DNA from: Streptomyces adustus | GTDB taxonomy: Bacteria > Actinomycetota > Actinomycetes > Streptomycetales > Streptomycetaceae | DNA length: 64,000 nt | Assembly: GCF_009377175.1 (NCBI RefSeq) | Contig: NZ_VJZD01000001.1 | Span: 1-64,000, forward strand | Direction of reading: 5' to 3' | Position numbers and translations under genes: made by a program | Shown here: positions 1-64,000 of the stretch, piece after piece | Position numbering within the stretch: the first letter of the stretch is position 1 | Layout: the number at the start of each line of letters is the position of its first letter | The notes under the pieces: generated by a model | Databases searched by the model: none | What the model saw: only the letters and a program-made list of their open reading frames with translations | What the model was told of the DNA's origin: nothing

Positions 1-12
1 TATAAGAGACAG
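1..12. other. Probable residual Tn5/Nextera adapter at contig end
   Basis: The first twelve bases, TATAAGAGACAG, equal the 3' end of the Tn5 mosaic-end/Nextera transposase adapter. They sit exactly at base 1 and are far more AT-rich than everything that follows. The simplest reading is untrimmed library adapter at the end of a contig. If so, these bases are not genomic and the neighbouring cluster is cut here by the assembly. Confidence 0.75.
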
Positions 13-14
13 GG

Positions 15-320
15 GCGGCGGCCCTGCTGATGGGTCCTGCGCTGGTGGGCGCCCTGGTCTGGCTGCCCGGCCGCCACCCGCACGCCCCGGCCGGTCGCGC
101 GTCGGTCACCCCGGCCGCTCTCGCCCCGGCTTCCGCCACCGGTCCCACCCCGGCCGGTCTCGCGCCGGTCGCCCCGGCCGCCTCCGCCGGTCTCGCCCCG
201 GCCGTCCCGGCCGCGCGGACGTCAGATCCTGACCAACCCGTCGTCGTGGACCGGGTCGCGCGGGGCGGAACCGGCGCGCTCGGCCAGCAGGTTGAGCGAC
301 TGCCGGCAGCGCGTGCTTGA
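15..320 (+). CDS. 3' end of an unidentified gene, possibly a membrane transporter (partial)
   Basis: An open frame runs in from the contig edge. It starts with a hydrophobic stretch (ALLMGPALVGALVW) that could be a last membrane helix, followed by a long Ala/Pro/Gly tail made of imperfect repeats. The hydrophobic end would suit the C-terminus of an MFS drug exporter, which is common beside biosynthetic clusters, but no family motif is visible. The last 99 bases overlap the oppositely oriented SARP gene tail to tail, so the true end or the reality of this gene is uncertain. The start lies outside the window. Confidence 0.35.
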   Translation, partial: AAALLMGPALVGALVWLPGRHPHAPAGRASVTPAALAPASATGPTPAGLAPVAPAASAGLAPAVPAARTSDPDQPVVVDRVARGGTGALGQQVERLPAARA

Positions 321-1094
321 GGGCGGCTCCAGCCGGGGGTGTCCGGACAGCATGTGGGTGTGCAGGCGTTCCAGCCGCGCCGACGGCTTGGTGCCGAGTT
401 CCTCCCGCAGCCGGGCCCGCAGCCGGTGGTAGGCCATCAGCGCGTCCGCCTGCCGGCCCGACCGGTACAGGGCGAGCATGAGGTGTGCGACGAGGTCCTC
501 GTGCGTACCGTACTGGTGCACCAGCGCGGTGAGTTCACCGAGGATCTCGTGGTGCCGCCCCAGACACAGCTCGGCGCCCAGCCGTTGGGGAACCGCGTCG
601 AGCCGGTCGCGCTCGACGACCTCGATGGCGGCCCTGAGCAGCGGGCCGGTGGGCACGTCGACGAGCATCGGTCCCGTCCACATCGTCTCGGCGGCGCGCA
701 ACTGCCCGGCGGCCTCCGCGTATTCGCCCACCTCCAGCGTGGCGCGCGCGGTCCGCACCTGCTGCTCGTAGCGGTCCAGATCCAGTTCCCCGGCGGTCAG
801 CTTCAGCACGTAACCCTGGTCGCGGGTCTCCAGTCGGCCGGGGCGGCGGTCCGGGCCACGCCGAGCTCCGTCCAGGGAGCGGCGTAACTGCATGACGTAC
901 GTGTGCACCGCCGCGACCGCGCTCGACGGCGGCCGGTACTCCCATATCTCCTCGACTATCTGCGCCACCGACACGACGTGGTTGGCGTTGAGCGCGAGGA
1001 GCGAGAGCAGTTGCCGCTGTTTCGGCGCGGTCGGGGTTCTGTGGCGACCCTCGTCGTCGCACACACTCAGCGGGCCGAGAACGCGAAACTCCAT
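222..1094 (-). CDS. SARP-family transcriptional activator (1)
   Basis: A 290-residue protein with the two-part architecture of Streptomyces antibiotic regulatory proteins. Residues 1-95 form an OmpR-like winged helix (MEFRVLGPLSV, then KQRQLLSLLALNAN and the DNA-contacting helix region), and about 100-250 form the bacterial transcriptional activation domain (LDRYEQQVRTAR, ALYRSGRQADAL). I chose the ATG at 1094 because GGGGGAGT lies just upstream and the N-terminus then matches the family; the longer frame adds an unrelated arginine-rich extension. SARPs activate pathway genes by binding direct heptamer repeats, and this one borders a biosynthetic gene set, so it is a likely pathway activator. 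It ends tail to tail with the partial gene at the contig edge. Confidence 0.9.
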   Translation of the reverse strand: MEFRVLGPLSVCDDEGRHRTPTAPKQRQLLSLLALNANHVVSVAQIVEEIWEYRPPSSAVAAVHTYVMQLRRSLDGARRGPDRRPGRLETRDQGYVLKLTAGELDLDRYEQQVRTARATLEVGEYAEAAGQLRAAETMWTGPMLVDVPTGPLLRAAIEVVERDRLDAVPQRLGAELCLGRHHEILGELTALVHQYGTHEDLVAHLMLALYRSGRQADALMAYHRLRARLREELGTKPSARLERLHTHMLSGHPRLEPPSSTRCRQSLNLLAERAGSAPRDPVHDDGLVRI

Positions 1095-1232
1095 GTGACT
1101 CCCCCATCGTCGCCCGACCGGACCAGCGGTGGTCGTCCCTCTGGTAGACCCGGCCAAACGTCCCGATCCGCGCGGATTTTACCGTCGCTCAGGCTCTTCC
1201 GGTCCCGGCTCGGGGACCTGGATTGGGCTCGG

Positions 1233-2942
1233 CTACCACCGCCCGCGGGCGGTGGCCGGTGCCGGTCTCACCGCCGTCTCCCGCGACCCGCCGGTGACCA
1301 GCGCCAGGAGCGCACCGGGGTCGCCGGGCTCCCGGTCGGTCCGCCAGGCGACGTGCTGGTCGGGGCGGATCAGCACCAGATCACGCTCGTACAGCTCACG
1401 CGCGAGCGGATCGTCGAGCGTCAGGGTCCGCAGCGGCACGCCCCGGGCCCGGGCCGCGGCCTCGATCCGTCCGGTGTACGGCGGACGCGGGCCGAGCCGC
1501 AGCAGCGTGAACCCGGGGCCGAACCGGTCGAACAGCGAACTGCCGTCCGTACGGCGGTCGTCGAGCCACAGATGGGGTGCACGGCCGCCCGGCACGGCCG
1601 AGGGCGTGTACGCGGCGAAGGAGTCGGGCACCGGCCCGGACCCGTCCCCGGCGACGACCGGGGAGCCGTCGTAGCGGGCACCCAGCTGCACCCCGAGGGT
1701 GTCCAGGGTGCGCATCCCGTACTCGGCGAGTTGCGCGCCGGTCCTGGCCCGGGCGGCCTCGCCCGCGGCGGAGTCCGCCTCCAGCCAGGCGGGCCGGTCC
1801 ACGGCGCCGAGGCCCTGGCCGAGGGTGCGGGCCGCCGCGGTGTTGCGCAGGGCGATCGGCCGGCGCTCGATTCCGTAGCTCTCCAGGAGATCCGGGCCCG
1901 CCCAGCCCTGCACGGCCGCCGCGAGTTTCCAGGCGAGGTTGGCGGCGTCGTCGACACCGGTGTTCATGCCGAAGCCGCCGTTGGGCGTGAACAGGTGCGC
2001 CGCGTCACCTGCGAGCCGGACACGGCCCGTGCCGAACGACTCGGCGACCAGGGCCGCGCCCGCGGTCCAGGGCCGGTGGCTGAGCACCTCGACCGGCAGG
2101 GGTTCCCCGGCCGCCCGCTGCACCAGCCGCACCAGGTCGGCGTCGGTCGCCGTGTCCGGGTCGACGGAGCTGGTGAGCAGGAAGAACTCGTCCACGCCGT
2201 CGAGCGCGATCAGGTTCAGCGCGAGCTCGGAGTTGACGACCCAGTTGCTCCAGGCGCCGCTGCCGCGCAGGAAGTCCCGGTACAGCGTGGGCACCCGCAG
2301 ATGGGCGGCGGTGGAACGGCGCCCGAGGATGTCCTGGTCGAGGGTGCCCTCTCCCACGTACCGGATGCCGAGGTGACGGCGGACCAGGCTGTGCCCGCCG
2401 TCGCATCCCGCGACGAACTCCGCCCGGAACGTGCGCCGGGCGCCGTCGCGTTCGGCCACGACGTCGACGTGCTCCGCGCTCTCGCGCAGCTCGGTGACCG
2501 TCCAGCCGTAACACAAGGTGAGGCGCGGCCTGGTGCGGGCGTGATCGAGCAGCAGCCGCTCGACGTACATCTGGTTCGCCCGGTGCATCGGTTCGGGGGA
2601 CGGGTCCGTACGGTCGGCCGCGGCCCGTCGGCGCAGCACCTCGCCGCTGCCCGGCCAGGGCAGCAGCGCCAGTTCGTGCGCGTTGTAGCGGGTGAAGAAG
2701 GAGATACCGGCCGAGTGCTCCGCGGGCAGACCGAGTCCGCGGATCCGCTCGGCCAGGCCGAGCGTGCGGTAGTGCTCCATGGTCCGCGCGTTGTGGGTGC
2801 TGCCACGCGGCTGATCGGGCACGTCCTGCTGGGAGTTGAGGACGACGCAGGGCACTCCCAGCCGGTCCAGCAGCAGCGCGAGCGTCAATCCGACCGGACC
2901 GCCACCGATCACGGCGACCGGGGTTGTCAGAGTGTCGTCCAT
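1233..2942 (-). CDS. FAD-dependent aromatic monooxygenase (PHBH/PheA class)
   Basis: A 569-residue group A flavoprotein hydroxylase. The N-terminal Rossmann motif GGGPVGLTLALLL binds FAD, the DG region appears as CDGGHSLVRRHLG near residue 185, and the second FAD motif GDAAHLFTPNGGFGMN is near residue 310. A thioredoxin-like C-terminal domain follows (about 440-550), as in the 550-600-residue phenol hydroxylase/PgaE group rather than the 390-residue core PHBH enzymes. The family uses NAD(P)H and O2 to hydroxylate phenols or decorate aromatic polyketides. GGAGGTGG precedes the ATG. It is divergent from the ligase/methyltransferase operon, so I infer that it hydroxylates the pathway's aromatic substrate; that substrate is unknown. 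Confidence 0.9.
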   Translation of the reverse strand: MDDTLTTPVAVIGGGPVGLTLALLLDRLGVPCVVLNSQQDVPDQPRGSTHNARTMEHYRTLGLAERIRGLGLPAEHSAGISFFTRYNAHELALLPWPGSGEVLRRRAAADRTDPSPEPMHRANQMYVERLLLDHARTRPRLTLCYGWTVTELRESAEHVDVVAERDGARRTFRAEFVAGCDGGHSLVRRHLGIRYVGEGTLDQDILGRRSTAAHLRVPTLYRDFLRGSGAWSNWVVNSELALNLIALDGVDEFFLLTSSVDPDTATDADLVRLVQRAAGEPLPVEVLSHRPWTAGAALVAESFGTGRVRLAGDAAHLFTPNGGFGMNTGVDDAANLAWKLAAAVQGWAGPDLLESYGIERRPIALRNTAAARTLGQGLGAVDRPAWLEADSAAGEAARARTGAQLAEYGMRTLDTLGVQLGARYDGSPVVAGDGSGPVPDSFAAYTPSAVPGGRAPHLWLDDRRTDGSSLFDRFGPGFTLLRLGPRPPYTGRIEAAARARGVPLRTLTLDDPLARELYERDLVLIRPDQHVAWRTDREPGDPGALLALVTGGSRETAVRPAPATARGRW

Positions 2943-3168
2943 CCGACGCCACCTCCAGCCTTCTCTCGATCGAACCGTTGCGATCGTTGCAACCCACGCT
3001 GAAGAACGGAGCTAGTTCAGCCGCTTGGTCGGCTTTCGCTCGGCCCTTTAGCAGCCGGTTGGAGACTCCGCAGCGAACCTTTCCCGAACCGCTGGGGTAT
3101 CACGGGCCGCGATGTCTCACCGGTGACCGAAGAATTCGGCGCATCACTGCGGAGTGTGAGGTATTCCT
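2943..3168. promoter_or_regulatory. Divergent control region with possible SARP heptamer repeats
   Basis: This 226-bp gap separates the divergent hydroxylase and ligase genes. At 3016-3048 there are three successive 11-bp units with related cores (TCAGCCG, GTCGGCT, CTCGGCC), and a TTTAGC-like -10 element follows directly. Direct heptamers at 11-bp spacing close to the -10 box are the known layout of SARP binding sites. The match is loose, so this is a candidate only. No ORF with coding character is present. Confidence 0.35.
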
Positions 3169-4887
3169 ATGTTCCTGTTCGGCACACACAGGTCCGCCGC
3201 GCAACGCCTGCGCCTCCACGCCGACCGGGACCTGGGGGCCGGGAACTTCTTCTGGCACGCGTGGCGCATCGCCCGTGACCGGGACCGTCCGCTGCTGTTC
3301 CACCCCGACGTGTCCTCCCCCACCTGGGCGACGGACGAGCCCCGGGCGATGTCCCTGGACGACGTGCGCGTCGCCGCGATCCGCTACGCCCACTGGTACC
3401 GCGGACGCGGGGTGCGGCCCGGGTCGCACGTGGGCCTGCACACCCGCGACGGGCTGCTCGGCCTGATCCACCACATCGCCATCACCTCGCTCGGTGCCGC
3501 CGCCGTGCACTGCAACCCCAAAATGGCTCCGGCCACGGCCGCCGAGTACTTCCTGCGCACCCGGACCACGGTGCTGGTGGGCGACGGCGACCTGCTCAAG
3601 GGCCTCGCGGACGCCTGGGCGTCGGACGCCCCCGGGAAGAGCACGCCCGTGGTCGCGGACATCGCCGTGCTCGCGGTCACCGCTCCCCTGCCGCCCCGGC
3701 CGATGCCCGGCTTCCCGCACCGGCACACCGCCGAGGACCTGATCATGATCTCGCACTCCTCGGGCACCACCGGGCGGCCCAAGGCCCCGGTGTTCCACCA
3801 CGGTTCGTTCTTCGCGGGCAAGCGGGAACGGCTGTGGTCCTTCCCCTCGCTGCGCTCCGACCGGCTGCTGACGGCACTGCCGCACAGCCACTCGGCGGGC
3901 ATCAGCTACCTCAGCCTGGCGATCCTGCTCGGCATCCCGACGCTGATCCTGGACGAGGCGAGCGGCGAGGCCGTGGCGCGGGCGGTCGACCTGTTCCACC
4001 CCACCACCGTGCTGGCCTTCCCGCTCACTCTGGCCGAGGTGCCCACCGAGGAGATCGGCGCCGAGGCCGCCCGGCACATCCACACCTGGCACGGCATGGG
4101 CGACGCCTCCCACGAGCGGCACATCCGCCCGCTGATCGCCCTGGGCCGGCGCACCGAGAACGGCAAGGTGCTGGACGGCTCGCGCTACCTCGACGGACTG
4201 GGGTCGTCGGAGATGGGGATGGTGCTGTTCAAACAGGCCTACACCCCCGAGACGACCCGGTACGCACGCCACATCGGACGGCCCGCCAAGGTGGTGCGCA
4301 AGGCGGCGGTGCTCGACGAGCAGGGCCGTGAACTGCCCGACGGGCAGGCCGGCCGGCTCGGGGTGCGGACCCCCAGCATCACCGCCGGCTACCTGGACGA
4401 GCCGGCCCTGACCGAGGAATCCACGGTCAACGGGTACTTCCTCACCGGTGACATCATGCGCCGCGACAGCGACGGCACCTGGTACCACCTCGACCGCACC
4501 CCCGACGTGATCCACACCGTCGAGGGACCCGTGCACAGCCTCCCGGTGGAGGAGGTCGTCCTGCTTGCGACCCAGGCGCTGGACACGGCGGTCGTCGCGG
4601 TCGACGACCCCGACGCCCCGGGTCACTCCCGCCCCCTGGCGGTCGCCCTCTTCACCGACGGCACCCCGCGCGACGCGGCCCGGCTGCTGAGGACGTGCAA
4701 CGCGGCCCTGGCCCGCGAGGGCCTGGCGCCGCTCGGCGGGCTGCTGTTGGCCGCCGAGCGCTCCGAACTCCCCGTCGGTGTCACCGGCAAGGTCCTCAAG
4801 CGCCTGCTGCGCGAGCGCCTGCGCGGCGTCCTGTCCCGCACCGGCGACCCCGCGCTCGCCGTGTCCGCCCCTGTACGGAAGGTCTGA
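3169..4887 (+). CDS. AMP-forming ligase/synthetase of the ANL superfamily
   Basis: A 572-residue adenylate-forming enzyme. The phosphate-binding loop SSGTTGRPK lies at residues 197-205, though the usual following Gly is Ala. GLGSSEMG supplies the A5-like adenylate contact, YFLTGDIM the conserved A7 Asp, and TGKVLKRLL near the C-terminus the catalytic Lys of A10. The A8 hinge (HLDRTPDVIHT) departs from the usual DRxKD...GGENV pattern, which suggests an unusual second half-reaction or acceptor. Family members make acyl-CoAs or acyl-adenylates; from memory, one branch (CreM of cremeomycin) activates nitrite for diazotisation. It is followed two bases later by the methyltransferase, so they are co-transcribed. 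GAGGT precedes the ATG. The substrate cannot be read from sequence. Confidence 0.85.
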   Translation: MFLFGTHRSAAQRLRLHADRDLGAGNFFWHAWRIARDRDRPLLFHPDVSSPTWATDEPRAMSLDDVRVAAIRYAHWYRGRGVRPGSHVGLHTRDGLLGLIHHIAITSLGAAAVHCNPKMAPATAAEYFLRTRTTVLVGDGDLLKGLADAWASDAPGKSTPVVADIAVLAVTAPLPPRPMPGFPHRHTAEDLIMISHSSGTTGRPKAPVFHHGSFFAGKRERLWSFPSLRSDRLLTALPHSHSAGISYLSLAILLGIPTLILDEASGEAVARAVDLFHPTTVLAFPLTLAEVPTEEIGAEAARHIHTWHGMGDASHERHIRPLIALGRRTENGKVLDGSRYLDGLGSSEMGMVLFKQAYTPETTRYARHIGRPAKVVRKAAVLDEQGRELPDGQAGRLGVRTPSITAGYLDEPALTEESTVNGYFLTGDIMRRDSDGTWYHLDRTPDVIHTVEGPVHSLPVEEVVLLATQALDTAVVAVDDPDAPGHSRPLAVALFTDGTPRDAARLLRTCNAALAREGLAPLGGLLLAAERSELPVGVTGKVLKRLLRERLRGVLSRTGDPALAVSAPVRKV

Positions 4888-4889
4888 TC

Positions 4890-5903
4890 ATGCCCGGTAC
4901 CGAGACGACGGCGGCACGTCAGGTGGTGGACCTGATCACCGGCACCTGGCGGGCCCAGGCCCTGCACGCGGCGGCCGCCCTGTCCCTGCCCGACCACATC
5001 GCCGCCGGACACGGCACCGTCCCGGCGCTGGCCGAACTCACGGGTGCCGGCGAGGACGGCCTCGCCCGGCTGCTGCGGCTGCTCGCGGCACTCGGCGTGT
5101 TCACCGGCGACGAGGAGGCGGGCTACGGGCTCGGTGACGTGGGCGCGCTCCTCGTCGCCGGCGGTGAACGGTCCATGCGCGACATGGTGTTGCTGTACGG
5201 GGAGGAGTTCCACCGCGCCTGGGGTGCGGTGGTGCCCGCGATCCTCACCGGCACCTCCGGCTTCGAGCACGCCTTCGGCACCTCGCTCCATGCCTATCTG
5301 CGCGAGGTGCCCGACGCGGGGCCGCGGTTCCTGCGGGCCATGAACGCCGGCAACGTGTTCTTCCCCGAGGTCGCGGCGGCCTTCGACTTCACGCGGGCGC
5401 GCACCGTGGTCGACGTGGCGGGCGGCAGCGGCCTGCTGCTGTCGGCCGTGCTCCAGGCCCATCCGCACCTGACGGGCTGCGTGTTCGACCTTCCGCACAT
5501 GCTGCCGGTGGCCGAGCGGCACCTGAGCGCAGCCGTCGGCGCCGACCGCTACGAGACCATCGCGGGCGACGTCTTCGACAAGGTCCCCGCGGGCCACGAC
5601 GTGTACCTGCTGTCCCGGGTGCTCCAGGACTGGGACGACGAACGATGTGTGACGCTCCTCGCCAACATCCGCGAGGCCATGGCGGACACGGGACGGCTGC
5701 TGGTGCTGGAGCGGGTCGTCGCCACCGACGGCACGGCTCCGGTGCTGCCGCTGCTGTGGGATCTGCATCTGCTGATGGCCGCGGGCGGCCGCGAGCGCAC
5801 CCTCGGCGGCTACCGCTCCGTGCTGGGCGCCGCGGGCCTGCGCCTGGAGAGCGTGCACTCGCTCGCCCTCGAGACGAGTCTGCTGGTCGCCGCACCGGTA
5901 TGA
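4890..5903 (+). CDS. SAM-dependent O-methyltransferase (AcmO/caffeate-OMT type)
   Basis: A 337-residue class I methyltransferase. The N-terminal half (about 1-110) is the winged-helix dimerisation domain, and motif I VVDVAGGSGLLL near residue 172 binds SAM. The acidic end of beta 2 and the stretch RVLQDWDDERC match the small-molecule O-methyltransferase family (PF00891). Such enzymes methylate phenolic hydroxyls in aromatic natural products. The gene starts two bases after the ligase stop, which implies translational coupling. With a flavin hydroxylase next door, hydroxylation followed by O-methylation is a natural order of steps. The local metK would supply its cofactor. Confidence 0.9.
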   Translation: MPGTETTAARQVVDLITGTWRAQALHAAAALSLPDHIAAGHGTVPALAELTGAGEDGLARLLRLLAALGVFTGDEEAGYGLGDVGALLVAGGERSMRDMVLLYGEEFHRAWGAVVPAILTGTSGFEHAFGTSLHAYLREVPDAGPRFLRAMNAGNVFFPEVAAAFDFTRARTVVDVAGGSGLLLSAVLQAHPHLTGCVFDLPHMLPVAERHLSAAVGADRYETIAGDVFDKVPAGHDVYLLSRVLQDWDDERCVTLLANIREAMADTGRLLVLERVVATDGTAPVLPLLWDLHLLMAAGGRERTLGGYRSVLGAAGLRLESVHSLALETSLLVAAPV

Positions 5904-5951
5904 GGCGGCCCCTCCGTCCCAGCCCTCTCCTGACACCCATGGAGTACACCT

Positions 5952-7922
5952 ATGCCCAGCGATGACCTCGACCTGTGCCTCGTCGGCGCGGGACCGCGCG
6001 GTCTGTCGGTACTGGAGCGGCTGTGCGCCAACGAACGCGCCGCGTCCGCTCACCGGGCGGTCACCGTGCACGTCGTCGACCCCTACCGTCCCGGAGCCGG
6101 GCGGGTGTGGCGCACCGGACAGTCGCGGGTGCTGCTGATGAACACCGTCGCCTCACAGGTGACCGTGTTCACCGACGCCAGCGTGAAGATCGACGGTCCC
6201 GTGGAACCGGGACCCAGTCTGTACGAGTGGGCGCGCACGCTCGGTGACGGGCCCGGCGGGGCGACGCTCTACGACGAGGCCGTGCTCGCCGAGGCCCGTC
6301 GGCTGGGCCCGGACGACTACCCGTCCCGTGCCTTCTACGGCCGCTACCTGGAGGACGTCTTCGCCCGGCTGGTGTCCAACGCCCCGCCGCACCTGCGGAT
6401 ACGGGTGCACCAGGCCCGGGCCGTCGCCCTGCGGGAGCGGCCCGAGGACGGCGCGCAGCAGGTCGTCCTGTCCGACGGTCAGGTCCTCGACGGTCTCGAC
6501 GCGGTCGTTCTCTCCCAGGGCCATGTGCCGATCGACGTCTCCCCGGCCGAACGGCAGCTCTCGCAGCGCGCGCGGGCCCGCGGACTGCTGCACGTCCTGC
6601 CGTCCAACCCGGCCGACCTGGACCTGTCGGACGTGCGCTCCGGCGAGACGGTGCTGCTGCGCGGGCTCGGCCTGAACTTCTTCGACCACACGGCACTGCT
6701 CACCCTGGGGCGCGGCGGCCGTTTCGACCGCGTGGGCGCGCGTCTGGTGTACCGCCCGTCCGGCCGGGAACCGCGCATCGTCGCGGGCTCCCGGCGCGGC
6801 ATCCCGTACCACGCCCGCGGCGCCAACGAGAAGGGCGCGCACGGCCGTCACGAGCCGCGGGTGCTGACCGAGGAAGTGGTCGCGGGGCTGCGCAAGCGCG
6901 CGGTGGACGGTGAGCGCGTGTACTTCGGCATCGACCTGTGGCCGCTGATCACCCGGGAGGTGGAGAGCGTCTACTACGGGGCGCTGCTGGCCGCCCGCGG
7001 CCGGGAGGCCGAACGGGAGGAGTTCGTCGAGCGGTTCGTCTCGCTGCCCGAAGACCCGGCGCTGGCCGACGAGTTGCTCGACGCGTACGACATCGCACCC
7101 GAGGAGCGGTGGACCTGGGATCGGATCCTCCAGCCGCACGGCGACCTGGAGTTCGCCGACCGGGCGGAGTTCCGCCGCTGGATGCTGGAGCATCTGCGCC
7201 AGGACGTGCGCGAGGCCCGGGCGGGCAATGTGAGCGGGCCGCTCAAGGCGGCGCTGGACGTGCTGCGCGACCTGCGCAACGAGGTGCGGCTGGCCATCGA
7301 CCACGGCGGCCTGGACGGCACCTCCTACCGGGACGAGGTGGAGGACTGGTACACCCCGCTGAACGCCTTCCTGTCGATCGGACCGCCCTTCTCCCGCATC
7401 GAGGAGCTGATCGCGCTGGTGGAGGCGGGCGTCCTTGACCTGATCGGTCCGGGCATGCGGGTGCGTGTCGACGGTACGGCGGGAGCGTTCGTCGCCGAGT
7501 CGGACGGGGTGGGGGGCGCCCCCGTATTCGCCAGGGTGCTGGTCGAGGCCCGCCTGCCGGCCCCGGACCTGCGCCGGACCTCCGATCCGCTGCTGCGCGG
7601 GCTGTTGTCCACGGGGCAGTGCCGTCCGTTCCGCATCCCCGGTGCGTGCGGCACGAGTTACGAGACGGGTGGCCTGGAGGTGACCGAGCGCCCGTACCAC
7701 CTGGTCGACGCCTACGGCCGCAGTCATCCCCGGCGCTTCGCGTACGGGGTGCCGACGGAGGCGGTGCACTGGGTGACCGCGGCCGGCATCAGGCCCGGGG
7801 TGAACTCGGTGACCCTGGGCGACTCCGACGCCATCGCGCGGGCGGTACTGGCCCTGGCCCCCGCCGCCACGAGCGCCGCCGGGCGGCACTCCGGCAAGAC
7901 GCTGACGGAGGCACCGGCATGA
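5952..7922 (+). CDS. FAD/NAD(P)-binding oxidoreductase (PF13454-like, N-oxygenase candidate)
   Basis: A 656-residue protein opening with an FAD Rossmann motif GAGPRGLSVLERL (residues 10-22), typical of the NAD_binding_9 (PF13454) group. A second nucleotide-binding segment LLRGLGLNFFDHTALLT lies near residue 236, and the C-terminus (EAVHWVTAAGIRPG) is characteristic of long actinobacterial members. From memory, the aspartate N-oxygenases that start nitrous-acid formation (CreE, FzmM) have this length and fold, but the family also includes many enzymes of unknown role. The nitrosuccinate lyase partner is not in the window, though the contig ends 6 kb upstream. It lies 48 bp behind the methyltransferase in the same operon. 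Oxidoreductase is well supported; N-oxygenation is speculation. Confidence 0.7.
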   Translation: MPSDDLDLCLVGAGPRGLSVLERLCANERAASAHRAVTVHVVDPYRPGAGRVWRTGQSRVLLMNTVASQVTVFTDASVKIDGPVEPGPSLYEWARTLGDGPGGATLYDEAVLAEARRLGPDDYPSRAFYGRYLEDVFARLVSNAPPHLRIRVHQARAVALRERPEDGAQQVVLSDGQVLDGLDAVVLSQGHVPIDVSPAERQLSQRARARGLLHVLPSNPADLDLSDVRSGETVLLRGLGLNFFDHTALLTLGRGGRFDRVGARLVYRPSGREPRIVAGSRRGIPYHARGANEKGAHGRHEPRVLTEEVVAGLRKRAVDGERVYFGIDLWPLITREVESVYYGALLAARGREAEREEFVERFVSLPEDPALADELLDAYDIAPEERWTWDRILQPHGDLEFADRAEFRRWMLEHLRQDVREARAGNVSGPLKAALDVLRDLRNEVRLAIDHGGLDGTSYRDEVEDWYTPLNAFLSIGPPFSRIEELIALVEAGVLDLIGPGMRVRVDGTAGAFVAESDGVGGAPVFARVLVEARLPAPDLRRTSDPLLRGLLSTGQCRPFRIPGACGTSYETGGLEVTERPYHLVDAYGRSHPRRFAYGVPTEAVHWVTAAGIRPGVNSVTLGDSDAIARAVLALAPAATSAAGRHSGKTLTEAPA

Positions 7923-8053
7923 CGGCACGCCCGGCGCCGCCGCGGGCCGGACCGCACCCCGGCCGACCGGCGGACCCGCTCGCTCCGGCCACGTACACGC
8001 GCGCGGTCACCTCCCGGGTGCACCACGCCCCAAGAGGTCACCGCACACCCTGA
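7919..8053 (+). CDS. Possible 44-residue coupled small protein
   Basis: This small frame begins with an ATGA overlap on the stop of the FAD/NAD(P)-binding gene and ends 34 bp before the metK start. Its third codon positions are mostly G/C, as in real genes here. The product is Pro/Arg/His-rich with no recognisable motif. It may be a genuine coupled peptide or only the open tail common in GC-rich DNA. Confidence 0.2.
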
Positions 8054-8087
8054 CGCACGCCTCGTCGTCCCGACACCAGGAGTTCTC

Positions 8088-9308
8088 ATGTCTGCCCGGC
8101 TCTTCACCTCGGAATCGGTCACCGAAGGCCATCCCGACAAGCTCGCCGACCGGATCAGCGACACGATCCTCGACGCCCTCATCGCCCAGGACCCCACGGC
8201 CCGGGTCGCGGTGGAGACCCTGATCACCACCGGTCAGGTCCATGTCGCGGGCGAGGTCACCACCAGCGCGTACGCCGACATCCCCGCCCTCGTGCGCCAG
8301 GCGGTCCTGGAGATCGGCTACGACTCCTCCGCCAAGGGCTTCGACGGCGCCTCCTGCGGGGTGTCCGTGTCCATCGGGGCCCAGTCCCCGGACATCGCCC
8401 AGGGCGTCGACAGCGCCTACGAGCAGCGGGTCGACGGCGCTTCCTCCGCCGAGGAGGACCGGCTGGCCCGCCAGGGCGCCGGTGACCAGGGTCTGATGTT
8501 CGGTTACGCCTGCGACGAGACGCCGAGCCTCATGCCGCTGCCCATCCACCTGGCCCACCGCCTGTCGCGGCGGCTGTCGGAGGTGCGGCGCGACGGGACC
8601 GTGCCCTATCTGCGCCCGGACGGCAAGACCCAGGTCACCATCGAGTACCTGGGCAGCAAGCCCAAGCGCCTCGACACGGTCGTCGTGTCGTCGCAGCACA
8701 CCAGCGACATCGACCTGGACTCCCTGCTCACCCCGGATGTGCGCGAACACGTCGTCGAGCACGTCCTGGACGAGCTGGCCCAGGAGGGCATCAAGCTGGA
8801 GACCGAGGGCTACCGCCTGCTGGTCAACCCCACCGGCCGGTTCGAGATTGGCGGCCCGATGGGCGACGCCGGCCTCACCGGCCGCAAGATCATCATCGAC
8901 ACCTACGGCGGCTACGCCCGCCACGGCGGCGGTGCCTTCTCCGGCAAGGACCCCTCCAAGGTCGACCGTTCGGCCGCGTACGCGATGCGCTGGGTCGCCA
9001 AGAACGTCGTCGCCGCGGGGCTCGCCTCCCGCTGCGAGGTGCAGATCGCGTACGCCATCGGCAAGGCCGAGCCCGTCGGTCTCTTCGTCGAGACCTTCGG
9101 CACCGCCACCGTGCCGCAGGCCTCCATAGAGAAGGCCGTGACGGCGGTCTTCGACCTGCGTCCGGCCGCGATCATCCGGGATCTGGACCTGCTGCGCCCC
9201 ATCTACGCCCAGACCGCCGCCTACGGGCACTTCGGCCGCGAGCTGCCCGACTTCACCTGGGAGCGGACCGACCGCGTCGACGCGCTGCGCCGGGCCGCCC
9301 GGCGGTAG
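8088..9308 (+). CDS. metK: S-adenosylmethionine synthetase
   Basis: A 406-residue, full-length methionine adenosyltransferase that makes SAM from methionine and ATP. Visible signatures are [12 protein letters not shown] near residue 14 (with the ATP-contacting His), [12 protein letters not shown] near 127, and the glycine-rich [22 protein letters not shown] near 250. AGGAGTTCTC precedes the ATG. Streptomyces carry a housekeeping metK elsewhere, so a copy inside a cluster with a methyltransferase is probably a dedicated SAM supply. A strong hairpin follows the gene. Confidence 0.97.
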
Positions 9309-9320
9309 CCCTCCGCCCGA

Positions 9321-9354
9321 ACGCGGCCCCGGACCACCTGGTCCGGGGCCGCGT
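9321..9354 (+). terminator. Hairpin terminator after metK
   Basis: A perfect 16-bp inverted repeat (ACGCGGCCCCGGACCA and its complement) with a two-base loop lies 12 bp after the metK stop. There is no T-tract, as is usual for Streptomyces terminators. It suggests partial termination between metK and the kinase-like gene. Confidence 0.7.
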
Positions 9355-9397
9355 CGTCGCCTCCTGACGGGCCCGGGTTCCCTAGGAGTTGATCACC

Positions 9398-10366
9398 ATG
9401 CGTGTAGCCGTGACCGGTGCCATCGCGACCGATCAGGTGCTGACCGTCGCGGGCCGGCTCACCGACGGCACGGCGATGGGCCGCGGCGCCGCGGCGGTGC
9501 GGGCCGAGACCCTGCATGTGCGCCGGGGCGGGGCGGGCGCCAACATCGCGGTGGGACTGGGCCGGCTCGCCCTGCGCCCGCTGCTGGCCGGTGCGGTCGG
9601 CAAGGACTTCGCCGACTACGGCCGCGACTTGCAGTCGTACGGCGTGGACCTCGAACTCGTGCACGTCAGCGAGGAACTGGACACGGCCCGGGCGGTGGAG
9701 ATCAGGGACACCGAGGACGGCCGGCTCAGGCTGTCGTACGACGGCGCGCAGCCGGAGTCCCGGCGCATCACCCTGCTGCCGGCCGCACGCCGCATCGGCG
9801 GGCTGGGGCTCGTGGTGGTGGCGGCGGGGGACATCGAGGCCATGGTCCGGCACACCGAGGAGTGCAGGCGGCTCGGCATCCCCTTCGCCGCCGACCCCGG
9901 CGACCGGCTGTCCCGCCTCACCGGCCGCCAGGCGCGCAGACTGGTCGACGGGGCCCGTTACGCCTTCACGGACGAGTTCGACGTACCGCTGCTGCGCGAA
10001 CTCACCGGGTGGGGCGACGCGGAGCTGCTCAACCGGGTGGGCACCTGGGTCGTCACCCGCGGGCTGCGCGGCGTGGCCGTCCTGCGGCGCGGACGCCCCG
10101 CGAACCGGGTGGAGGCGGTACGCGCGGCGCAGGGGGGCGACCCGTCGGGAACCGCCGAGGCGTTCCGCGCCGGCTATCTGGCGGGTGCCGTCTGGGGATG
10201 GTCCGCCGAGCGCGGGGCGCAGCTCGGCTGCGCCCTGGCGGCAGCCGCACTCGAATCGAACGACGCACAGGGATATCCGCTGATGCGGGAGCGGCTGACG
10301 GCCCGTATCCGGTGCACGTACGGCCCGGAGGCCGCGGATCAAATAGCCGCCCGATTGCCCTCCTGA
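9398..10366 (+). CDS. PfkB-family sugar/nucleoside kinase homologue (adenosine-kinase-like)
   Basis: A 322-residue ribokinase-fold protein. The N-terminal glycine-rich motif RRGGAGANIAVGLGRL (near residue 43) and the adenosine-kinase-like opening AVTGAIATDQ are clear. The second signature normally reads DTxGAGDxF and supplies the catalytic Asp. Here it is DPSGTAEAF, so the anion-hole glycine is changed and residue 254 is Glu. Activity may therefore be altered or lost. Adenosine kinase beside metK would clear the adenosine released when S-adenosylhomocysteine is recycled, favouring methylation. I chose the ATG at 9398 with TAGGAG nine bases upstream over the in-frame TTG at 9389. Confidence 0.8.
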   Translation: MRVAVTGAIATDQVLTVAGRLTDGTAMGRGAAAVRAETLHVRRGGAGANIAVGLGRLALRPLLAGAVGKDFADYGRDLQSYGVDLELVHVSEELDTARAVEIRDTEDGRLRLSYDGAQPESRRITLLPAARRIGGLGLVVVAAGDIEAMVRHTEECRRLGIPFAADPGDRLSRLTGRQARRLVDGARYAFTDEFDVPLLRELTGWGDAELLNRVGTWVVTRGLRGVAVLRRGRPANRVEAVRAAQGGDPSGTAEAFRAGYLAGAVWGWSAERGAQLGCALAAAALESNDAQGYPLMRERLTARIRCTYGPEAADQIAARLPS

Positions 10367-10400
10367 ATACCGTGAAAAGGAACCGGCCGATCAACGGACG

Positions 10401-10515
10401 GGCAGCTCGGCACCGCACGCTCCGGCCGTCCCTCGACGCCCGCTCGCACCGGTCTGCAACACCCTGTCCCCGAACGGTGTTTGTCCCAGTGATGGACGTC
10501 GAGGCAGAGCAGCCG
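10401..10515 (+). repeat. Copy A of a 115-bp duplication: relic of a SARP end plus sigma start
   Basis: This segment aligns without gaps to 11442-11556 at an offset of 1041 bp. The best-conserved stretch (10452-10517) shows only seven mismatches in 66 positions. In copy B the same bases encode the last residues of the second SARP, the sigma promoter and the first codons of the sigma factor. Here the SARP part has lost its stop (GSSAPHAPAV instead of GSSALDAPVV) and the sigma part decays after MDVEAEQPT. It is a fossil of an earlier SARP-sigma junction. Confidence 0.8.
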
Positions 10516-10612
10516 ACACGGCACCCGGGTCGTCACGCGCGGGTCTCGCGTTCGAATAGCGAGAAAAGAAAACCGGCCGACCGACCCGATTCAATACCAC
10601 CCGCTTTTCCAA

Positions 10613-10641
10613 TTGACACCGATTCGGCATCGCTTTAGCCT
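10613..10641 (+). promoter_or_regulatory. Sigma-70-type promoter for SARP 2
   Basis: TTGACA at 10613-10618 and TAGCCT at 10636-10641 are separated by 17 bp, the consensus layout of HrdB-dependent Streptomyces promoters. It lies 63 bp before the SARP start, in a locally AT-richer stretch. This would express SARP 2 independently of the upstream operon. Confidence 0.6.
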
Positions 10642-10703
10642 TGCTCGAGAAAAATAGAATGCCAGTTCGAGATGTGAAGACATTACGGGGATAGGAACTC
10701 TTC

Positions 10704-11480
10704 ATGAACTCAGGTATTCTCGGCCCGCTCCTGCTGTCCGATACGGAGGAAAATCTGGTCCCGAGCGCGCCGAAACCGCGCCAGCTCCTCGCCTTTCTGA
10801 TGCTGCACACCCCGCAGATGGTGCGGGCCAGCGACTGCATCACCGAGCTGTGGGGATCGACTCCCCCCAAGAGCGCGATGTCCACGCTCCAGACCTACGT
10901 GCTCCACATCCGGCAGGCCCTGCGCGGCCCCCGCAGGGACCGCAGCCATCTGCTCCTGACCAGGAACCAGGGCTACCAGCTCACCCTCGAAACGACCGAT
11001 TTCGACCGCTTCCGGTTCACGGAGCTGACCCGGCTGGGACACCTGGCGACGGCCGCCGGCAACCATCGGACGGCGTCGGAGATGTTCACCCTGGCCCTCG
11101 CGCAGTGGCGCGGTCCCGCGCTGTCCGACGTCAGCGCGGGCCCCCTCAGCTCACCGCATCTGGCGGAACTGGCGGAGACCCGGCAAGGTGTCCTGGAGCA
11201 GCGCATCGAGGCCGACCTGGCGCTCGGCAAGCATCGTGAGCTGGTCGACGAGCTCAGTGATCTGGCCGCGCGCCACCCCACCCACGAGAACGTGCACGCT
11301 CAGCTGATGGTCGCGCTCTACCGCTCCGGCGAGCGCAAACGCGCCGGTGACGTCTTCCAGGGGCTTCGCCGGGCGCTCGGTGACACCCTGGGGATCGAGC
11401 CCGTGCCGCGGATGCGGCGCCTGTACCAGGCGGTCCTGGTCGGCAGCTCGGCGCTGGACGCTCCGGTCGTCCGCCGATGA
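10704..11480 (+). CDS. SARP-family transcriptional activator (2)
   Basis: A 258-residue SARP with a winged-helix N-terminal domain (ILGPLLLSD, KPRQLLAFLMLHTPQ) and a bacterial transcriptional activation domain (DFDRFRFTELTRLG, ALYRSGERKRAGDVF). Its length matches minimal pathway SARPs of the RedD/ActII-4 type, with no ATPase or TPR extension. GGGATAGGA precedes the ATG. Its 3' end runs directly into the sigma-factor promoter, so regulator and sigma unit are physically linked. Two SARPs flanking one set of biosynthetic genes suggests layered control. Confidence 0.92.
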   Translation: MNSGILGPLLLSDTEENLVPSAPKPRQLLAFLMLHTPQMVRASDCITELWGSTPPKSAMSTLQTYVLHIRQALRGPRRDRSHLLLTRNQGYQLTLETTDFDRFRFTELTRLGHLATAAGNHRTASEMFTLALAQWRGPALSDVSAGPLSSPHLAELAETRQGVLEQRIEADLALGKHRELVDELSDLAARHPTHENVHAQLMVALYRSGERKRAGDVFQGLRRALGDTLGIEPVPRMRRLYQAVLVGSSALDAPVVRR

Positions 11481-11556
11481 CCGTTCCCGTCTGTCTGCAA
11501 CACCCTGCGCCCGGACGGTGTTTGTACCAGTGATGGACGACAAGGCAGAGCAGCTG
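11442..11556 (+). repeat. Copy B of the 115-bp duplication (functional copy)
   Basis: This is the intact partner of the relic at 10401-10515. It spans the last 13 codons of SARP 2, the intergenic promoter and the first eight codons of the sigma gene. Both arms of the AACACC/GGTGTT inverted repeat are unchanged between copies; mismatches in this stretch fall in the spacer and flanks. Confidence 0.8.
11498..11524 (+). promoter_or_regulatory. Putative autoregulated ECF promoter/operator
   Basis: CAACACC and GGTGTTTG form 6-bp inverted arms (11499-11504 and 11517-11522) around a 12-bp spacer. CAAC followed about 17 bp later by GTGTTT also resembles the -35/-10 arrangement of ECF-sigma promoters. 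If so, transcription would begin almost at the sigma start codon, giving a leaderless message, consistent with the lack of a ribosome site there. The same element in the relic at 10457-10483 is conserved. Confidence 0.5.
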
Positions 11557-12123
11557 ACCGAACTCCTGGCGGCGCACCTCGAAGCCGGCTTCACCGAGCT
11601 GGTGCGGGTGCACGCCGGGGCGGTGCACGCGTTCCTGTACCGAGTCTCCGGCTCCTTCGCCGAGGCGGACGACCTGGGGCAGGACACGTTTCTGCGCGCC
11701 TACACGGCCCTCCAGGGCTATTCCGCCGCACGGCGCCGTGAACTACGGCCACGGGCGTGGTTGATGACCATCGCGGCGAACGTGTGGCGCAACCACGTCC
11801 GTACCCGGAAACGGCGCCCGGTCACGGCCGGACTGCCCGTGGAGGAGACCATGGACGTCTGGCCGGACCACAGCCCCGGTCCGGAGGAGCGCGCGGCGAC
11901 GACGGAGGAGCGGTCTCGTCTGGTCACCGCCTTGTCGGCGTTACCCGAGCACCATCGCATACCGGTCGTGCTCCACCATGTGATCGGAATGAGTTACTCG
12001 GAGGTGGCCGAGGTGCAGGGCTGCGCCGTCGGCACCGCGAAGGCGCAGGTCTCCCGTGGGCTGGCCGGCCTGCGACGCCTGTTGGAATCGGAGCCCACCG
12101 CGCTGAAGGAGGTGACGAGGTGA
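11533..12123 (+). CDS. ECF-family RNA polymerase sigma factor
   Basis: A 196-residue sigma factor with region 2 (YRVSGSFAEADDLGQDTFLRAYTALQ, core binding and -10 recognition; WLMTIAANVWRNHVR) and region 4 (ALSALPEHHRIPVVLHHVIGMSYSEVAEV followed by GTAKAQVSRGLAGLR, -35 recognition). There is no Shine-Dalgarno; a GTG directly before the ATG is an alternative start, and a leaderless transcript is likely. The next gene overlaps the stop by GTGA, so they are co-translated. That partner is an alkyl-DNA repair fusion rather than a recognisable anti-sigma factor, which points to a sigma factor tied to alkylation damage. Confidence 0.92.
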   Translation: MDDKAEQLTELLAAHLEAGFTELVRVHAGAVHAFLYRVSGSFAEADDLGQDTFLRAYTALQGYSAARRRELRPRAWLMTIAANVWRNHVRTRKRRPVTAGLPVEETMDVWPDHSPGPEERAATTEERSRLVTALSALPEHHRIPVVLHHVIGMSYSEVAEVQGCAVGTAKAQVSRGLAGLRRLLESEPTALKEVTR

Positions 12124-12920
12124 ACGAAAGCGAGGACGACGCGGTCGCGCGGCGTCTGCCGGATCTCGCATCGGCCGCACCGGAGGACTTCGCGCTGCGC
12201 GTGCTGCGCCGTGTGGGCATCTCCGCGGACCACTACGACAGCTACGTACACCTCGACACGGCCGCGGGCGGGCTGTTCGTGGCCGCGAGCCCCCAGGCCG
12301 TGACCGGTGCCTGCCTGGACTCGGCGGGCCTGACCGCGACCGCCTTCGAGGAACTGCACCGGGCACGCACCGGGCGCTCGGCGATCCCGGGCAGCAAGCC
12401 GTTGCCCGGGCTCATCCCGGCACTGCGCACGGGCCGGGCGCGCCGGCTGGCGATCGACCTGTCCGGGCTGCCGGACGAGCAGCGCGCGGTCCTCCAAGCC
12501 GTACGGAACATCCCCGCGGGGCAGTTGCGGCCGCTGAGCTGGATCGCCCGCGAGGCCGACACCGGGACTCCGCCCTCGGCCTCCGACGTCCTGCACGCGC
12601 TGGCGGCCAACCCCGTCGCCGTGCTCATACCGTGCCACCGGGTCACGCACGACAACGGAGCGCCGTGCGACGCCGCGTACCTGCCGAGGACCGGCGAGGC
12701 CCTGCGCCGCGCGGAGCACATCGACATGCGCCGGGTGACGGAGCTGTCCAGGGCCGGCGCGGTCTTCCTCGGCAGCGACACCACGTACATCTACTGCCAC
12801 CCGACCTGCGCCCACGCCCGCCGCATCACGCCCGGGCACCGGGTGCACTTCCGCACCGCGCACGACGCCCGCGAGGCGGGTTACCGGGCCTGCAAGAGCT
12901 GTCGGCCCCTCACCGTCTGA
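12120..12920 (+). CDS. Ogt-type alkyltransferase fused to a C-terminal Ada zinc domain
   Basis: A 266-residue protein in reversed Ada order. Residues 75-210 are the O6-alkylguanine-DNA alkyltransferase region with the acceptor motif IPCHRV (Cys172). Residues 215-264 are the Ada zinc/methylphosphotriester domain: FLGSDTTYIYC, with Cys226, Cys230, Cys258 and Cys261 spaced as in E. coli Ada Cys38/42/69/72. In Ada, methylation of the first Cys turns the protein into a DNA-binding activator. No AraC DNA-binding domain is present here. Translational coupling to the ECF sigma (GTGA overlap, AAGGAGG upstream) suggests it senses alkylation and controls that sigma factor; this control is inference. Confidence 0.88.
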   Translation: MNESEDDAVARRLPDLASAAPEDFALRVLRRVGISADHYDSYVHLDTAAGGLFVAASPQAVTGACLDSAGLTATAFEELHRARTGRSAIPGSKPLPGLIPALRTGRARRLAIDLSGLPDEQRAVLQAVRNIPAGQLRPLSWIAREADTGTPPSASDVLHALAANPVAVLIPCHRVTHDNGAPCDAAYLPRTGEALRRAEHIDMRRVTELSRAGAVFLGSDTTYIYCHPTCAHARRITPGHRVHFRTAHDAREAGYRACKSCRPLTV

Positions 12921-12984
12921 CCCGGGCACCGTCCGACCCGGCGCACCCACAGAGCACCACACAGCACCGCAGAAAGGTCCATCC

Positions 12985-13530
12985 ATGCGCACCCCACCCA
13001 CCGCGGCACTCGCCGCGCACCGGACCCCGCTGGGCTCCCTGACCCTCGCGGCCACCGACGAGGCGCTGGTGCTGTGCGCCTTCGACGACCGTGAGCAGGC
13101 GGTGGCCCGGATCGCCCGCGGTGACCTCACCGCCGTGGACACCGACGCCGCCACCCCCGCCCAGCTGCGGATCATCGAGGAGGCGGGCCGTCAGGTGGAC
13201 GCGTACCTCGAAGGCCGCAGCCGCACGTTCACCGTGCCCATGGACCTCCGCCTGGCCACCCCGTTCAGCCGCACCACCGTGGAACGGCTGGACAGCCTCC
13301 TTCCGTACGGGGTGACGGGCACCTACGCCGAGCTGGCCGCCGCGCTCGGGCGGCCGCGGGCCGCGCGGGCCGTGGGCACCGCGCTCGGCGCGAACCCCCT
13401 GTGCGTGGTGCTTCCCTGTCACCGGGTCGTCGGCTCGGGCGGACGCCTGACCGGCTACGCCGGCGGTGTCGAGGCCAAGCGGTTCCTGCTCGACCTGGAG
13501 TCCGGCGGCACGCCCGCGGCCTCCCTCTGA
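12985..13530 (+). CDS. ogt: Methylated-DNA--protein-cysteine methyltransferase
   Basis: A 181-residue O6-methylguanine-DNA methyltransferase. The active-site motif LPCHRVVGSGGRLTGYAGG contains the acceptor Cys145, and the preceding GTYAELAAALGRPRAARAVG is the conserved DNA-binding recognition helix region. The protein removes O6-alkyl groups from guanine by irreversible transfer to the Cys. It follows the Ogt-Ada fusion by 64 bp on the same strand. Two alkyltransferases side by side within a biosynthetic cluster suggest protection from a self-made alkylating agent. Confidence 0.96.
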   Translation: MRTPPTAALAAHRTPLGSLTLAATDEALVLCAFDDREQAVARIARGDLTAVDTDAATPAQLRIIEEAGRQVDAYLEGRSRTFTVPMDLRLATPFSRTTVERLDSLLPYGVTGTYAELAAALGRPRAARAVGTALGANPLCVVLPCHRVVGSGGRLTGYAGGVEAKRFLLDLESGGTPAASL

Positions 13531-13533
13531 ACC

Positions 13534-13572
13534 GGCGGGCGCCGGAGCAATCCCCCGCCTCCGGCGCCCGCC
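13534..13572 (+). terminator. Hairpin between ogt and the oxygenase gene
   Basis: A perfect 14-bp inverted repeat (GGCGGGCGCCGGAG and its complement) with an 11-base loop lies three bases after the ogt stop. There is no T-tract. It may partly terminate or protect the repair transcript before the oxygenase gene, which begins 26 bp later. Confidence 0.6.
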
Positions 13573-13597
13573 TCCTTCCACGACCGCGGAGCCGACA

Positions 13598-14383
13598 GTG
13601 ACCAGCTACCACACCCCACACCTGCCGGGCCTGGACCACGGCCACGTGCCCGGCGCGCCCGACGCGGGCACCGACGACACGATCGAACTGCCCGCCGTGG
13701 ACGCGCTGGACTGGTCCGCGCTGACCACGGCACTGGACGCCGAGGGCGTCGCCGTCACCCCGCCCCTGCTGTCGCCGCGCGCCTGCGAGGAGATGCGGGC
13801 GCTGTTCGACCGGGACGAGGTGTTCCGCAGCACCGTCGACATGAGCCGCCACCGCTTCGGGAGCGGCCGCTACCGCTATTTCGCCGCCCCGCTGCCCCCG
13901 GTGGTGGCCGCCCTGCGCAGGCAGCTGTACCCGCCGCTGGCCCGGATCGCCAACCAGTGGGCGGAGCGCCTGGACGGGCCCCGGTTCCCGTCGACCCACG
14001 CCGAACTGACGGCGGCGTGCGCCGCGGCCGGACAGCTGCGGCCCACTCCCCTGCTGTTGCGCTACGGTCCCGGCGACTACAACTGCCTGCACCAGGACGT
14101 CTACGGCGAGCTGACGTTCCCGCTCCAGGTGGCGGTGATGCTGGACCGGCCCGACGTCGACTTCACCGGCGGTGAGAGCGTCTTCGTCGAGCAGCGTCCG
14201 CGCGCCCAGTCCCGTCCGGTGGTGAAGCGGCCGGGCCAGGGGCAGGGACTGATCTTCGCGGTGCACGACCGCCCGGTCCCGTCGACGCGCGGCTGGAGCC
14301 GCTTCATGCTGCGCCACGGGGTGAGCACGGTGCACGACGGCCGACGGCACGTCCTCGGCGTGATCTTCCACGACGCCCCGTGA
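13598..14383 (+). CDS. 2OG-Fe(II) oxygenase linked to alkylation repair (PF09859-like)
   Basis: A 261-residue protein resembling the Oxygenase-NA/DUF2086 family, described as oxidising alkyl damage on DNA and often found beside ada genes. The jelly-roll metal triad is visible as H165-x-D167 in LHQDVYGEL and a distal His, probably H240 in LRHGVS. HRFGSGRYRYF, DFTGGESVFVEQRPR and LGVIFHDAP are family hallmarks. The GTG at 13598 is chosen over an upstream ATG inside ogt that would add an arginine/proline-rich leader. It completes a repair trio (Ogt-Ada, Ogt, oxygenase) analogous to Ada/Ogt/AlkB. Confidence 0.85.
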   Translation: MTSYHTPHLPGLDHGHVPGAPDAGTDDTIELPAVDALDWSALTTALDAEGVAVTPPLLSPRACEEMRALFDRDEVFRSTVDMSRHRFGSGRYRYFAAPLPPVVAALRRQLYPPLARIANQWAERLDGPRFPSTHAELTAACAAAGQLRPTPLLLRYGPGDYNCLHQDVYGELTFPLQVAVMLDRPDVDFTGGESVFVEQRPRAQSRPVVKRPGQGQGLIFAVHDRPVPSTRGWSRFMLRHGVSTVHDGRRHVLGVIFHDAP

Positions 14384-14531
14384 CGCCCGGGTCGCTGCCG
14401 GGTCGGGGGCCGGTGCCGGTAAGGGGCCGCTTTCCGGCCATCGTCCCCGTGGACGACGCGCCGCCGACGGCGGCCGGGTTAGCGTGCGAGGGACAGGAAG
14501 ATCGACAAGCGTCACGGCGACGGGGACACCC

Positions 14532-15716
14532 ATGGACATCATCGACCTGACGGCCTACGGCGAGCGCTTCACCGCCGATCCGCACCCGTTCCTCGCCGCA
14601 CTGCGCGAACAGGGGCCGGTGCACAAGGTGCGCGACGCCGGCGGGGGTGAGTTCTGGCTGATTGTCGGCCACGAGGAGGCGCGGGCCGCGCTCGCCGACC
14701 CGCGTATGTCCAAGGACCTGCGGAAGCTGGGCTGGGACGTCTACGACGCCGATCTCATCGGACGCCACATGCTGATCTCCGACCCGCCCGAGCACACCCG
14801 ACTGCGCAGGCTGGTCAGCCGTGAGTTCACCCCGCGCCGGGTCGAGGCGCTGGCACCGCGCGTCCAGGAGATCACCGACGGGCTGCTGGACGCCATGCTG
14901 GAGCGGCCCGACGGGCGGGCCGACCTCGTGGAATCGCTGGCCTACCCGCTGCCCATCACCGTCATCTGCGAACTGCTGGGCGTGCCCGACATGGAGCGCG
15001 CGGAGTTCCGGCGCTGGTCCAACGAGGTCGTGGCGCCCACCAGCGAGGAGGCGGCGTTCCGGGCCTTCGGTGAACTCAGTGCCTTCCTGGCGTCGTTGAT
15101 CGAGACCAAGCAACGCACCCCCGGCGACGACCTGATGAGCGCGCTGATCCGCACCACCGAGGAGGACGGCGACCGGCTGTCCTCCGGCGAACTGGTCGGC
15201 ATGGCCTTCCTGTTGCTGGTGGCCGGCCACGAGACCACGGTCAACCTGATCTCCAACGGAGTGCGCGCCCTGCTCGCCCACCCCGAACAACTGGCCGCGC
15301 TGCGGGCCGACATGAGCCTCCTCGACGGCGCCATCGAGGAAATGCTGCGCTACGACGGTCCGCTGGAGTCGGCGACCAACCGCTGCACCACCGAGCCCGT
15401 GGAGATCGGCGGCACCGTCGTCCCCGCCCTGGAGCCGGTGCTGATCTCGCTCGCCGGCGCCCACCGCGATCCGAGCCGCTACGAGGACCCCGACACCTTC
15501 GACATCCGTCGCGAGGCCCGCGGCCACCTCGGATTCGGCCACGGCATCCACTTCTGCATCGGCGCGCCCCTGGCCCGGCTGGAAGGCCGGATCGCGCTGC
15601 GCTCGCTGCTGGAGCGCTGCCCGGAGCTCGCCCTGGACACCCGTCCGGACGCGCTGGAGTGGCTGCCGGGACTGCTCATCCGCGGCACCCGCACCCTGCC
15701 CGTCCGTTTCGCCTGA
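14532..15716 (+). CDS. Cytochrome P450 (CYP107/105-like)
   Basis: A 394-residue soluble actinobacterial P450. The I-helix motif is LLLVAGHETT, the K-helix ExxR is EEMLR, and the haem loop FGHGIHFCIG carries the proximal ligand Cys342. HTRLRRLVSREFTPRR is the usual C-helix region. Such enzymes hydroxylate or couple natural products using separate ferredoxin partners, none of which are encoded nearby. Its position after the repair genes suggests a late tailoring step, but it could belong to neighbouring chromosome. Confidence 0.93.
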   Translation: MDIIDLTAYGERFTADPHPFLAALREQGPVHKVRDAGGGEFWLIVGHEEARAALADPRMSKDLRKLGWDVYDADLIGRHMLISDPPEHTRLRRLVSREFTPRRVEALAPRVQEITDGLLDAMLERPDGRADLVESLAYPLPITVICELLGVPDMERAEFRRWSNEVVAPTSEEAAFRAFGELSAFLASLIETKQRTPGDDLMSALIRTTEEDGDRLSSGELVGMAFLLLVAGHETTVNLISNGVRALLAHPEQLAALRADMSLLDGAIEEMLRYDGPLESATNRCTTEPVEIGGTVVPALEPVLISLAGAHRDPSRYEDPDTFDIRREARGHLGFGHGIHFCIGAPLARLEGRIALRSLLERCPELALDTRPDALEWLPGLLIRGTRTLPVRFA

Positions 15717-15982
15717 CGCCCGGGGCGCGGCCGGCATCGGCCCCCGCGCACCGGAGAGCTTCGAGATCCGCCGACGGCGATCGGCCGGGAGCCGGCCCGC
15801 GCGACCACCCGTTCGGCGGATCACGGTGGCCGCCGCCGCCATTGCGGAGCCACCACCGGCGCTGCCGGAGGACGGGCGATCCGACCGGCTCTCCCGGGGC
15901 CCTCCCCCGCGGCTCCGGCGGTCGTATGGTTCGTGGTGATTTATGGTGACTCCAGGAGGATGCCCCTACCGGAGGTGCAAGG

Positions 15983-16861
15983 ATGCGCGCCGCGGCAGCG
16001 ATCGTCTCCCTGGTTGTCAGTGGGGCGCTCATCGTCGCGACGTCGGCTTGTGACCACGGCGGGGCGGCGTCCGCGAACGCGCACTACGGGGACTGCCAGG
16101 TGTCGGGACATTACGGGGAGTTCCACCTGTCCCCCCAGACGGCGGGCGTCCTCACGGTCCGGACGACCCTGCCCGCACCCGGCTGGTGGAACGGCAGCAC
16201 GCCGGAATCCGTCAAGAGCGGCTACGAGTACTGCATGGCCGCCAACATCGCCTACCGGTCCGGACTCGACCGGGTGAAGGTGGTGAACACCCCTTTCCCC
16301 GACATCGTGTCCGGCAAGAGCAAGGGCTTCGACCTGGCCCTGGCGCAGATCACGATCACTCCCGAGCGGAGCAAGGTCGTCGACTTCTCCGAGCCCTACC
16401 TCTCCTCGACCCTGGGAGTGCTGATCAGGGACGGCGACAAGATCAACGAGGGCAACATCCGTGAAGCCCACATCGGCGTGGCCGAGGGCACCACGGGCGA
16501 GAAGTTCGTCAAGGAACGCCTCAAGCCGACCAAGCCCGTCACCGCCTTCGCCAACGACCCGGACATGGTCACGGCGCTGGAGGAGGGCCGCATCGACGCG
16601 GTCGTCCACGACACGACGATCCTGCTGGCGTATCCCCAGAAGCGGGAAGGCAGGGTGCGCCTCGTGGGCCAGTACCGGACCGACCAGGGTTACGGCGCCC
16701 TGTACCCGAAGGGGTCACCCAACAAGCACGACGTGGACCGCATCATCAGACAGCTGATCGACGACGGGACCCTCACCAAACTGTCGGCCGTCTATCTCGG
16801 AGCCGCCTTCGGCCAGGACCCGGCCAAGATCCCGTACTTCACGGTCTCCGAAAGCTCCTGA
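15983..16861 (+). CDS. Amino-acid-type ABC solute-binding lipoprotein (orphan)
   Basis: A 292-residue exported protein. The signal peptide ends in the lipobox ATSAC, so it is a membrane-anchored lipoprotein. The mature part is a type II periplasmic-binding fold (SBP_bac_3): GKSKGFDLALAQITITPERSKVVDFSEPYLSS is the ligand-pocket signature and GVAEGTTGEKFVKE the second lobe. No permease or ATPase is adjacent, so it may work with a distant transporter or act as a sensor. GGAGGTG precedes the ATG. The 266 bp upstream (15717-15982) hold no gene that I can support. Confidence 0.88.
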   Translation: MRAAAAIVSLVVSGALIVATSACDHGGAASANAHYGDCQVSGHYGEFHLSPQTAGVLTVRTTLPAPGWWNGSTPESVKSGYEYCMAANIAYRSGLDRVKVVNTPFPDIVSGKSKGFDLALAQITITPERSKVVDFSEPYLSSTLGVLIRDGDKINEGNIREAHIGVAEGTTGEKFVKERLKPTKPVTAFANDPDMVTALEEGRIDAVVHDTTILLAYPQKREGRVRLVGQYRTDQGYGALYPKGSPNKHDVDRIIRQLIDDGTLTKLSAVYLGAAFGQDPAKIPYFTVSESS

Positions 16862-16938
16862 CCGCTCCTGACCGCTCCGGACCGCTCCGGACCGCCGCGC
16901 GCCCTCGGGGTGCACGACGGTCCGGCCTCCGTCCCGCA

Positions 16939-19734
16939 TCACAGCTCCGCCATCAGCAGACCGCTCAGGTCCCCGGGAGCTCCGGCGTGGAGCGCCTGCT
17001 CAGCCCAGATGATCTTGCCTCGGTCGGTGTATCGGGTCCCCCACCGGCGGGACAGCTGTGCGACGAGGAACAGTCCACGGCCCCCCTCGTCGGTGAAGGC
17101 GGCACGGCGCAGGTGCGGGGAGGTGCTGGAGCCGTCGGCGACCTCGCAGATCAGGCTGTCGCCGTCGCGCAGCAGCCGCAGGCCGATGGGGCTGGCTCCG
17201 TACCGGACGGCGTTCGTCACCAGTTCGCTGAGGATCAGCTCGGTCGTGAAGGCGGCCTCGCCCAGCCCCCAGGCCTCCAGCTTGCGGATGGCCTCGGCGC
17301 GGACCCGGGAGACGGCCGCGGGGTCGTGGGGCACCTCCCAGTCCGCGACCTGCTCCGGGTCGAGCAGCCGGGTGCGTGCGACGAGCAGCGCGACGTCGTC
17401 GCTCGACCTGGTGCGCAGCATCGCGTCCAGCACCACCCGGCAGGTGTCGTCGGGGGTGGCACCCTCCGCGCCGGCAAGCGCCTCCGCCAGCATGCCGAGC
17501 CCGACGTCGATGTCACGGCCGCGGGCCTCGACCAGGCCGTCGGTGTACAGGACCAGCCGGCTGTCGGCGGCCAGCAGGAGCTCGGCCGTCTCGACCGGCA
17601 GACCCGCGCCCGCTCCCAGTGGCGGGGCGACGGGGATGTCGGGGAAGGTCACGCGGCCGTCGGGCGAGACCAGTGCCGGACCGGGATGCCCGGCCCGGGC
17701 GAGAACACACTGCCCGGAGACCGGGTCGTAGACCGCGTACAGGCAGGTGGCACCGGTGACGGCCTCGATGTTGCCCTCGGCCGCCGCGTCCTGGTCGATC
17801 CGGGTGATCAGCTCGTCCAGATGCCCGAGGAGCTCGTCCGGAGGCAGGTCGAGGGCGGCGAAGTTGTGTACCGCGGTCCTCAGGCGCCCCATCGTCGCGG
17901 CGGCGTGCAGACCGTGGCCGACGACGTCGCCGACCACCAGGGCCACCCGGGCGCCCGGCAGCGGGATGACGTCGTACCAGTCGCCGCCCACCCCCGCCTG
18001 GGCGGGCAGGTACCGGTGCCCGACCTCCAGGGCGGACAGTTCGGGGAGCGCGCCGGGCAGCAGGCTGCGCTGGAGGGTGACGGCCGTGGTGTGTTCACGG
18101 GTGTAGCGGCGCGCGTTGTCGATGCACACGGCCGCCCGGGCGGCGAGTTCCTCGGCAGGGGACAGGTCGTCCGACTCGAAGGGGTCCTGCTCCGAGCGCC
18201 AGAACTCCACGACCCCCAGCAATTGGCCCCGGGCCTGGAGCGGCACCGAGATCATGGAGTGGATGCCGTAGTCGATGATCATCCGGGCCCGCTCCGGATC
18301 CTGGTCCCGCCATCCGTCGACCATGGCGAGGTGCGCCAGCAGGACCGGCCGACCGCTGGACATACAGACGGCCACGGGGTTGCCGGGCATGTAGTGCATC
18401 AGCGTCCCGACGGGATAGAGGGGCGCGCGGTCCTGGATGCCCGCGGCCGCGACGCGGCGCATCTCCATGATCGCCCCCGCCGGTTCGCTACCGCGCAGCA
18501 CGGGCTCCGCCAGCTCGATCGTGGCGAAGTCGGCGAAGCGCGGGACCGCCACCTCGGCCAGCTCCTCGGCGGTGCGCGTTATGTCGAGGGTGGTACCGAT
18601 CCGCGTGCTCGCCTCGTAGAGCAGTCGCAGGCGCCCGCCCGCCACATCCGCCCTGCCCGCGAGGGCGCGCAGCTCCGTGGTGTCGCGCAGGGTGGCCACA
18701 CTGCCACCCTTCAGACCCACCGGCCGCAGGTTGACCGCGAGCAGGACGTCCCCGGCCAGGAAGACCTCGTCCGTGACCGCCCGGCCCGAGCCCAGCAGGG
18801 CGACCAGGGCCGGGCTCAGCCCGGATTCGGCGACCGGCCTGCCCTCGGCCTCCGGCGGCAGTGCGAGCAGCCGACGCGCCTCGTCGTTGACCAGCAGCAG
18901 CGTTCCCTCACCGTCCAGAATGATCACGCCTTCGCGGACCGAGTGCAGCACCGCGTCGTGGTGCTCGTACATGCGGGTCATCTCCACCGGTCCCAGGCCC
19001 CCGGTCTGGCGCCGCAGCCGCCCGCTCACCAGTGCCGAGCCGCCCGCGGCCAGCAGCAGCGCGACACCGCCGGAGGCGAAGATCACCGGCAGCTGATCCT
19101 GCACCACGCTGGTCACCTTGTTCACCGTGACCCCCACGGTGATGAGCCCGACGGCGGTCCCCTTGTCGTCGAAGACGGCCACGGTCGAGTCGACCGCCTT
19201 GCCCAGACTGCTGTCGAACGTGGTCTGGTGGGGCTCGCCTTCGAGCGCCTGGCCGTAGGAGGTGGAGACGTGCTTGCCGATCTGATTCGGGTCCGGGTGG
19301 GTCCACCGGAAGCCGTAGGGGCTCAGCGCCACGACGTAGTCGACGCCGGTCTTCTTGCGTACGGCCTCGGCATGCGGCTGGAGTGCCGCCGTCGGGTCGT
19401 CGCTCTGCATCGCCTCCGCGGTGCCCGGGGCGTTCGCGAACGACTCCGCCGCCACCAGTGACCGTTCGCCGGCCTCCTCGATCGCGCGGTTGCGGTCCTG
19501 GAACACCAGCACCACCACGGCGGTGGCGATGAGCAGCAGGACGACCACCAGCTGCAACAGGAAGACCTGGCCGGCGACGCTGCGCGGAGTCAGCCACGAC
19601 CGCACGCGCCGGCCGACCCCTCGACGACGGGGCTCCGGGCCGGCTTCCGGCGGCACGGCCTTCGGCGGTACGGCCTTCGGCGGTACACGGCCGTCCCGTC
19701 GGCTCGCCGGGACGGATCGCCCTAGTTTGCCCAT
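16939..19734 (-). CDS. Multidomain SpoIIE-type PP2C phosphatase with Cache, PAS, GAF and HATPase domains
   Basis: A 931-residue membrane sensor phosphatase. In order: a TM helix (QVFLLQLVVVLLLIATAVVV), an extracellular CitA/DcuS-like Cache domain (about 75-205), a second TM, PAS (HSVREGVIILDGEGTLLLVND), GAF (about 385-545, RIGTTLDITRTAEELAEVA), SpoIIE/PP2C (about 560-780, QAGVGGDWYDVIPLPG, GHGLHAAATMGRLR), and a C-terminal anti-sigma-type ATPase (about 800-925, LILSELVTNAVRYG). Such proteins dephosphorylate anti-anti-sigma factors and control stress sigma factors; the extra kinase-like domain lets one protein do both jobs. The ATG at 19734 is preferred to an in-frame TTG at 19755. No partner anti-anti-sigma gene is adjacent. 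Confidence 0.93.
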   Translation of the reverse strand: MGKLGRSVPASRRDGRVPPKAVPPKAVPPEAGPEPRRRGVGRRVRSWLTPRSVAGQVFLLQLVVVLLLIATAVVVLVFQDRNRAIEEAGERSLVAAESFANAPGTAEAMQSDDPTAALQPHAEAVRKKTGVDYVVALSPYGFRWTHPDPNQIGKHVSTSYGQALEGEPHQTTFDSSLGKAVDSTVAVFDDKGTAVGLITVGVTVNKVTSVVQDQLPVIFASGGVALLLAAGGSALVSGRLRRQTGGLGPVEMTRMYEHHDAVLHSVREGVIILDGEGTLLLVNDEARRLLALPPEAEGRPVAESGLSPALVALLGSGRAVTDEVFLAGDVLLAVNLRPVGLKGGSVATLRDTTELRALAGRADVAGGRLRLLYEASTRIGTTLDITRTAEELAEVAVPRFADFATIELAEPVLRGSEPAGAIMEMRRVAAAGIQDRAPLYPVGTLMHYMPGNPVAVCMSSGRPVLLAHLAMVDGWRDQDPERARMIIDYGIHSMISVPLQARGQLLGVVEFWRSEQDPFESDDLSPAEELAARAAVCIDNARRYTREHTTAVTLQRSLLPGALPELSALEVGHRYLPAQAGVGGDWYDVIPLPGARVALVVGDVVGHGLHAAATMGRLRTAVHNFAALDLPPDELLGHLDELITRIDQDAAAEGNIEAVTGATCLYAVYDPVSGQCVLARAGHPGPALVSPDGRVTFPDIPVAPPLGAGAGLPVETAELLLAADSRLVLYTDGLVEARGRDIDVGLGMLAEALAGAEGATPDDTCRVVLDAMLRTRSSDDVALLVARTRLLDPEQVADWEVPHDPAAVSRVRAEAIRKLEAWGLGEAAFTTELILSELVTNAVRYGASPIGLRLLRDGDSLICEVADGSSTSPHLRRAAFTDEGGRGLFLVAQLSRRWGTRYTDRGKIIWAEQALHAGAPGDLSGLLMAEL

Positions 19735-19879
19735 TTTCTCAGTATCGGCGAGCAACCCGCCGGGCGCGGCTCAGGACGAACCCGGGCCGGTCCGGCCAGG
19801 CCGGACGGCACGGCCGGCGGGGGCCCTGCCCGCGCACGGACCTGGCGCGACACCTCGGCCCGCGCCGGACAGGTCCCAG

Positions 19880-20338
19880 CTAGCCGCTGATGTCGAGCGC
19901 CGTGCCGTACAGCCGGTCCACCTTCAAGCGGATGACCACCCGGCGCTCGGCAACCAGTTGCCTCAGGAACGCATCCTCGTCCTCGGGCTTCGCGGCCTGC
20001 GGGATCACCCCGAGCAGTTCCCGCCCCACCGCATCACCCGGAAGCGTCGTGGGCGCGGAGACCTCGGCCTCGCCTTCGGCGACGGCGAACGACCACACGT
20101 CCCCACCCTGCACATGCAGCGCCGCACGCGGATCGCGCCGCAGATGCCCGACCTTGATCCGGTCCGCCGTCGTCGAGAACCGCACCACCCGGGCCCCCGG
20201 GTCCCAGCTGTACAGCATGGTGGTCAAGTGCGGGTGGCCATCGCGCTTGACGGTGGCGAGCGTGCCGAACTGCTGCTTGCCCAGCAGGTCGGACAGGGAT
20301 TCGTCGGACAGTGGACGAGGCGCTGGTCCTTGGGTCAT
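19880..20338 (-). CDS. PPOX-class (pyridoxamine-phosphate-oxidase fold) flavin/F420 protein
   Basis: A 152-residue split-barrel protein. GTLATVKRDGHPHLTTMLYSWDPG, RFSTTADRIKVGHLRRDPRAALHV and a C-terminal RVVIRLKVDRLYG match the actinobacterial PPOX-class F420-dependent family. These bind FMN or F420 and act as reductases or cofactor carriers. It stands alone, 70 bp from the copper-linked DUF4396 gene in the same orientation. The specific substrate is unknown. Confidence 0.85.
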   Translation of the reverse strand: MTQGPAPRPLSDESLSDLLGKQQFGTLATVKRDGHPHLTTMLYSWDPGARVVRFSTTADRIKVGHLRRDPRAALHVQGGDVWSFAVAEGEAEVSAPTTLPGDAVGRELLGVIPQAAKPEDEDAFLRQLVAERRVVIRLKVDRLYGTALDISG

Positions 20339-20408
20339 GACGTGACCAACACCCTTGACTGCCCAGTAATTTCACGGAATCCGCAGTGTCTGGCGGTGGC
20401 CGGCGCCG

Positions 20409-20924
20409 TCAGTGGTAGGCATGCACCACCGCATGACCCCTGCCGCGGCCGATCATCCACCGGTTGACCGGTGTGGTGAGCACGAAGGCCAGAGCCAGGG
20501 ACAGCGCGAGCGAGGCCCAGAAGAGGAACTCGCCGAGGCCCGCGTCCATCGCGCCGGGCACGGCCACGATGACGGTGTTGTCGATCACTTCCATGACGGC
20601 GATGGACACGGTGTCCGCGGCCAGCGCGACCTTGAGCGCCTGGCGGAGCGGCAGCCCGGCACGCAGCACGCCACGCATGGTCAGCGCGTAGCCGAAGACG
20701 AAGGCGAGCGCGATGGAGAGGACGACCGTGGTCGCGTTGTGCAGCCCTGCGGCGGTACCGATCACCATGCCGAGGACTTCACCGATGGCGCAACCCGTCA
20801 GACAGTGCAGCGTCGCCTGCGCGGCGGCACGCCAGGACGCGCCGGAGCCATGGTGCTCGTGGTGCTCGTGGTGCTCATGGTGAGCGTGGTGCTCGCTGTG
20901 CTCGTGGTGTGCGGTGTGGTCCAT
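20409..20924 (-). CDS. Histidine-rich DUF4396 membrane protein
   Basis: A 171-residue protein with a His/Glu-rich N-terminus (HHEHHEHHEHHG, a likely metal-binding tail) followed by four predicted membrane helices matching DUF4396: TLHCLTGCAIGEVLGMVIG, VVLSIALAFVFGYALTM, a middle segment DTVSIAVMEVIDN, and LFWASLALSLALAFVL. The Cys in the first helix and conserved acidic residues in the membrane suggest metal handling. The palindrome just upstream matches CsoR copper operators, so copper-induced expression is likely. It probably sits in the cytoplasmic membrane in copper tolerance or trafficking; transport activity is not shown. Confidence 0.85.
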   Translation of the reverse strand: MDHTAHHEHSEHHAHHEHHEHHEHHGSGASWRAAAQATLHCLTGCAIGEVLGMVIGTAAGLHNATTVVLSIALAFVFGYALTMRGVLRAGLPLRQALKVALAADTVSIAVMEVIDNTVIVAVPGAMDAGLGEFLFWASLALSLALAFVLTTPVNRWMIGRGRGHAVVHAYH

Positions 20925-20968
20925 CGTCGGCCTCCCCTTTGCCGGATCGTGTGAGACATCCTAACCAC

Positions 20969-20985
20969 ATACCCCCCTGGGGTAT
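20969..20985 (-). promoter_or_regulatory. CsoR-like copper operator
   Basis: ATACCCC-CCT-GGGGTAT is a perfect palindrome with 7-bp arms. It matches the TACCC...GGGTA core of CsoR operators described in Streptomyces. On the minus strand a TAGGAT-like -10 box (20958-20963) follows directly, and the DUF4396 start lies about 35 bp beyond. Repression relieved by Cu(I) is the expected mode. No csoR gene is in the window. Confidence 0.7.
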
Positions 20986-21064
20986 TCCGTTCGATGAAGA
21001 GAGCCCGCGATTTTCTCTCCGCGGAGCCGGTCCGCGCGGTGCGGCTCGGTCACGACGCCCGCGG

Positions 21065-21211
21065 TCACCGACCCGACGAGGTCCCGCCGTCGCGCCGATC
21101 GTCGAGGCGGACGGTCAGACGGGGCCAGTGCTCGGACCGGCGCGCCAGGTCGTTCGCGGTCGGTGACCCCTGCGAGCGCACGGCTTCGTCCGGCAGGAAG
21201 CGGACGCAGGT
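21065..21211 (-). pseudogene. Possible coding remnant between DUF4396 and MFS genes
   Basis: Read on the minus strand, this stretch gives about 48 codons ending in TGA with roughly 90% G/C at third positions, the signature of real Streptomyces coding DNA. The peptide contains DEAVRSQGSPTANDLARR. No start codon or ribosome site precedes it and a stop lies shortly upstream, so it appears to be the tail of a lost gene. I recognise no family. Confidence 0.3.
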
Positions 21212-21225
21212 TGTGGGCCGCCGAC

Positions 21226-21250
21226 TTCACTGACACAAGGTGTCAGTGAA
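21226..21250 (+). promoter_or_regulatory. Perfect 25-bp palindrome upstream of the MFS gene
   Basis: TTCACTGACAC, AAG, GTGTCAGTGAA: 11-bp perfect arms around three bases, ending 18 bp before the MFS start codon. Length and symmetry are those of a TetR- or MarR-type operator; binding would block transcription or translation start of the transporter. No TetR or MarR gene is adjacent, so the cognate regulator must lie elsewhere or has been lost. Confidence 0.7.
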
Positions 21251-21268
21251 CCTCCGGACAGTGGTGCC

Positions 21269-22726
21269 ATGATCCTCAGTCACCACCCCCGCCGGGCCGA
21301 GCGGCTGCTCGTGCCCGCCGCCTTCGCCACCGCTCTCGGCAACAACGTCCAGCTCATCGTCGGGGCACTGCTGCTGATCAGGGAGCAGCAGACCATGATG
21401 GCCGTCGGCTGGCTGTTCATCGCCGTCGCCGGGCCGCAGGCCCTGCTGTCGCCGTTCTTCGGCCGGCTGGCCGACCGCTTCGACCGGCGGGCCCTGTGGA
21501 TCGGCTGCGATGTCACCAGCGCGGCGCTGGCCCTCGCGCTCCCGCTGTGGCTGGCCTGCGGTGGCGACCCGGGCTCGGGGATCTACGCCGCCAATCTGGC
21601 ACTCGCCGCGATCGGTGCCCTGTTCTTTCCGGCCAGCTCCGCGCTGATCAAGGAACGGATTCCGGCGGAGCGGCTGCGGCGATTCAACGCCCGCTACGAG
21701 ATGGGGACCCAGGCGGGAATGCTGCTGTCCGCGACGGTCGGCGGGCTGTGCGTCCAGACGTTCGGTGCCATGCCCCTGCTGATGTTCAACGCCGGGACGT
21801 TCATGGTCTCGGCGCTCTGCGTCGCCGCGGTGGGACGTCGTCAGGACCGGGTGCCCGCGGCCCCCGTCGCCGAGGAGCGGACGCCGACCAGGGCGGCTGA
21901 GCGGACGCCGCTGCGGATGCGTCATTTCATCCTGCTCTACGCCCAGGGAAGCGTGGTCGTCACCGTCTTCAACGCTCTGCTGCCCACCGCCGTGCTCAGT
22001 GAACTCCACCTGGGCGCAGGCACGTTCGGGGTCGTGGACGCTCTCGGGAGCCTCGGTTTCCTGGCGGCCACCGGCGCCTACCGCATCGTCAGCACACGCA
22101 GTACGGACCTTCGTGTCGCCGTCGTCGGATTTCTGCTCGTCAGTGTCGGCCTCGTGTTGCAGAGCCAGTTCGGGATCGCCGGATACCTCATCGGGGTGCC
22201 GCTGGGCGCGTTCTTCTTCGGGCAGGCCCGGATCGCCTCCCGGACCATGCTGATGGCCTCGGCCGACGACGCCTCGGTGGGCCGGGCCTTCGGACTGGCC
22301 AACGGCGTCGGGCTGGCGGCCACGGTCGCGGTCATGTTCCTGGTCGCAACGGTCACCGACCACACCGACACGCGCTACGGCTTCGCGGTCCTCGCCGCCC
22401 TCGCTCTGCTGGCGACCGTGTCCGCCGGGCTGCTGCTGAGGTCCCCGGCCCCCGCCCGTCCCGTCGGCCGGTACCGGTCGAGCACGGCCGCGGCCGTCTC
22501 CGCGACCTTGCGGCGCAGCTCCTCGGGGGCGAGCACCTCGATGTCCGGCCCCAGCGACAGCAGTGTGGGCACGGCCAGGTCGACCGACTCCAGCGGTACC
22601 GTCGCCAACACCCAGCCGTCACCGTCCGGCGGGCCCGCCGAGGCCTCGACGGCGCGGACCAGTACCGCGTCCAAGTGGTCCGGCAGCGCGGCGAACAGTG
22701 CCGGGGCGATGCGCACGGAGGCCTGA
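21269..22726 (+). CDS. MFS transporter with read-through C-terminal tail
   Basis: The first 390 or so residues form a 12-helix major facilitator transporter; the motif A region is FFGRLADRFDRRALW and NARYEMGTQAGMLLS is a mid-protein signature. After the last helix (AVLAALALLATVSAGLLL) the frame continues for about 95 Ser/Thr/Ala-rich residues that are antisense to the WYL regulator gene. That tail has no helix and is probably not under protein selection, so the ancestral stop has likely been lost. The palindrome directly upstream suggests inducible efflux. The substrate is unknown. Confidence 0.88.
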   Translation: MILSHHPRRAERLLVPAAFATALGNNVQLIVGALLLIREQQTMMAVGWLFIAVAGPQALLSPFFGRLADRFDRRALWIGCDVTSAALALALPLWLACGGDPGSGIYAANLALAAIGALFFPASSALIKERIPAERLRRFNARYEMGTQAGMLLSATVGGLCVQTFGAMPLLMFNAGTFMVSALCVAAVGRRQDRVPAAPVAEERTPTRAAERTPLRMRHFILLYAQGSVVVTVFNALLPTAVLSELHLGAGTFGVVDALGSLGFLAATGAYRIVSTRSTDLRVAVVGFLLVSVGLVLQSQFGIAGYLIGVPLGAFFFGQARIASRTMLMASADDASVGRAFGLANGVGLAATVAVMFLVATVTDHTDTRYGFAVLAALALLATVSAGLLLRSPAPARPVGRYRSSTAAAVSATLRRSSSGASTSMSGPSDSSVGTARSTDSSGTVANTQPSPSGGPAEASTARTSTASKWSGSAANSAGAMRTEA

Positions 22727-23436
22727 AGCCGCAGCCTGCGGGCGTCGTAGGCCGCGAGGTAGTCCTGCCAGTGGGCCATCAGGTCGAAGCCGTCGGGGCG
22801 TTCGAAGCCGTCCTCGCGCACTTCCAGGCACAGGATCGACGACACCCGATACGTGCGCACCGTACCGTCCACCGCGGCGACGAGGTACCAGACGCCCGCC
22901 TTGAGTACCAGGCCGTAGGGGTCGAGTTCACGCTCGACCTCCTGCGGCTCGGCCCAGCGGCGGTAGCGCACCCGGATCCGCCGCTGGTTCCACACGGCCT
23001 CGGCGAGGGCCACGAGAGCCGGCGGGGAGTCCTGTTCCCGGTACCAGCCGACGGCGTCGAGGTGGAAGCGCTCGCGGATCCGGCCGGCCCGGTCGCGCAG
23101 GGGCGCCGGGAGCGCCGCCGTCAGTTTCAGCTCGGCCGCCGCGAGCACCTCGCCCAGCCCCAGGTCGTCCGCCGCCCCGGGCATGCCGGCCAGGAACAGC
23201 GACTCGGCCTCGTCGGCGTGCAGTCCGGTGAGCCGGGTCCGGTAGCCGTCGAGCAGCTGGTAGCCGCCACGGTGCCCGGCGTCCCCGTAGACCGGGATGC
23301 CCGCGCTGCTCAGCGAGTCGATGTCCCGGTAGACGGTCCGGGTCGAGACACCCAGCTCCCGCGCGAGCTCGTCGGCCGTCAGCCTGCCCCGGTTCTGCAA
23401 CAGGAGAACGAGTGACAGGAGCCGGGCCGCACGCAT
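22375..23436 (-). CDS. HTH/WYL-domain transcriptional regulator (YafY family)
   Basis: A 353-residue regulator. Residues 1-60 are a DeoR-like winged helix (RLTADELARELGVSTRTVYRDIDSL), and about 140-230 hold the WYL ligand-sensing domain (VWNQRRIRVRYRRWAEPQEVERELDPYGLVLKAGVWYLVA). WYL regulators respond to nucleic-acid or small-molecule ligands. Its 3' third overlaps the convergent MFS frame by 352 bp, yet its codon bias and domain sequence are normal, so this is the constrained frame in the overlap. Confidence 0.9.
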   Translation of the reverse strand: MRAARLLSLVLLLQNRGRLTADELARELGVSTRTVYRDIDSLSSAGIPVYGDAGHRGGYQLLDGYRTRLTGLHADEAESLFLAGMPGAADDLGLGEVLAAAELKLTAALPAPLRDRAGRIRERFHLDAVGWYREQDSPPALVALAEAVWNQRRIRVRYRRWAEPQEVERELDPYGLVLKAGVWYLVAAVDGTVRTYRVSSILCLEVREDGFERPDGFDLMAHWQDYLAAYDARRLRLQASVRIAPALFAALPDHLDAVLVRAVEASAGPPDGDGWVLATVPLESVDLAVPTLLSLGPDIEVLAPEELRRKVAETAAAVLDRYRPTGRAGAGDLSSSPADTVASRARAARTAKP

Positions 23437-23547
23437 GAACGCATCATCGCAGGCCCGGGCTCTCGGTGCAGGGGCCCGGTCCGACGAGGTCTCGTCCCGC
23501 GCGGACCGACGGCACCAGCAGCCGGGGCGCGCACGGCCGGTCGGGCC

Positions 23548-25854
23548 TCAGCTGCCCGTGGCGGCCTGGTCGAGCGCGGCGAGTGCGGTGGCGGCCTCGT
23601 CCTGTCGTGGGCTTCTCAGCACGGCGAGTGCGTCGTGGGCGGCGGTCAGTGTCCGACGGGCCTCCGGGTGGCCCAGCGCGCCGAGCACCTGCCCCAGATC
23701 GAGCCGAGCCTGTTCGGCCCAGGCCGGCATCTGCGCGGCCTCGAAGGAGGCGAGGGCCTTCCGCAACGGCGGCTCGGCCTCGTGCCAGCGTTCCAGAGCC
23801 GCCAGGTCGTTGCCGATCTGCTGTCGGGCGACCGCGTGGTACAGCGCGATCAGTTCGTCCGTACGGCCCGGCACACCCGCCCGGCAGATCCGTTCGCTGC
23901 GGCGGTGGATGTCCAGGGCCTCCGCCGGTCGGCCGATCTGACGCAGCAGGGTGCCCAGGGTGTTGAGGATGGTCAGCTCGGCCAGCCTCGCCTGCGGGGA
24001 GTCCTGCGAGGCGAGACAGCCGGCCGCCTCGTGCAGTCGCGTGCGGGCCTCTTGGGTGCGGCCCAGTCGTTGCAGGGCCCCCGCGCCGTAGCCGAGCGCC
24101 CAGCCCTCCTGGAGTCCGTCCTCGCTGTCGCGGGCGGCCACGAGGGCGGCGTCGGCGGAGACCAGGGCGGCCCGGGGGTCGTGGACGCAGAGGTTGTGGG
24201 CCCAGGCGAGGTAGTTGAGGTGGACCGCCTCCTCCCGTCTGCTGCCCAGTGCGCGGGCGGAGTCGGCGGAGCGCCGGAACACCTCCACCCACTGCTCCCA
24301 GTGCTGATTGAGGTCGGAGAACCAGTGCATCGCCTCCGCCGTGTCCACGACCTGTCGATGCCGGCCGGTGTCGTGCGCCCGGCGCAGCGCGGCGAGCCAC
24401 TGGGCTCGCTCGGCCTCCAGCCAGGCCCGCGCGTCCTGCCGGCCGGCGGGTGCTCCGTCCGGGTCGGGGTCGCCGGAAGGCGCCGTCCGGTCGTGGTCGA
24501 CGTCGAAGTGCAGCGCGGCGGCGGTGGCCCGGCCCAGCATCCACCGGGCGGTCCGGTCGAGGACGGCGTCGCGGACCGCGGGGCCGTCCTCGACCTCGAC
24601 CTGCTCGGCCGCGTAGAGCCTGAGCAGGTCGTGGAACCGGTAGCGCTCGGCGGTGGGATCGCTCTGGAGCAGCCCGGCGTCGGTCAGCTCCTCGGCGCAG
24701 GCGACCGCCTCGTCGTACGACAGCCCGGCCAGGAGCGCACCGGTCTCCGGACTGAAGTCCGCCCCGGCGGCGAGCGCGGCGCGACGCAGGAACGTCGCTG
24801 ATTCCGTGGACAGTTGGCGGTACGAGAGCGCGAAGGCGGCCCGTATCCGCAGGCTTCCGGCCTGGAGGCCGTCGAGGCGTCGGCCCTCGGCCGCGAGACG
24901 GGTGACGAGCTTGCCCAGACGCTCGTGCGGGCGGCTGAGCAGGCGCTGTCCGGCGATCCGCACGGCGAGGGGCAGGTGCCCGCACAGATCGGCGAGGTCG
25001 CGGGCGGCCTGCGGTTCGGCCCGCACCCGTTCGGGACCGACGATGCGGGTCAGCAGCTCCACCGCCTCCTCGCGCCGCAGCAGTGCCAGATCGCAGCGGT
25101 GGACGGACGTCAGACCCGCCAGGGCCTGGCGGCTGGTGACGATGGTCAGCGACGGGCCGGTGCCGGGCAGCAGCGGGCCGACCTGGGCCTCGTCGGTGGC
25201 GTTGTCCAGCAGCAGGAGCAGCCGTCGGTCGGCCGCCAGGGAACGCCACAGACTCGCACGGTCGTCGGTACCGGCCGGTAGCTCAGCATCGGCGATTCCC
25301 ATGGCGCCCAGCAGCCGGGCCAGGGCGTCACGGGGAGTGGTCGGCTCGGCATCCATGCCGTGCAGGTCCAGAGCGAGCTGCCCGTCGGGGAAGTGCGGGG
25401 CGAGCCGGTGCGCGGCGTGCACCGCGAACGCGGTCTTGCCGAGTCCCGGCTGACCGGCGACCACGCTCACCGCCGGCCGGTTCGCACCGGCGTCCCGCGC
25501 CAGGTCCAGGAGCTGGGCGAGTGCCGCGTCGCGGGCGGTGAAGTCCTGGACGTCGCGCGGCAGGGCCAGGGCGACGGGCACGGCCCGGCTCTCGGCCGTC
25601 CGCGGGCGTGGCCGTCCCGGCGCGGCGGCCGCCTCCAGGTCCGACGCCTCGTCGCCGTCCAGTCCCAGAGCCTGGGCCAGCGCCTCGACCGTACGACGCT
25701 GCGGGCCGCGGGTGCGCCCGCGCTCCATGTCGGCCAGCGCCCTGACGCTCACCCCGGCGGCGTGCGACAGCGCCTCCTGGCTCAGTCCGGCACGGACCCG
25801 AAGGGAGCGCAGCCGCTGCCCGAAGTCCTCCGTGGATGGCGTGCCACCGCGCAC
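23548..25854 (-). CDS. XRE-HTH/NB-ARC/TPR regulator (AfsR-like STAND protein)
   Basis: A 768-residue STAND protein. An N-terminal Cro/C1 helix-turn-helix (FGQRLRSLRVRAGLSQEALS, residues 10-70) precedes an NB-ARC ATPase with P-loop VVAGQPGLGKTAFA and Walker B LLLLLDNATDE. The C-terminal half is alpha-helical tetratricopeptide-like repeats (ERYRFHDLLRLYAAEQ, AQWLAALRRAHDTGRHRQVVDTAEAMHW). I chose the GTG at 25854 with GAGGGGG upstream; the longer frame passes through the 38-bp repeats and is low-complexity. Such proteins are nucleotide-switched regulators. It is divergent from the Tat-exported PIG-L gene. Confidence 0.88.
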   Translation of the reverse strand: MRGGTPSTEDFGQRLRSLRVRAGLSQEALSHAAGVSVRALADMERGRTRGPQRRTVEALAQALGLDGDEASDLEAAAAPGRPRPRTAESRAVPVALALPRDVQDFTARDAALAQLLDLARDAGANRPAVSVVAGQPGLGKTAFAVHAAHRLAPHFPDGQLALDLHGMDAEPTTPRDALARLLGAMGIADAELPAGTDDRASLWRSLAADRRLLLLLDNATDEAQVGPLLPGTGPSLTIVTSRQALAGLTSVHRCDLALLRREEAVELLTRIVGPERVRAEPQAARDLADLCGHLPLAVRIAGQRLLSRPHERLGKLVTRLAAEGRRLDGLQAGSLRIRAAFALSYRQLSTESATFLRRAALAAGADFSPETGALLAGLSYDEAVACAEELTDAGLLQSDPTAERYRFHDLLRLYAAEQVEVEDGPAVRDAVLDRTARWMLGRATAAALHFDVDHDRTAPSGDPDPDGAPAGRQDARAWLEAERAQWLAALRRAHDTGRHRQVVDTAEAMHWFSDLNQHWEQWVEVFRRSADSARALGSRREEAVHLNYLAWAHNLCVHDPRAALVSADAALVAARDSEDGLQEGWALGYGAGALQRLGRTQEARTRLHEAAGCLASQDSPQARLAELTILNTLGTLLRQIGRPAEALDIHRRSERICRAGVPGRTDELIALYHAVARQQIGNDLAALERWHEAEPPLRKALASFEAAQMPAWAEQARLDLGQVLGALGHPEARRTLTAAHDALAVLRSPRQDEAATALAALDQAATGS

Positions 25855-26114
25855 GTCGGCGCCCCCTCGATCATCCGGCTCGTGCGGCTCGTCCGGACGC
25901 GAGCCTTCCGGCAGAAGTATGACGGACCGTAGTTCTGCCGGTGGAACCGCCTGGGGCGGGAGGGCGGTTGGTGGTCGACTGAGGACAGGCGCGGGACGCC
26001 TCTCCCCCGACGGACGAAGTCCGGGCGGCCGGTCCTCCACGGACGGTGCCGCCGGACCACGGACCCTGTGCGGACCGGGGACGGGCACCGACCACCCGCG
26101 CCGAACGAGAACCG

Positions 26115-26266
26115 GTGACGGACACCGACCACCCGCCGCCGAGCCAGAACCGGTGACGGACACCGACCACCCGCCGCCGAGCCAGAACCGGTGACGGACA
26201 CCGACCACCCGCCGCCGAGCCAGAACCGGTGACGGACACCGACCACCCGCCGCCGACGCGAACCGA
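26115..26266. repeat. 38-bp tandem repeats in a divergent promoter region
   Basis: Three identical 38-bp units begin at 26115, 26153 and 26191 (each starting GTGACGGACACCGACC). A fourth at 26229 diverges near its end, and a degraded half-copy lies upstream. The unit length is not a multiple of three, so it does not encode a protein repeat. The array ends 46 bp before the PIG-L start, inside the gap shared with the NB-ARC regulator. It may be an operator array or simple slippage. Confidence 0.85.
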
Positions 26267-26312
26267 GCACGCGCGACCCACGCGCGACGAGCCCGAAACG
26301 GGGAGACCTCTC

Positions 26313-27212
26313 ATGACCAGCAGCCAGGAGCAGTCCACCGGAATCTCCAGGCGGAGCGTGCTGGCGGCGGGCGCGCTGACCGCCGCCGCCGTGGCCTACC
26401 AGACGGGCCGGGCCCCCGCGGCGTCCGCCGCCGCCAAGCCCGCCATCTTCTACGCCCCTCACCAGGACGACGACGCGATCGGCCTGGCCGGCTCGATCCT
26501 GGAGCACAAGGCCGCCGGACGGCCTGTCTACCTCGTCCTGGTGAGCAACGGCCGGAACCCCGATCTGGCCGTGCGTATGAACGCCGATCCCTGCCCGCTG
26601 ACCACCTGGGCCACCCCGCATCCGTGCGCCGCCGGCGGCAGGCACAACCTGTCCTGGCCGACCGACGGCACCAGCATGATCGTCGCCGGCCGCACGGCCG
26701 AGTTCATGGCCTCCGCGAAGGCGGTGGGCGTGGACAAGGTCATCAACTTCAAGGTCGTGGACGACGGGTTCGACAGCACGTCCGCCTACAACAAGCTCGT
26801 CGACCGGATCGACGCGAAGGTCAGGGCGCTCGCCGCCCAATACCCGGGCGCGTCGCACAAGTTCACGGCCGGCTGGCTGGAGCACACCGAGACCCACAAG
26901 GCGTGCAGCGACGTGGCCTACCGCCTGATGAACGACGGCACGATCTCCGACGTGCGCTTCAACCACGTCTACGCGTACGAGCGCCCCCTGGACCAGCGCG
27001 CGAACGGCGCGGCCTACGTGCTCGACATACCCAGCGCCCACATGACCAAGAAGCGCAACGCGATGTACGCCTACAACACGTGGGACCCCAGCCGGAACCT
27101 GTACGCCCTCGGCTATCACAGCGTCCCCGAGCTGCTGGAGGCCGCGCACGCCGATCCGCGCGAGTTCGTGTACACCCTGCCGTCCGACTACCGGCCGGGC
27201 AAGGGCAACTGA
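26313..27212 (+). CDS. Tat-exported PIG-L family N-deacetylase
   Basis: A 299-residue secreted enzyme. The N-terminus carries a twin-arginine signal (SRRSVLAAGALTAAAVAY) with a likely cleavage after ASA. The mature protein opens with the PIG-L zinc motif in the form APHQDDDAIG (usually PHPDDE); a downstream HTETH segment probably supplies another metal ligand. Family members remove acetyl groups from N-acetylglucosamine derivatives such as those in mycothiol or cell-wall sugars. Tat export implies folding with metal in the cytoplasm before secretion. GGGGAG precedes the ATG; the target is unknown. Confidence 0.9.
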   Translation: MTSSQEQSTGISRRSVLAAGALTAAAVAYQTGRAPAASAAAKPAIFYAPHQDDDAIGLAGSILEHKAAGRPVYLVLVSNGRNPDLAVRMNADPCPLTTWATPHPCAAGGRHNLSWPTDGTSMIVAGRTAEFMASAKAVGVDKVINFKVVDDGFDSTSAYNKLVDRIDAKVRALAAQYPGASHKFTAGWLEHTETHKACSDVAYRLMNDGTISDVRFNHVYAYERPLDQRANGAAYVLDIPSAHMTKKRNAMYAYNTWDPSRNLYALGYHSVPELLEAAHADPREFVYTLPSDYRPGKGN

Positions 27213-27307
27213 GACCGGCAACGGCGACCGAGAACCACACCAGTCCACCAGTACGACCTCGGCCGCGGCACAAGCCGCGGCCCGCACCACTCACGGGGGA
27301 ACTCTCC

Positions 27308-28000
27308 ATGAACCTGCTGCGTCACCGCTCCGTCCTGCTCGCCACCGCGGGCACGGCCCTCGCCCTGTCCCTCACCGCCTGCCAGAGCGGGGACCACACC
27401 GACTCGGCGCCGGCGGCCACCACTTCGGCGACCGGGAAGCCGGCCGACGGCGGGCAGGCCGGCACGTCCGGCGCGACGGGCTCGACCGATCCGGCGCAAT
27501 CGACGGCGTCGAAGGGCTCGTCCGACGACACCGCCGGCAACGGCACCGCGGGCTCGTCCGGCGAACAGGCGTCCGCCACCACCCGGGTCTGCACCGCGCG
27601 GGACGTCCACGTCACCGCCGCCACACAGGGTGGCCCTCCCTACACCCACATCGTCCTCACGGCGAAGAACACCTCCGGCCGCTCCTGCCGGCTCGCGGGC
27701 GCGCCGCACATCCAGTTCCTGGAGAGCCACAAGCAGGACGTCCCGGCCGTCGCCAAGAGCAAGCCGGCCGCGCCGGTCGTCCTCACGGCGGGAGCGCCCG
27801 CCTATGCCGTGGTGAAGGTGTCGGACGGCGGGGTCGACGAGGACAACGAGCCCGTGTCGGCGTTCTCCGTCGTCCTGGAGGGCGACTCCACGGTCATCGC
27901 CGTCAGCGCACCGGGCAGCGGCGGCATCGCCGTCGACCCGGCGAAGGCCCTCACCGGCTACTGGACCCCCGAACTCCGCAATGGCGCGGACGACTTCTGA
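27308..28000 (+). CDS. DUF4232 lipoprotein
   Basis: A 230-residue lipoprotein with signal peptide and lipobox LTAC. A roughly 65-residue Ser/Thr/Gly/Ala-rich linker follows, then a DUF4232 domain (about 95-215: CTARDVHVTAATQGG, HIVLTAKNTSGRSCRLAGAPHIQF). DUF4232 proteins are common on the Streptomyces surface and have no established function. GGGGGAA precedes the ATG. It lies 95 bp after the PIG-L gene in the same direction and may share its transcript. Confidence 0.88.
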   Translation: MNLLRHRSVLLATAGTALALSLTACQSGDHTDSAPAATTSATGKPADGGQAGTSGATGSTDPAQSTASKGSSDDTAGNGTAGSSGEQASATTRVCTARDVHVTAATQGGPPYTHIVLTAKNTSGRSCRLAGAPHIQFLESHKQDVPAVAKSKPAAPVVLTAGAPAYAVVKVSDGGVDEDNEPVSAFSVVLEGDSTVIAVSAPGSGGIAVDPAKALTGYWTPELRNGADDF

Positions 28001-28076
28001 GCCACCTCGCGGAAGACTTCCGAGTCAGGTCGAGGGAATGACGACAGCCCGGAGCACCTGGGCAGCCGCGGCCTGC

Positions 28077-28448
28077 TCAGTCGGGATACGGCAAATAGCA
28101 GTCCAGGGCCGGGTGGTAGAGCACTTCCCAGGTGTGGTCCTCGATGACGCCGCTCTGCGGGATGCCATGACAGACCTGGATCCATTCGATCTTCTTCAGC
28201 ATGACGGTGCCGTAGATCCCGTCGAGGACGAGTTTGGGCGGCTCGCCACCCCACATGTTGCTGAGGCACTGCGCCTGTCTGACCGCCGGGCCGGTGTCGC
28301 CGAGGATGAGTGTGGGGCGCAAGTCCGACGGCATCTGGGAACAAGCGGTCGAACCGGGATCGGCCGCGGCGGTCTGCGGCACCGTGAAGCCGAGTGCAGA
28401 GGTCGCGCACACTGCCACGACCGCGCTGAGCAGTCGGTTTCGTCGCAT
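28077..28448 (-). CDS. Secreted peptidoglycan-binding-domain protein
   Basis: A 123-residue secreted protein. A Sec signal peptide (LLSAVVAVCATSALGF...AAA) precedes a single PG_binding_1-like repeat: LGDTGPAVRQAQCLSN, LDGIYG, and a C-terminal GVIEDHTWEVLYH. The extra Cys residues (C36, C61, and later ones) could form disulphides. Such proteins attach to the cell wall and often partner with hydrolases, but none is fused here. The ATG at 28448 is supported by GAAGGAGT eight bases upstream. Confidence 0.82.
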   Translation of the reverse strand: MRRNRLLSAVVAVCATSALGFTVPQTAAADPGSTACSQMPSDLRPTLILGDTGPAVRQAQCLSNMWGGEPPKLVLDGIYGTVMLKKIEWIQVCHGIPQSGVIEDHTWEVLYHPALDCYLPYPD

Positions 28449-28621
28449 GCCCACTCCTTCGAAGGCGATATTCGGCCATGATCCCGCATCTGCGGTCATA
28501 CCCGCGAGTTATGGACCTCATGTCACGATAACGGCACAAAGCCGAACGACACTTAACTCGACGTGACGAAACATGACGATCCGCGACCGTGCCATGCGGT
28601 CACGGTCCGCCCTCGGGCACC

Positions 28622-29086
28622 TCAGGCAGGTGCCCTGCCGCCGACACTCCCGACGTGCTCGCGCACCGCGATCCGGGCCAGCTTTGTCAGCATCATGCCG
28701 TTGCGGACCGCGACGATGTAGTCCACAGGCAGACCGTGCATCCGGGTGCCTGGCCCCCTCAGGGGGTGCCAGTCGAGGGTGAAGAGGGTGTGCTCGCCCC
28801 AGGGAAGCAACTCCATGGCGATGCGGGCCGCACCGAAGGGATCCGCCTTCGCCTCCAGTTCCAGGCGATGTTGCGGTTCGCAGATACGGACGACGCACGT
28901 GTCGTCGAGGGTCACGGGCCCGACGCCGACCCGGACCTTCAACCGGGCGCCCACTTCCGGCCAGTGCGGGTCCGCGGCGAGGACCTCCCGGGTTCCCGTC
29001 ACCCACTCACCGTAACGATGGCCGTCGGACAGCAGGCGCCAGACCTCGGACGGCGAGTTCAGGATCAGACGGCGGTTCCGGGCCAT
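28622..29086 (-). CDS. SRPBCC (START/polyketide-cyclase fold) protein
   Basis: A 154-residue helix-grip protein. MARNRRLILNSPSEVWRLLSD and RYGEWVTGTREVLAADPHWPEVGARL are the typical opening of the polyketide-cyclase/dehydrase-like family, and VRICEPQHRLELEAKADPFGAARIAMEL is the central sheet. The hydrophobic cavity binds a lipid or aromatic ligand that cannot be predicted. The ATG at 29086 gives the usual family N-terminus; an in-frame GTG lies two codons earlier. It is 130 bp downstream of the AraC/GyrI regulator in the same direction. Confidence 0.85.
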   Translation of the reverse strand: MARNRRLILNSPSEVWRLLSDGHRYGEWVTGTREVLAADPHWPEVGARLKVRVGVGPVTLDDTCVVRICEPQHRLELEAKADPFGAARIAMELLPWGEHTLFTLDWHPLRGPGTRMHGLPVDYIVAVRNGMMLTKLARIAVREHVGSVGGRAPA

Positions 29087-29215
29087 AGTCACGCTCCACT
29101 CCGGCCGCTCACGGCTCCGGCTTCCAGCCTCACGGCAACCGCACCGCATGCGCAGTCCGACAAGCCCGGACGGGTGAGTCACCCCCTTCCCGCCTCGGTC
29201 GGCCTGCCGCTGTGT

Positions 29216-30082
29216 TCAGCCCCGCTCGGGCTCCACCGGGAGCCACAGTTCGGCGTCGGCCTCGGTCTTGTCCGGCGACATGCGGATGCGCAGGATCTCG
29301 GGGCCGGGCCGGCTGCGGTACGGGTTCGACGGGAACCACTGCGTGAACACGTCCCGCCACAGTTCCTGGATGGCCTCCGGCGCCGGCCCGGAAGTGGTGA
29401 AAACCGCCCAGGTACCGGCCGGGACAGTCAACTCGGTCGAGCCCGCGGGTGCGGCCGCGGAGGTGATCACGCCCTGGTAGTAGTCGAGTTCGGTGCCCTC
29501 GGCGCGGCTGGGATCCAGGTCGTCGCAGACCGCGACGACGCCGTACGGCTCCTGGTCCGACAACTTCTCCAGACGCTCCAGGAGTTGCGGATCGATCCCC
29601 CGGACAAAGTCCATGATCGCCTGGTTGGGTCCCGAGTGCACCAGCGGCACCCGGGCCTTGAGCCCGGCGACGGTGAAGTCCGCCTTGTCCACAACGCGGT
29701 ACCGCATACTGCTGTTCCCTTCGACGGTGAGGCGGAAGGCCATCCGGGACTGGGAGTTGAGCGCGGCGCCGGTGCGGCGGGCCTCGCCCGGTCCGATGCC
29801 GTGCATGGCACGAAACGCCCGCGCGAACGACTCACCCGAGCCATAGCCGTAGCGCACCGCGATCTCCAGCAACGTGTCGCGTCCCGCGAGCACTTCGGCG
29901 CCGGCGAGGGTCAGCCGACGGCGCCGGACGTACTCCGACAGCGGCATGCCCGCGAGCGCGGAGAACATCCGGCGCAGGTGGTACTCCGAGGTGGCCGCGA
30001 TGCGTGCCAGCTCGTCCACCTCGACGGCCTGGTCGAGATGGCGCTCGATGTGCTCCATGGCCTGGTTCAGCCGCTCCAGCAT
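29216..30082 (-). CDS. AraC-family regulator with GyrI-like effector domain
   Basis: A 288-residue regulator of the SoxS/Rob-like type. Residues 1-110 hold two helix-turn-helix motifs (VDELARIAATSEYHLRRMFSALAG; LLEIAVRYGYGSGESFARAFRAMHG). Residues 125-288 form a GyrI-like drug-binding domain (YRVVDKADFTVAGLKARVPL, AGTWAVFTTSGPAPEAIQELWRDVF). Such regulators respond to small hydrophobic or cationic compounds and activate efflux or stress genes. The SRPBCC gene downstream is the nearest possible target. Confidence 0.9.
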   Translation of the reverse strand: MLERLNQAMEHIERHLDQAVEVDELARIAATSEYHLRRMFSALAGMPLSEYVRRRRLTLAGAEVLAGRDTLLEIAVRYGYGSGESFARAFRAMHGIGPGEARRTGAALNSQSRMAFRLTVEGNSSMRYRVVDKADFTVAGLKARVPLVHSGPNQAIMDFVRGIDPQLLERLEKLSDQEPYGVVAVCDDLDPSRAEGTELDYYQGVITSAAAPAGSTELTVPAGTWAVFTTSGPAPEAIQELWRDVFTQWFPSNPYRSRPGPEILRIRMSPDKTEADAELWLPVEPERG

Positions 30083-30285
30083 GCCCGGCTCCTTCCTTGA
30101 CGATCACCACGCTAGGCAGCGCCCACCATGTCCGACCCGACATTCTGTGCCCGATCGAGCCGGGTCGGTGATTCGCACGTTCGCACGAATCGCGCTCACC
30201 CGCTCGGATGGATTCGTACGTCCGGTGAGTGCAACCCCGCTCGTGGTGACCGTCGGCGCGTGCGTACGTCGGGAGGCTGTCGCCC

Positions 30286-32324
30286 ATGTTCACCCCACAT
30301 GCACGACCGGCGCGGCAGCGGCACCGCGGCCACCGCCGGTCCCTCCCGGCCCGGGCCGGGACCGTCGCGGCGAGCGTCCTGGCGCTGGTGCTGGCCCTCC
30401 CCGGGGCCGCGGCCGCGGCCCCGGGCGGCCTCGACACCTCCTTCAGCGGTGACGGCAAGGTCCTCACCGGCATCGCCGACGACGATCACGCCGAGGACGT
30501 GGCGGTACAGCCCGACGGAAAGATCGTCTCCGTCGGCTCCTCCGTCGACGAAGCGGTGACGGAGAGCCGCTTCGCACTGACCCGCCACAACTCCGACGGC
30601 ACGCCGGACACCGGCTTCGGCACCGGCGGCACGGTGACGACAGCCATCAACAACATGGGCCCGAGCCTGCAATGGAGCGAGGCGCACGCCGTGGCGTTGC
30701 AGGCCGACGGCAAGATCGTCGTGGTGGGCAGCAGTTGGCGGGAGTACGACGACTGCTGCTGGTTCGTGGTCGCCCGCTACAACCCCGACGGAACCCTGGA
30801 CAACACCTTCAGTGGCGACGGCCGGGTCTTCGCCGACTTCAACAGCCCCACCGAGGCCCAGGACGTGGCCATCGACTCCAGCGGCAGGATCGTCGCGGCC
30901 GGCTCCTTCGGCGGCGAGATGGCGGTGCTGCGCCTCAGGAGCGACGGCCCCCGGATCCCACGTTCGGTGGCGACGGCACGGTGACCGCCAATCCGGCGGG
31001 GCCGAACCCGCAGGAGGGCGGTCAGGGCCGGGCCCTGGCACTACAGCCCGACGGCAAGATCCTGGTCGGAGGCGAGGTCGGCACGACCCGCTTCGACTTC
31101 GCGCTGCTGCGCTTCAACACCGACGGCAGCCTCGACACGGGCTTCGACGGCGACGGCATCGTCCGCACCGACTTGGGCGACTACGACTCCGTGGAAGGAC
31201 TCGCGGTCCAGCCGGACGGAAAGATCGTCGCCGCCGGCGGCAGCGGCTCCCGGTTCGCCCTGGCCCGTTACCTCCCCAACGGCGCCCTGGACCCGGGCTT
31301 CAACCGGAACGGCACGGTGCTCACCCCCGGCGGCACAGCGGCAGACGTCAAGGTGCAGCCGGGAGACGGCCGGATCGTCGTCGCCGGTAGCAACGGGCCC
31401 GGCGGGGACTTCGCCGTCGTGCGCTACAACCCCGACGGCAGCCAGGACACCGGCTTCGGCTCCGGGGGCCTCGCGACGGCGGACTTCGGCGGCACCGACG
31501 CCGCCGACGGCGTGGCCCTTCAGACCGACGGAAGGATCGTCGCCGCCGGCGGGGGCGGACCCGACCGCGACTTCGCCCTGGCGCGCTTCGAGGGCGGCGG
31601 CACCATCCCGCCGCCGACCGGCGTGGACCTGGCGGTGACGACGGCCGGCCCCACCACGGTCAGCATCGGCGACCGAGTCACCTACACCGTGCGCGTGACC
31701 AACAACAGCACCACGACCTCCGCCACGAACGTCTCCCTGTCCGACGCCCTCGGCGGCGTCGCCGTCTCGGTCGTCTCCGCGACCACCGGCTCGGGCACCT
31801 GCACCACCACAGCCACCTCCGCGAACTGCTCCTTCGGCACCCTCGCCCCGGGGGCGGTGGCCACGGTGACCATCGCCGCCGAGCCGCGGACCACCGGCAC
31901 GCTCACCAACCGGGCCACCGTCACCGCCACTCAGAGCGACCCTGCCTCCGGCAACAACACCGCCACGGCGACGACCGCGGTCAACAACGCCCGCGGCTGC
32001 ACCCTCGTCGGCACCAGTGGCAACGACACCATCACCGGCACCAACGGCAACGACGTGATCTGCGCCCTCGGCGGCGACGACACCGTCAACGCCGGCAACG
32101 GCAACGACACCGTGCACGGCGGTTACGGCAACGACCGCATCGACGGCGGCGCCGGCAACGACACGCTCACCGCAGGTCCCGGCAACGACACCCTGATCGG
32201 CAACACCGGCACCGACAACCTCGACACCGTCGACAGCGTCTCCGGCAACGACACCGCCAACGGCGGCCTCAACACGGACACCTGCACCACGGACGCGGGC
32301 GACATCCGCATCAGCTGCCCCTGA
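30286..32324 (+). pseudogene. Secreted Delta-60 repeat/DUF11/RTX protein with a one-base frameshift
   Basis: Two frames together encode one secreted protein of about 679 residues. Frame 1 (30286-30984) has a signal peptide and Delta-60 repeats (TSFSGDGKVLTG, VQPDGKIVSVGS). At 30948-30952 a run of five C breaks the frame; a sixth C would restore DGPPDPTFGGDGT and continue into frame 2. The rest holds more Delta-60 blades, a DUF11 domain (VTYTVRVTNNSTTTSATNVS) and C-terminal calcium-binding RTX nonapeptides (GNGNDTVHGG, GGAGNDTLTAG). Delta-60 repeats fold as a beta-propeller. A homopolymer sequencing error, a true mutation or phase variation could each explain the shift. Confidence 0.85.
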
Positions 32325-32335
32325 CCCCACGAGCC

Positions 32336-32364
32336 TGGGCCCCGCACAACGTGTGCGGGGCCCA
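32336..32364 (+). terminator. Terminator after the RTX gene
   Basis: A perfect 13-bp stem (TGGGCCCCGCACA and its complement) with a three-base loop begins 12 bp after the RTX stop. It is followed on the plus strand by an A-run rather than a T-run, as the next hairpin serves the opposite strand. Confidence 0.75.
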
Positions 32365-32375
32365 ACAAAAAAGAA

Positions 32376-32402
32376 ACCCCGTCCCGAAACCCGGGACGGG
32401 GT
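32376..32402 (-). terminator. Rho-independent terminator of the minus-strand tRNA-like gene
   Basis: An 11-bp stem (ACCCCGTCCCG paired across a five-base loop) is followed on the minus strand by TTTCTTTTTTG. That is a textbook intrinsic terminator, rare in such GC-rich DNA. It lies eight bases past the 3' end of the tRNA-like gene, which argues that this RNA is really transcribed. Confidence 0.85.
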
Positions 32403-32410
32403 CCTCGCAG

Positions 32411-32480
32411 AGCGCCGGGCAGGCCTTGCACCTGCATCTCCCCACAGGAAGCGGGGCATCTTTCCTTGGACGACCAACGC
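32411..32480 (-). tRNA. Atypical tRNA-Gly(UCC)-like RNA
   Basis: The 70 bases fold as a full cloverleaf. Acceptor GCGTTGG pairs with CCGGCGC (two G-U pairs); a 3-bp D stem encloses CAAGGAAA with the GG pair; anticodon stem CCCCG/TGGGG encloses CTTCCTG, giving anticodon UCC after U33; variable loop AGAT; T stem GCAGG/CCTGC encloses TGCAAGG; discriminator U. No CCA is encoded. Unusual points are G instead of U at position 55, U at 37 and the short D stem. It is unlike the standard Streptomyces tRNA-Gly. It may be a divergent functional tRNA, a non-ribosomal one, or a pseudo-tRNA. Confidence 0.6.
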
Positions 32481-32578
32481 ATCACAGTCCGACTCGACTT
32501 CTGCCGTCCTGCTCAAGATCAACCATAGCAGAATCGATACACCACCTCCAGCGACCCTTGGGTTGCTAGCCTGCGCTC

Positions 32579-33118
32579 ATGTCTGACCTGGGGTCCGTCG
32601 CCTGGCCGCCCGAGCCGATCAGGAGCGAGAGACTCGTGCTCCGTGCGCCCGAGGCGCGGGATCGTGCGGTGTTCGTCGAGCTGCTGGCATCGGCGGAGGT
32701 GCACACCTATCTCGGCGGCCCGCGCCCGCGTGCCGAGCTCGAGCGGGAGATGCCCGGGGTGCCCGAGCGTTGGCCGGGGAGTTTCGTCGTCGAGCTCGAC
32801 GGGTCGATGATCGGCCAGATCCTGCTCAGGCGAGCAACGGAGCACCGTCGCCCGGCTGCTGCGGGGAAGGCCGACCTCGGCTATCTGTTCCTGCCGCGGG
32901 CGTGGGGATCCGGGTACGCCGCCGAGGCGTGCGCGGCGGCGCTCGGCTGGTTCGACGGTGTCTTTCCCGGCGAGCCGGTGGTGCTCACCACCCAGACCGC
33001 CAACACCGGCTCGATGCGCCTCGCGGCAAAGCTGGGGTTCACCGAGGTGGAGCGGTTCCGGGCCTGGGACGCCGAGCAGTGGCTCGGGCTGCGGTCCCCG
33101 GTCACGCCGTCCGCTTGA
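32579..33118 (+). CDS. GNAT N-acetyltransferase (RimJ/RimL-like)
   Basis: A 179-residue acetyltransferase_3-type GNAT protein. IRSERLVLRAPEARDRAVFVELL is the family's opening, YLFLPRAWGSGYAAEACAAALGW carries the acetyl-CoA pyrophosphate loop (R/Q-x-x-G-x-G/A form), and NTGSMRLAAKLGFTEVERF is the C-terminal motif. It transfers acetyl to an amine of a protein or small molecule; the substrate is not evident. It stands alone after the tRNA-like gene and ends against a shared terminator. Confidence 0.9.
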   Translation: MSDLGSVAWPPEPIRSERLVLRAPEARDRAVFVELLASAEVHTYLGGPRPRAELEREMPGVPERWPGSFVVELDGSMIGQILLRRATEHRRPAAAGKADLGYLFLPRAWGSGYAAEACAAALGWFDGVFPGEPVVLTTQTANTGSMRLAAKLGFTEVERFRAWDAEQWLGLRSPVTPSA

Positions 33119-33144
33119 GCTGGACCGGCCTTCGGCGCAATGCG

Positions 33145-33182
33145 CGGCGCCCCGCCGCCGGGATTCCGGCGACGGGGCGCCG
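33145..33182. terminator. Bidirectional hairpin between convergent genes
   Basis: CGGCGCCCCG and CGGGGCGCCG form the outer stem and CGCCGG/CCGGCG the inner stem with one mismatch and a four-base loop. It lies between the ends of the GNAT gene and the convergent small secreted protein and can serve both. Confidence 0.75.
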
Positions 33183-33191
33183 ACTGTCGGA

Positions 33192-33551
33192 TCAGAAGGC
33201 GCAGATGGCGTAGACGCTGATGCCGACGGTGCTGTAGGCCTTCTGCCTGCCGAGGCCGATCCAGCCGGATCCGTCCGGGGTGGGGAAGCTGCCGACGAGC
33301 ATCGCGTCGGCGCCCTGGGCTTCGGCTCCGCCACCGATGACGTGCTTGCCGGCCGGGCAGTAGACGGTACGGCGCTGGAAGTTCGGGACGTTCGCGTTGG
33401 GGAGCGTGACGATCTGATAGCCGTCGATGGCACGGGAATGTACGGGCTTGGCAGCGGGTGTGTGCTCGGGTGCTGCCTGGGCGGCCCAGCCGGCTCCAGC
33501 GGCGAGGGTGAGCGCCAGTGCGCCGGCGGTGAGGGCCGTCTTTGCTCGCAT
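33192..33551 (-). CDS. Small secreted protein of unknown function
   Basis: A 119-residue protein with a Sec signal peptide (ALTAGALALTLAAGAGWAAQAA). The mature part contains VYCPAGKHVIGGGAEAQGADAMLVGSFP and ends ISVYAICAF; the two Cys could form a disulphide. The CPAGKxxIGGG phrase occurs in small secreted actinobacterial proteins of unknown role. GAGGAG precedes the ATG at 33551. Confidence 0.75.
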   Translation of the reverse strand: MRAKTALTAGALALTLAAGAGWAAQAAPEHTPAAKPVHSRAIDGYQIVTLPNANVPNFQRRTVYCPAGKHVIGGGAEAQGADAMLVGSFPTPDGSGWIGLGRQKAYSTVGISVYAICAF

Positions 33552-33767
33552 GTGTCTCCTCCATGTCGTGCGGGACGCCTGTGGATGGCGTCCCTTCACG
33601 GGTGCAACCTTGCCGGACGCCGAAGGAACAGACCGTGTTGTTGCTGGTCAAACGCCCCGATGGTGGGACGCGGGGGTGCGGATGCGTCAGGGGCGCGGAT
33701 GGCGGGGAGTTGTCGGTACAGGCCTGAGCCCGAGCCGTGCGGGAGCACCGGCGGCACCGCGCTGATG

Positions 33768-34274
33768 TCAGCCGAAGATCGCGCCGGGATTGCCGGTGTA
33801 CCAGGAGTTGTCGATGCGCAGTCGGCGGATGACCCAGCGGTCGCCGTCGCGGACCAGGTCGACGTCGTAGGGGTTCTTCAGGAGCGCGTGTGTGGTGCGG
33901 TCGGTGACGAGCAGGTGCTGGGCCTCGACCAGGGCGGTGAGCCGGGCGGTGTCACCGTCGACGACGATCCGCGGGTTCGTGATCTGGTGCGTGGTGTCCA
34001 CCCGGTCGGCGAACATGGCCAGGATGGTGGTGACGATGGCCTCGCGCCCGGTCATCAGCGCTGGCTCGGCCCCCCAACGCGCGGCGGCCGGGCGGAAGTC
34101 CAGCTCGGCGTCGGCGGCGAAGGCCGAGGCGAACAGCTCCCGGTCCTTGAGATCCTGGCCCAGGCCGAAGCGGTGGAGCGCGTCGATGATTTCCGCCCGG
34201 TCCCGGAGTTCCGCGACGACCGCGGCCCTGTCGTGGGCGGAAGCGGTCAGGGCGCGGTCGAGGGTGACGTACAT
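33768..34274 (-). CDS. SnoaL-like/NTF2-fold protein
   Basis: A 168-residue nuclear-transport-factor-2-like protein. EIIDALHRFGLGQDLKDRELFASAFAADAELDF is the SnoaL_4 opening, and MTGREAIVTTILAMF...TTHQITNPRIVVDGDTA the cavity-forming sheet. Members act as cyclases, isomerases or dehydratases, or simply bind ligands. It is divergent from a LysR regulator across a 122-bp gap, the usual arrangement for a regulator and its target. Confidence 0.88.
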   Translation of the reverse strand: MYVTLDRALTASAHDRAAVVAELRDRAEIIDALHRFGLGQDLKDRELFASAFAADAELDFRPAAARWGAEPALMTGREAIVTTILAMFADRVDTTHQITNPRIVVDGDTARLTALVEAQHLLVTDRTTHALLKNPYDVDLVRDGDRWVIRRLRIDNSWYTGNPGAIFG

Positions 34275-34396
34275 GATGTTCTCCTGTGCGGGCCGGGGCT
34301 GTCAGCGCCTCCGATCCTGCTGTGGGCCCGCGTGGTCATCAATGCGCTTCTGCGCAAGGATCGTTGAGCCTCGGTTGACGATGGAGGGCGGCGGGG

Positions 34397-35344
34397 ATGC
34401 TGGAGCGGCACGAGCTGGAGGCGTTTCTGACGCTCGCCGAGGAGCTGCACTTCGGCCGCACGGCCGAGCGGCTGCACGTCTCGACCGCCCGGGTCAGCCG
34501 GACCATCGCCAAACTGGAGCGCCGCATCGGCGTCCCGCTGTTCGACCGCACCAGCCGCCGGGTGGAACTGTCCCAGGCAGGGCGGCAGTTGCTGGAGGAG
34601 ATGGGCCCCGCGTGGTCGCGGATCACCGACGCGTTCGAGCGGGCCATCGACGCCGGACGCGGCATGACCGGACTGCTGCGGGTGGCGTACGACGGTCCGG
34701 CCGCGGGCCAGTTGCTGGTCGGTGCCGCCCGGCGATTCCGGGCCCGGCATCCCGAATGCGAGGTCCGGATCAAGGAAGCGCACCTGCCGCAGGTGCTGCC
34801 GTGGCTGCGTGACGGCGAGGTGGACCTCGCGTTGACCTGCTTCCCGGTGCAGGAGCGAGGTGTCGTGACCGGACCGGTTCTGGTGCGTGAGGCCCGTATG
34901 CTCGCCGTCCCGGTCGGGCATCCCTTCGCCCGGCGCGCGGCCGTCTCCGTCGGGGACCTGGCCCGCGTGACCGTGGTGCAGTTGCCCAGGGCGTCGCCGA
35001 AGTCGCCGCGCCAGGACCGTACGCCGCCGCGGACGCCCGTGGGCGGGTCCGTCGCTCCCGGCCCGTCCGCCGAGACCTTCAACGAGGTGCTGACGCTGGT
35101 CGGCGCCGGGGAGGGCGTCTTCGCCGTCGGCGCCCACGTACGGCGCTACTTCGCCCGCCCCGACGTCGCCTATGTCCCCTTCGAGGACGCCGCGCCGGTG
35201 GAATGGGGTCTCGTCTGGCTCGCCGAGGGCGCGACGTCCCGGGTCCGCGCGTTCAGTGAGGCGGCACTCGGCCTGGTCCAGGATTCCGCACCTGCACCCG
35301 GACGCGCTCCGCGGCCCACGAGTCGGGTCATTCGGGGCGGCTGA
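34397..35344 (+). CDS. LysR-family transcriptional regulator (1)
   Basis: A 315-residue LysR regulator. The helix-turn-helix is LHFGRTAERLHVSTARVSRTIAKLERRIG (residues 19-47), and the effector-binding domain follows (LRVAYDGPAAGQLLVGAARRFRARHPECEV). Ser is replaced by Arg in the usual SAVS position, a common variant. It is divergent from the SnoaL-like gene and probably controls it. The last 17 bp overlap the end of the convergent lanthipeptide permease gene. Confidence 0.92.
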   Translation: MLERHELEAFLTLAEELHFGRTAERLHVSTARVSRTIAKLERRIGVPLFDRTSRRVELSQAGRQLLEEMGPAWSRITDAFERAIDAGRGMTGLLRVAYDGPAAGQLLVGAARRFRARHPECEVRIKEAHLPQVLPWLRDGEVDLALTCFPVQERGVVTGPVLVREARMLAVPVGHPFARRAAVSVGDLARVTVVQLPRASPKSPRQDRTPPRTPVGGSVAPGPSAETFNEVLTLVGAGEGVFAVGAHVRRYFARPDVAYVPFEDAAPVEWGLVWLAEGATSRVRAFSEAALGLVQDSAPAPGRAPRPTSRVIRGG

Positions 35345-36218
35345 AGCGGTGGGCGGCCCAGAGCAGGGCCGCGACTCCGCCCGCCAGCAGGACGGCGCCT
35401 TCCAGGAGCAGGGGTGGCTGCCAGCCCGACCACTCGATGCCCACGGCGGTCGCCTGGCCCGGTACGCGGAGCGCGATGCCGCGGCGGAGCAGGTCCACCC
35501 CGTAGGCGAGCGGGTTCGCCGCGGCCAGCGGGTGGGCCCAGCCCGGCAGGTTGCCCAGAGGGAAGAAGCCGCCGGAGAGGAACAGCAGCGGCATCATCAC
35601 CAGGCCGAGCAGCATGTGGAAGATCTCGGGCCGGTCGAGGCTCACGGCCAGCAGCAGGGACAGGGCCGTGATGGTGAACGAGGCCAGGATCAGCACACCG
35701 AGGAGCAGCGCCAGCAGGAGCGGGTCGTAGGGCAGGCCGACGGTGCCGGCCAGGCCGAGCAGGACGGCGCCCTGGACCGTGGAGACGATGGTGCCGCCGG
35801 CACAGCTCCCGAGCAGCAGGGTGGACCGGCTGACCGGGGCCATCAGCAGTTCGCGCAGGTAGCCGCTCTGCCGGTCGGTGATCAGGCGGACGCCGACGAT
35901 GATGGCCGGCGCCTGTACGGTCATCATCAGCATGCCCGGGAAGAGGTACGCCTGGTAGCCGACCCCCAGTGAGGAGTTCGGGATCAGGGCGGCCAGACCG
36001 CCTCCCAGGACGAAGAGGTAGAGCACCGGCTGGATCAGCATCAGGGCGCTGTGCGTGGGCTGGCCCGCCAGGCGCAGCAGATCGCGGTGGATCAAGGCGT
36101 GGACCGCGCGCAGTTCGTGGCGCAGCGGCGGCCTCGGCTCGCGGGCGCCGCCGCGGGAGGCACCACGGTCGGCGGGGGTGCCGGAGGCGTCCGAGGCCGG
36201 GAGAGCGGGGGCGGTCAC
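35328..36218 (-). CDS. ABC-2 type permease of the lanthipeptide operon
   Basis: A 296-residue DrrB-like permease with six membrane segments, for example LIQPVLYLFVLGGGLAAL and LLALLLGVLILASFTITALSLLL, and the family's PLLFLSGGFFPL. The GTG at 36218 overlaps the ATPase stop (GTGA), indicating coupled translation of a transporter pair. In class IV clusters such as venezuelin, two ABC genes (venT/venH type) follow the precursor; this pair likely exports the mature peptide or gives immunity. A much longer in-frame reading through the ATPase gene is spurious. Confidence 0.9.
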   Translation of the reverse strand: MTAPALPASDASGTPADRGASRGGAREPRPPLRHELRAVHALIHRDLLRLAGQPTHSALMLIQPVLYLFVLGGGLAALIPNSSLGVGYQAYLFPGMLMMTVQAPAIIVGVRLITDRQSGYLRELLMAPVSRSTLLLGSCAGGTIVSTVQGAVLLGLAGTVGLPYDPLLLALLLGVLILASFTITALSLLLAVSLDRPEIFHMLLGLVMMPLLFLSGGFFPLGNLPGWAHPLAAANPLAYGVDLLRRGIALRVPGQATAVGIEWSGWQPPLLLEGAVLLAGGVAALLWAAHRFSRPE

Positions 36219-37345
36219 GGGGCCTCCTCGGTCGCTGCGGTGCCGGCGCCCGGAGCCGGGTCGGCCGGTGTCGGGTCGCCCGGTGTCCGGTGCGGCCCGG
36301 GGGCGTGGATGCTGCGGCCGGTGTGATGGAAGAAGACGTCGTCGAGCGTCGGCGGGGTCGCGGACGCGGCGTGCACGGCGATGCCGTGGGCTTCGAGTGC
36401 CGCGCACAGACGGGGAATCCAGGCGCTGCCGTGGGGCACCCGCAGGGACACCCCCTCGGAGTCCAGGTTGACGGGCAGGCCCGACGGCGCGGTCCGGCCC
36501 ACGACCTGCCGTGCCGCCGCGTCGTCGCCGGTACGCAGCAGCACCCGGTCCGCCCCGATCGCGGCCTTCAGCGCGTGGGGCGTGCCCTGGGCCACGAGCC
36601 GGCCGTGGTCGAGGATGCCGAGCCGGTCGCAGTGCTCCGCCTCCTCCAGGTAGTGGGTGGTGACGAAGAGGGTGCTGCCGTGCCGGTCGCGCAGTACGCG
36701 CAGGTACTCCCAGACCTGGACGCGGGCGTGCGGGTCGAGTCCGGTGGTCGGCTCGTCGAGGAAGAGCACCTCGGGCGCGTGCAGCAGGCCACGGGCGAGC
36801 TCCAGGCGGCGGCGCATGCCGCCGGACAGGGTGCGGACCGGGAAGCGCCTGCGGTCGCCCAGTCCGACCGCTTCGAGCATCTCGGTGACGCGCACGCGGG
36901 CGTGGCGGCGGCGCAGTCCGTAGAGGCGTGCGTGGATGTACAGGTTCTGTTCGGCCGTCAGGTCGGGATCCAGGGCGCTGTGCTGGAAGAGCATCCCGAC
37001 CAGTCGTCTCACCCGGTCCGGTCGGCTGAGCACGTCGGCGCCCGCCACCGTGGCCTGTCCGGCGGTGGGGCGGGCCAGGGCGCACAGCAGGGCGAGGGTG
37101 GTGGACTTGCCCGCGCCGTTGGGGCCGAGGAAGGCATAGGTCTCGCCACGCAGGACGTCGAGGTCCAGGCCGCGTACGGCGTGGGTGGTGCTTCCGTCCG
37201 GGCCCGCGTAGCTCTTGACCAGGCCGCGCGTGCTGATGGCGTACACCGGCGGGGCCGCGGCGGTCCGCGCGTCGTCCGGGCCGGTACGGACGGCGGTCGG
37301 GGTGGTCGCTCGCGTGTGTGCGTCGTCACCGGCATGTGGCCTCAT
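36215..37345 (-). CDS. ABC transporter ATPase of the lanthipeptide operon
   Basis: A 376-residue DrrA-like ATPase: Walker A FLGPNGAGKSTT, signature TLSGGMRRRLELARGL, Walker B VLFLDEPTTGLDP, and the switch His in FVTTHYLEEAE. The C-terminal DUF4162-like region and a Pro-rich tail complete it. I prefer the ATG at 37345, which has GAGGAG eight bases upstream, to the GTG at 37363. It is downstream of the precursor gene behind a strong hairpin, so its expression may be lower than that of the precursor. Confidence 0.92.
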   Translation of the reverse strand: MRPHAGDDAHTRATTPTAVRTGPDDARTAAAPPVYAISTRGLVKSYAGPDGSTTHAVRGLDLDVLRGETYAFLGPNGAGKSTTLALLCALARPTAGQATVAGADVLSRPDRVRRLVGMLFQHSALDPDLTAEQNLYIHARLYGLRRRHARVRVTEMLEAVGLGDRRRFPVRTLSGGMRRRLELARGLLHAPEVLFLDEPTTGLDPHARVQVWEYLRVLRDRHGSTLFVTTHYLEEAEHCDRLGILDHGRLVAQGTPHALKAAIGADRVLLRTGDDAAARQVVGRTAPSGLPVNLDSEGVSLRVPHGSAWIPRLCAALEAHGIAVHAASATPPTLDDVFFHHTGRSIHAPGPHRTPGDPTPADPAPGAGTAATEEAP

Positions 37346-37405
37346 GGTCGGCTCCTCGTCCACGGGGGTGTCTTCCGCGCGGCCTGCGGGTCGCGGCGGA
37401 ATCGG

Positions 37406-37445
37406 CTCCGGCCGGTGGCCGCCCGAGGGCGACCACCGGCCGGAG
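37406..37445 (-). terminator. Hairpin between lanA and the transporter genes
   Basis: A perfect 13-bp stem (CTCCGGCCGGTGG and its complement) with a 14-base loop that can itself pair begins eight bases after the lanA stop on the minus strand. With no T-tract, it probably acts as a partial terminator or 3' stabiliser, keeping precursor mRNA above transporter mRNA. Confidence 0.65.
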
Positions 37446-37453
37446 GATTTCGA

Positions 37454-37609
37454 CTAGGCGCAGCTGACGCCGATGCAGACGGTGTTCAGCAGCGTCAGCA
37501 GGCCGACGCACGCACAGGTGCCGCTGAACTGCGCGCCGTCGACACCGACCGGGTCGGTCTCCGGAAGGGCGTGCAGGTGGGCCAGCAGTTCGAGCGCCTG
37601 GTTCTCCAT
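37454..37609 (-). CDS. lanA: Class IV lanthipeptide precursor (venezuelin-like)
   Basis: A 51-residue precursor with an excellent ribosome site (GAAGGAG). The leader MENQALELLAHLHALPETD contains the helical ELLxxLHxLPETDPVG recognition element of class III/IV leaders. The core after about residue 20 reads VGVDGAQFSGTCACVGLL and continues with T39, T43, C45, S49 and C50. Donors S29, T31, T39, T43, S49 and acceptors C32, C34, C45, C50 allow several lanthionine rings. From memory it differs from venezuelin's VenA only at a few positions, in the leader and around the first ring. It lies 48 bp downstream of lanL and would be dehydrated and cyclised by LanL. Confidence 0.93.
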   Translation of the reverse strand: MENQALELLAHLHALPETDPVGVDGAQFSGTCACVGLLTLLNTVCIGVSCA

Positions 37610-37657
37610 GACATTCTCCTTCTGTGAGCGGTTACGACAGGAGGATTTACCTGTCGT

Positions 37658-40351
37658 TCAGCCCGGCACCTGAGCCATCCAGTGCCGGGAGTCTGTGGTG
37701 TGGCGGGTCCTCAGGAGGAACGCCAGGATGCCTGCGGCTCCGTCGCTCCAGCTCGTCGAGACGTCCCCGTACTCGTTGGGGAAGACGACGTGGCTGTCGC
37801 GGTGCGCCCGTTCGCAGACGATGAGGCGGGCCACGTCCTCGGCCATCGCCCGGTAGGCGGGATCCCCGGTGGCGTCGGCCATGTCGAGGAGGAAGTCGCC
37901 GTTGCCGGCCAGTCCGTGGCACTGGGCGACGGCGGCGCGCGAGGCGCGCTCCACGACGGCGTGGGCGGCGCCGCGGGCGAGATCGACGTAGCGTTTGTCC
38001 CCGGTCTGCTGCCAGAGCCGGACCAGGAAGGAGCCGATGCCCGCCGAGCCGTGACACCAGTAGGGGGCGGTGGGCACGTCGGTGGCCTGGGCCGGCCACT
38101 GGGCCGTCTGACCGACCATCACGGCGTTGGCCACCAGGTGCTCGCCGGCCGCCACGGCCAGCTCCATGTGCTCCACACGGCGGGAGACGGCCGCCGCGGC
38201 GAGGAGGAAGCAGCCGATGCCCGCTGTTCCGTGCGCGAAGCCGAGGTAGCGTTTGCCGGCCTCTTTGGACACGGCTTCCGCGGGGACGGGCCAGCTCACT
38301 CCGGACGGTTCGGACTGCGCGGCGGCGGCCAGCCGGTCGGCCGCGTCGACGACCAGCTCGGCCAGGCGTGGGTCACCGCTGCGCTGCCACAGATGGGCGG
38401 CGGCCAGGCCGCTGCCCGCGCAGCCGTGGGTGATGTCGTAACTGGGTGTCCGCTCCAGCGGGGCCAGCGCCAGGGCCGACGCGTGGTCCGTGAGCGCGCG
38501 GTCGTCGACGGCGCGTCCTGCGTCGTACAGCGCCCAGGCGATTCCGCGGCCGCCGAAGTGCAGGCCCGGACGGATGGAGCGGGTGTCGGTCCGGTCGACG
38601 ATCCAGTGGCCCGCGGTACGCAGCAGATCCGGCAGGCGCGGGTCGCCGGTGAGCTCGAAGTACCGGGTCAGCACCGCCAGTACACCGGCCGCACCTTGCT
38701 GCACGGTGCAGGGGTCGGTCTCACCGGCCAGGGTGGACACGGGCCACAGCCGGCCCTGGTCGGCGGGGGTCATCGACTCGACGAGGTGGTTCACCATCCC
38801 GATGACCGCGAGCTGTGTCGCGTCGTCCGACTCGGCTGTGCGTGCCGACTCGGCTGTGCGTGCCGGCGCGGGGGTGGGGCGCGCGGTCCACGACGGGTCC
38901 GCCGCGCGAAGCGCCGTACGCGCCCTGTCCGGGTCCCAGCGCTCGCCGGGATCGTCCTTCATCAGCCCGAGGATCATCTCCCGCAGGCCCTCCGGCAGGC
39001 CCAGCGTTCCGGCGCAGGCGTCCAGCCAGTCGGCGAACCGCTGCTCCTCGGTCCTGTCGGCCGGCTCCTCGGGCAGCAGGTTGGGTACCTTCCCGGCGAG
39101 CACGAAGCACACGGTGGCGCCGAGACTGTAGTAGTCGGCCGTCGGGGAGACGGGAGCGTCCGCCAGGCGTTCGGGGGCGCTGAAGCCGGGGGTCCCCACC
39201 TGGGTCGGGAGCGCGATGTCGTCCTCCAGGACGGCGAGCTCCAGGTCGATGAGGCGCAGTTCCCCGTCGGGGCGGACCATGACGTTGGCCGGGGTGAAGT
39301 CCCTCAGTACGCAGCCGCAGGCGTGGGCCGCCGCGACCAGGTCCACCAGCAGTGCGACCTGTTCGAGCGCCTCGGCGCGGTAGCGTTCGCTGCCGACGTC
39401 GCGGAAGCGTTCGGCGACCCAGTTGCGCAGGGGTACGCCCGGCACTTCCTCCAGGGCGAGGAACAGGTGCCCGCCCGTCTCGAACGTCGCGAGCAACTCC
39501 GGTGCCAGTCCGGTGTGTTTGAGTTTCTCCAGCGTCCTGGCCTCGGTCCGCAGCCAGTCGCGGACGTCGGAGCCGGACCGGTCGCCCTCGACGTGCGGCC
39601 GGGCTTCCTTGATCACTACGGGTGCGCCCGTGGTGACGTCGGTGCCCCGGTAGACACCGCCCTTGTTGGTGTGCCGGATCGCCTCCCGTACCGAGAACCG
39701 GCCGCCGAGCAGTACGGGCTTGCCCGCCGCCTTCTCCTGTTCCGGTGGAAGCGGTACCGAGGCGGGAAAGGGGCTCACCGCCCATGCGGGTGGCGAGTAC
39801 TGCCCGGTGCGCTTGTCCTCCACGGGATTGCCGTCGGGGTCCTCGATGAACCACACCAGCAGGCCCTCGTCCGACAGTCGCCGCCGGCCGACGAAGGCGC
39901 CGTAGCGGTAGTGCACCAGACTGCGCGGGGCGTACGGCTGGTCCGACAGGATGCGGGGGCCGGGCAGTCCCGCCGTGGCCCTGTGCAGCTCCATCGCTAT
40001 TCGGGCCGCGGCTCCGTCGGAGGGCGGGTATACGGTGATGAACTTGCCGGAACTCCCCCGCGGTGTGGCACGGGAGTTGAGCGCGCTCACCTGTTCGAGC
40101 GAGCGCACGAACTTGAATGCCGCGTCTTCGCGCAGCAGCACATCCATGGCCCTCACAAGGACTTCCGGTGCAGAGGCCGCCGTCGCGGAAACATGCAGTT
40201 TCCAGCCTTGCCGGCGTTGAATTCCGGACAGGCAGGTGAGGCGGCACCACATCTCGTCCGCGTCGGTCGTCCAACGCGCCTCCGTACCGGTGGCCTGCAA
40301 TGCCCGGCGGAGCAGACTTTCGAGGTCGACTTCGGTTGCGTGGCTCGTCAT
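37658..40351 (-). CDS. lanL: Class IV lanthipeptide synthetase
   Basis: An 897-residue trifunctional enzyme. Residues 1-215 are the phospho-Ser/Thr lyase domain, about 220-490 a Ser/Thr kinase (VVIKEARP Lys, LRDFTPANVMV catalytic Asp, LIDLELA metal site), and about 515-890 a LanC-like cyclase. The zinc ligands are present: Cys766 in YWCHGSAG and Cys811-His812 in QCHGLAGN. Class III LanKC enzymes lack these, so this is class IV LanL. It phosphorylates, eliminates and cyclises Ser/Thr with Cys in the adjacent 51-residue precursor. GGGAGGGAC precedes the ATG. A duplicated AR-TAES-like linker separates kinase and cyclase. Confidence 0.96.
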   Translation of the reverse strand: MTSHATEVDLESLLRRALQATGTEARWTTDADEMWCRLTCLSGIQRRQGWKLHVSATAASAPEVLVRAMDVLLREDAAFKFVRSLEQVSALNSRATPRGSSGKFITVYPPSDGAAARIAMELHRATAGLPGPRILSDQPYAPRSLVHYRYGAFVGRRRLSDEGLLVWFIEDPDGNPVEDKRTGQYSPPAWAVSPFPASVPLPPEQEKAAGKPVLLGGRFSVREAIRHTNKGGVYRGTDVTTGAPVVIKEARPHVEGDRSGSDVRDWLRTEARTLEKLKHTGLAPELLATFETGGHLFLALEEVPGVPLRNWVAERFRDVGSERYRAEALEQVALLVDLVAAAHACGCVLRDFTPANVMVRPDGELRLIDLELAVLEDDIALPTQVGTPGFSAPERLADAPVSPTADYYSLGATVCFVLAGKVPNLLPEEPADRTEEQRFADWLDACAGTLGLPEGLREMILGLMKDDPGERWDPDRARTALRAADPSWTARPTPAPARTAESARTAESDDATQLAVIGMVNHLVESMTPADQGRLWPVSTLAGETDPCTVQQGAAGVLAVLTRYFELTGDPRLPDLLRTAGHWIVDRTDTRSIRPGLHFGGRGIAWALYDAGRAVDDRALTDHASALALAPLERTPSYDITHGCAGSGLAAAHLWQRSGDPRLAELVVDAADRLAAAAQSEPSGVSWPVPAEAVSKEAGKRYLGFAHGTAGIGCFLLAAAAVSRRVEHMELAVAAGEHLVANAVMVGQTAQWPAQATDVPTAPYWCHGSAGIGSFLVRLWQQTGDKRYVDLARGAAHAVVERASRAAVAQCHGLAGNGDFLLDMADATGDPAYRAMAEDVARLIVCERAHRDSHVVFPNEYGDVSTSWSDGAAGILAFLLRTRHTTDSRHWMAQVPG

Positions 40352-40812
40352 GTGTCCCTCCCAACGGTGAGAACCGCTGAGAGAAATGTGCCTTCAGCCG
40401 GAGGAAATGCACAACACTCGTCTGCCGCATTCACTCGGTCCAGCGAGCGCAGGGTGTTATCGCCGTTATAAACGGCACAGTCCGGCGCAAATAACGGAGT
40501 GCGTACGCCCCCGGTTCGGAAATACCCCACCCGTTCGACGACTTCGCCGTCGACACCGGGAAAGCACAAACGGACGGAATTGATTCGCCATCAATCAAGG
40601 ATTGATGATACAGATTCAGAAGGGCTGCGACGACCCGTCGACCCCAACTCTCCCAGGGGTTCCTTTATAGCGCCACGGCGATGCACGCCGTTCCCGTCAC
40701 CGCCATCGCCCAATCCTCGTTCCCCATCGAACAGAGAATTGAGATGAACAGCGGTTATGGCCAACGCTGCCGTCGCGGACCGCGGACATTCCGCTTCCAT
40801 TTCACCCTACAT
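40352..40812 (-). promoter_or_regulatory. AT-richer non-coding leader of the lanthipeptide operon with two palindromes
   Basis: About 460 bp with no credible gene and clearly lower G+C than both sides. Two palindromes stand out: GCCGTT-ATA-AACGGC at 40462-40476 and CATCAATC-AAG-GATTGATG at 40589-40607, with arms of six and eight bp. They lie 110 and 240 bp upstream of lanL on the minus strand, as expected for operators or sites for global regulators. I cannot place the promoter with confidence. Confidence 0.5.
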
Positions 40813-40877
40813 TTAGACCCATATAATATTACCAATCAGTGGTGGAGGCCGGGGGCCTGAGCGCGAGTCCTGACCTG

Positions 40878-41120
40878 CTATTCGGTGCGCAGGGCCGTGG
40901 CGGTCTGGGCTCTCGCGGCCCAGCCGGCGGGCACGAGGGCGCCCAGGGCAGCGATGAGCAGGCCGCCGAGTGCGAACGGAAGCAGCTCGGCCGCGTGGTA
41001 GACGGCGAAGATGGAACCGGGCAGGCGCAGTCCCGCGCTCTCGCCCATCGCGGGCAGGACCCGGCCGTGTACCAGCACGCCGAGCAGCCGGAGCCGGACG
41101 CCGAAACGCGGTGACCCGAT
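40878..41120 (-). pseudogene. C-terminal remnant of an FtsX/MacB-type ABC permease
   Basis: About 80 codons encode the last membrane helix and tail of an FtsX-family permease: VLPAMGESAGLRLPGS, AELLPFALGGLLIAALGALV, and the hallmark end AGWAARAQTATALRTE. Complete family members are 400-850 residues long. The upstream part is missing and no start with a ribosome site is present, so this is a truncated leftover. It sits between the lanthipeptide leader and the transketolase gene. Confidence 0.65.
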
Positions 41121-41271
41121 CCGACCGGGGGCGGATGCGCGGGCCGGTGCGGTGTCCGGGCGCGTCCCGACCGGCGTCCCGCACCGCCGAAGGGGGAAAA
41201 CCCGGCCCGGAGCGATCGGCCGGCGCGAACGAGGGAACCCCTAACCCGTCGTCCGCGAGAAAGGCACCGTC

Positions 41272-43131
41272 ATGACCACCACCCTCGGCCCCGACAGCGA
41301 TCTGTCCCAGATCTTCGAGCTCGCCCAGCAGCTCCGTGTGGACTCCGTCCGTGCCAGCACCTCCGCCGGTTCCGGACACCCCACCTCCAGCCTGTCCGCG
41401 GCCGACCTGATGGCCGTACTCATGGCCCGCCACCTGCGCTACGACTGGGACACCCCCGACAACCGGGCCGGCGACCACCTGATCTTCTCCAAGGGCCACG
41501 CCTCTCCCCTGCTCTATGCGATGTTCAAGGCCGCCGGAGTCGTCGACGACGACGAGCTGATGACGACCTACCGCCGCTTCGGCCACCGCCTCCAGGGCCA
41601 CCCCACCCCCGTCCTGCCCTGGGTCGACCTGGCCACCGGCTCGCTCGGCCAGGGCATCGCCTACTCCGTCGGCATCGCCCTGGCCTGCCGCGACCTGAGC
41701 AAGGTCGACTCCCGGGTGTGGGTCCTGTGCGGTGACAGCGAGATGACGGAAGGCTCCGTCTGGGAGGCCCTGGACAAGGCGGGCCGCCACCGGCTGGGCA
41801 ACTTCACCGCGATCATCGACGTCAACCGCCTCGGCCAGAGCGGTCCCACCGAACTCGAATGGGACACCCAGGCCTACGCCCGCCGTGTCGAGGCGTTCGG
41901 CTGCCGCGCCCTGGTGGTCGACGGCCACGACCTCGACGCCGTCGACAAGGCCCTGACCACCGCCGCCGACAGCGATGACACCCCCACCGTCGTCGTCGCC
42001 CGCACCGTCAAGGGGCGGGGCGTCAGCGAGGTCGCCGACAAGAACGGCTGGCACGGCAAGCCCCTGCCGGAGGACATGGCCGAACGCGCCGTCGCCGAGC
42101 TCGGCGGCCGACGCGACCTGCGGGTGCGCGGCCCCCAGCCGCCGCAGGCCCAGGCGGCCCCCGTACCGGCCGCCGTGGACATCGAGCCGCCCCGCTTCGA
42201 CGTCGGCGACAGCGTCGCCACCCGGGTCGCCTTCGGCAAGGCCCTCGCCGCCGTGGGCGCCCGCCCCGACGTGGTCGCGCTGGACGCCGAGGTCGGCAAC
42301 TCCACCCACGCCGAGGACTTCCAGAAGGCCCACCCCGAGCGGTACTTCCAGACGTACATCGCCGAGCAGCAGATGATCGCCAGCGCCGTCGGCATGGCCG
42401 TGTGCGGCTACCGCCCCTACGCCACCACCTTCGCCGCCTTCCTCACCCGCGCCCACGACTTCATCCGCATGGCAGCCGTCTCACAGATCACCATGGCGCT
42501 GTGCGGCACCCACTCCGGTGTCGAGATCGGCGCCGACGGCCCCTCCCAGATGGGCGTCGAGGACCTGGCCATGATGCGCGCCGTCCTCGGTTCCACCGTC
42601 CTCTACCCGAGCGACGCCACCTCGTCCGCCGCCCTCACCGTCGCGATGGCCGACCTCGACGGCATCTCCTACCTGCGCACCACCCGCGGCGCCTACCCCG
42701 TCCTCTACGACGCCGACGAGACCTTCCCCGTCGGCGGCTCCAAGACCCTCCGCCACGGTGCCCAGGACCAGGTCACCCTCGTCGGCGCCGGTGTCACCCT
42801 CCACGAATGCCTCGCCGCCGCCGACCGGCTCGCCGAGGACGGCATCGCCGCCCGCGTCGTCGACCTCTACTCCGTCAAGCCCGTCGACACCGACACCCTC
42901 ACCCGCGCCGCCCGTGAGACCGGCAACCTCGTCGTGGCCGAGGACCACCACCCCGAGGGCGGCATCGGCGAGGCCGTGCTGTCCGCCCTCAACTCCGCGG
43001 GCGCCCACGCGGCCGTCGCGCACCTCGCCGTCCGCGACCTCCCCGGCTCCGGCACCACCGCTGAACTCCTCGACGCCGCCGGCATCTCCGCCACCCACAT
43101 CGCCGACGCCGCCCGCACCCTGCTCGGGTGA
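41272..43131 (+). CDS. tkt: Transketolase (short, animal-type form)
   Basis: A 619-residue thiamine-diphosphate enzyme of the pentose phosphate pathway. SAGSGHPTSSLSAADLMAVL, FSKGHASPLLYAMF, GHPTPVLPWVDLATGSLGQG and the TPP motif GDSEMTEGSVWEALDKAG...DVNRLGQSGP are all present, as is the C-terminal half with the glutamate-bearing QTYIAEQQMIASAVGMA. It is shorter than the 650-700-residue bacterial TktA type, and KNGWHGKPLPEDMAE closely resembles the metazoan enzyme. It stands alone, so it may be a second, specialised transketolase. It is convergent with the LysR gene. Confidence 0.95.
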   Translation: MTTTLGPDSDLSQIFELAQQLRVDSVRASTSAGSGHPTSSLSAADLMAVLMARHLRYDWDTPDNRAGDHLIFSKGHASPLLYAMFKAAGVVDDDELMTTYRRFGHRLQGHPTPVLPWVDLATGSLGQGIAYSVGIALACRDLSKVDSRVWVLCGDSEMTEGSVWEALDKAGRHRLGNFTAIIDVNRLGQSGPTELEWDTQAYARRVEAFGCRALVVDGHDLDAVDKALTTAADSDDTPTVVVARTVKGRGVSEVADKNGWHGKPLPEDMAERAVAELGGRRDLRVRGPQPPQAQAAPVPAAVDIEPPRFDVGDSVATRVAFGKALAAVGARPDVVALDAEVGNSTHAEDFQKAHPERYFQTYIAEQQMIASAVGMAVCGYRPYATTFAAFLTRAHDFIRMAAVSQITMALCGTHSGVEIGADGPSQMGVEDLAMMRAVLGSTVLYPSDATSSAALTVAMADLDGISYLRTTRGAYPVLYDADETFPVGGSKTLRHGAQDQVTLVGAGVTLHECLAAADRLAEDGIAARVVDLYSVKPVDTDTLTRAARETGNLVVAEDHHPEGGIGEAVLSALNSAGAHAAVAHLAVRDLPGSGTTAELLDAAGISATHIADAARTLLG

Positions 43132-43186
43132 CCCGGGCCGGCCGCGGCACGGACCCGGGCCGGCGGAGCGGCCGAGCCCGGGCCGC

Positions 43187-44092
43187 TCACGCGGTGCCGC
43201 GCGCCTTCGTACAACTTGCGGCGACCAGATCGGCGAAGCTCCGCGCGAGCGGGGAGAGCGCGTCCCAGCGGCGTACGGCCCAGCCGACCGACAGCGGCGG
43301 CAGCGCCGGTACGGGGACGAGACGCAGTGCGCTGCCGTCAACAGGGGTGGGCAGGCCCGGTACAGCGGGTACGACGGCGTGCCCCAGGCCGAGTTCGGCG
43401 AGCAGCAGGGCCGTGTCCCAGTCGGCGACGCTCGTGTCCGAGCCGGTCCGGATCCCCAGTTCGGCGAAGGCGGCGTCCAACTGGGCACCGGAGGTGGAGT
43501 TCGGCGGCGACCGGACCAGGCGGATGCCCGTGAGGTCTCGGGCGTCGATGCGCGGCCGGTCCGCGAGCGGATCGTCGGACCGTGTGGCGAGCACCCAGGG
43601 CAGCTCGACGACGGGGCGCTGCTCGATGCCGCGCACCGGGCCGCCCACGGTGATCCAGGCGAGGTCGAGGTTGCCGGCCAGCAGGGCGTCGAAGCAGCCA
43701 CGGCTGGAGGTCTCGGTGCGGAACTCCAGGCTCACCTTCGGGTGGCGCCGGCGGAAGGAGACGATCGCCTCGGCCATGAAGTGCCGGACGGTCGTTCCGC
43801 CGGTCGTGATCCGCACCGAACCGCTCTCGCCGTTCACGAGGTCGCCCAGGCGGCGCAAGGCCAGATCCAGCCCGCCGATCCCGTCGGCGGCGGCCTCGCA
43901 CAGGATGCGCCCCGCCGCGGTGGGAGCGACCCCACGCGGCTGACGTTCCAACAGGCTCACGCCCGTCTCCCGCTCCAGGCGCTTGACGTGCTGACTCACC
44001 GCAGACTGCGTACAGGACAGGTCACGGGCCACGGCGCTGAGGCTCCCCGCCCGGCACACGGCGACGAACACACGCAGGTCGTCCAGAGTCAC
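43187..44092 (-). CDS. LysR-family transcriptional regulator (2)
   Basis: A 301-residue LysR protein. The winged helix at residues 1-60 (LDDLRVFVAVCRAGSLSAVARDLSCTQSAVSQHVKRLERETG) carries the standard SAVSQ recognition helix, followed by a periplasmic-binding-like effector domain (GSVRITTGGTTVRHFMAEAIVSFRRRHPKVSLEF). The GTG at 44092 gives the canonical N-terminus. It is divergent from the DUF6817-like gene, a probable target, and convergent with transketolase. Confidence 0.92.
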   Translation of the reverse strand: MTLDDLRVFVAVCRAGSLSAVARDLSCTQSAVSQHVKRLERETGVSLLERQPRGVAPTAAGRILCEAAADGIGGLDLALRRLGDLVNGESGSVRITTGGTTVRHFMAEAIVSFRRRHPKVSLEFRTETSSRGCFDALLAGNLDLAWITVGGPVRGIEQRPVVELPWVLATRSDDPLADRPRIDARDLTGIRLVRSPPNSTSGAQLDAAFAELGIRTGSDTSVADWDTALLLAELGLGHAVVPAVPGLPTPVDGSALRLVPVPALPPLSVGWAVRRWDALSPLARSFADLVAASCTKARGTA

Positions 44093-44272
44093 AACGCCCA
44101 AGCTACACCTGGGGTCAGTGGAGCAATTCCCAGGATTGACTGGGGTGTTGGGGTGGTCGAGGATCCTTGCAGGGCCCAGGCGGCAACCCGTCCGGTGCCT
44201 TCGTACGGATCCGGACCGGCGAAGGCGCCGGACGGGTGCCGACCCGCCCGTCGCCGAAGGGACACGGACAGC

Positions 44273-44848
44273 GTGCCTGCTCTCGCCGCCACGACCGACC
44301 GGACCATCACCCTGCTGCGCGAGTTCGGTGCCGACGGCATCGCCCACCCCGGCGGCACGCTCCTGGTCCACCTCCAGCGCGTACAGGCACGGCTGGCGAC
44401 GTGGCAGGCTCGTCCGGCGCTCCAACTCGCCGGTCTGTGCCACGCGTTCTACGGGACGGACGGTTTTCCCGCACCGCTGCTGCCGCTGGGACGTCGCCAC
44501 GACCTCGCGGCGCTGATCGGCACCGAGGCGGAGGCCATCGTGTACTTGTACGCGTCGTGCGACCGGAAGGCCACGTACCCGGCTCTCCACCAGGCCGACG
44601 GCGCCTTCCACGACCGGTTCACCGGCCGCGCCCGGGTGCCGGGGCCGCAGTTGCGCCGGGACTTCACCGAACTGTCGGCGGCCAACGAACTCGATCTCGC
44701 CGTCGTCGATCCCGCCTTCCGTGACACCTGGGGTCCAGGACTGCTCGCGCTGTTCACCCGACTGCGCGATCTGCTGAGCCCCGGCGCCTGGTTCGAGTGC
44801 CACCCGGTGCTTGCCATCGCCGCCTCCGAGCCGGGCGTGGAGAGCTGA
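44273..44848 (+). CDS. DUF6817-like protein
   Basis: A 191-residue protein starting at a GTG. HPGGTLLVHLQRVQARLATW, LAGLCHAFYGTDGF, and ALIGTEAEAIVYLYASCDR resemble the DUF6817 family, whose conserved His residues (H in TLLVH, H in CHAFYG) suggest a metal-dependent or hydrolase-like site reminiscent of HD proteins. Function is unknown. It is divergent from a LysR regulator over 180 bp. Confidence 0.7.
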   Translation: MPALAATTDRTITLLREFGADGIAHPGGTLLVHLQRVQARLATWQARPALQLAGLCHAFYGTDGFPAPLLPLGRRHDLAALIGTEAEAIVYLYASCDRKATYPALHQADGAFHDRFTGRARVPGPQLRRDFTELSAANELDLAVVDPAFRDTWGPGLLALFTRLRDLLSPGAWFECHPVLAIAASEPGVES

Positions 44849-44985
44849 GCGCCGTAGCGCGTGCGTGGCGCGTTCAGTGCCCCACAAAAGTCCCCTGCGC
44901 CTCAGCTGTCACACAGGTAAGTTACCCTCCGGTCTTCGGGCTTGATCAGTCCGACACATCCTTCTGACCTGTGGGGGGTCCCTGC

Positions 44986-46674
44986 ATGCGCATGTCGCGC
45001 GCACATCGGGCTGCCGTTTTCCGGAGCGCAGCCTTCCTTCTCACGACCGGACTCACGATCGGCTCACTCGCCGCCGTGCCCGCCTTCGCCGACCCGGTGA
45101 CCGTGACCGGTGTGTCCACCCGTGACGACGGCAGGCTGTCCGTGGCACTGCCGGACAGCCAGGCGCTGTGGGTGAAGGTGAGCGTCCACGACCCGGCCCG
45201 GCCGGATGCCGTGCTCGCCTCGACGGACGAGCTGTCGTTCGACTGGAACGGCGGCTGGAGCACGGACCAGCCCCTGCGCCTGCCCGAGGACGCCGTCTAC
45301 GGCGACTACCCGGTCGACGTCGACTTCCGGCTGGCCGACGGCACCGTGCAGCACTGGAGCGGCGCCGAGCACGGCAGGGCCGGGCTGTTCGGCTACCGGC
45401 TGCACACCGGTGTCGCCACGGCCGCCTTCGACCGCGCGTACACCGACTACGACCACCGCGACGCGACGCTCAGCGGCACCGTCACCACCTTCGACCCGGC
45501 GACCGGCACGACCGGCGCGGCCCGGGCCGGCACCAAGGTGAAGATCGCCTGGTACATGCTCCGGAACGGGAACTGGGGCAGCGTCTCGCAGACGGTCCTC
45601 ACCGACGAGTCCGGCGCCTTCACGCTGCCCGTCACACCCGGCGGCAGCATCCTCAGCGGCACCGCCACCGTGGTCGCTCCCCAGGCCGACACCGATCCGG
45701 ACGACGCCGAGGCGATTCCGGACCTCGACGCCGTGACGACGCGATACCGGATCACCGCCCAGGCGGACAAGGAACGGGTCTACGCCGGGAAGACCTTCAA
45801 GGTCAGCGGCACCGTCCAGCGCTACACCCCCAACGGCTGGGTGCCCTTCGCGAACGCGCCGGTCGTCACCACCACGCATGCGCCCGACTCCGGGAACCAC
45901 ACGACGGTCACCGGCATCATGGGTAGTGCCACCTCGGGCGCCGACGGAACGTTCTCGTACGACGCGAGGGCCGACTACACCACGAGCCACTACACCTATG
46001 TGCAGCCCTCCGACTACCTGGCGGACTTCACCGACCCCTTCAGCGACGAGGTCACCGTCCCGCGGACGGGTCAGCTCAGCAACCTCAGCGCCACCCTGGA
46101 CGCCTACCGCACGATCACCGTCAAGGGCCGGCTCAAGCCGGAGTGGATCTGCAACGACCAGACGGTGACGCTCCAGTACTCCAAGAACGGCCGCGACGGC
46201 TGGCAGAACCTCGGCTCGGCCAAGGCGGAGGGCGGCACCGCGGGCTACTGCCCGTTCACCATCCGCGCGCTCGGCCGCACCGCGGGCTACTACCGGGTGA
46301 CGCACGGGGAGAGTTACACCCTGCTCCCAGTCAGCTCCGCCGCCTTCAGCCGCAGTCGGATCGAGACCCGCATCGTGTCGTTCGACATGACGCCCAACCG
46401 GCCGAACCGCAACGCCTCGCTGACCGCCAAGGGCACGCTCCAGTACAAGTCCGGCAGCACCTGGAAGGCCTACAAGGGCGGACAGATCGTGCTCGTCATC
46501 AAGCCCAAGGGCGAGAGCACCTGGTACTGGGTGGTGAAGGGAACCACCGACTCCAAGGGCCACTTCAGCCTCAAGACCAAGGCCTACGAGGACGCCACGT
46601 GGGGCGCCTACCTCGCCGCGGACTCCAAGCACTTCTACACCGAGTCGAAGTCGGAGTACGTCGATGCCCGCTGA
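44986..46674 (+). CDS. Secreted multidomain Ig-like repeat protein (1)
   Basis: A 562-residue protein with a Sec signal (FRSAAFLLTTGLTIGSLAAV...AFA). The mature part is a chain of beta-sandwich domains: a TVSGTVQRYTPNG-like unit, one with LQYSKNGRDGWQNLGSAKAEG, and a final one (SLTAKGTLQYKSGSTWKAYKGGQIVLV). These units recur in many secreted Streptomyces proteins of unknown role and in the next gene. ATG at 44986 is chosen over the GTG at 44971 for signal-peptide shape. Its stop overlaps the next start by 11 bp. A surface or matrix role is likely. Confidence 0.8.
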   Translation: MRMSRAHRAAVFRSAAFLLTTGLTIGSLAAVPAFADPVTVTGVSTRDDGRLSVALPDSQALWVKVSVHDPARPDAVLASTDELSFDWNGGWSTDQPLRLPEDAVYGDYPVDVDFRLADGTVQHWSGAEHGRAGLFGYRLHTGVATAAFDRAYTDYDHRDATLSGTVTTFDPATGTTGAARAGTKVKIAWYMLRNGNWGSVSQTVLTDESGAFTLPVTPGGSILSGTATVVAPQADTDPDDAEAIPDLDAVTTRYRITAQADKERVYAGKTFKVSGTVQRYTPNGWVPFANAPVVTTTHAPDSGNHTTVTGIMGSATSGADGTFSYDARADYTTSHYTYVQPSDYLADFTDPFSDEVTVPRTGQLSNLSATLDAYRTITVKGRLKPEWICNDQTVTLQYSKNGRDGWQNLGSAKAEGGTAGYCPFTIRALGRTAGYYRVTHGESYTLLPVSSAAFSRSRIETRIVSFDMTPNRPNRNASLTAKGTLQYKSGSTWKAYKGGQIVLVIKPKGESTWYWVVKGTTDSKGHFSLKTKAYEDATWGAYLAADSKHFYTESKSEYVDAR

Positions 46675-48334
46675 GCGCAGTTCCTTCGCCCTGGCCGCCG
46701 CCATCGCGGTGGTCGCCACCGCGCTGAGCGCGGTGCCCGCTTCGGCCGACGACGCCGGACCGGTCGGCATCGGCGTGGCCCGCACCGCGGACAACCGCGG
46801 GACCTTCACCGTCACCGCGTGGACGGACGCCCCGGGCGCCGTCGTCACCTCCGTCTCCGCCCGGGTGCGGGCCGGCGACACGGTGGTCGCCGAGGTGCCG
46901 GCGCTGACCCGGACCGGCTCGACCTGGGGGCTGCCCGCCGACGCCGCGCTGAAGCTGGCCGAGGACGGCGGGACGATGCCGCATCTCGGCGCCTACTCCA
47001 TCGACGTCAGCGCCACCGACGACCAGGGCCACACCACGACCCGCGACGCGGCGGGAACGCTCGACTTCACCCTCAAGCCCGCGCTGATCGACACGGCCGG
47101 CGACGGCAAGCTGGAATTCACCCGCCTGCCGACCTACGACCACAAGAGCCTCGGGGTCACCGACCGCCTGGTCGGCATCGAGCCCGGCTCCGGCGACCGG
47201 GTGCCGCTCGAAGGCCGTACGGTCGAGGTGACCCGCGTCCCCGTGAGCGGCACGCCTCGGCCCGACGACACGTTCACGGCGGTCACCGACGCCGAGGGCC
47301 GCTTCACCACCGAAGACCTCGACCTGGTCGACTGGGCCACCTTCACAGCCGGGTTCGCGGCGGCCGACGACCAGGTGCACGGCGACGCGCGCGTCTACGG
47401 CAGTCCGTCGATCTCCCCGACGAAGGCGTCCGTGACGGCCACGGCCGACCGCACCCGGGTGCTGCCCGGGCAGACGGTGACCGTCACCGGAACGGTGAGC
47501 ACCGGCAGCGGCGCCGACGCGGCCGGCCTCGCGGACATCCCGGTCCAGATCAGCCTGCGCGCCTACGGCAGCGACCGTCCGGCACTCACCGTCACCACGG
47601 ACGCGTCCGGACACTTCTCGGCGGTGCTCGACCCGCCCGCGGGCGTGGGAGTCGACGGCTGGTCCGCCGCTTCCCCGGACATGTACCTCTCCACGACCGC
47701 GGCCAGGGGCTCCCTGGTCGTGCCCGAGGAGTCCGTGCTGCGCAAGGTGACGGCCTCGCTCGCCGCCGACGGGCAGGTCAAGGTGACCGGCCGGCTGGCT
47801 CACGCGTACAACAACAACTCGTCCGACGCGGAGTCCGTGCGCCTGGAGTACTCGGCCGACGGCCGGACCGGATGGCGGAGCCTGGCCACCGCCAAGTCCG
47901 ACTACTACGGCAACTTCACGCTCTCCGCGTGGGGTTACATCGACGGCTATTACCGGGTCCACCACCTCGCCGACGACAAGCTGGCGGAGAGCACCAGCGC
48001 CCCGGTCCGGCTCAGCCGCGTCGACACCCGGGTGTCCTCGATCAAGGCGTCCGCCACCAAGGTCACGAAGGGGACCACCGTCACCTTCACCGGCACCCTC
48101 CAGGAGTACGTCTCCCGCACGTGGCGGCCGTACCAGGGCCGGCACGTCGAGCTGTTCTTCCAGAAGAAGGGCTCGACGAAGTGGACGTACGTCGCTTCGG
48201 GCACCACGAGTTCGACCGGCAAGGCCACCCTGAAGGGCAAGCCCACCGCCGACGGCAAGTGGCTGATCCAGTACTTCGGTGACTCCAGGCACTTCGACAG
48301 CGGCGGCACCGCCGTCTACGTCGACGTGCGCTGA
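46664..48334 (+). CDS. Secreted multidomain Ig-like repeat protein (2), paralogue of the preceding gene
   Basis: A 556-residue secreted protein with its own signal peptide (LAAAIAVVATALSAVPASA). It repeats the layout of its neighbour: VKVTGRLAHAYNNNSSD, LEYSADGRTGWRSLATAKSDYYGN and a last domain (TVTFTGTLQEYVSRTWRPYQGRHVELFF). The pair arose by tandem duplication with considerable divergence. The start lies inside the upstream gene (11-bp overlap), so the two are co-translated and may work as a pair. A 16-bp terminator stem follows. Confidence 0.8.
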   Translation: MPAERSSFALAAAIAVVATALSAVPASADDAGPVGIGVARTADNRGTFTVTAWTDAPGAVVTSVSARVRAGDTVVAEVPALTRTGSTWGLPADAALKLAEDGGTMPHLGAYSIDVSATDDQGHTTTRDAAGTLDFTLKPALIDTAGDGKLEFTRLPTYDHKSLGVTDRLVGIEPGSGDRVPLEGRTVEVTRVPVSGTPRPDDTFTAVTDAEGRFTTEDLDLVDWATFTAGFAAADDQVHGDARVYGSPSISPTKASVTATADRTRVLPGQTVTVTGTVSTGSGADAAGLADIPVQISLRAYGSDRPALTVTTDASGHFSAVLDPPAGVGVDGWSAASPDMYLSTTAARGSLVVPEESVLRKVTASLAADGQVKVTGRLAHAYNNNSSDAESVRLEYSADGRTGWRSLATAKSDYYGNFTLSAWGYIDGYYRVHHLADDKLAESTSAPVRLSRVDTRVSSIKASATKVTKGTTVTFTGTLQEYVSRTWRPYQGRHVELFFQKKGSTKWTYVASGTTSSTGKATLKGKPTADGKWLIQYFGDSRHFDSGGTAVYVDVR

Positions 48335-48353
48335 CACCCACGCCGCACGGCAC

Positions 48354-48390
48354 GAGCGGGGCCGACCGGGACGACCGGTCGGCCCCGCTC
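48354..48390. terminator. Strong hairpin terminator after the secreted pair
   Basis: GAGCGGGGCCGACCGG pairs perfectly over 16 bp with its complement around a five-base loop, followed by CCCTTT. It lies between convergent genes and can end both transcripts. Confidence 0.85.
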
Positions 48391-48402
48391 CCTTTCGCGG
48401 TG

Positions 48403-49113
48403 TCAGCGGGTGGCCGCCGCGGGGGCGAACGGGCCGTCCAGGGCGGCCCATTGCAGAAGCATGACGGTCTTGCCGTCGGTGATACGGCCGTCGCGGACCA
48501 TGGCGAGGGCCTCGGTGAAGGGCAGTTCGAGTACCTCGATGTCCTCGCCGTCCTCCTCCAGTCCGCCGCCGCTGCCGGTGCGGTCGGCCGGGGTGTAAGG
48601 GGCGGCGTAGAAGTGCAGCCGTTCGGTGACCGAGCCGGGGCTCATGTAAGCGTCGAGGACATGGGCGATCGGGCCGAGCGTGATCCCGAGTTCCTCGGCG
48701 CTCTCGCGCCGGATCGCGGCGAGCGGGTCGTCGCCGTCGAGCAGCCCGGCCGCGGCCTCGACGAGCATGCCGTCCGGGTGGCCGTTGACGTAGGCCGGGT
48801 AGCGGAACTGACGGATGAGCAGCACCCGGCCGCGGTCGGTGTCGTAGGGCAGGACGACCGCGCCGTTGCCGCGGTCGTAGGTCTCGCGCTGCTGGGTGAC
48901 CCAGCGCCCGTCGCGGCGCCGGTAGTCGATGGTGGTGCGGCGCAGGACGTGCCAGCCCTGGGAGGTGAGTTCCACGTCGCGGACGACGACGTCGGGGTTG
49001 CGGTCCAGGTCGCGCCCGACGCGGTCCAGAGCGGTGCGGCCGCGGTGGTCGGGGGTGTCGACGCCGGGGCGGGCGGCCACTCGGTCTCCTGCGAGCTGCG
49101 GCTTGTCGGTCAT
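48403..49113 (-). CDS. Nudix hydrolase (nucleoside-diphosphate-sugar pyrophosphatase-like)
   Basis: A 236-residue Nudix protein. The Nudix box spans AAAGLLDGDDPLAAIRRESAEELGI with the catalytic REXXEE core intact and Asp in the first Glu position. WHVLRRTTIDYRRRDGRW and GNGAVVLPYDTDRGRVLLIRQFRYPAY match the NudK/ADP-sugar subgroup. It would cleave a nucleoside-diphosphate sugar. It is divergent from the DeoR regulator by 49 bp, which suggests shared control. Confidence 0.88.
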   Translation of the reverse strand: MTDKPQLAGDRVAARPGVDTPDHRGRTALDRVGRDLDRNPDVVVRDVELTSQGWHVLRRTTIDYRRRDGRWVTQQRETYDRGNGAVVLPYDTDRGRVLLIRQFRYPAYVNGHPDGMLVEAAAGLLDGDDPLAAIRRESAEELGITLGPIAHVLDAYMSPGSVTERLHFYAAPYTPADRTGSGGGLEEDGEDIEVLELPFTEALAMVRDGRITDGKTVMLLQWAALDGPFAPAAATR

Positions 49114-49162
49114 GGCGCGCTACACTACACGCAGAAACGTGCAATAACAGGAGAGAATACGG

Positions 49163-49921
49163 ATGCTGGCTGCGGAACGGCGTGACCACCTGCTGGGCCT
49201 GCTGGCCCGCGAGGGCAAGATCGTCGCCAAGAACGTCGCCGCGGACCTGGGCATCTCCGAGGACAGCGTGCGACGCGACCTGCGCGACCTCGCCGCAGAG
49301 GGACTGTGCCAGCGGGTGTACGGCGGGGCGCTGCCCGTCTCCCCCGCCGTGGCGGACTACGCCGCCCGGCAGACCGTCGCCCCCGACGGCAAGCGCAAGG
49401 TCGCCGCGGCGGCCGTCGCGCTGGTGCGACCGGACAGCGCCCTGATCCTGGACGGCGGCACCACCGCCCTCGCCGTCGCCCACGCGCTCCCGCCGGACCT
49501 GGTCTGCACCGTGATCACCCACAGCCCGACGATCGCGGCCGCGCTGCTCACCCATCCGCGGGCCGAGGTCTTCCTGCTCGGCGGCCGCGTCTTCAAGCAC
49601 TCTGCGGTCGCCTGCGGCGCGGCCGCGGTCGAGGCCGCCCAGAACGTCTCGGCCGACCTCTGCCTGCTCGGCGTCACCGGCGTCCATCCGGAGGCGGGAC
49701 TGACCACCGGCGACGCCGAGGAGGCCGCGATGAAGCGCGCCCTGGCCGCCCGGGCCGCGGACACCTATGTGCTCGCCTCGTCCGAGAAGATCGGCACGGC
49801 CTCCCGGTTCCGGGTCCTGCCCTGGGAGGAGATCAGCGGACTGATCACCGACGCCGACCCCGGCCACGCGGTGGTCCAGCAACTGGCGGCGGCCGGCGTG
49901 GAGGTCCTGTCGGCCGGCTGA
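49163..49921 (+). CDS. DeoR/GlpR-family transcriptional regulator
   Basis: A 252-residue sugar-phosphate-responsive repressor. The N-terminal winged helix is RRDHLLGLLAREGKIVAKNVAADLGISEDSVRRDLRDLAAEGLCQRVYGGAL, and the DeoRC sensor domain has LILDGGTTALAVAHALP and LLGVTGVHPEAGLTTGDAEEAAMKRAL. Ligands are typically phosphorylated sugars. The divergent Nudix hydrolase is the obvious candidate target. AGGAGAG precedes the ATG. Confidence 0.93.
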   Translation: MLAAERRDHLLGLLAREGKIVAKNVAADLGISEDSVRRDLRDLAAEGLCQRVYGGALPVSPAVADYAARQTVAPDGKRKVAAAAVALVRPDSALILDGGTTALAVAHALPPDLVCTVITHSPTIAAALLTHPRAEVFLLGGRVFKHSAVACGAAAVEAAQNVSADLCLLGVTGVHPEAGLTTGDAEEAAMKRALAARAADTYVLASSEKIGTASRFRVLPWEEISGLITDADPGHAVVQQLAAAGVEVLSAG

Positions 49922-49931
49922 CGGTCACGTC

Positions 49932-51506
49932 TCAGGCGTCGGCCCGGTACACCTCCGGCGCGTTCGGCCGGGGCGCGGGCCGATGCCGGGCCGCCGGGCC
50001 CTCGGCGAAGGCGCGCAGCAGGTTGTCGGTCGTGCGGGTGACGAAGGCGCGGGTACGGGCGTCCATGCCGTGGTCCCGGCCCCCGTCGGGGGTGCCGGCC
50101 ATCAGACCCTCCACCCAGCGCATGGTGCCGGTCGCGAAGACGCCCGCGCCGCCGCGGAGGGTGTAGTACGCCGAGTCGGCGTGGCTGCGCCGGCCGTTGC
50201 ACACCAGGGGCGAGTGCGCCGTGATCTCCAGCGGTGCGGGGACGGGCGCGCCCGGGGTGACCCGGTCGTACTCCACGCCGACCAGATGGTCGAAGCCCTC
50301 TCCGGGGCGTACGCCGGTGCCCTCGTACAGCCAGTGGTCCGCCGCGTGGACGACGTACGGCGCGTCCGTCGGGTATCCCTCGTACAGCACACCGGTCAGC
50401 GACGACTCCGGGTCGGCCGCCGGGGACTGGCGGAAGTCGGTCGTCACCAGGGCGGGGTCCGTCGTACGGAAGGGGTCGGACCGGAAGGACGACTTGTAGC
50501 AGACCACCGTACGGTCGGACCCCGTGCCCTCCTGCTCCAGGCGGATCCGGCGGAAGCAGGTGTTGGCTCCCAGGAAGGCCACATTGGTGCCCGCGTCGCG
50601 CGCCTCGGTGACGTGCTGCCGCTGCTCGGGGGTCCAGTACTCGTCGTGGCCGAGGCAGATGACGGCGCTCGCGCCGTGCAGGACCTTCGGGTCGCGGTGC
50701 ACGTCCATGCCGGTGGTGTAGGCGAGCGGGAGGCCGAGCCGTTCGGCCCGGACCACCGCCGCCCGCTCGTACACCATGAACTTCTCCGCGCCGTCCTCGT
50801 CGTAGGGCCGGTCGAAGCTGACGGCGAGGGACCGGTCGTCGTACGCGCCGGAGGGGCCCTCGTAGAGGCTGGAACCGCCCCAGCGGTTGTACGCCTGCCA
50901 GGTGGCCGGGGCGTGCATCAGCACCGTGCGGCCCGCGCCCTGCGTGGAGCGCACGATCAGCGGGATGTAGCGCTGGTGGCCGTCCTGCGTGTCCAGGCGC
51001 AGCAGGTAGGCGCCCTCCGGCCACCCCGTCGTGCCGAGAGCCGTCGTGCGCGGCCACTGCGCGCGGACCGTGCGGGTGTCGGACAGGAAGCGCGGTTCGG
51101 GCTGGACGCGGCCCGGTATCCGCTCGGACGACCACACCAGCCGCGCCTCGGCCCCGCCGTACCAGCCGACGCGGAAGGCCGAGACACGGAAGGACGGCGC
51201 GGTCGTCGAGACATGCAGACCGATCTCCTCGCCCGGGGTCACACTCACCCGGTCGGCGTACCCCATGACGGCCGTGTCGGGGCCTCGCGACCGGATGCGC
51301 CAGTCGGGTGTCCCCGGGCGGTTCCGTTCCGCCTCGGGCCGGTGCGAAGCGGCGGCCCGGTCCGTGTGGCGCACGGGAGCGGACGGGGCGCACGCGGCGG
51401 TCGCGGCGAGCCCCCCGCCCGCGCACACTTCCAGGAAGACCCTGCGCCGCAGCCCCGGCAGGTGCTCCTTCCCGTCCCGCGGGGTGTCTCGCTGGTCGGG
51501 TCCCAC
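49932..51506 (-). CDS. N,N-dimethylformamidase-like (DMFase large-subunit fold) lipoprotein
   Basis: A 524-residue protein related to the N,N-dimethylformamidase beta-subunit family. The N-terminus has a signal with a lipobox-like LAATAAC (after RRRVFLEVCAGGG), so it is probably surface-anchored. Family landmarks are APATWQAYNRWGGSSLYEG, CLGHDEYWTPEQRQHV, and DAGTNVAFLGANTCFRRIRLE, the last near a glutamine-amidotransferase-like core. True DMFases are cytosolic amidohydrolases, so an exported version likely acts on something else. Confidence 0.82.
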   Translation of the reverse strand: MGPDQRDTPRDGKEHLPGLRRRVFLEVCAGGGLAATAACAPSAPVRHTDRAAASHRPEAERNRPGTPDWRIRSRGPDTAVMGYADRVSVTPGEEIGLHVSTTAPSFRVSAFRVGWYGGAEARLVWSSERIPGRVQPEPRFLSDTRTVRAQWPRTTALGTTGWPEGAYLLRLDTQDGHQRYIPLIVRSTQGAGRTVLMHAPATWQAYNRWGGSSLYEGPSGAYDDRSLAVSFDRPYDEDGAEKFMVYERAAVVRAERLGLPLAYTTGMDVHRDPKVLHGASAVICLGHDEYWTPEQRQHVTEARDAGTNVAFLGANTCFRRIRLEQEGTGSDRTVVCYKSSFRSDPFRTTDPALVTTDFRQSPAADPESSLTGVLYEGYPTDAPYVVHAADHWLYEGTGVRPGEGFDHLVGVEYDRVTPGAPVPAPLEITAHSPLVCNGRRSHADSAYYTLRGGAGVFATGTMRWVEGLMAGTPDGGRDHGMDARTRAFVTRTTDNLLRAFAEGPAARHRPAPRPNAPEVYRADA

Positions 51507-51619
51507 ATCGCCTCCCGTGCGTCCGGTTCGTGCGACACCTGCCCCTTGAGGACCAAAGTGACACAGCGGGACAAGCCGCGCGCCCGGCCGTCGGCCGTCA
51601 CTCCGGCATACGGACGCAC

Positions 51620-51654
51620 CCGCTCCCGGGGCCGTGGATCAGCCCCGGGAGCGG
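51620..51654 (-). terminator. Hairpin terminator downstream of the nucleotidyltransferase region
   Basis: CCGCTCCCGGGGC pairs perfectly over 13 bp across a nine-base loop. It lies in the 350-bp gap between the DMFase-like gene and the nucleotidyltransferase and would end minus-strand transcripts from the latter. Confidence 0.65.
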
Positions 51655-51673
51655 CGCGGGAGAGTCCGGCGAC

Positions 51674-51858
51674 TCAGGAGAACTTGATCGTGTCGAGCCG
51701 GCCACCGGCCGAGGAGGGGCAGGTGACGGGTCGGTGACCATGGAGAGGGCCCCGGTGAGGCCGACCGACGGTGTTCCCGTTCATGGCGCCGAGGGTGTGG
51801 CCGCTGCCGGCCACGTGCCCGCTGCCGCTCAGCCTGGGTTCCGGGCCTCCGAGAAAGA
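51674..51858 (-). pseudogene. Possible decayed coding remnant
   Basis: Downstream of the nucleotidyltransferase stop, minus-strand frames with high third-position G/C switch twice: GSGHVAGSGHTLGAMNGNTV, then VGLTGALSMVTDP in another frame, then TCPSSAGGRLDTIKFS back in the first. This patchwork looks like a small gene broken by two compensating shifts. I recognise no family, and the short length makes chance possible. Confidence 0.25.
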
Positions 51859-52698
51859 TCAAATAGGCCGGGAGGGGGCGTGGCACGTCGCGAGGAAGTC
51901 GCACACCTCGGCCACCAGCCGGTCGGCGTCGTCGAGCGCGGCGGCAAGCGTCTCCGGGGTGGTGCCGAGCGCGGAGAACAACGCGTGCGCGCGTCCGGCG
52001 AAGTCCGAGGGGGCACCGGGGAGTTCGCCCGCGGCCCGCACCGCACCCTTCTCGTTGAGCACCCAGCTCCTGGCATGAGCGTGCAGCGCGTGTACGAGAA
52101 GCCCGACCGCGCGGAAGAGGCAACCGGCGACATGGAACGCGTCGCCGCGGGCCGCGCCCTTGCGCGCGTTGGCCAGGACGAACGGTGCCTCCCACCGCGC
52201 GTTGCCGACGAGCGCCGCCCGCAGCGGCTCCGGATAGAAACGGGTCCGCTCCCGCAGGGTGCGAAGCTCGCCGCCGGGGTCGGCGAGGATGCGTCCCAGT
52301 GCCACCTCACCGGCGTAGGCGTGGGAGTACACACCCAGCGGATGGCCGGGCTGAGCGCCGATCTCGAACCGGCCGGCCCGGCACTGCCGCCAGACGCGGT
52401 GCACCCGGTCCATGTCGCGGTAGATCCAGTCGACGTGATGTCCGTCGACGGTCAGCCAGCCGCCGCCGTCCACCCACGGCCCCCACCCGCCCGGCTCGGT
52501 GACCTCCACCGGCCCGCCGGTCAGCTCGGCCGCCAGCAGACGCAGCGCCGCGGTGTCCAGCGGTGGCCGGTAGTACAGGCCCAGGTCGTAGTCGGAGTCG
52601 GGGCTGTGCGTGCCCCTGGCCCTGCTGCCTCCCAGGCACACCCCGACGACGCCGCCGACCTCCGCCAGCCGCTCCGCGATCTCCACCAAGCGATCCAC
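51859..52698 (-). CDS. Nucleotidyltransferase-domain protein (MNT/kanamycin-type fold)
   Basis: A 279-residue protein with the pol-beta nucleotidyltransferase signature GGSRARG...DSDYDLGLYY (residues 22-42), which supplies the two metal-binding Asp residues; a third acidic position lies in HHVDWIYRDMD. Family members adenylylate antibiotics, toxins or tRNA. The C-terminal part is helical (DAFHVAGCLFRAVGLLVHALHAH), as in aminoglycoside nucleotidyltransferases. The GTG at 52698 gives the compact family length. A role in drug modification is possible but unproven. Confidence 0.85.
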   Translation of the reverse strand: MDRLVEIAERLAEVGGVVGVCLGGSRARGTHSPDSDYDLGLYYRPPLDTAALRLLAAELTGGPVEVTEPGGWGPWVDGGGWLTVDGHHVDWIYRDMDRVHRVWRQCRAGRFEIGAQPGHPLGVYSHAYAGEVALGRILADPGGELRTLRERTRFYPEPLRAALVGNARWEAPFVLANARKGAARGDAFHVAGCLFRAVGLLVHALHAHARSWVLNEKGAVRAAGELPGAPSDFAGRAHALFSALGTTPETLAAALDDADRLVAEVCDFLATCHAPSRPI

Positions 52699-52853
52699 GG
52701 ACCCAGTCTGCTGAGGCACACCACCGGCCGCGACCGATTTCCCCGGCACCCGCGCCGCGACGGGGAAGATCCCGAGCCGGAGGGGCCCGACCAGGAGGCC
52801 TTCGGGCACCTCGGCCACCCCCGCACCGCAGGTCACCTGCGGCGTGGCAGAGT

Positions 52854-53987
<1,134 letters not shown>

Positions 53988-54025
53988 TCCCGTAGGGCCG
54001 TCGGCCGCTGGGCCCGTCCTTGCCG

Positions 54026-55504
54026 TCAGTCCACCGGCCAGGTGTGGACCGGGGCGTTGAGGTGCATGTAGTCGATGTACTGCCGTGTCATGCGCCGCAG
54101 CGCCTCGTGCCGGCCACAGTGCTCCGCTCTCTCGAAGCGGTGCAGCATCTCCTTCTGCCAGACCGCGCCGTTGCGCGCGGTGACGCACCGCTGCTCGATG
54201 ATGCCGAGCAGCGGTTCCCGCCAGGCCGCGTCCATGCCCGAGCGCTCCAGGCCCTGGTGCGCCAGCGGCAGCAGCCTGCGCAGGGCGAGTTCATGGGCCG
54301 GTACCTCACCCGTTCCGGGCCAGTACAACCGCGCATCGATGCCCTGCCGTGCCGCGGCGTGCAGGTTGTCCTCGGCGGCGGAGAAGGACATCCGCGACCA
54401 CACCGGCCGGTCCTCGTCCACCAGGGCGCGGGTGAGACCGTAGTAGAAGGCACCGTTGGCCAGGGTGTCGGCGACCGTCGGGCCCGCGGGCAGCACACGG
54501 TTCTCCACCCTCAGGTGCGGCCTGCCCCGGGAGACGGCGTAGACCGGACGGTTCCATCGGTAGATCGTGCCGTTGTGCAGGGTGAGTTCGGACAGTTCCG
54601 GGGTGTCCCCGCGCTCCAGCGTCCGCTTGGGGTCCTGGTCCTCGCACAACGGCAGCAGCGCCGGAAAGTAGCGGAGGTTCTCCTCGAAGAGATCGAAGAC
54701 GCTGTTGATCCACCGCTCCCCGAACCAGACCCGGGGTCGTACTCCCTGAGCCTTGATCTCCACCGGACGGGTGTCCGTCGCCTGCTCGAAGAGCGGGATA
54801 CGGGTCTCGTGCGCCAGCTCCTTGCCGAACAGGAAGGGCGAGTTGGCCGCCAGCGCCACCTGCACCCCGGCGATCGCCTGCGCCGCGTTCCAGTAGTCGG
54901 CGAACTCCTCCGGTGGCACCTGGAGATGGAACTGCGTGCTCGTGCACGCGGCTTCCGGCGTGATGGTCTCCGCGTAGGTCCGCAGCCGGTCGACACCGTC
55001 CAGTTCGATGAGCAGATCCTCGCCGCGCGCCGCGAAGACCTGCTCGTTGATCAGGTGGTACCGGGCGTTCTCCGACAGGGCCTTCGGTCCGACGTCCGCC
55101 TCCTGCAAGGTGGGCAGGATGCCGATCATGATCAGCTGGACACCGACCGTCCTGGCGCGCTCGTCCGCGTGGTTCAGCGCGGCACGGATCTCCTCCTCCC
55201 AGGCATCGGGGCCACCCGCGGTCAGCCGCCGGGGCGGAATGTTGATCTCCAGATTGAACCGGCCCAGCTCGGTGTCCCAGGCGGGATCCCCGATCGCGTC
55301 GAGCACATCGCTGTTGCGCATCGCCGGCTCGGCCTCCGTGTCGGTCAGGTTCAGCTCGATCTCCAGGCCCACCTGGGGCCACTCCGCGTCGAACCGTGAC
55401 TCCCGCAACATCTGCGCGAAGACATCGAGACATTCCTGCATCTTGATCCGGTACCGGCGACGGTCCTCGCGGGTGAAGACCAGCGCCGGAACGTCGCGTC
55501 CCAT
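54026..55504 (-). CDS. Glutamate-cysteine ligase family protein
   Basis: A 492-residue ATP-dependent carboxylate-amine ligase of the GCS2-like superfamily. PQVGLEIELNLTDTEAEPAM carries the acidic metal/substrate residues, TELGRFNLEINIPPR the second, STQFHLQVPPEEFADYWNAAQ and LRVENRVLPAGPTVAD the later core. It would couple glutamate (or a similar acid) to an amine or Cys. Streptomyces use mycothiol rather than glutathione, so the product is uncertain. It stands alone, convergent with the threonine aldolase gene. Confidence 0.82.
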   Translation of the reverse strand: MGRDVPALVFTREDRRRYRIKMQECLDVFAQMLRESRFDAEWPQVGLEIELNLTDTEAEPAMRNSDVLDAIGDPAWDTELGRFNLEINIPPRRLTAGGPDAWEEEIRAALNHADERARTVGVQLIMIGILPTLQEADVGPKALSENARYHLINEQVFAARGEDLLIELDGVDRLRTYAETITPEAACTSTQFHLQVPPEEFADYWNAAQAIAGVQVALAANSPFLFGKELAHETRIPLFEQATDTRPVEIKAQGVRPRVWFGERWINSVFDLFEENLRYFPALLPLCEDQDPKRTLERGDTPELSELTLHNGTIYRWNRPVYAVSRGRPHLRVENRVLPAGPTVADTLANGAFYYGLTRALVDEDRPVWSRMSFSAAEDNLHAAARQGIDARLYWPGTGEVPAHELALRRLLPLAHQGLERSGMDAAWREPLLGIIEQRCVTARNGAVWQKEMLHRFERAEHCGRHEALRRMTRQYIDYMHLNAPVHTWPVD

Positions 55505-55628
55505 CGGCCCTCCCGGTGGCCCCGCGGATGCCTTTCCTCACCAGCGTCGCACCACGGGGCAGGTCTGACCATGCGGGACACGGCCGCGCGCCGGGCCCGG
55601 GGACAGCCCCGGTGCCCACGTCGCCCGG

Positions 55629-55886
55629 TCAGGCGGCGACCACGGCGTTCAGCCCGTAGTCCAGTTCCTCGCCGTCGACCAGCACCGCCTCGACCGTACG
55701 AGTCTCGGGGTCGATGTCGGCCGTGATCCCCTCGCCCGTGTAGATGGGGTATCCAGAGGCGCCCGTCTTTCCCGTCGCCTCGACGAGCGCCGACCGCACG
55801 GCCGAGTCCTCCCCGCCGGCCCCACCTCCGTCCTCGACGTGCGCGGGGACCAGCAGGACGGTGTAGCGCTGCGGATGTGTAGTCAT
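55629..55886 (-). CDS. Small hypothetical protein (possibly DUF6296-like)
   Basis: An 85-residue acidic protein: RYTVLLVPAHVEDGGG at the start, then GKTGASGYPIYTGEGITADID and VEAVLVDGEELDYGLN. The GxxGYPxY phrase recalls small Streptomyces proteins grouped as DUF6296, but I am not certain. No membrane or signal segments are seen. Function is unknown. Confidence 0.6.
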   Translation of the reverse strand: MTTHPQRYTVLLVPAHVEDGGGAGGEDSAVRSALVEATGKTGASGYPIYTGEGITADIDPETRTVEAVLVDGEELDYGLNAVVAA

Positions 55887-55981
55887 ACTCCGGAATCTAA
55901 TCGTCCGTCCCGCTCCACCCGGGAAGGACGCACGGCGGGGCCACGAAAGACGCGGTGGATCGGTGATCCCGGCCGGCCGGG

Positions 55982-56920
55982 TCAGCTGAAGGTGCGTCGG
56001 TAGCTCTGCGGGCTGACGCCGGTGGTGCGTTTGAAGCGGTCGCGGAAGGTGGTGGGTGAGCCGAAGCCGACCTGGCTGCCGATGCGTTCGACGGAGTGCC
56101 CCGTGGTTTCGAGGAGGTGCTGCGCCTGGCGGATCCGGGCTCGGTGGAGCCATTGGAGCGGGGTGGTGCCGGTCTGGTCGCGAAAGCGCCGGATCAGGGT
56201 GCGGGTGCTGGTCCCGGCTCGCTCGGCGATGTCGGCGAGGGTGAGGTCGCGGGCGAGGTTCTCCCGCAGCCAGGCGAGCAGCACGTCCAGCTCGGAGCCC
56301 TGCGGCGTGGGGGCGTGGTCGTAGACGATGAACTGCGCCTGTCCGCCCTCCCGTTCGAGGGGCATCACCGACAGGCGGGCGGCATCGGCGGCGACGGCCG
56401 AGCCGTAGTCCCGACGGATCATGTGCAGGCACAGGTCCAGGCCTGCGGCCGCGCCCGCCGAGGTGAGGAACTGGCCGTTGTCGACGTAGAGAACGTCAGG
56501 GTCGACCTCGATGCCCGGGTGGGTGGCGGCCAGCAGCTCGGCCGCGATCCAGTGGGTGGTGACCCGCAGCCCGTCGAGGAGCCCGGTGGCGGCCAGGGGG
56601 AAGGTGCCCGCGCAGATGGAGGCGATCCGCGTTCCGTCGGCCGCGGCCGATCGCAGCGCGTCGCACACGGCGGGAGACACCGGGGCGGTGGGATCGGCCA
56701 CGCCCGGCACGATGACGGTGTCCGCGCCCCGGAGGCCTTCCAGACCCCAGGGGGCGCGCAGGGCGAAGGCTCCGGCGTCGATCTCGTCGCGCTCGGCGCA
56801 CACCCGGACCTGGTACCCGGGCCGCCCGTCGGGCAGACGGGTTCGGGAGAAGACCTCGATCGGGGTGGCCAGGTCGAACGGGATCACCTGATCCAGCGCG
56901 AGTACGGCGACGGTGTGCAT
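55982..56920 (-). CDS. GlxA-family AraC-type transcriptional regulator
   Basis: A 312-residue regulator with an N-terminal DJ-1/PfpI amidotransferase-like domain (SICAGTFPLAATGLLDG, nucleophile-like Cys) and a C-terminal AraC double helix-turn-helix (LTLADIAERAGTSTRTLIRRFRDQTG; SVERIGSQVGFGSPTTFRDRFKR). It is divergent from a DJ-1/PfpI gene over 195 bp, a frequent pairing in which the regulator controls the neighbour. Confidence 0.93.
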   Translation of the reverse strand: MHTVAVLALDQVIPFDLATPIEVFSRTRLPDGRPGYQVRVCAERDEIDAGAFALRAPWGLEGLRGADTVIVPGVADPTAPVSPAVCDALRSAAADGTRIASICAGTFPLAATGLLDGLRVTTHWIAAELLAATHPGIEVDPDVLYVDNGQFLTSAGAAAGLDLCLHMIRRDYGSAVAADAARLSVMPLEREGGQAQFIVYDHAPTPQGSELDVLLAWLRENLARDLTLADIAERAGTSTRTLIRRFRDQTGTTPLQWLHRARIRQAQHLLETTGHSVERIGSQVGFGSPTTFRDRFKRTTGVSPQSYRRTFS

Positions 56921-57115
56921 GGCCGGAACTTACCTCCTCATCGGCTCGACGGAACCGGACCGATCTCCGGTCGGTACCGCGTCACAGCAGGTCCGAGCAC
57001 CCCGAACCACGCTTGGCATTATCCCGTTGAACCCTGTCACTACTGCCACTGGGCGTTCAAGGCGGCAGCCTGTTGACTTTGGAGTGCCCGATGGAGACCT
57101 CCCGAAGGAACGTCC

Positions 57116-57805
57116 ATGCACATCCAGGTTGTCCTGTTCGACGGCTTCGACCCGCTCGATGTCATCGCCCCCTACGAGGTGCTGTACGCCGGTGGCTCGG
57201 CGTCGGACGGCGCGGTGACCGTCGAGCTGGTCTCCGCGGAAGGTCCGCGTGAGGTGACCAGCGGCACCGGAGGCCTGACGCTGCGCGCCACCGGAGCCCT
57301 CGACCTGAGGCGCGCGGACATGTTGCTGGTGCCCGGCGCCTCCGGCCGCGTGGGCGAACCAGGTGAGGTCCCGGACGAGGAGGTGGGGGCCGGCGAACGG
57401 CGGCAGGACGAGTTCATCCCGGTGCTGCTGGGCCGCACGCTGACCACCGAGCTCCCCGCGCTGCTGAAGCAGGCGATGGACGACCCGGACGTCACGGTCG
57501 CCACCGTCTGCGGCGGCTCGCTCGTCCTGGCCATGGCAGGCCTGCTGGAGGGGCGGCATGCCACCACCCATCACCTGGGCCTGGACATGCTGGACGCCAC
57601 CGGCGCCCACGCGGTGCGCGCCCGCGTCGTGGACGACGGCGACCTGATCACCGGCGCCGGCGTCACCTCCGGACTCGATCTCGCCCTGTACCTGCTGGAA
57701 CGCGAGGTGGGCCCCCGCGTCGCGCACGCCGTCGAGGAGCTCTTCGCCCACGAGCGGCGCGGCACCGTCTGGCGCGCCCAGGGCCCGACGCCGACCCCGC
57801 TCTGA
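57116..57805 (+). CDS. DJ-1/PfpI family protein
   Basis: A 229-residue class I glutamine-amidotransferase-like protein. The nucleophile elbow TVCGGSLVLAMAGLL has the conserved Cys, and an early HIQVVLFDGFDPLDVIAPYEVL is the family opening with the acidic residue. Members act as hydratases, deglycases or chaperones, with roles in stress. It is transcribed away from the GlxA regulator and probably under its control. GAAGGAAC precedes the ATG. Confidence 0.9.
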   Translation: MHIQVVLFDGFDPLDVIAPYEVLYAGGSASDGAVTVELVSAEGPREVTSGTGGLTLRATGALDLRRADMLLVPGASGRVGEPGEVPDEEVGAGERRQDEFIPVLLGRTLTTELPALLKQAMDDPDVTVATVCGGSLVLAMAGLLEGRHATTHHLGLDMLDATGAHAVRARVVDDGDLITGAGVTSGLDLALYLLEREVGPRVAHAVEELFAHERRGTVWRAQGPTPTPL

Positions 57806-57872
57806 ACTGTCGGCCCACGCCGGTCAGCCGCTCACCATCCATTCCCCTCGCGCAGTCAGGAAGATCACCGAA

Positions 57873-58190
57873 ATGCCCGTCGAAGGCACCTGGAACCTGT
57901 CCGTCTCCACCCCCATCGGCAGGATCGGGGCCGTGGTCGAACTCCATGAACAGGACGGCCTCCTGACCGGCGTCGCCCGCGGCGCCGAAGAGGAAGTACC
58001 CCTCGGCGACATCACCCTCGACGGCGACCGGCTCACCTGGAAGCAGGCCGTCACCAAGCCCCTGCGCCTGAACCTGACGTTCGACGTGACGGTCGACGGC
58101 GACACCCTCCAGGGCACCTCCAGAGCGGGCCGCCTCCCGCCCTCGAAGGTCACCGGCGAGCGCCGATCCGAACCGATTCGACGGACGTGA
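57873..58190 (+). CDS. Small beta-barrel hypothetical protein
   Basis: A 105-residue protein made of alternating polar/hydrophobic strands: GTWNLSVSTPIGRIGAVVELHEQDGLLTGVA, then LTWKQAVTKPLRLNLTFDVTVDGDTLQGTSRAG. The pattern is that of small lipocalin-like or DUF-type beta proteins. It follows the DJ-1 gene by 68 bp and may share its transcript. Function is unknown. Confidence 0.75.
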   Translation: MPVEGTWNLSVSTPIGRIGAVVELHEQDGLLTGVARGAEEEVPLGDITLDGDRLTWKQAVTKPLRLNLTFDVTVDGDTLQGTSRAGRLPPSKVTGERRSEPIRRT

Positions 58191-58201
58191 TCGAATAGGG
58201 G

Positions 58202-58762
58202 ATGGCTTCGTTCTGGACTGGCAAGCGGGTACGTCTGCGCGGTATCGAGCCCGAGGACTGGGCGGCGTTCATGGGCCTCGCCGTCGACGAGGAGCGGTTG
58301 GGAGACCTGCTGCATCCCCCTGGGTCCGCCGAGTCGTTCCGCGCCTGGGCGAAGGAGCAGGCCGCCGCGAAGTCCGAGGGCGACTGCTTCAGGTTGGCCA
58401 TCCAAGCCCTGGACACGGGGAAGATCGTCGGAGCTGTCGGCTCGCACCACGCGGATCCGCGTGCAGGGCGGTTCGAATACGGCATCACGATGGCTGCCGG
58501 GCACCGACGCAAGGGCTACGCAGCAGAAGCCGCGGTGATACTGCTGCGCTTCATGTTCGCCGAGCGGCGGTACCACAAGTGCGAAGCACGAATCTTCGGG
58601 CACAACGAGGCATCACTGGCACTGCATCGCCGTCTCGGCTTCGTCGAGGAGGGGCGCCTGCGCGATCACGTTTTCTTCGCCGGTCGACATCATGATCTGG
58701 TCGTGATGGGCATACTCGCCCACGAGTTCGCACAACAGCACCCCGCGAGCGAACCCGACTGA
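58202..58762 (+). CDS. GNAT N-acetyltransferase (2)
   Basis: A 186-residue RimJ/RimL-type acetyltransferase: VRLRGIEPEDWAAFMGLAVDEE at the start, ITMAAGHRRKGYAAEAAVILLRFMF with the acetyl-CoA loop (R-R-x-G-x-A), and FGHNEASLALHRRLGFVEEGRLRD at the C-terminus. The substrate is unknown. It starts 12 bp after the small beta-barrel gene, so they are probably in one operon. Confidence 0.9.
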   Translation: MASFWTGKRVRLRGIEPEDWAAFMGLAVDEERLGDLLHPPGSAESFRAWAKEQAAAKSEGDCFRLAIQALDTGKIVGAVGSHHADPRAGRFEYGITMAAGHRRKGYAAEAAVILLRFMFAERRYHKCEARIFGHNEASLALHRRLGFVEEGRLRDHVFFAGRHHDLVVMGILAHEFAQQHPASEPD

Positions 58763-58788
58763 ACACCGGTCCTGCGCAGCCGAGCGAG

Positions 58789-58905
58789 TGCGGTTGCGGA
58801 ACCTTCCACCGCCTGGTCGTCACGGGGAAAAACGCCGGCCAGGTCTGGTTCGACGACCCCGACTGGGGCGGCCTGGGGACCGCCGCGAGCGGCATCAGGT
58901 TCCGG
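58789..58905 (+). pseudogene. SMI1/KNR4 (SUKH immunity) domain remnant
   Basis: Thirty-nine codons read CGTFHRLVVTGKNAGQVWFDD followed by WGGL, the conserved C-terminal signature of SMI1/KNR4 (SUKH) proteins. The N-terminal two thirds, any start codon and the proper C-terminal end are missing. SUKH proteins act as immunity proteins for polymorphic toxins, so this is probably a relic of a lost toxin-immunity locus. Its end overlaps the LamG gene. Confidence 0.65.
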
Positions 58906-59761
58906 CGGAGGAGCCCCGGGGGGACTGCGCGTTCATGGCCTGATGGTGGGCGGCGAGACGGGCGGCAGGCAGTTCGGAGTCGTAGACGGCCACCTTGCCG
59001 ATCGCGCCCTCGAAGTACGAACGGTCGTCGACGCCACCGATCCGCATCGGGGCGTCGGTGTTGGCGGGGGTGATGTCGTACTCCGCGAGGGCATCCTGGT
59101 CGCGGAGCACCCCGTTCCTGTAGATCTTGACGTACCCGGTCGGGTAGGCGGGACTCTTGTCGCGGGTGTTGATCACCAGCGCGAAATGGATCCACTCGCC
59201 GGAACCGACCTCGTCCTCGAAGTACGATCCGGCGCCGAATCCGCCGTCCGCGTTGAAGACGTATCCGCTGATGCGGTTGGCCCGGAGTTCGGTGTTGTCC
59301 CGCGAGTACATGCGGGCCAGCCACTCGTTCTGACCGTTCGGACTGGAGGACTTGCCGAGCCAGTTGACGTAGCCGGTGCTCGCGGTCTTGGCGAAGGTCA
59401 GCGTGTCGGGCCGTAGCCACGCCTCCACGGTCAGCTCACCGGTCGTGGTGACGGAGAGCCGGTCGTCGTCGGGGACCTCCACGTACTGGGAGGCTCCGTC
59501 GAACAGAAAGGCGGGGTCCCCATTGGGCATGGAGGTGGTGCCCGGTCCGTGGTGCCGGGTGGCCTTGAGCGCGGCCGTGGACTGCTTCGTCGCGTACCCG
59601 CCGCCGCGCAGGTAAAGAGCCGGGGTGTCGGACAACACCTCCGTGTCGTAGGCCGCGGGCCGGTCGCCGGAGGGGGGTGGGCTGCCGCAGGCCGTCAGCG
59701 TCGCAGCGCCGCCTCCGATGACCGCGGCCAGGAAACAGGCCGTACGCCTTGTTCGCGTCAT
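58895..59761 (-). CDS. LamG (concanavalin-like jelly-roll) lipoprotein
   Basis: A 288-residue surface lipoprotein: signal peptide with lipobox LTAC, then a LamG/laminin-G-like domain (FLFDGASQYVEVPDDDRLSV, LTVEAWLRPDTLTFAKTAS, WIHFALVINTRD, VKIYRNGVLRDQDAL, IGGVDDRSYFEGAIGKVAVYD). Such domains bind carbohydrate and often carry calcium. It contains no catalytic module, so an adhesive or carbohydrate-binding role is likely. The ATG at 59761 is used because it begins the signal peptide. Confidence 0.87.
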   Translation of the reverse strand: MTRTRRTACFLAAVIGGGAATLTACGSPPPSGDRPAAYDTEVLSDTPALYLRGGGYATKQSTAALKATRHHGPGTTSMPNGDPAFLFDGASQYVEVPDDDRLSVTTTGELTVEAWLRPDTLTFAKTASTGYVNWLGKSSSPNGQNEWLARMYSRDNTELRANRISGYVFNADGGFGAGSYFEDEVGSGEWIHFALVINTRDKSPAYPTGYVKIYRNGVLRDQDALAEYDITPANTDAPMRIGGVDDRSYFEGAIGKVAVYDSELPAARLAAHHQAMNAQSPRGSSAGT

Positions 59762-60225
59762 CGCCGGGATGTCCCTCGCTCGGCGGGAGACTGCCGCGAC
59801 GATTCGTCCGGCACGGAGGAAGGGCGGCAAGAGGTTGCCGCGTTGCCACAAGTCATAGGATTGCCCGCTTGTTCCGCACTCACAGCCGGCCCGCACAACA
59901 GGCGCGGCACTCTACGGCGGTGGAGACCACACGCCCGATCCGGCGCCCCGGTCGCTTCACCCGGACAGCACCCGGCTCGCGGAGCAGCAGCTCCGTGACC
60001 TCATCCAATGTCCCACACGACGACCGACGACCAGGGGGCGAAAGGGTGTGGCATTTCCGACATACAGCCCACGCCCTTGCGCCCCACGTCACAGACCGGG
60101 CGCAGGATGCGGCATGGGCCCTCGTGCACGGTTGATCCGGCGCGAGGAGCCGACACCTGCTAGGCCCTCCTCGCACGGCCCCTCCTCGCACGGCCCCTCC
60201 TCGCACGGCCCCTCCCTCGCGTCGG
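59762..60225. other. Intergenic stretch without a recognisable gene
   Basis: About 460 bp between the LamG gene and the eroded DUF4235 gene. Frames here are short, lack ribosome sites and show no family motif. The only structure I see is the 15-bp tandem repeat at its right end. It may contain the LamG promoter near 59770-59870, where the sequence is somewhat AT-richer. Confidence 0.5.
60166..60210. repeat. 15-bp tandem repeat, three copies
   Basis: CCTCCTCGCACGGCC occurs three times in perfect tandem, with a partial fourth copy (CCTCCCTCGC) after it. It lies just beyond the end of the DUF4235-like gene. Slippage during replication is the simplest explanation. Confidence 0.9.
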
Positions 60226-60447
60226 TCACCCGGGCCAGGTGCCGGTCAGCCGGCGGGTGGCGGTCGCGCCGCCCCGTTCGACGGCCGCCTTCACGCCCCC
60301 GAAGACGGCGCCCTGCAACACGGCCGCGGCAAGGATCTCGGCCCAGGCCCGTTCCTCGTCGGTGGCATCGGGGGCGTCTCCGTCCCGCTGCTCGCGCAGT
60401 TCCTCCGGAGTTCGCGTGGTGGGCCCTTCATGAAGGGGTCGGCTCAT
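60226..60447 (-). CDS. DUF3618/DUF4235 fusion remnant (73 residues)
   Basis: The first part, PTTRTPEELREQ, is the hallmark opening of DUF3618 proteins. The rest, from PDATDEERAWAEILAAAVLQG to RRLTGTWPG, is the C-terminal half of a DUF4235 membrane protein. Normally these are two genes in a holin-DUF3618-DUF4235 locus, so an internal deletion appears to have joined them, removing most of both. The start overlaps the holin-like stop by ATGA, as in the ancestral arrangement. Whether the fusion is expressed or useful is unknown. Confidence 0.6.
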   Translation of the reverse strand: MSRPLHEGPTTRTPEELREQRDGDAPDATDEERAWAEILAAAVLQGAVFGGVKAAVERGGATATRRLTGTWPG

Positions 60448-60735
60448 CGGCGCACCCTCTCCCTGATCCCGGCGACATCGGCCTTCACGTCCTCGATCGT
60501 CTGTACCGGCGCGGGCGGGGCGGCCCGGTCGAACTGCCGCTTGCCCCGCAGTGTCAGCACCGCCGCGACCGTAGCGCCTGCCCTTCTGCCGCATCTCCGC
60601 CTGCGCGAGGCGCAGTTCGCCCCGTACGAGTTCCGTCAGCTGCTGCGAGGCACGCCGCACGAGTTCGCCCACCGGCTCGGCCCCGGTCGGCCGGGGGACA
60701 CCGCACCCGTGCTCCGGTTCGGTGCCGTACGTCAT
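60444..60735 (-). pseudogene. Holin-X-family (phage-holin-like) gene with internal deletion
   Basis: The 5' part is intact, with ribosome site AGGAGGTGA and a family N-terminus (VGELVRRASQQLTELVRGELRLAQAEMRQKG). The 3' part, in another frame, is the family C-terminus (RAAPPAPVQTIEDVKADV). The central transmembrane hairpin is missing and the frame is shifted, with 292 bp from start to stop. The complete family is about 140 residues with two membrane helices. This is a deletion pseudogene. Confidence 0.75.
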
Positions 60736-60835
60736 GGCTGTCACCTCCTGTCCCTGTCGCTCCGCATCCGACTGCGCCGGAGCGGTATCCAGTGGGCGCA
60801 CGGGTACTCCGAACCCGGCCGGGGAATAGCCTGGA

Positions 60836-60854
60836 GTCTCCAGCGACTGGAGAC
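60836..60854 (+). promoter_or_regulatory. MerR-type palindromic operator
   Basis: GTCTCCAG-CGA-CTGGAGAC, 8-bp perfect arms with a three-base centre, lies 6 bp before the GTG (15 before the ATG) of the MerR-family gene. MerR regulators bind such symmetric sites in promoters with long spacers, often controlling themselves. Autoregulation is the likely function. Confidence 0.65.
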
Positions 60855-60869
60855 GGCAGAGTGCGGGAC

Positions 60870-61808
60870 ATGGACGCGACGACCCTCTATGCGATCGGGG
60901 AGCTTTCCCGCCGGACCGGCTTGTCCGTGCGGACGATCCGGTTCTACTCCGATTCGGGGGTAGTGGCGCCGACCACCCGAAGTCCCGCCGGCCATCGACT
61001 CTACGGCCTCGACGCACTGATTCGCCTGGAACTCGTGCGCACTCTGCGCGAGTTGGGGGTGGACCTGCCCACGATTCGACGGGTACTGGACCGTGAGCTC
61101 TCGATGGCGGAGGTCGCCGCGGCGCACGCCGACGCCGTGGACGTCCGGATCCGGACGCTGCTGCTTCGCCGGAGCGTGCTGCGCGTCGTGGCCGGACGGG
61201 GATCCAGTCCCGAGGAGACCAAACTCATGCACGAACTCACCCAGTTGTCCGCCGAAGAGCGCCGCCGTCTGATCGACGATTTCATCGAGGGCACCTTCGG
61301 CACCGTGGATGCCGACCCGGCCGCGGTGGCCATGGTGCGTGCCGCCACTCCCGACCTCCCCGCCGATCCGACGGACGAGCAGGTCGCCGCGTGGGTGGAG
61401 CTCGCCGGGCTGGTCGGCGACGAGGATTTCCGTGCCCGGATGCGCCGGACGGCCCCGCACCGGGCCGCGGGGCGCCCGCTCGACATCGAGAGCGCGGCCG
61501 GCGAGGAACTGATGACGTTCACCCGTCAGAAGGTCGCCGAGGCCATGGAGTCGGGCCTGGACCCACGCGGCGACAGGGCCGCCCTTGTCGTCGACGACCT
61601 CGTGCACCGTTTCGCCGAGGTGTTCGCGCGCACCCCCGACACGGGATTCCGGGCATGGATGGCGCAGGAGTTCGAGGTGGCGCACGATCCCCGGGTGGAC
61701 CGCTACTGGCGCCTGGTGTGGATCGTCAACGGCTGGCAGGTGGTTCCGAGCCTGCTCCCGATCTATCCCTGGCTCACCCAGGGCCTGCACAGAGCGGCCG
61801 CGCTCTGA
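60870..61808 (+). CDS. MerR-family transcriptional regulator
   Basis: A 312-residue MerR protein. Residues 1-75 contain the helix-turn-helix and wing (LYAIGELSRRTGLSVRTIRFYSDSGVV, SPAGHRLYGLDALIRLELVRTLRELGV), followed by a dimerisation helix. The long C-terminal part (about 110-310, all helical) is an unidentified sensor domain, larger than classical metal-sensing MerR proteins. In-frame GTG at 60861 is an alternative start. The palindrome upstream suggests autoregulation; the target genes are not obvious. Confidence 0.9.
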   Translation: MDATTLYAIGELSRRTGLSVRTIRFYSDSGVVAPTTRSPAGHRLYGLDALIRLELVRTLRELGVDLPTIRRVLDRELSMAEVAAAHADAVDVRIRTLLLRRSVLRVVAGRGSSPEETKLMHELTQLSAEERRRLIDDFIEGTFGTVDADPAAVAMVRAATPDLPADPTDEQVAAWVELAGLVGDEDFRARMRRTAPHRAAGRPLDIESAAGEELMTFTRQKVAEAMESGLDPRGDRAALVVDDLVHRFAEVFARTPDTGFRAWMAQEFEVAHDPRVDRYWRLVWIVNGWQVVPSLLPIYPWLTQGLHRAAAL

Positions 61809-61981
61809 TCCCGACCTCTTCCCGGAACCACTCGAACTTCCTTGCAGGGAAGGCGACTTCGAGTACCCGCCGGGTCGTCATGAATGACCGTGAACCCCAC
61901 GAACCTCCCGTACCGGCCGGTAAGTCATTCAAGCCGATATAAGCTCCGGCTGCACTTGTTCACTTCACACGGGGGATCCCC

Positions 61982-62254
61982 TTGCGCACGCGTCTTGCCG
62001 CTTCCGCGGTCACCATCGCCCTCGCGGGCGTCTTCTTCAGCGCACCGGCCGCATCGGCGGCGACGGCACTGCCGTCCACCAACACCGCCCACCGCTGCGT
62101 CCACCACACCACCGGGCAGTGCGGCTGGACACATCACCAGAAGCCGAAGGACAAGTACGAGACGGCGAAGTGCAAGGACGCCTCCGTCTCGTACTCCCGG
62201 CACTCGCAGGGCACCTGCTCGCACCACAGCGGCGTCCGGTACTGGTTCAAGTAG
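61982..62254 (+). CDS. Secreted DUF3761 protein
   Basis: A 90-residue secreted protein starting at a TTG behind GGGGGAT. A Sec signal (AASAVTIALAGVFFSAPAASA) precedes a short mature part with the DUF3761 motif: TAKCKDASVSYSRHSQGTCSHHSGV. Four Cys and several His suggest a disulphide-linked, metal-binding or cell-surface peptide. Function is unknown. A strong terminator follows. Confidence 0.82.
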   Translation: MRTRLAASAVTIALAGVFFSAPAASAATALPSTNTAHRCVHHTTGQCGWTHHQKPKDKYETAKCKDASVSYSRHSQGTCSHHSGVRYWFK

Positions 62255-62264
62255 ACCCACCGCC

Positions 62265-62309
62265 GAGCGGATGCGCCGCCTCCCACCCGGGAAGGCGGCG
62301 CATCCGCTC
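62265..62309 (+). terminator. Strong hairpin terminator after the DUF3761 gene
   Basis: GAGCGGATGCGCCGCCT pairs perfectly over 17 bp with its complement around an 11-base loop, starting 10 bp after the stop codon. No T-tract follows. Confidence 0.88.
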
Positions 62310-62473
62310 ACCGCGGCGATCGAGACGGCCGTGGGCAAGGTCGTTCCACCTGGACGCCACACCCTGAGACAAGGGAGCGGCTCGCGACCTCGCAGGGCAG
62401 GATCATGTCGGCGGGTGCCCCGGACCGGGTGCCCGGCCCTGTCCCGACCGCGAGATTCCCTGGGAGGAACGAC

Positions 62474-63433
62474 ATGCCGTTCCGTTGCGCCGTACTAGAC
62501 GACTTCCAGAACGTGGCGACCTCGTACGCCGACTGGACGGTGCTGGGCGACCGCGTGGAAGTCGTCTCCTTCCCGAAGCACTTCACCGGCGAGGACGAAC
62601 TCGCCGCGGCCCTCGCCGACTTCGACTGCGCGGTCACCCTGCGCGAACGGGTGCCGTTTCCGGCCACTTTGCTCGACCGCCTGCCCCGTCTGAGACTGCT
62701 GATCGCCTCCGGCATGCGCAACTCGGTGATCGACTACGGGGCGGCGAAGGCCAACGGCGTCACCGTGTGCGGCACCGAGAGCTCCTCCGCCCCGCCGCTC
62801 GAACTCACCTGGGCCCTGCTCCTCGGGCTCGCCCGCGGCATCGTCCAGGAGAACAACGCCCTGCGCGAGGGCGGCCCCTGGCAGTCCACCGTCGGAGCCG
62901 ACCTGGCCGACCGCACCCTGGGACTGCTCGGCCTGGGAAAGATCGGCAGCCGGGTGGCCCAAGTGGGGCTCGCCTTCGGCATGGACGTCACCGCCTGGAG
63001 TCAACACCTCACCGCGGAGCGCGCCGAAGAAGTCGGCGTCCGTCTCGCCCCCTCCAAGGAGGAACTGCTCGCGAGCAGCGACTTCGTGTCCGTGCACCTC
63101 GCGCTGAGCGACCGCACCCGCGGTCTGCTCGGGGCCGCCGAACTCGCCCTGCTCCGGCCGACCGCCTATCTGGTCAACACCTCTCGGGCCGCGATCGTCG
63201 ACCAGGACGCACTGCTCGACGCGCTGCGCGAGGGCCGTATCGCCGGCGCGGGTGTCGATGTCTTCGACGTCGAACCGCTGCCCGCCGACCACCCGATGCG
63301 CACCGCGCCGCGCCTGCTCGCCACCCCGCATCTGGGCTACGTGTCCCGCGCCAACTACGAGCGCTACTACGGCCAGGCCGTGGAGAACATCCGGGCCTAC
63401 CTCGACGACGCCCCGGTCCGGGTCCTCGGCTGA
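62474..63433 (+). CDS. D-2-hydroxyacid dehydrogenase (NAD-dependent)
   Basis: A 319-residue member of the 2-hydroxyacid dehydrogenase family. The NAD motif is GLLGLGKIGSRVAQVGLAFGMDV (about residue 155), the substrate Arg lies in VNTSRAAIVDQDAL, and the catalytic His is in TPHLGYVSRANYERYYGQ, with the usual Glu before it. It interconverts 2-keto and D-2-hydroxy acids. GGGAGGAA precedes the ATG at 62474; a longer reading from 62405 is unsupported. The exact substrate is unknown. Confidence 0.93.
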   Translation: MPFRCAVLDDFQNVATSYADWTVLGDRVEVVSFPKHFTGEDELAAALADFDCAVTLRERVPFPATLLDRLPRLRLLIASGMRNSVIDYGAAKANGVTVCGTESSSAPPLELTWALLLGLARGIVQENNALREGGPWQSTVGADLADRTLGLLGLGKIGSRVAQVGLAFGMDVTAWSQHLTAERAEEVGVRLAPSKEELLASSDFVSVHLALSDRTRGLLGAAELALLRPTAYLVNTSRAAIVDQDALLDALREGRIAGAGVDVFDVEPLPADHPMRTAPRLLATPHLGYVSRANYERYYGQAVENIRAYLDDAPVRVLG

Positions 63434-63490
63434 CGTGCCGACGCGGGGTTCCGGCGGGCCGCCTGCCCGCCGGAACCCCGCGACGCGGTC

Positions 63491-64000
63491 TCACGCGGCA
63501 GGGCTGTCGGCCTCCATGGTCATGCGGGCCACATGGAGTGCCAGGTAGGAGACCTCGTCCTCGCTCAGCCGACGCCCCAGACGCAGCTCGACGATCGTCG
63601 CCAACTGCTCCGCGGTGCGCGTCGCATCCGGGTAGTACTCGCGGATGCCCTTGCCGATCGTGGACTCCTGGCCCGTCAGCTGCTGACGCTGCTGGATCCG
63701 TACGAAGAGGTAGCGCACGTGGGTGACGAACCGCGCCACGTTCATCGACTCGTGGGAGACGTCCAGCCCGTACCGCTCCCGTAGGACGGCGAGCATCTGC
63801 TGGATGACCCCGGTCATCGTGTACGTGAACGACAGGTCTCCCGAGACGAATCCCGCGTTGACCAGGTGCAACGCGAGCGCGACCGCCTCGGAGGCGCCCA
63901 GTTTCGGCTCCACGCGCTCGTTGATGGCCCGCAGCAGGCGCTGTGCCTGGGCGTACTCGGTGGCGTACAGGGTCTGGACCTCGGCACGCAGTGGGTAGTC
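63491..64000 (-). CDS. PRD-domain transcriptional antiterminator (BglG/LicT type), 3' part
   Basis: The C-terminal PRD domain of a BglG-family antiterminator continues past the right edge. The visible 169 residues include YAQAQRLLRAINERV, ASEAVALALHLVNAGF, MLAVLRERYGLDV and the phosphorylatable His regions FVTHVRYL and LALHVARM. Such proteins bind RNA at PTS sugar genes and are controlled by phosphorylation of PRD histidines. The start and RNA-binding domain lie outside the window. Confidence 0.9.
   Translation of the reverse strand, partial: DYPLRAEVQTLYATEYAQAQRLLRAINERVEPKLGASEAVALALHLVNAGFVSGDLSFTYTMTGVIQQMLAVLRERYGLDVSHESMNVARFVTHVRYLFVRIQQRQQLTGQESTIGKGIREYYPDATRTAEQLATIVELRLGRRLSEDEVSYLALHVARMTMEADSPAA

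What the first reader, a model, noticed from the sequence alone, without database searches (positions are those of the whole stretch)
1233..15716. Compact biosynthetic cluster carrying its own alkylation-repair suite
Genes for a flavin hydroxylase, ANL ligase, O-methyltransferase, a PF13454-type flavoprotein, P450, dedicated metK and a kinase-like protein lie beside an Ogt-Ada fusion, an Ogt and a PF09859-like oxygenase, under two SARPs and an ECF sigma. I see no PKS or NRPS genes. Repair of O6-alkylguanine and methylphosphotriesters inside a cluster fits self-resistance to a DNA-alkylating product, for example a diazo, N-nitroso or azoxy aromatic. The link is inferred from gene neighbourhood alone.
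Basis: partly seen in the sequence, partly recalled or inferred. Interest (0 to 1): 0.86.

Follow-up and report, generated by a model that had tools for sequence, protein, structure and literature searches.

The report
Gene cluster with streptozotocin-type DNA-repair cassette
A Streptomyces gene cluster that probably makes a reactive nitrogen-nitrogen (diazo-type) compound carries the same DNA-methylation repair and sensing genes as the clusters for the DNA-methylating drug streptozotocin, which suggests that its unknown product also alkylates DNA.

Summary
The genes are there, but the window holds only the right half of a ~34 kb cluster; the left half is on contig C36. The set can make 3-amino-4-hydroxybenzoate, has a CreE-type nitrite enzyme, a CreM/AvaA6-type ligase, methyltransferases and a SAM supply; creD is a 44-codon remnant here but intact in most relatives. 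The repair suite is real: ECF sigma, Ogt-Ada, Ogt, PF09859, plus Ada-AraC on C36. Ogt-Ada occurs in 14 of 392 Streptomyces genomes: all 6 with this diazotase, all 7 with a close SznF (streptozotocin enzyme), and one orphan. A promoter-like motif (TGCAAC-N14-CGGTGTT) has four exact matches in the 10.2 Mb genome, all in this cluster, before the ECF operon and biosynthetic or regulatory genes. The Ada zinc site is kept in 28 of 28 Ogt-Ada proteins, the Ogt arginine finger in 1, so I read Ogt-Ada as the sensor of an ECF switch. Self-resistance to a DNA-alkylating product is well supported; product, DNA damage and sensing are not shown. A 2025 paper already listed one such region and its likeness to cremeomycin and streptozotocin clusters.

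The parts
1..221 (+). adapter-like remnant (1-12), then the C-terminal codons of an MFS transporter whose remainder ends contig C36
   Evidence: frame read; C36 end and relatives
222..1094 (-). SARP regulator 1 (BTAD + Trans_reg_C)
1233..2942 (-). FAD-dependent aromatic hydroxylase
   Evidence: PF01494/PF21274; in 14 of 14 long regions
3169..4887 (+). ANL enzyme, diazotase-like (CreM/AvaA6 type)
   Evidence: NCBIfam NF058622 AvaA6 diazotase E 7e-102, 341.6 bits, below its cut-off of 975; 24 relatives at 64-91%
4890..5903 (+). O-methyltransferase (PF00891)
5952..7922 (+). CreE-type FAD N-oxygenase (PF13454), first enzyme of the nitrite (ANS) pathway
   Evidence: PF13454; only PDB match at E 0.001 is 8cp2 'FAD-binding protein', 684.6 bits; next to creD in relatives; role from review passages
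7919..8053 (+). creD remnant: in-frame, 44 codons plus stop, its first and last codons alike those of intact creD
   Evidence: intact in 12 of 14 long regions; an intact copy matches PDB CreD 5xny E 3e-162
8088..9308 (+). second metK (S-adenosylmethionine synthetase)
   Evidence: TIGR01034; other copy G000:C115, 85%
9410..10366 (+). PfkB-family kinase (adenosine/ribokinase-like)
10455..10481 (+). exact TGCAAC-N14-CGGTGTT in a ~97-base duplicate of the ECF 5' region, 223 bases before SARP 2
10704..11480 (+). SARP regulator 2
11496..11522 (+). exact TGCAAC-N14-CGGTGTT, 7 bases before the ECF start codon (GTG 11530): putative autoregulated ECF promoter
11530..12123 (+). ECF sigma factor
   Evidence: TIGR02937 82.2 bits, cut-off 42.9
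12120..12920 (+). Ogt-Ada: degenerate Ogt domain plus C-terminal Ada zinc domain, overlapping the ECF stop; proposed alkylation sensor
12985..13530 (+). Ogt, O6-alkylguanine-DNA alkyltransferase with PCHRV and RAVG in its sequence
   Evidence: PF01035/PF02870; sequence
13598..14383 (+). PF09859 2OG-Fe(II) oxygenase
   Evidence: E 4e-77
14532..15716 (+). cytochrome P450, probably not part of the conserved cluster
   Evidence: 2 of 14 regions (own and one distant 44% match)

Best explanation
This is the right half of a ~34 kb cluster for a 3-amino-4-hydroxybenzoate-derived compound that passes through an ATP-dependent diazotisation (or N-nitrosation), whose product or breakdown species alkylates DNA, most likely by methyl transfer. 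GriI/GriH types make 3,4-AHBA; flavin hydroxylases and O-methyltransferases decorate it, fed by extra metK, MTHFR and PfkB kinases; CreE and a CreD (here supplied in trans, or lost) give nitrite; the CreM-like ligase joins nitrite to the aryl amine. The cell protects itself with Ogt, the PF09859 oxygenase and an Ada-AraC protein. An ECF sigma and its translationally overlapping partner Ogt-Ada form a switch: the Ada zinc site of Ogt-Ada reads methylphosphotriesters and the ECF then transcribes its own operon and biosynthetic genes from TGCAAC-N14-CGGTGTT promoters. Shown by sequence: gene content, conservation, linkage to SznF and diazotase clusters, motif, loss of Ogt residues. Inferred: enzyme activities, DNA alkylation, sensing, sigma control.
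For: Gene content; contig join; creE/creD types; conservation in 14 long regions. Ogt-Ada in 14 of 392 Streptomyces; diazotase ortholog (68-100%) in 6 of 392, all 6 with Ogt-Ada; SznF ortholog (71-100%) in 7 of 392, all 7 with Ogt-Ada; one of these SznF proteins scores 1038 bits against PDB SznF 6m9r, with the cassette just upstream. 22 genomes with only distant ANL homologs (35-46%): 0 of 22 have Ogt-Ada. SznF-type Ogt-Ada not one clade, p-AU 0.004. Motif: 4 exact matches in the own genome, all in the cluster; in 10 genomes 24 of 27 lie in the clusters or (G363) at the orphan cassette, reversed control 0; 34 of 39 exact matches in the regions scanned precede a matched cluster gene. Ada zinc site kept in 28 of 28 rows, Ogt Cys in 24 of 28, Arg at the finger position in 1 of 28.
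Against: No metabolite, no DNA adduct, no knock-out. Aryl diazo compounds are not typical O6-alkylguanine makers (recalled chemistry), so the alkylating species is a guess. creD is truncated here, so this strain's cluster may be dead unless C99 supplies nitrite. PF09859 is common without the cluster (98 of 392), and CreE-type proteins are common too (111 plasmid records). ECF-Ogt-Ada pairs exist outside Streptomyces in ordinary neighbourhoods. One Streptomyces orphan (G363) has the cassette with neither cluster, with its Ogt Cys changed to Ser. The identity bounds for 'ortholog' were set after seeing the hits; only the top 3-6 first-look candidates were scored per genome; genomes are not independent. 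The ECF of one SznF cluster (L162) lacks the motif, and G005 has no exact match.
Confidence: 0.74

Rival explanations
1. The cassette is a general adaptive response to environmental alkylation that happens to lie in or near secondary-metabolite clusters; the product itself does not alkylate DNA.
For: PF09859 in 98 of 392 genomes; three non-Streptomyces ECF-Ogt-Ada pairs without such clusters nearby and with intact Ogt residues; orphan G363.
Against: In Streptomyces 13 of 14 Ogt-Ada carriers have a SznF or diazotase cluster, in 12 of these 13 on one contig within about 10 kb; the motif lies before biosynthetic genes; streptozotocin methylates DNA (review passage).
Confidence: 0.15
2. The repair genes guard against nitrite or nitrosative by-products of the CreE/CreD pathway (nitrosated amines that methylate DNA), not against the final product.
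For: The nitrite pathway and a methyl supply are both in the cluster.
Against: 22 genomes with only distant diazotase homologs, many presumably with nitrite pathways (not checked), have no Ogt-Ada; the own second CreE/CreD/ANL cluster on C99 shows no cassette gene in the 19 kb fetched.
Confidence: 0.2
3. In this strain the cluster is a decaying remnant: creD is gone and no product is made.
For: 44-codon creD remnant; one further region, G022, also shows no creD, though its genes are broken by many frameshifts.
Against: The other cluster genes in the window are open, and nearly all scored at 82-96% identity to G001 (the MFS gene is cut by the contig gap); a CreD-type gene with CreE is on C99; 72 of 134 ava-type clusters in print lack avaE/avaD (passage).
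Confidence: 0.3

Closest known systems
Candidate region NZ_CP047019.1 (A7X85_RS43410-43525) in Biochemistry 2025, PMC12224297 (section 9 read)
   Same: Aldolase and DHQS-II like cremeomycin, CreE- and CreD-like genes, 2OG-Fe oxygenase, two MGMT genes and a sigma factor like those of streptozotocin clusters, small SARP. Very probably the same cluster family.
   Different: That section gives the similarities only: no self-resistance reading, census, promoter motif, Ada-domain analysis or metabolite. I did not compare its sequence directly.
Streptozotocin (SznF) clusters
   Same: ECF, Ogt-Ada, Ogt and often PF09859 beside SznE/SznF/Rieske/ATP-grasp genes; same promoter motif in most. PMC9040887 introduction, passage: AlkB and AGT homologs reverse streptozotocin alkylation.
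   Different: No SznF in the own genome at E 1e-40; here N-N chemistry is CreE plus a CreM-like ligase on an aryl amine.
Cremeomycin cluster (CreE, CreD, CreM; 3,4-AHBA-derived diazoquinone)
   Same: 3,4-AHBA synthesis, nitrite pathway, ANL diazotase; hydroxylase and O-methyltransferase by recall.
   Different: HpaB/HpaC, two BBE oxidases, cupin, SDR, metK/MTHFR/PfkB and the repair cassette look extra by recall; whether the cre cluster has repair genes was not tested (primary paper not held).
Avenalumic / p-coumaric acid clusters (AvaA6, CmaA6)
   Same: AvaA6 is the best NCBIfam model for the ligase; 3,4-AHBA and ANS genes (passages).
   Different: No KS-CLF gene among the cluster genes scanned here; score well below the AvaA6 cut-off.
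E. coli Ada / adaptive response
   Same: Ada zinc Cys4 site and an AGT fold in one protein.
   Different: Domain order reversed, no AraC HTH in this protein; an ECF sigma is its operon partner; Ogt half degenerate.

Membership tests
CreE/CreD/CreM-type aryl-amine diazotisation cluster | CreM/AvaA6-type ANL ligase | tested here: inconclusive
   AvaA6 model E 7e-102 but 341.6 bits against cut-off 975; activity untested
CreE/CreD/CreM-type aryl-amine diazotisation cluster | CreE-type aspartate N-oxygenase | tested here: met
   PF13454, PDB 8cp2 684.6 bits, syntenic with creD in relatives; homology only
CreE/CreD/CreM-type aryl-amine diazotisation cluster | CreD nitrosuccinate lyase in the cluster | tested here: not met
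   44-codon remnant in the window; intact in 12 of 14 long regions
CreE/CreD/CreM-type aryl-amine diazotisation cluster | 3,4-AHBA synthesis (GriI/GriH types) | tested here: met
   on C36 and in 14 of 14 regions
Streptozotocin (SznF) cluster | SznF N-nitrosating enzyme | tested here: not met
   no match in own genome at E 1e-40
Streptozotocin (SznF) cluster | ECF / Ogt-Ada / Ogt cassette | tested here: met
   7 of 7 close SznF genomes and own
Ada adaptive-response regulator (for Ogt-Ada) | Ada zinc Cys4 methylphosphotriester site | tested here: met
   28 of 28 rows
Ada adaptive-response regulator (for Ogt-Ada) | AraC-type DNA-binding domain | tested here: not met
   absent; a separate Ada-AraC is on C36
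O6-alkylguanine-DNA alkyltransferase (for Ogt-Ada) | catalytic Cys and arginine finger | tested here: inconclusive
   window protein keeps PCHR but has Ser at the finger position; Cys in 24 of 28, Arg in 1 of 28
Self-resistance cassette | deletion sensitises the producer | not testable with these tools
   needs mutants

The most novel reading that the evidence does not exclude
ECF-Ogt-Ada is an alkylation-sensing sigma switch: an Ada methylphosphotriester site, separated from any AraC domain and carried on a decayed Ogt, licenses a dedicated ECF sigma that drives both repair and biosynthesis of a DNA-methylating metabolite, a feed-forward loop in which the toxin's own DNA damage turns on its production and resistance. 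It has moved between two unrelated N-N chemistries. The warhead here could be an ortho-methoxy aryl diazonium, which can give up its O-methyl group to become a quinone diazide (recalled chemistry), so that SAM supply and diazotisation together make a methylating agent.
Probability: 0.3. Interest if true: 0.82.

Novelty: new variant of a known kind. Interest (0 to 1): 0.66.

Why it matters
If right, ECF-Ogt-Ada is a resistance-guided beacon for undiscovered DNA-methylating metabolites (the one such region in print lay outside antiSMASH classes), and it shows a repair-and-sensing module shared by two unrelated nitrogen-nitrogen chemistries. It also offers a testable new form of the Ada response, with an ECF sigma in place of the AraC domain.

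Tried and rejected
The idea that the 1233-15716 block is a complete compact cluster was rejected: the contig is cut in an MFS gene and C36 holds the rest. The 387-aa Ogt-Ada with a long novel N-terminus was rejected as an out-of-frame ECF read. The P450 as a core gene was rejected. PF09859 as a marker of the cluster was rejected (98 of 392). The C184 creD-like gene was rejected as a nitrite enzyme: it lies beside protocatechuate dioxygenase and carboxymuconolactone genes. Known metabolite names were sought and none tied to the cluster: crx (PMC11429834; abstract, passages, section 18), ahb (PMC10179220; abstract, passages), the diazo-capture paper (PMC13061610; passages), PMC11177257 (term search, no passage). 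Searches for prior art: (methylphosphotriester + sigma factor + Ada + ECF) gave 0 papers in the held library, which lacks most subscription papers. No Rfam family reached its threshold in window 1-22000. A plasmid search with the CreE protein gave 111 records; the 20 listed are all Streptomyces at 60.5-66.8% and were not followed.

Rows dropped before counts: of 38 Ogt-Ada rows, 10 were left out as truncated or duplicate, leaving 28 (one of them, L019, lacks its N-terminus), and 11 in the tree, leaving 27 (the orphan was left out of the label count). Of 26 loci the two weak ones (25%, 28%) were dropped. Of 24 relatives, Ogt-Ada was seen in 17; of the other 7, L013 and L027 showed it once more DNA was fetched and L006, L016, L020, L022 and L026 stop at a contig end. 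At the bare search thresholds, 37 genomes have an ANL or SznF hit (28 + 9), of which 13 have Ogt-Ada, against 1 of the other 355.
Full report
What is there. The window is contig C111 of a 10.2 Mb genome in 562 contigs; its genus is Streptomyces by inference (nearest named relatives; and G724, 'same genus', gives the same contig number and nearly the same place as the named S. sp. WAC06614 contig). Codon-position gene calling puts the ECF sigma at 11530-12123 and the true Ogt-Ada at 12120-12920, overlapping its stop; the 387-aa reading starts inside the ECF gene.

The cluster is cut. The first 12 bases look like a transposon adapter (recalled), followed in frame by the last codons of an MFS gene. 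A DNA search with the left part of relative L005 finds it at 86-90% on own contig C36, whose end lies in the same MFS gene. C36 adds a PfkB kinase, MTHFR, a flavin monooxygenase, a berberine-bridge-type oxidase, GriI-type aldolase, GriH-type DHQS-II (3,4-AHBA synthesis), a second AMP ligase, an Ada-AraC protein, MFS and HpaB, and, by likeness to genes of relatives, a flavin reductase, a class I O-methyltransferase, a second BBE oxidase, cupin and SDR. The order is the same in relative G001.

Relatives. One scan with the ANL protein found 24 real relatives in Streptomyces and Streptacidiphilus (64-91%) and two weak ones. In 14 long regions, own included (tblastn, best piece at least 38% identical), FMO1, the ANL, OMT2, CreE, GriI and GriH are in 14 of 14; ECF and Ogt-Ada in 12 of 14, the two misses (G002, G021) being cut by a contig end on the side where the relatives have them; CreD in 12; metK in 10; MTHFR in 10; Ogt in 11; PF09859 in 11; Ada-AraC in 12; the P450 in 2, counting a 44% match 24 kb from the ANL gene. 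GriH-type genes are in 23 of 23 relative genomes held, though not always in the cluster itself; one relative, L018, was not held.

Chemistry. The PF13454 protein has one PDB relative, an FAD-binding protein (684.6 bits); the gene after it in relatives matches PDB CreD (E 3e-162). Review passages give CreE and CreD as the aspartate-nitrosuccinate pathway and CreM as the diazotase of the cremeomycin amine. The ANL's best NCBIfam model is AvaA6 diazotase, well below cut-off, so it is a homolog with unproven substrate. In this strain creD is a 44-codon in-frame remnant; the only other credible copy found is on C99 beside a CreE and a 40% ANL, since the C184 gene sits among catabolic genes. About half of the published ava-type clusters also lack the nitrite genes (72 of 134, passage). 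The window metK is one of two in the genome.

The key test. Ogt-Ada at E 1e-40 is in 14 of 392 Streptomyces genomes. The diazotase at E 1e-80 is in 28 of 392: 6 at 68-100% identity, all 6 with Ogt-Ada, and 22 at 35-46% only, none with it. Seeing SznE/SznF-type genes beside Ogt-Ada in genomes without the diazotase, I searched SznF: 9 of 392 at E 1e-40, 7 of them at 71-100%, all 7 with Ogt-Ada; the two at 40% and 28% lack it. The G386 protein matches PDB SznF at 1038 bits against 1098 for itself, from two programs. So 13 of 13 close N-N clusters have it against 1 of 379 other genomes (Fisher p 2e-23); the identity bounds were set after the hits were seen, only 3-6 candidates per genome were scored, and genomes are related, so the p-value is a guide only. 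In 12 of the 13 both genes are on one contig within about 10 kb; in G069 they are on different contigs. The lone orphan G363 has a Ser in place of the Ogt Cys. The Ogt-Ada tree of 27 rows rejects a single SznF clade (p-AU 0.004, three label changes), though L162 has a long branch. Among 384 genomes across the class, 7 have Ogt-Ada, of which three lie outside the genus; these pairs stand without the cluster or SznF genes in the 15-27 kb fetched, and one (L191) has only about 3 kb on one side.

Regulation. TGCAAC-N14-CGGTGTT, or a close form, stands just before the ECF start in nearly all loci read; L162 is an exception. The exact motif occurs four times in the own genome, all in this cluster on both contigs; in ten genomes 24 of 27 matches lie in the clusters or at the G363 cassette, 3 elsewhere (G020 one, G389 two), and the reversed control gives none. 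Of 39 exact matches in the regions, 34 precede a matched gene: ECF 13, SDR 8, ATP-grasp 4, FMO3 3, MFS 3, ANL2 2, SARP2 1; five precede none of the reference genes, and G005 has no match. Near forms also stand, by eye, before the ECF gene of the non-Streptomyces pairs. This fits an ECF that controls itself and biosynthesis; sigma binding is not shown.

Ogt-Ada as a sensor. The best AlphaFold model (mean pLDDT 87; the five range from 63 to 87) is AGT-like, and Foldseek finds E. coli Ada-C, MtOGT and, weakly, N-Ada. In 28 distinct Streptomyces and Streptacidiphilus rows the Ada zinc motif is in all, the Ogt Cys in 24, Arg at the finger position (placed by spacing; role recalled) in 1; the three distant pairs keep Arg and Cys. 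The Ogt half has therefore drifted in the cluster-associated clade while the Ada site is held. That the Ada site signals to the ECF is inference.

Known or new. A 2025 paper (PMC12224297, section 9 read) lists a region with the same mix of cremeomycin-like and streptozotocin-like genes, including two MGMT genes and a sigma factor. The family is thus in print as a candidate cluster. The introduction of PMC9040887 (passage) cites AlkB and AGT homologs as target repair against streptozotocin. What this work adds is the census, the exchange between two chemistries, the motif and the Ogt-Ada reading; I found no print of these, in a library that lacks most subscription papers.

Noticed in passing
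window 7919-8053: creD reduced to a 44-codon in-frame remnant between creE and metK, while 12 of 14 long regions have it intact; could be a real deletion or an assembly error.
   Followed up: partly
window 10421-10517 and 11462-11558: About 97 bases of the ECF promoter and first codons are duplicated upstream of SARP 2, as if SARP 2 had been inserted with a copied end.
   Followed up: partly
L158 and L160 (G389, G113): SznE/SznF clusters that also carry GriI/GriH-type 3,4-AHBA genes and an ANL2-like ligase beside the same cassette: a possible hybrid nitrosourea-aminobenzoate cluster.
   Followed up: no
L067 (own contig C99, 31001-50000): A second CreE/CreD/ANL cluster in the same genome, with an amine oxidase and a further AMP ligase, product unknown.
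   Followed up: partly
L191, L192, L193: Stand-alone ECF plus Ogt-Ada pairs outside Streptomyces with intact Ogt residues and a near form of the same promoter motif: perhaps the ancestral form of the switch.
   Followed up: partly
window 1-12: Contig begins with what looks like an uncut sequencing adapter end.
   Followed up: no
98 of 392 Streptomyces genomes; L172, L173: PF09859 oxygenases are widespread, some beside Ogt genes without Ogt-Ada (L172, L173).
   Followed up: no

What the first reader, a model, noticed from the sequence alone, without database searches (positions are those of the whole stretch)
11498..12920. ECF sigma factor coupled to an Ogt-Ada fusion instead of an anti-sigma factor
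The sigma gene and an alkyl-acceptor protein overlap by GTGA. The fusion places an Ogt domain before an Ada zinc domain, reversing the usual Ada order and lacking the AraC DNA-binding domain. The Ada Cys226 could sense methylphosphotriesters, and the protein could gate the sigma factor directly. I know of no described example of such a pair, but I could not search.
Basis: partly seen in the sequence, partly recalled or inferred. Interest (0 to 1): 0.78.

Follow-up and report, generated by a model that had tools for sequence, protein, structure and literature searches.

The report
Alkylation-sensing sigma switch of genotoxin clusters
A bacterial gene switch (sigma factor) is always found locked to a DNA-alkylation-repair-like protein, and in Streptomyces the pair sits inside gene clusters that make DNA-damaging diazo, nitrosourea or azoxy compounds, where it probably senses alkylation and turns on the cluster and its self-protection genes.

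Summary
In detail: ECF sigma gene 11533-12123 overlaps by GTGA an Ogt-Ada protein (12120-12920) with domain order opposite to Ada and no AraC domain. It is no isolated oddity. All 27 relatives found phylum-wide with the Ogt-Ada protein alone have an ECF sigma gene directly upstream; the 4-nt overlap recurs in 49 of 52 loci, into Chloroflexi; one plasmid encodes both as one chain. The pair matches the published ECF122 context (6-O-methylguanine methyltransferase neighbour, mechanism unknown), and a 2025 paper mentions sigma plus MGMT genes in streptozotocin clusters, so the pairing is known.

New here: (1) a promoter, TGCAAC-N16-GTGTT, 9-10 nt before the sigma start, is enriched genome-wide in carriers (97 hits vs 3 control) and precedes cluster genes; (2) 29 of 40 Streptomyces-type loci lie beside N-N-bond pathway genes (SznE/F, CreD/E/M, aminohydroxybenzoate synthases); the window belongs to a cremeomycin-like cluster; (3) in that clade the Ogt domain lost its repair residues (active-site Tyr and Lys 0/39, against 37/38 and 38/38 elsewhere) while all four Ada cysteines persist (77/77), pointing to a sensor. 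Direct gating of sigma by Ogt-Ada is inferred, untested.

The parts
11496..11522 (+). sigma-operon promoter TGCAAC (11496-11501) - N16 - GTGTT (11518-11522), 10 nt before the sigma ATG
   Evidence: GCAAC-N15-17-GTGTT upstream of sigma in 35/40 Streptomycetales/Actinomadura loci and 5/10 distant loci, shuffles 0-0.03; genome-wide enrichment in carriers
11533..12123 (+). ECF sigma factor, 196 aa (sigma2 + sigma4)
12120..12123 (+). GTGA start/stop overlap of sigma and Ogt-Ada
   Evidence: NTGA overlap in 49 of 52 loci
12120..12920 (+). Ogt-Ada protein, 266 aa: proposed alkylation sensor and partner of the sigma factor
   Evidence: Pfam, model pLDDT 91.8 pTM 0.85
12132..12215 (+). N-terminal two-helix extension (residues 5-32), outside the range matched by ordinary Ogt structures; candidate sigma-binding element (inferred)
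12231..12728 (+). Ogt-fold domain (residues 38-203); Arg finger, Tyr and Lys of working Ogts lost; PCHR Cys172 codon at 12633-12635
   Evidence: 1sfe Z 17.4; residue table
12729..12911 (+). Ada Zn domain (residues 204-264) with Cys226 (codon 12795-12797), Cys230, Cys258, Cys261
   Evidence: invariant 77/77; methylated N-Ada 1u8b Z 6.6
12985..13530 (+). intact O6-methylguanine-DNA methyltransferase (Ogt), repair arm
   Evidence: keeps Arg/Tyr/Lys/PCHR (REFOGT row)
13598..14383 (+). 2OG/Fe(II) Oxygenase-NA (PF09859), last gene of the alkylation block (first start codon of the ORF at 13466)
10704..11480 (+). SARP-type regulator (Trans_reg_C + BTAD)
10401..10517 (+). 117-nt duplicate (83%) of the sigma promoter region (11442-11558), with a second TGCAAC-N16-GTGTT site at 10455-10481 upstream of the SARP gene
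5952..7922 (+). CreE-like flavin-dependent N-oxygenase (NAD_binding_9)
3169..4887 (+). AMP-binding ligase of the cluster
4890..5903 (+). O-methyltransferase of the cluster
1233..2942 (-). FAD aromatic-ring monooxygenase of the cluster
222..1094 (-). second SARP-type regulator of the cluster
8088..9308 (+). S-adenosylmethionine synthetase of the cluster
9398..10366 (+). PfkB-family kinase of the cluster (methyl cycle, inferred)

Best explanation
The sigma factor and the Ogt-Ada protein form an alkylation-responsive ECF module (ECF122-like). Without alkylation the co-translated Ogt-Ada protein holds the sigma factor inactive, probably through its N-terminal helices and Ogt-fold body (inferred). 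When DNA or the cell is methylated, an acceptor cysteine takes the alkyl group irreversibly (in this Streptomyces clade Ada Cys226, because the Ogt chemistry has decayed), and sigma is released or activated (inferred). Sigma then transcribes its own operon from TGCAAC-N16-GTGTT (sigma, sensor, working Ogt, 2OG oxygenase = repair/self-resistance) and, from the same motif elsewhere, genes of the surrounding cluster (SARP, FAD monooxygenase and SDR here; diazo ligase, MFS exporter or ATP-grasp in relatives). In Streptomyces the module has been recruited into clusters for N-N compounds (diazo, nitrosourea, azoxy), so that the genotoxic product or its breakdown would report on itself. Shown: pairing, overlap, promoter motif, regulon enrichment, cluster context, residue pattern. 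Inferred: binding, polarity (anti-sigma), the alkyl trigger.
For: 27/27 Ogt-Ada relatives found without using sigma have an ECF sigma gene directly upstream, as do 52 of 54 earlier locus entries (of the other two, L049 is cut short and L051 gave no sigma hit); 4-nt overlap in 49/52; one-chain fusion on a Streptomyces plasmid. Promoter motif 35/40 vs shuffle mean 0.03, spacing 16 in 39 of 40. 97 motif hits in 29 carrier genomes vs 3 reversed-control hits; 42 vs 32 in 147 non-carriers (after removing G000, G046, G090). Of 76 distinct sites examined, 33 lie before SDR, MFS, CreM-like, FMO or ATP-grasp genes. N-N pathway genes beside 29/40 Streptomyces-type loci; SznF ortholog 975.8 bits to PDB SznF, CreD 553 bits. 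Ada Cys 77/77; outside the clade Arg finger and Lys 38/38, Tyr 37/38; inside the clade Tyr and Lys 0/39, Arg 1/39 (L024), and the acceptor Cys172 itself lost in 4; clade monophyletic 100/100.
Against: No binding, induction or methylation data. No recognised anti-sigma domain. E. coli methylated Ada works as an activator that touches sigma70 (established knowledge), so the partner could be a co-activator. Two relatives (L207, L208) pair sigma with an intact Ogt lacking the Ada domain, so Ada is not the universal sensor. L014 and L016 show no N-N cluster genes nearby. Many motif sites have no identified downstream gene (43 of 76). Cre-type products are diazoquinones, not proven DNA methylators.
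Confidence: 0.55

Rival explanations
1. Activator model: alkylated Ogt-Ada binds DNA near the promoter or the sigma4 domain and recruits the sigma-RNA polymerase, as methylated E. coli Ada does with sigma70, rather than acting as an anti-sigma factor.
For: Ada Zn domain and its four Cys intact; structural match to methylated N-Ada bound to DNA; dyad-like CAACACC-N12-GGTGTTTG in the window promoter (sequence).
Against: AraC DNA-binding part missing in all 47 members scanned; dyad not kept in relatives, only TGCAAC and GTGTT; strict 4-nt overlap is more typical of sigma/inhibitor pairs.
Confidence: 0.2
2. Repair-only model: Ogt-Ada is just a self-resistance enzyme co-transcribed with a sigma factor that is controlled in another way (transcriptionally, e.g. 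by the SARP regulator, plus autoregulation).
For: Operon contains repair enzymes; distant members keep a complete Ogt active site; SARP genes adjacent in many loci.
Against: Ogt repair residues lost throughout the 39-member clade although the pairing is kept; pairing universal where no SARP exists; one-chain fusion.
Confidence: 0.17
3. Product-sensor model: the zinc-thiolate of the Ada domain is alkylated or nitrosated directly by the cluster's electrophilic N-N product, not by DNA methylphosphotriesters, so the module senses product rather than DNA damage.
For: Clade lives in diazo/nitrosourea/azoxy clusters; DNA-contacting Arg finger lost.
Against: Members without any N-N cluster nearby keep the Ada domain and, in half of the distant loci tested, the same promoter type; no chemistry tested.
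Confidence: 0.07
4. Chance neighbourhood: the gene pair has no functional link.
For: None beyond the absence of experiments.
Against: 27/27 blind recoveries with sigma upstream across many families.
Confidence: 0.01

Closest known systems
ECF122 sigma group (Casas-Pastor 2021 classification as cited in PMC8999054)
   Same: ECF sigma without anti-sigma factor, conserved neighbour a 6-O-methylguanine DNA methyltransferase, mechanism listed as unknown
   Different: group model could not be run; the Ada fusion, the promoter and the link to N-N clusters are not in the text read; in this clade the Ogt part is decayed
Sigma and MGMT genes of streptozotocin clusters BGC0002294/BGC0002313 and the SARP-marked region of NZ_CP047019.1 (PMC12224297)
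   Same: sigma gene, two MGMT genes, 2OG oxygenase near cremeomycin-like genes
   Different: reported only as similarity; no regulon, promoter or sensor analysis
E. coli Ada adaptive response
   Same: Ada Zn domain with acceptor Cys, Ogt-fold domain, alkylation repair operon
   Different: order reversed, no AraC domain, a dedicated ECF sigma in place of sigma70
Cremeomycin cluster (CreE/CreD/CreM, 3,4-AHBA synthases)
   Same: CreE-like in window; CreM-like, AHBA synthase pair and HpaB on contig C36
   Different: CreD missing at the syntenic place in this genome; product unknown

Membership tests
ECF sigma factor | sigma2 and sigma4_2 domains only, ~200 aa | tested here: met
ECF122 group | conserved adjacent 6-O-methylguanine DNA methyltransferase and no anti-sigma gene | tested here: met
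   definition
ECF122 group | match to the group's sequence model | not testable with these tools
   model and reference paper not held
Ada-type regulator | Ada Zn - AraC - Ogt order with AraC HTH | tested here: not met
Ada Zn-binding domain | four zinc cysteines with acceptor Cys | tested here: met
   77/77
Ogt/MGMT repair enzyme | PCHR Cys plus Arg finger, Tyr and Lys of the active domain | tested here: not met
   PCHR present but Arg, Tyr and Lys absent in the window protein; Tyr and Lys absent in all 39 clade members
Class I anti-sigma factor | anti-sigma domain by sequence | tested here: not met
   no Pfam anti-sigma match in 47 members; fold of the N-terminal helices not searched alone
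Anti-sigma function | binds and inhibits sigma | not testable with these tools
   needs experiment or complex prediction
Cremeomycin-type cluster | CreE, CreD, CreM and AHBA synthases together | tested here: inconclusive
   CreE in window, CreM and AHBA synthases on C36, local CreD absent, paralogs 56-58% elsewhere; C36 join inferred from synteny with L167-L169

The most novel reading that the evidence does not exclude
A suicide alkyl-acceptor protein, evolved from a repair enzyme that lost its repair chemistry, acts as a direct, alkylation-triggered anti-sigma factor, and Streptomyces uses it as a feedback switch that couples production and export of self-made DNA-alkylating diazo, nitrosourea and azoxy compounds to their repair.
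Probability: 0.4. Interest if true: 0.88.

Novelty: new variant of a known kind. Interest (0 to 1): 0.7.

Why it matters
If true, it is a kind of sigma control in which the inhibitor is itself the irreversible chemical sensor of alkylation, it gives a mechanism for a sigma group listed as 'unknown', and the promoter motif plus gene pair is a search handle for clusters of genotoxic N-N natural products and for their self-resistance genes.

Tried and rejected
Dyad CAACACC-N12-GGTGTTTG as a repressor operator: dropped because relatives keep only TGCAAC and GTGTT. Ogt domain as the active sensor in this clade: unlikely, residues lost. PDB comparison of the model matched ordinary Ogts from residue 37-38 on and N-Ada from 202-204 on; the N-terminal helices had no listed match, which is not evidence of a new fold. 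Literature searches for a described mechanism gave none in the library held; the primary classification and streptozotocin/cremeomycin papers are not held. Weak N-terminal Pfam match DUF6233 (best E 0.0059) judged chance.

Full report
WHAT IS THERE. The sigma gene (11533-12123) has ECF sigma2 and sigma4 domains and overlaps by GTGA the Ogt-Ada gene (12120-12920). The protein has an Ogt DNA-binding domain followed by an Ada zinc domain; no AraC domain and no anti-sigma domain was found in it or in 46 relatives. The operon goes on with a complete Ogt (12985-13530) and a 2OG/Fe(II) Oxygenase-NA protein (13598-14383). The predicted structure (pLDDT 91.8, pTM 0.85) gives two N-terminal helices (5-32), an Ogt fold (38-203; E. 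coli Ada C-domain 1sfe Z 17.4) and an Ada fold (204-264; methylated N-Ada/DNA 1u8b Z 6.6).

AN OBLIGATE PAIR. In 150 genomes of the genus the Ogt-Ada protein occurs in three, each with the sigma gene next to it. A scan of 84,980 species genomes gave 51 loci, mostly Streptomyces plus Actinomadura, Chloroflexi, Rokubacteria and Acidimicrobiia. Together with the genus loci, 52 of 54 entries have the ECF sigma gene in front; of the other two L049 is cut short and in L051 the sigma query gave no hit. The overlap is NTGA in 49 of 52. A blind test, 396 genomes of the phylum searched with Ogt-Ada only, found 27 new loci, all 27 with an ECF sigma directly upstream. In two further genomes (L207, L208) sigma is paired with an intact Ogt without the Ada domain, so what stays together is sigma plus an alkyl-acceptor protein. 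On a plasmid of Streptomyces sp. NBC_00212 a single 448-aa protein holds sigma region 4, Ogt and Ada domains (its region 2 is not recognised by Pfam), beside a VlmB-like protein, a flavin reductase, an acyl-CoA dehydrogenase family protein and a PLP decarboxylase, a valanimycin-like set.

SENSOR RATHER THAN REPAIR ENZYME. On 77 aligned proteins the four Ada cysteines (226, 230, 258, 261) are invariant. The 38 proteins outside the Streptomyces-type clade all keep the Ogt Arg finger, the active-domain Lys and PCHR, and 37 of them the Tyr (the other has Phe). No member of the 39-member clade keeps the Tyr or the Lys, one (L024) has an Arg in the finger column, and four have lost the acceptor Cys172 (L014, L016, L020, L043). 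The clade is one branch with full support and a long stem. Most clade operons carry a separate Ogt gene; the window's own keeps these residues. The simplest reading is division of labour: the separate Ogt repairs, the fused protein senses through Ada Cys226. That is inference from sequence.

PROMOTER AND REGULON. Upstream of sigma, GCAAC-N15-17-GTGTT is present in 35 of 40 Streptomyces-type loci (shuffled mean 0.03) and in 5 of 10 distant loci, spacing 16 in 39 of 40 cases, ending 9-10 nt before the start codon. 'AAC' in the -35 and a GTT-type -10 are usual for ECF promoters (general knowledge), so autoregulation from a nearly leaderless promoter is likely. The exact motif TGCAAC-N16-GTGTT occurs 97 times in 29 genomes with the pair against 3 for the reversed pattern, but 42 against 32 in 147 genomes without it. 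In this genome there are four sites: sigma, SARP (a 117-nt duplication of the sigma promoter), a FAD monooxygenase and an SDR, the last two on contig C36. In relatives sites precede SDR (15 of 76 distinct sites), MFS (6), CreM-like ligase (5), FMO (4) and ATP-grasp (3) genes; 43 are unassigned, including a few that are the sigma gene's own promoter.

CLUSTER CONTEXT. The window holds a CreE-like N-oxygenase, AMP-binding ligase, O-methyltransferase, FAD hydroxylase, two SARPs, SAM synthetase and a PfkB kinase. Contig C36 holds a CreM-like ligase, two 3,4-AHBA-type synthases, HpaB, SDR, FMO, MTHFR and MFS, and in a relative (L167-L169) these genes are contiguous with the sigma operon; the order suggests that C36 abuts the start of the window's contig. 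This is a cremeomycin-like cluster. Other loci lie beside a streptozotocin-type set: SznF ortholog (975.8 bits to PDB 6m9r), PRMT-like SznE, Rieske, ATP-grasp. SznF is found in 1 of 150 genus genomes, and there about 3 kb from the pair. In all, 29 of 40 Streptomyces-type loci have an N-N marker gene in the fetched flank; none of the other 13 loci of the genome scan has. Several of the remaining 11 are at contig ends; L014 and L016 have none.

KNOWN OR NEW. A review lists ECF122 as sigma factors without anti-sigma, next to 6-O-methylguanine methyltransferases, mechanism unknown (PMC8999054). A 2025 paper notes sigma, two MGMT genes and a 2OG oxygenase shared by a cremeomycin-like region and two streptozotocin clusters (PMC12224297). 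So the pairing is known; I found no text describing its regulon, the decay of the Ogt domain, or a mechanism, within an open-access library that lacks the primary papers.

HOW SURE. Shown by sequence: pair, overlap, promoter motif, regulon enrichment, cluster association, residue pattern. Inferred: ECF122 membership of this sigma, physical binding, inhibitory polarity, Cys226 alkylation as the trigger, and benefit to the producer. I put the full mechanism at 0.55; the main rival is an Ada-like activator using the same sensor.

Noticed in passing
G000 contig C36 (L002:913-2370 +): Inside the same cluster lies a degenerate canonical Ada: Zn domain with the acceptor Cys38 equivalent changed to Ser (VYSRPSC), an AraC-like region and a truncated Ogt part.
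   Followed up: partly
window 7922-8088: CreD (nitrosuccinate lyase) sits between CreE and MetK in relatives (L010-L012, L167) but is missing here; two CreD homologs (56-58%) are elsewhere in the genome.
   Followed up: partly
window 10401-10517 and 11442-11558: 117-nt duplication of the sigma promoter and gene start placed upstream of the SARP gene; the second motif copy is absent from close relatives L010-L013.
   Followed up: partly
L215:8437-9783: One-chain sigma-Ogt-Ada fusion beside valanimycin-like genes on a linear Streptomyces plasmid; sigma region 2 is degenerate.
   Followed up: partly
L207, L208: Sigma paired with intact Ogt without the Ada zinc domain in one actinobacterial family.
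   Followed up: partly
G169 and G176 (loci L102-L111, L119-L128): Two related genomes carry 11 promoter-motif sites each, several conserved between them (e.g. upstream of a cupin gene), so their regulon may reach beyond the cluster.
   Followed up: partly
L022:457-3303, L040:1567-5316, L004:1465-1761: Separate repair islands near some pairs: Ogt, Oxygenase-NA, a small Ada-Zn-like protein lacking the first Cys, and an AlkB-like oxygenase.
   Followed up: no

Follow-up and report, generated by a model that had tools for sequence, protein, structure and literature searches.

The closest described system to the locus reported here is the venezuelin cluster of Streptomyces venezuelae, venL-venA-venT-venH (Goto et al. 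2010, PMC2843593), in which phosphorylation, elimination and then cyclization by VenL were demonstrated (PMC2843593). The published VenA positions are Thr31, Cys32, Cys34, Thr39, Thr43, Cys45, Ser49, Cys50 and Ala51, and the rings of venezuelin join 34-39, 45-49, 32-43 and 50-31 (PMC2843593). Further class IV lanthipeptides include streptocollin and globisporin (SgbA/SgbL), the latter called venezuelin-like in PMC12328550, and SflA (Ren et al. 2020, via PMC10885120), for which the citing article gives an unclustered AplP-like leader protease; the ring pattern of SflA is non-overlapping according to the title of its paper. Here we describe a cluster of the venezuelin type in a 64,000-nucleotide stretch of Streptomyces adustus DNA (contig NZ_VJZD01000001.1; the window), and two conserved hairpins that bracket its precursor gene.

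Gene Content, Distribution and Possible Silence of the Cluster

The venezuelin-type set of four genes lies on the minus strand of the window, at 35328-40351. It consists of lanL (venL-like; 37658-40351, 897 amino acids); the lanA precursor gene (venA-like; 37454-37609, 51 codons plus stop, MENQALELLAHLHALPETDPVGVDGAQFSGTCACVGLLTLLNTVCIGVSCA); a venT-like gene for a DrrA-like ABC transporter ATPase (36215-37345, starting at an ATG with a ribosome-binding site at 37345); and a venH-like gene for a DrrB-like ABC-2 permease (35328-36218), the latter two assigned from family matches and synteny. The start of venH is most likely the GTG at 36218, which gives an overlap of 4 nt with the venT stop; a longer GTG frame called mechanically at 35328-37085 was rejected in favor of this start. 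lanL and the precursor gene are 48 nt apart, and about 108 nt separate the precursor and ATPase genes. All four reading frames are open, and ribosome-binding sites are seen 5′ of the cluster genes. The two exporter genes are adjacent and 3′ of the precursor gene, so that gene content and gene order are the same as in the venezuelin cluster, and like that cluster this one contains no protease, regulator or immunity gene. No second LanL or second precursor scores over cut-off in the genome. Family models, residue conservation and synteny thus bear out the first-pass annotation, which had proposed a complete class IV cluster forming a venezuelin-like operon with a two-gene ABC exporter.

Loci of this kind are widespread. 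The VenA model scores over its cut-off in 46 of 393 Streptomyces genomes (about 12% of those sampled); 74 VenA-type loci were found in a species-level genome collection, including loci from Actinomadura and one from Microtetraspora, and in a further sample of relatives matches came from one of 86 genera. The comparisons below use up to 105 loci, a number that exceeds that of independent genomes, since some species are represented from two collections. The precursor gene adjoins lanL in the relatives as it does in the window, and most Streptomyces loci retain the whole cluster: lanL, T and H were found in 75, 65 and 60 of 75 loci, respectively. Some of the Actinomadura T matches are distant and situated in another part of the locus. 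Beyond lanL, the precursor gene, T and H, no additional gene is generally shared by the relatives' loci that were compared: the flanking genes of the window (encoding LysR regulators, a SnoaL-like protein, a transketolase and a NUDIX protein) are not generally common to them. The cluster is an ordinary member of the known venezuelin family, and nothing in the evidence supports a categorically new system.

Two other features of the window lie outside the cluster. At 1233-15716, genes for an aromatic-ring hydroxylase, an AMP-binding enzyme, an O-methyltransferase and an FAD-NAD(P)-binding protein lie close together with genes for a SAM synthetase, a PfkB kinase, a BTAD (SARP-type) regulator and a P450, a group that resembles another specialized-metabolite cluster. 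An ORF at 20409-20924 (minus strand) begins with a histidine-rich repeat (MDHTAHHEHSEHHAHHEHHEHHEHH).

Intact genes could nevertheless be silent, with no product formed by this strain in ordinary growth conditions, because venezuelin itself was undetected in wild-type S. venezuelae, whose cluster seems silent under the conditions used (PMC9769785; PMC2843593). Our scan, which is weak for Streptomyces, recognized no sigma-70-type promoter upstream, and neither a canonical promoter nor a T-run terminator relevant to the cluster was reported. Silence is set against by the four open frames, by the retention of all catalytic residues, by the conserved hairpins described below, and by the codons of the core, which differ from those of relatives by a mean of 5.0 synonymous and 2.4 nonsynonymous changes; we regard it as unlikely, though it deserves some weight. 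Silencing by Lsr2, which was considered on account of the lower G+C content upstream of lanL, was dropped, as the literature on the venezuelin cluster lists neither an Lsr2-associated nor an AdpA site in it.

The Precursor Peptide

The first-pass annotation had pointed to a 51-residue precursor downstream of lanL that resembles VenA and is easily missed. The resemblance is confirmed: the peptide scores 98.6 bits against the NCBIfam model NF038147 (VenA family class IV lanthipeptide; cut-off 35), and its residues 31, 32, 34, 39, 43, 45, 49 and 50 are identical to those at the biochemically established VenA positions, so that four Cys and four Ser/Thr (Cys32/34/45/50, Thr31/39/43 and Ser49) occupy the venezuelin positions in a peptide of the same length. 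Because of this match, its good ribosome-binding site and its same place beside lanL in relatives, the reading frame is, as judged from sequence, a real gene and not a chance ORF. That such a gene is easily missed is a fair remark and one already documented, since a survey of more than 100,000 genomes found 86% of class IV precursors without annotation (PMC7268733).

Among the 105 loci, Cys32, Cys34, Cys45, Cys50, Thr31 and Thr39 are invariant, and positions 43 and 49 vary solely between Ser and Thr. For a residue-by-residue comparison we used locus L089 as the venezuelin-type reference; its precursor fits all published VenA positions, and we infer that it is VenA. The window precursor differs from it at eight positions (H4Q, D5A, I6L, P27Q, A29S, A30G, E33A and I48V). 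An earlier proposal that the core departs from venezuelin near the first ring holds in part: P27Q, A29S and A30G sit just N-terminal of the first ring Thr, but within the ringed part, Thr31 to Ala51, there are two differences alone, E33A and I48V. The exact core T31-A51 occurs in the window's own genome alone among the 105 loci (some of them redundant), which agrees, in a weak sense, with the further suggestion that the product is probably a new variant; on the other side, the closest cores are one residue away, every substitution is frequent in the family, and the ring-forming residues are the same. On the sequence comparison, the precursor is a new combination of ordinary family polymorphisms in which all ring-forming residues are unchanged.

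These substitutions could in principle lead to a number of dehydrations or a ring pattern unlike that of venezuelin, through Ser29 (as a fifth Dha), Gly30 and Ala33. Ser29, which is found in 29 of 105 relatives, stands directly before the core and is a possible fifth dehydration site absent from VenA; however, none of the four Cys or of their partners has changed and the precursor has no fifth Cys, so Ser29 could do no more than remain as Dha, take the place of another partner or leave with the leader, and we consider a departure of this kind improbable. For a peptide with four dehydrations, the calculated masses (M) are 1980.966 for T31-A51, 2037.987 for G30-A51, 2125.019 for S29-A51 and 2272.088 for F28-A51. 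The venezuelin ring topology is the one we favor, and the window precursor retains the venezuelin residue pattern, in contrast to the non-overlapping rings announced in the title of the SflA paper.

The LanL Synthetase

As in the venezuelin system, the synthetase has three domains: a RamC_N-type lyase (about residues 18-203), a Ser/Thr kinase (about 213-473) and a LanC-like zinc cyclase (about 546-891), with Pfam matches to RamC_N at 18-203, Pkinase at 230-473 and LANC_like at 546-891. It scores 1219.5 bits against NCBIfam NF038150 (class IV lanthionine synthetase LanL; cut-off 650). Across 75 LanL homologues, 250 residues are at least 98.5% conserved. Among them, the invariant residues include Lys51, His53, Lys103, Arg133, Tyr148 and Arg149 of the lyase domain and Lys248, Asp351, Asn356 and Asp369 of the kinase. 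Cys766, Cys811 and His812, together with His707 of the cyclase, are invariant; the first three had been named as zinc ligands in the first-pass annotation, and the positions given there are right. In an alignment, Cys766 and Cys811-His812 fall on the WCHG and CHG motifs of LANCL1/LANCL2. Cys-Cys-His zinc ligands in the cyclase are a mark of class IV that is missing from class III, and the window LanL has them. At the positions of C766-H767 and C811-H812, the nearest relative with a full-length solved structure, 8car, carries C-Q and C-C. A class III (LanKC) synthetase, which would share the lyase-kinase-cyclase architecture and whose model NF038151 also matches the protein (520 bits, under its cut-off of 575), is practically untenable against the NF038150 score, the zinc ligands that distinguish the window LanL from 8car, and a precursor of the VenA family.

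Two Conserved Hairpins Bracket the Precursor Gene

An 18-bp hairpin with a 4-nt loop (37406-37445, minus strand) starts 8 nt past the precursor stop. The repeat search did not give it as one unit, and it was recovered by folding: the 100-nt stretch that contains it has a folding energy of -61.8 kcal/mol, compared with a mean of -44.3 for shuffled sequences (z -4.9). The hairpin sequence has a single copy in the genome and so is not a dispersed repeat. Stems with a score of at least 13 within 120 nt of the precursor stop were found in 63 of 75 loci, versus 11 of 1500 same-length segments of the lanL region; in Actinomadura the post-precursor hairpin has a different sequence and lies about 55 nt downstream. 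When 27 distinct Streptomyces-type sequences are aligned, standard pairs fill 97.5% of pair cells, a percentage biased by the choice of sequences for having the stem; a stronger sign is that compensatory changes on both sides occur at 10 of 18 pairs. None of 500 shuffles attained any of the five measures that we used. In Streptomyces sp. col6 (L068:8109-8175) the stem of the post-precursor hairpin runs to 30 bp with no mismatch, and the search of that locus found neither a T nor an H gene.

A smaller, 8-bp hairpin (ACGACAGG / CCTGTCGT; 37634-37657, minus strand) sits just past the lanL stop and ahead of the ribosome-binding site of the precursor gene, and a hairpin is present at this conserved position in nearly all Streptomyces loci whose gap was read. 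We aligned its arms alone, since MAFFT misplaced them when the loops were included. The alignment contains 23 cells with double-sided changes and has a covariation score greater than that of all shuffles; the number of pairs with double-sided changes is not above that of the shuffles, and the percentage paired is biased because the set was picked for its fit to the structure.

Neither hairpin is a canonical intrinsic terminator, since neither is followed by a T-run, and the terminator scan reports none there. Both are conserved across the venezuelin family, and they may set the dosage of the precursor. Whether these covarying hairpins set how much precursor is made relative to synthetase and exporter, through partial termination or segmental stability of the mRNA, is in our estimate an evenly balanced question. 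Our literature search, of partial coverage, found no published account of hairpins flanking venezuelin-type precursor genes.

Leader Removal and Proposed Pathway

Unclustered AplP-like M1 peptidases were reported to cleave class III and IV leaders (PMC10885120), and the genome of the window strain encodes at least four strong M1 peptidases. A different arrangement is seen in all 11 Actinomadura relatives, where a Peptidase_S9 gene (S9 prolyl-oligopeptidase family) separates lanL from lanA (L040:6100-7974, and the equivalent position in L043, L044, L046, L051, L054, L057, L059, L063, L065 and L069); ABC_membrane-type ABC exporters then follow in the three Actinomadura loci that were scanned. 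The window genome has distant relatives alone of this S9 protein, which is a candidate leader peptidase for venezuelin-type peptides.

Taken as a whole, the locus is very probably a complete venezuelin-family class IV cluster that works as follows. LanL would bind the conserved leader (MENxxLELLAHLHALPETDPV...), and its kinase domain would phosphorylate Thr31, Thr39, Thr43 and Ser49 of the precursor. The lyase domain would then eliminate the phosphates to give Dhb and Dha, to which the zinc cyclase would add Cys32, Cys34, Cys45 and Cys50, most likely in the venezuelin topology (rings 34-39, 45-49, 32-43 and 50-31). A protease encoded outside the cluster would cut off the leader, and the DrrAB-like TH transporter would carry the product out of the cell. 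The hairpins probably stabilize the precursor cistron or partly terminate transcription, either of which would yield more precursor than synthetase and exporter.

Implications for the Venezuelin Family

The cluster contributes a further natural venezuelin analogue, whose core was unseen at the other loci compared. Two features of the family bear on experimental work: refactoring for heterologous expression would remove the conserved hairpins around the precursor gene, and the clustered Actinomadura S9 peptidase is a candidate enzyme for leader removal, a step still missing from the account of venezuelin biosynthesis. No activity has been found for venezuelin itself, yet the core of its family is strongly constrained in the approximately one-eighth of sampled Streptomyces that carry it.
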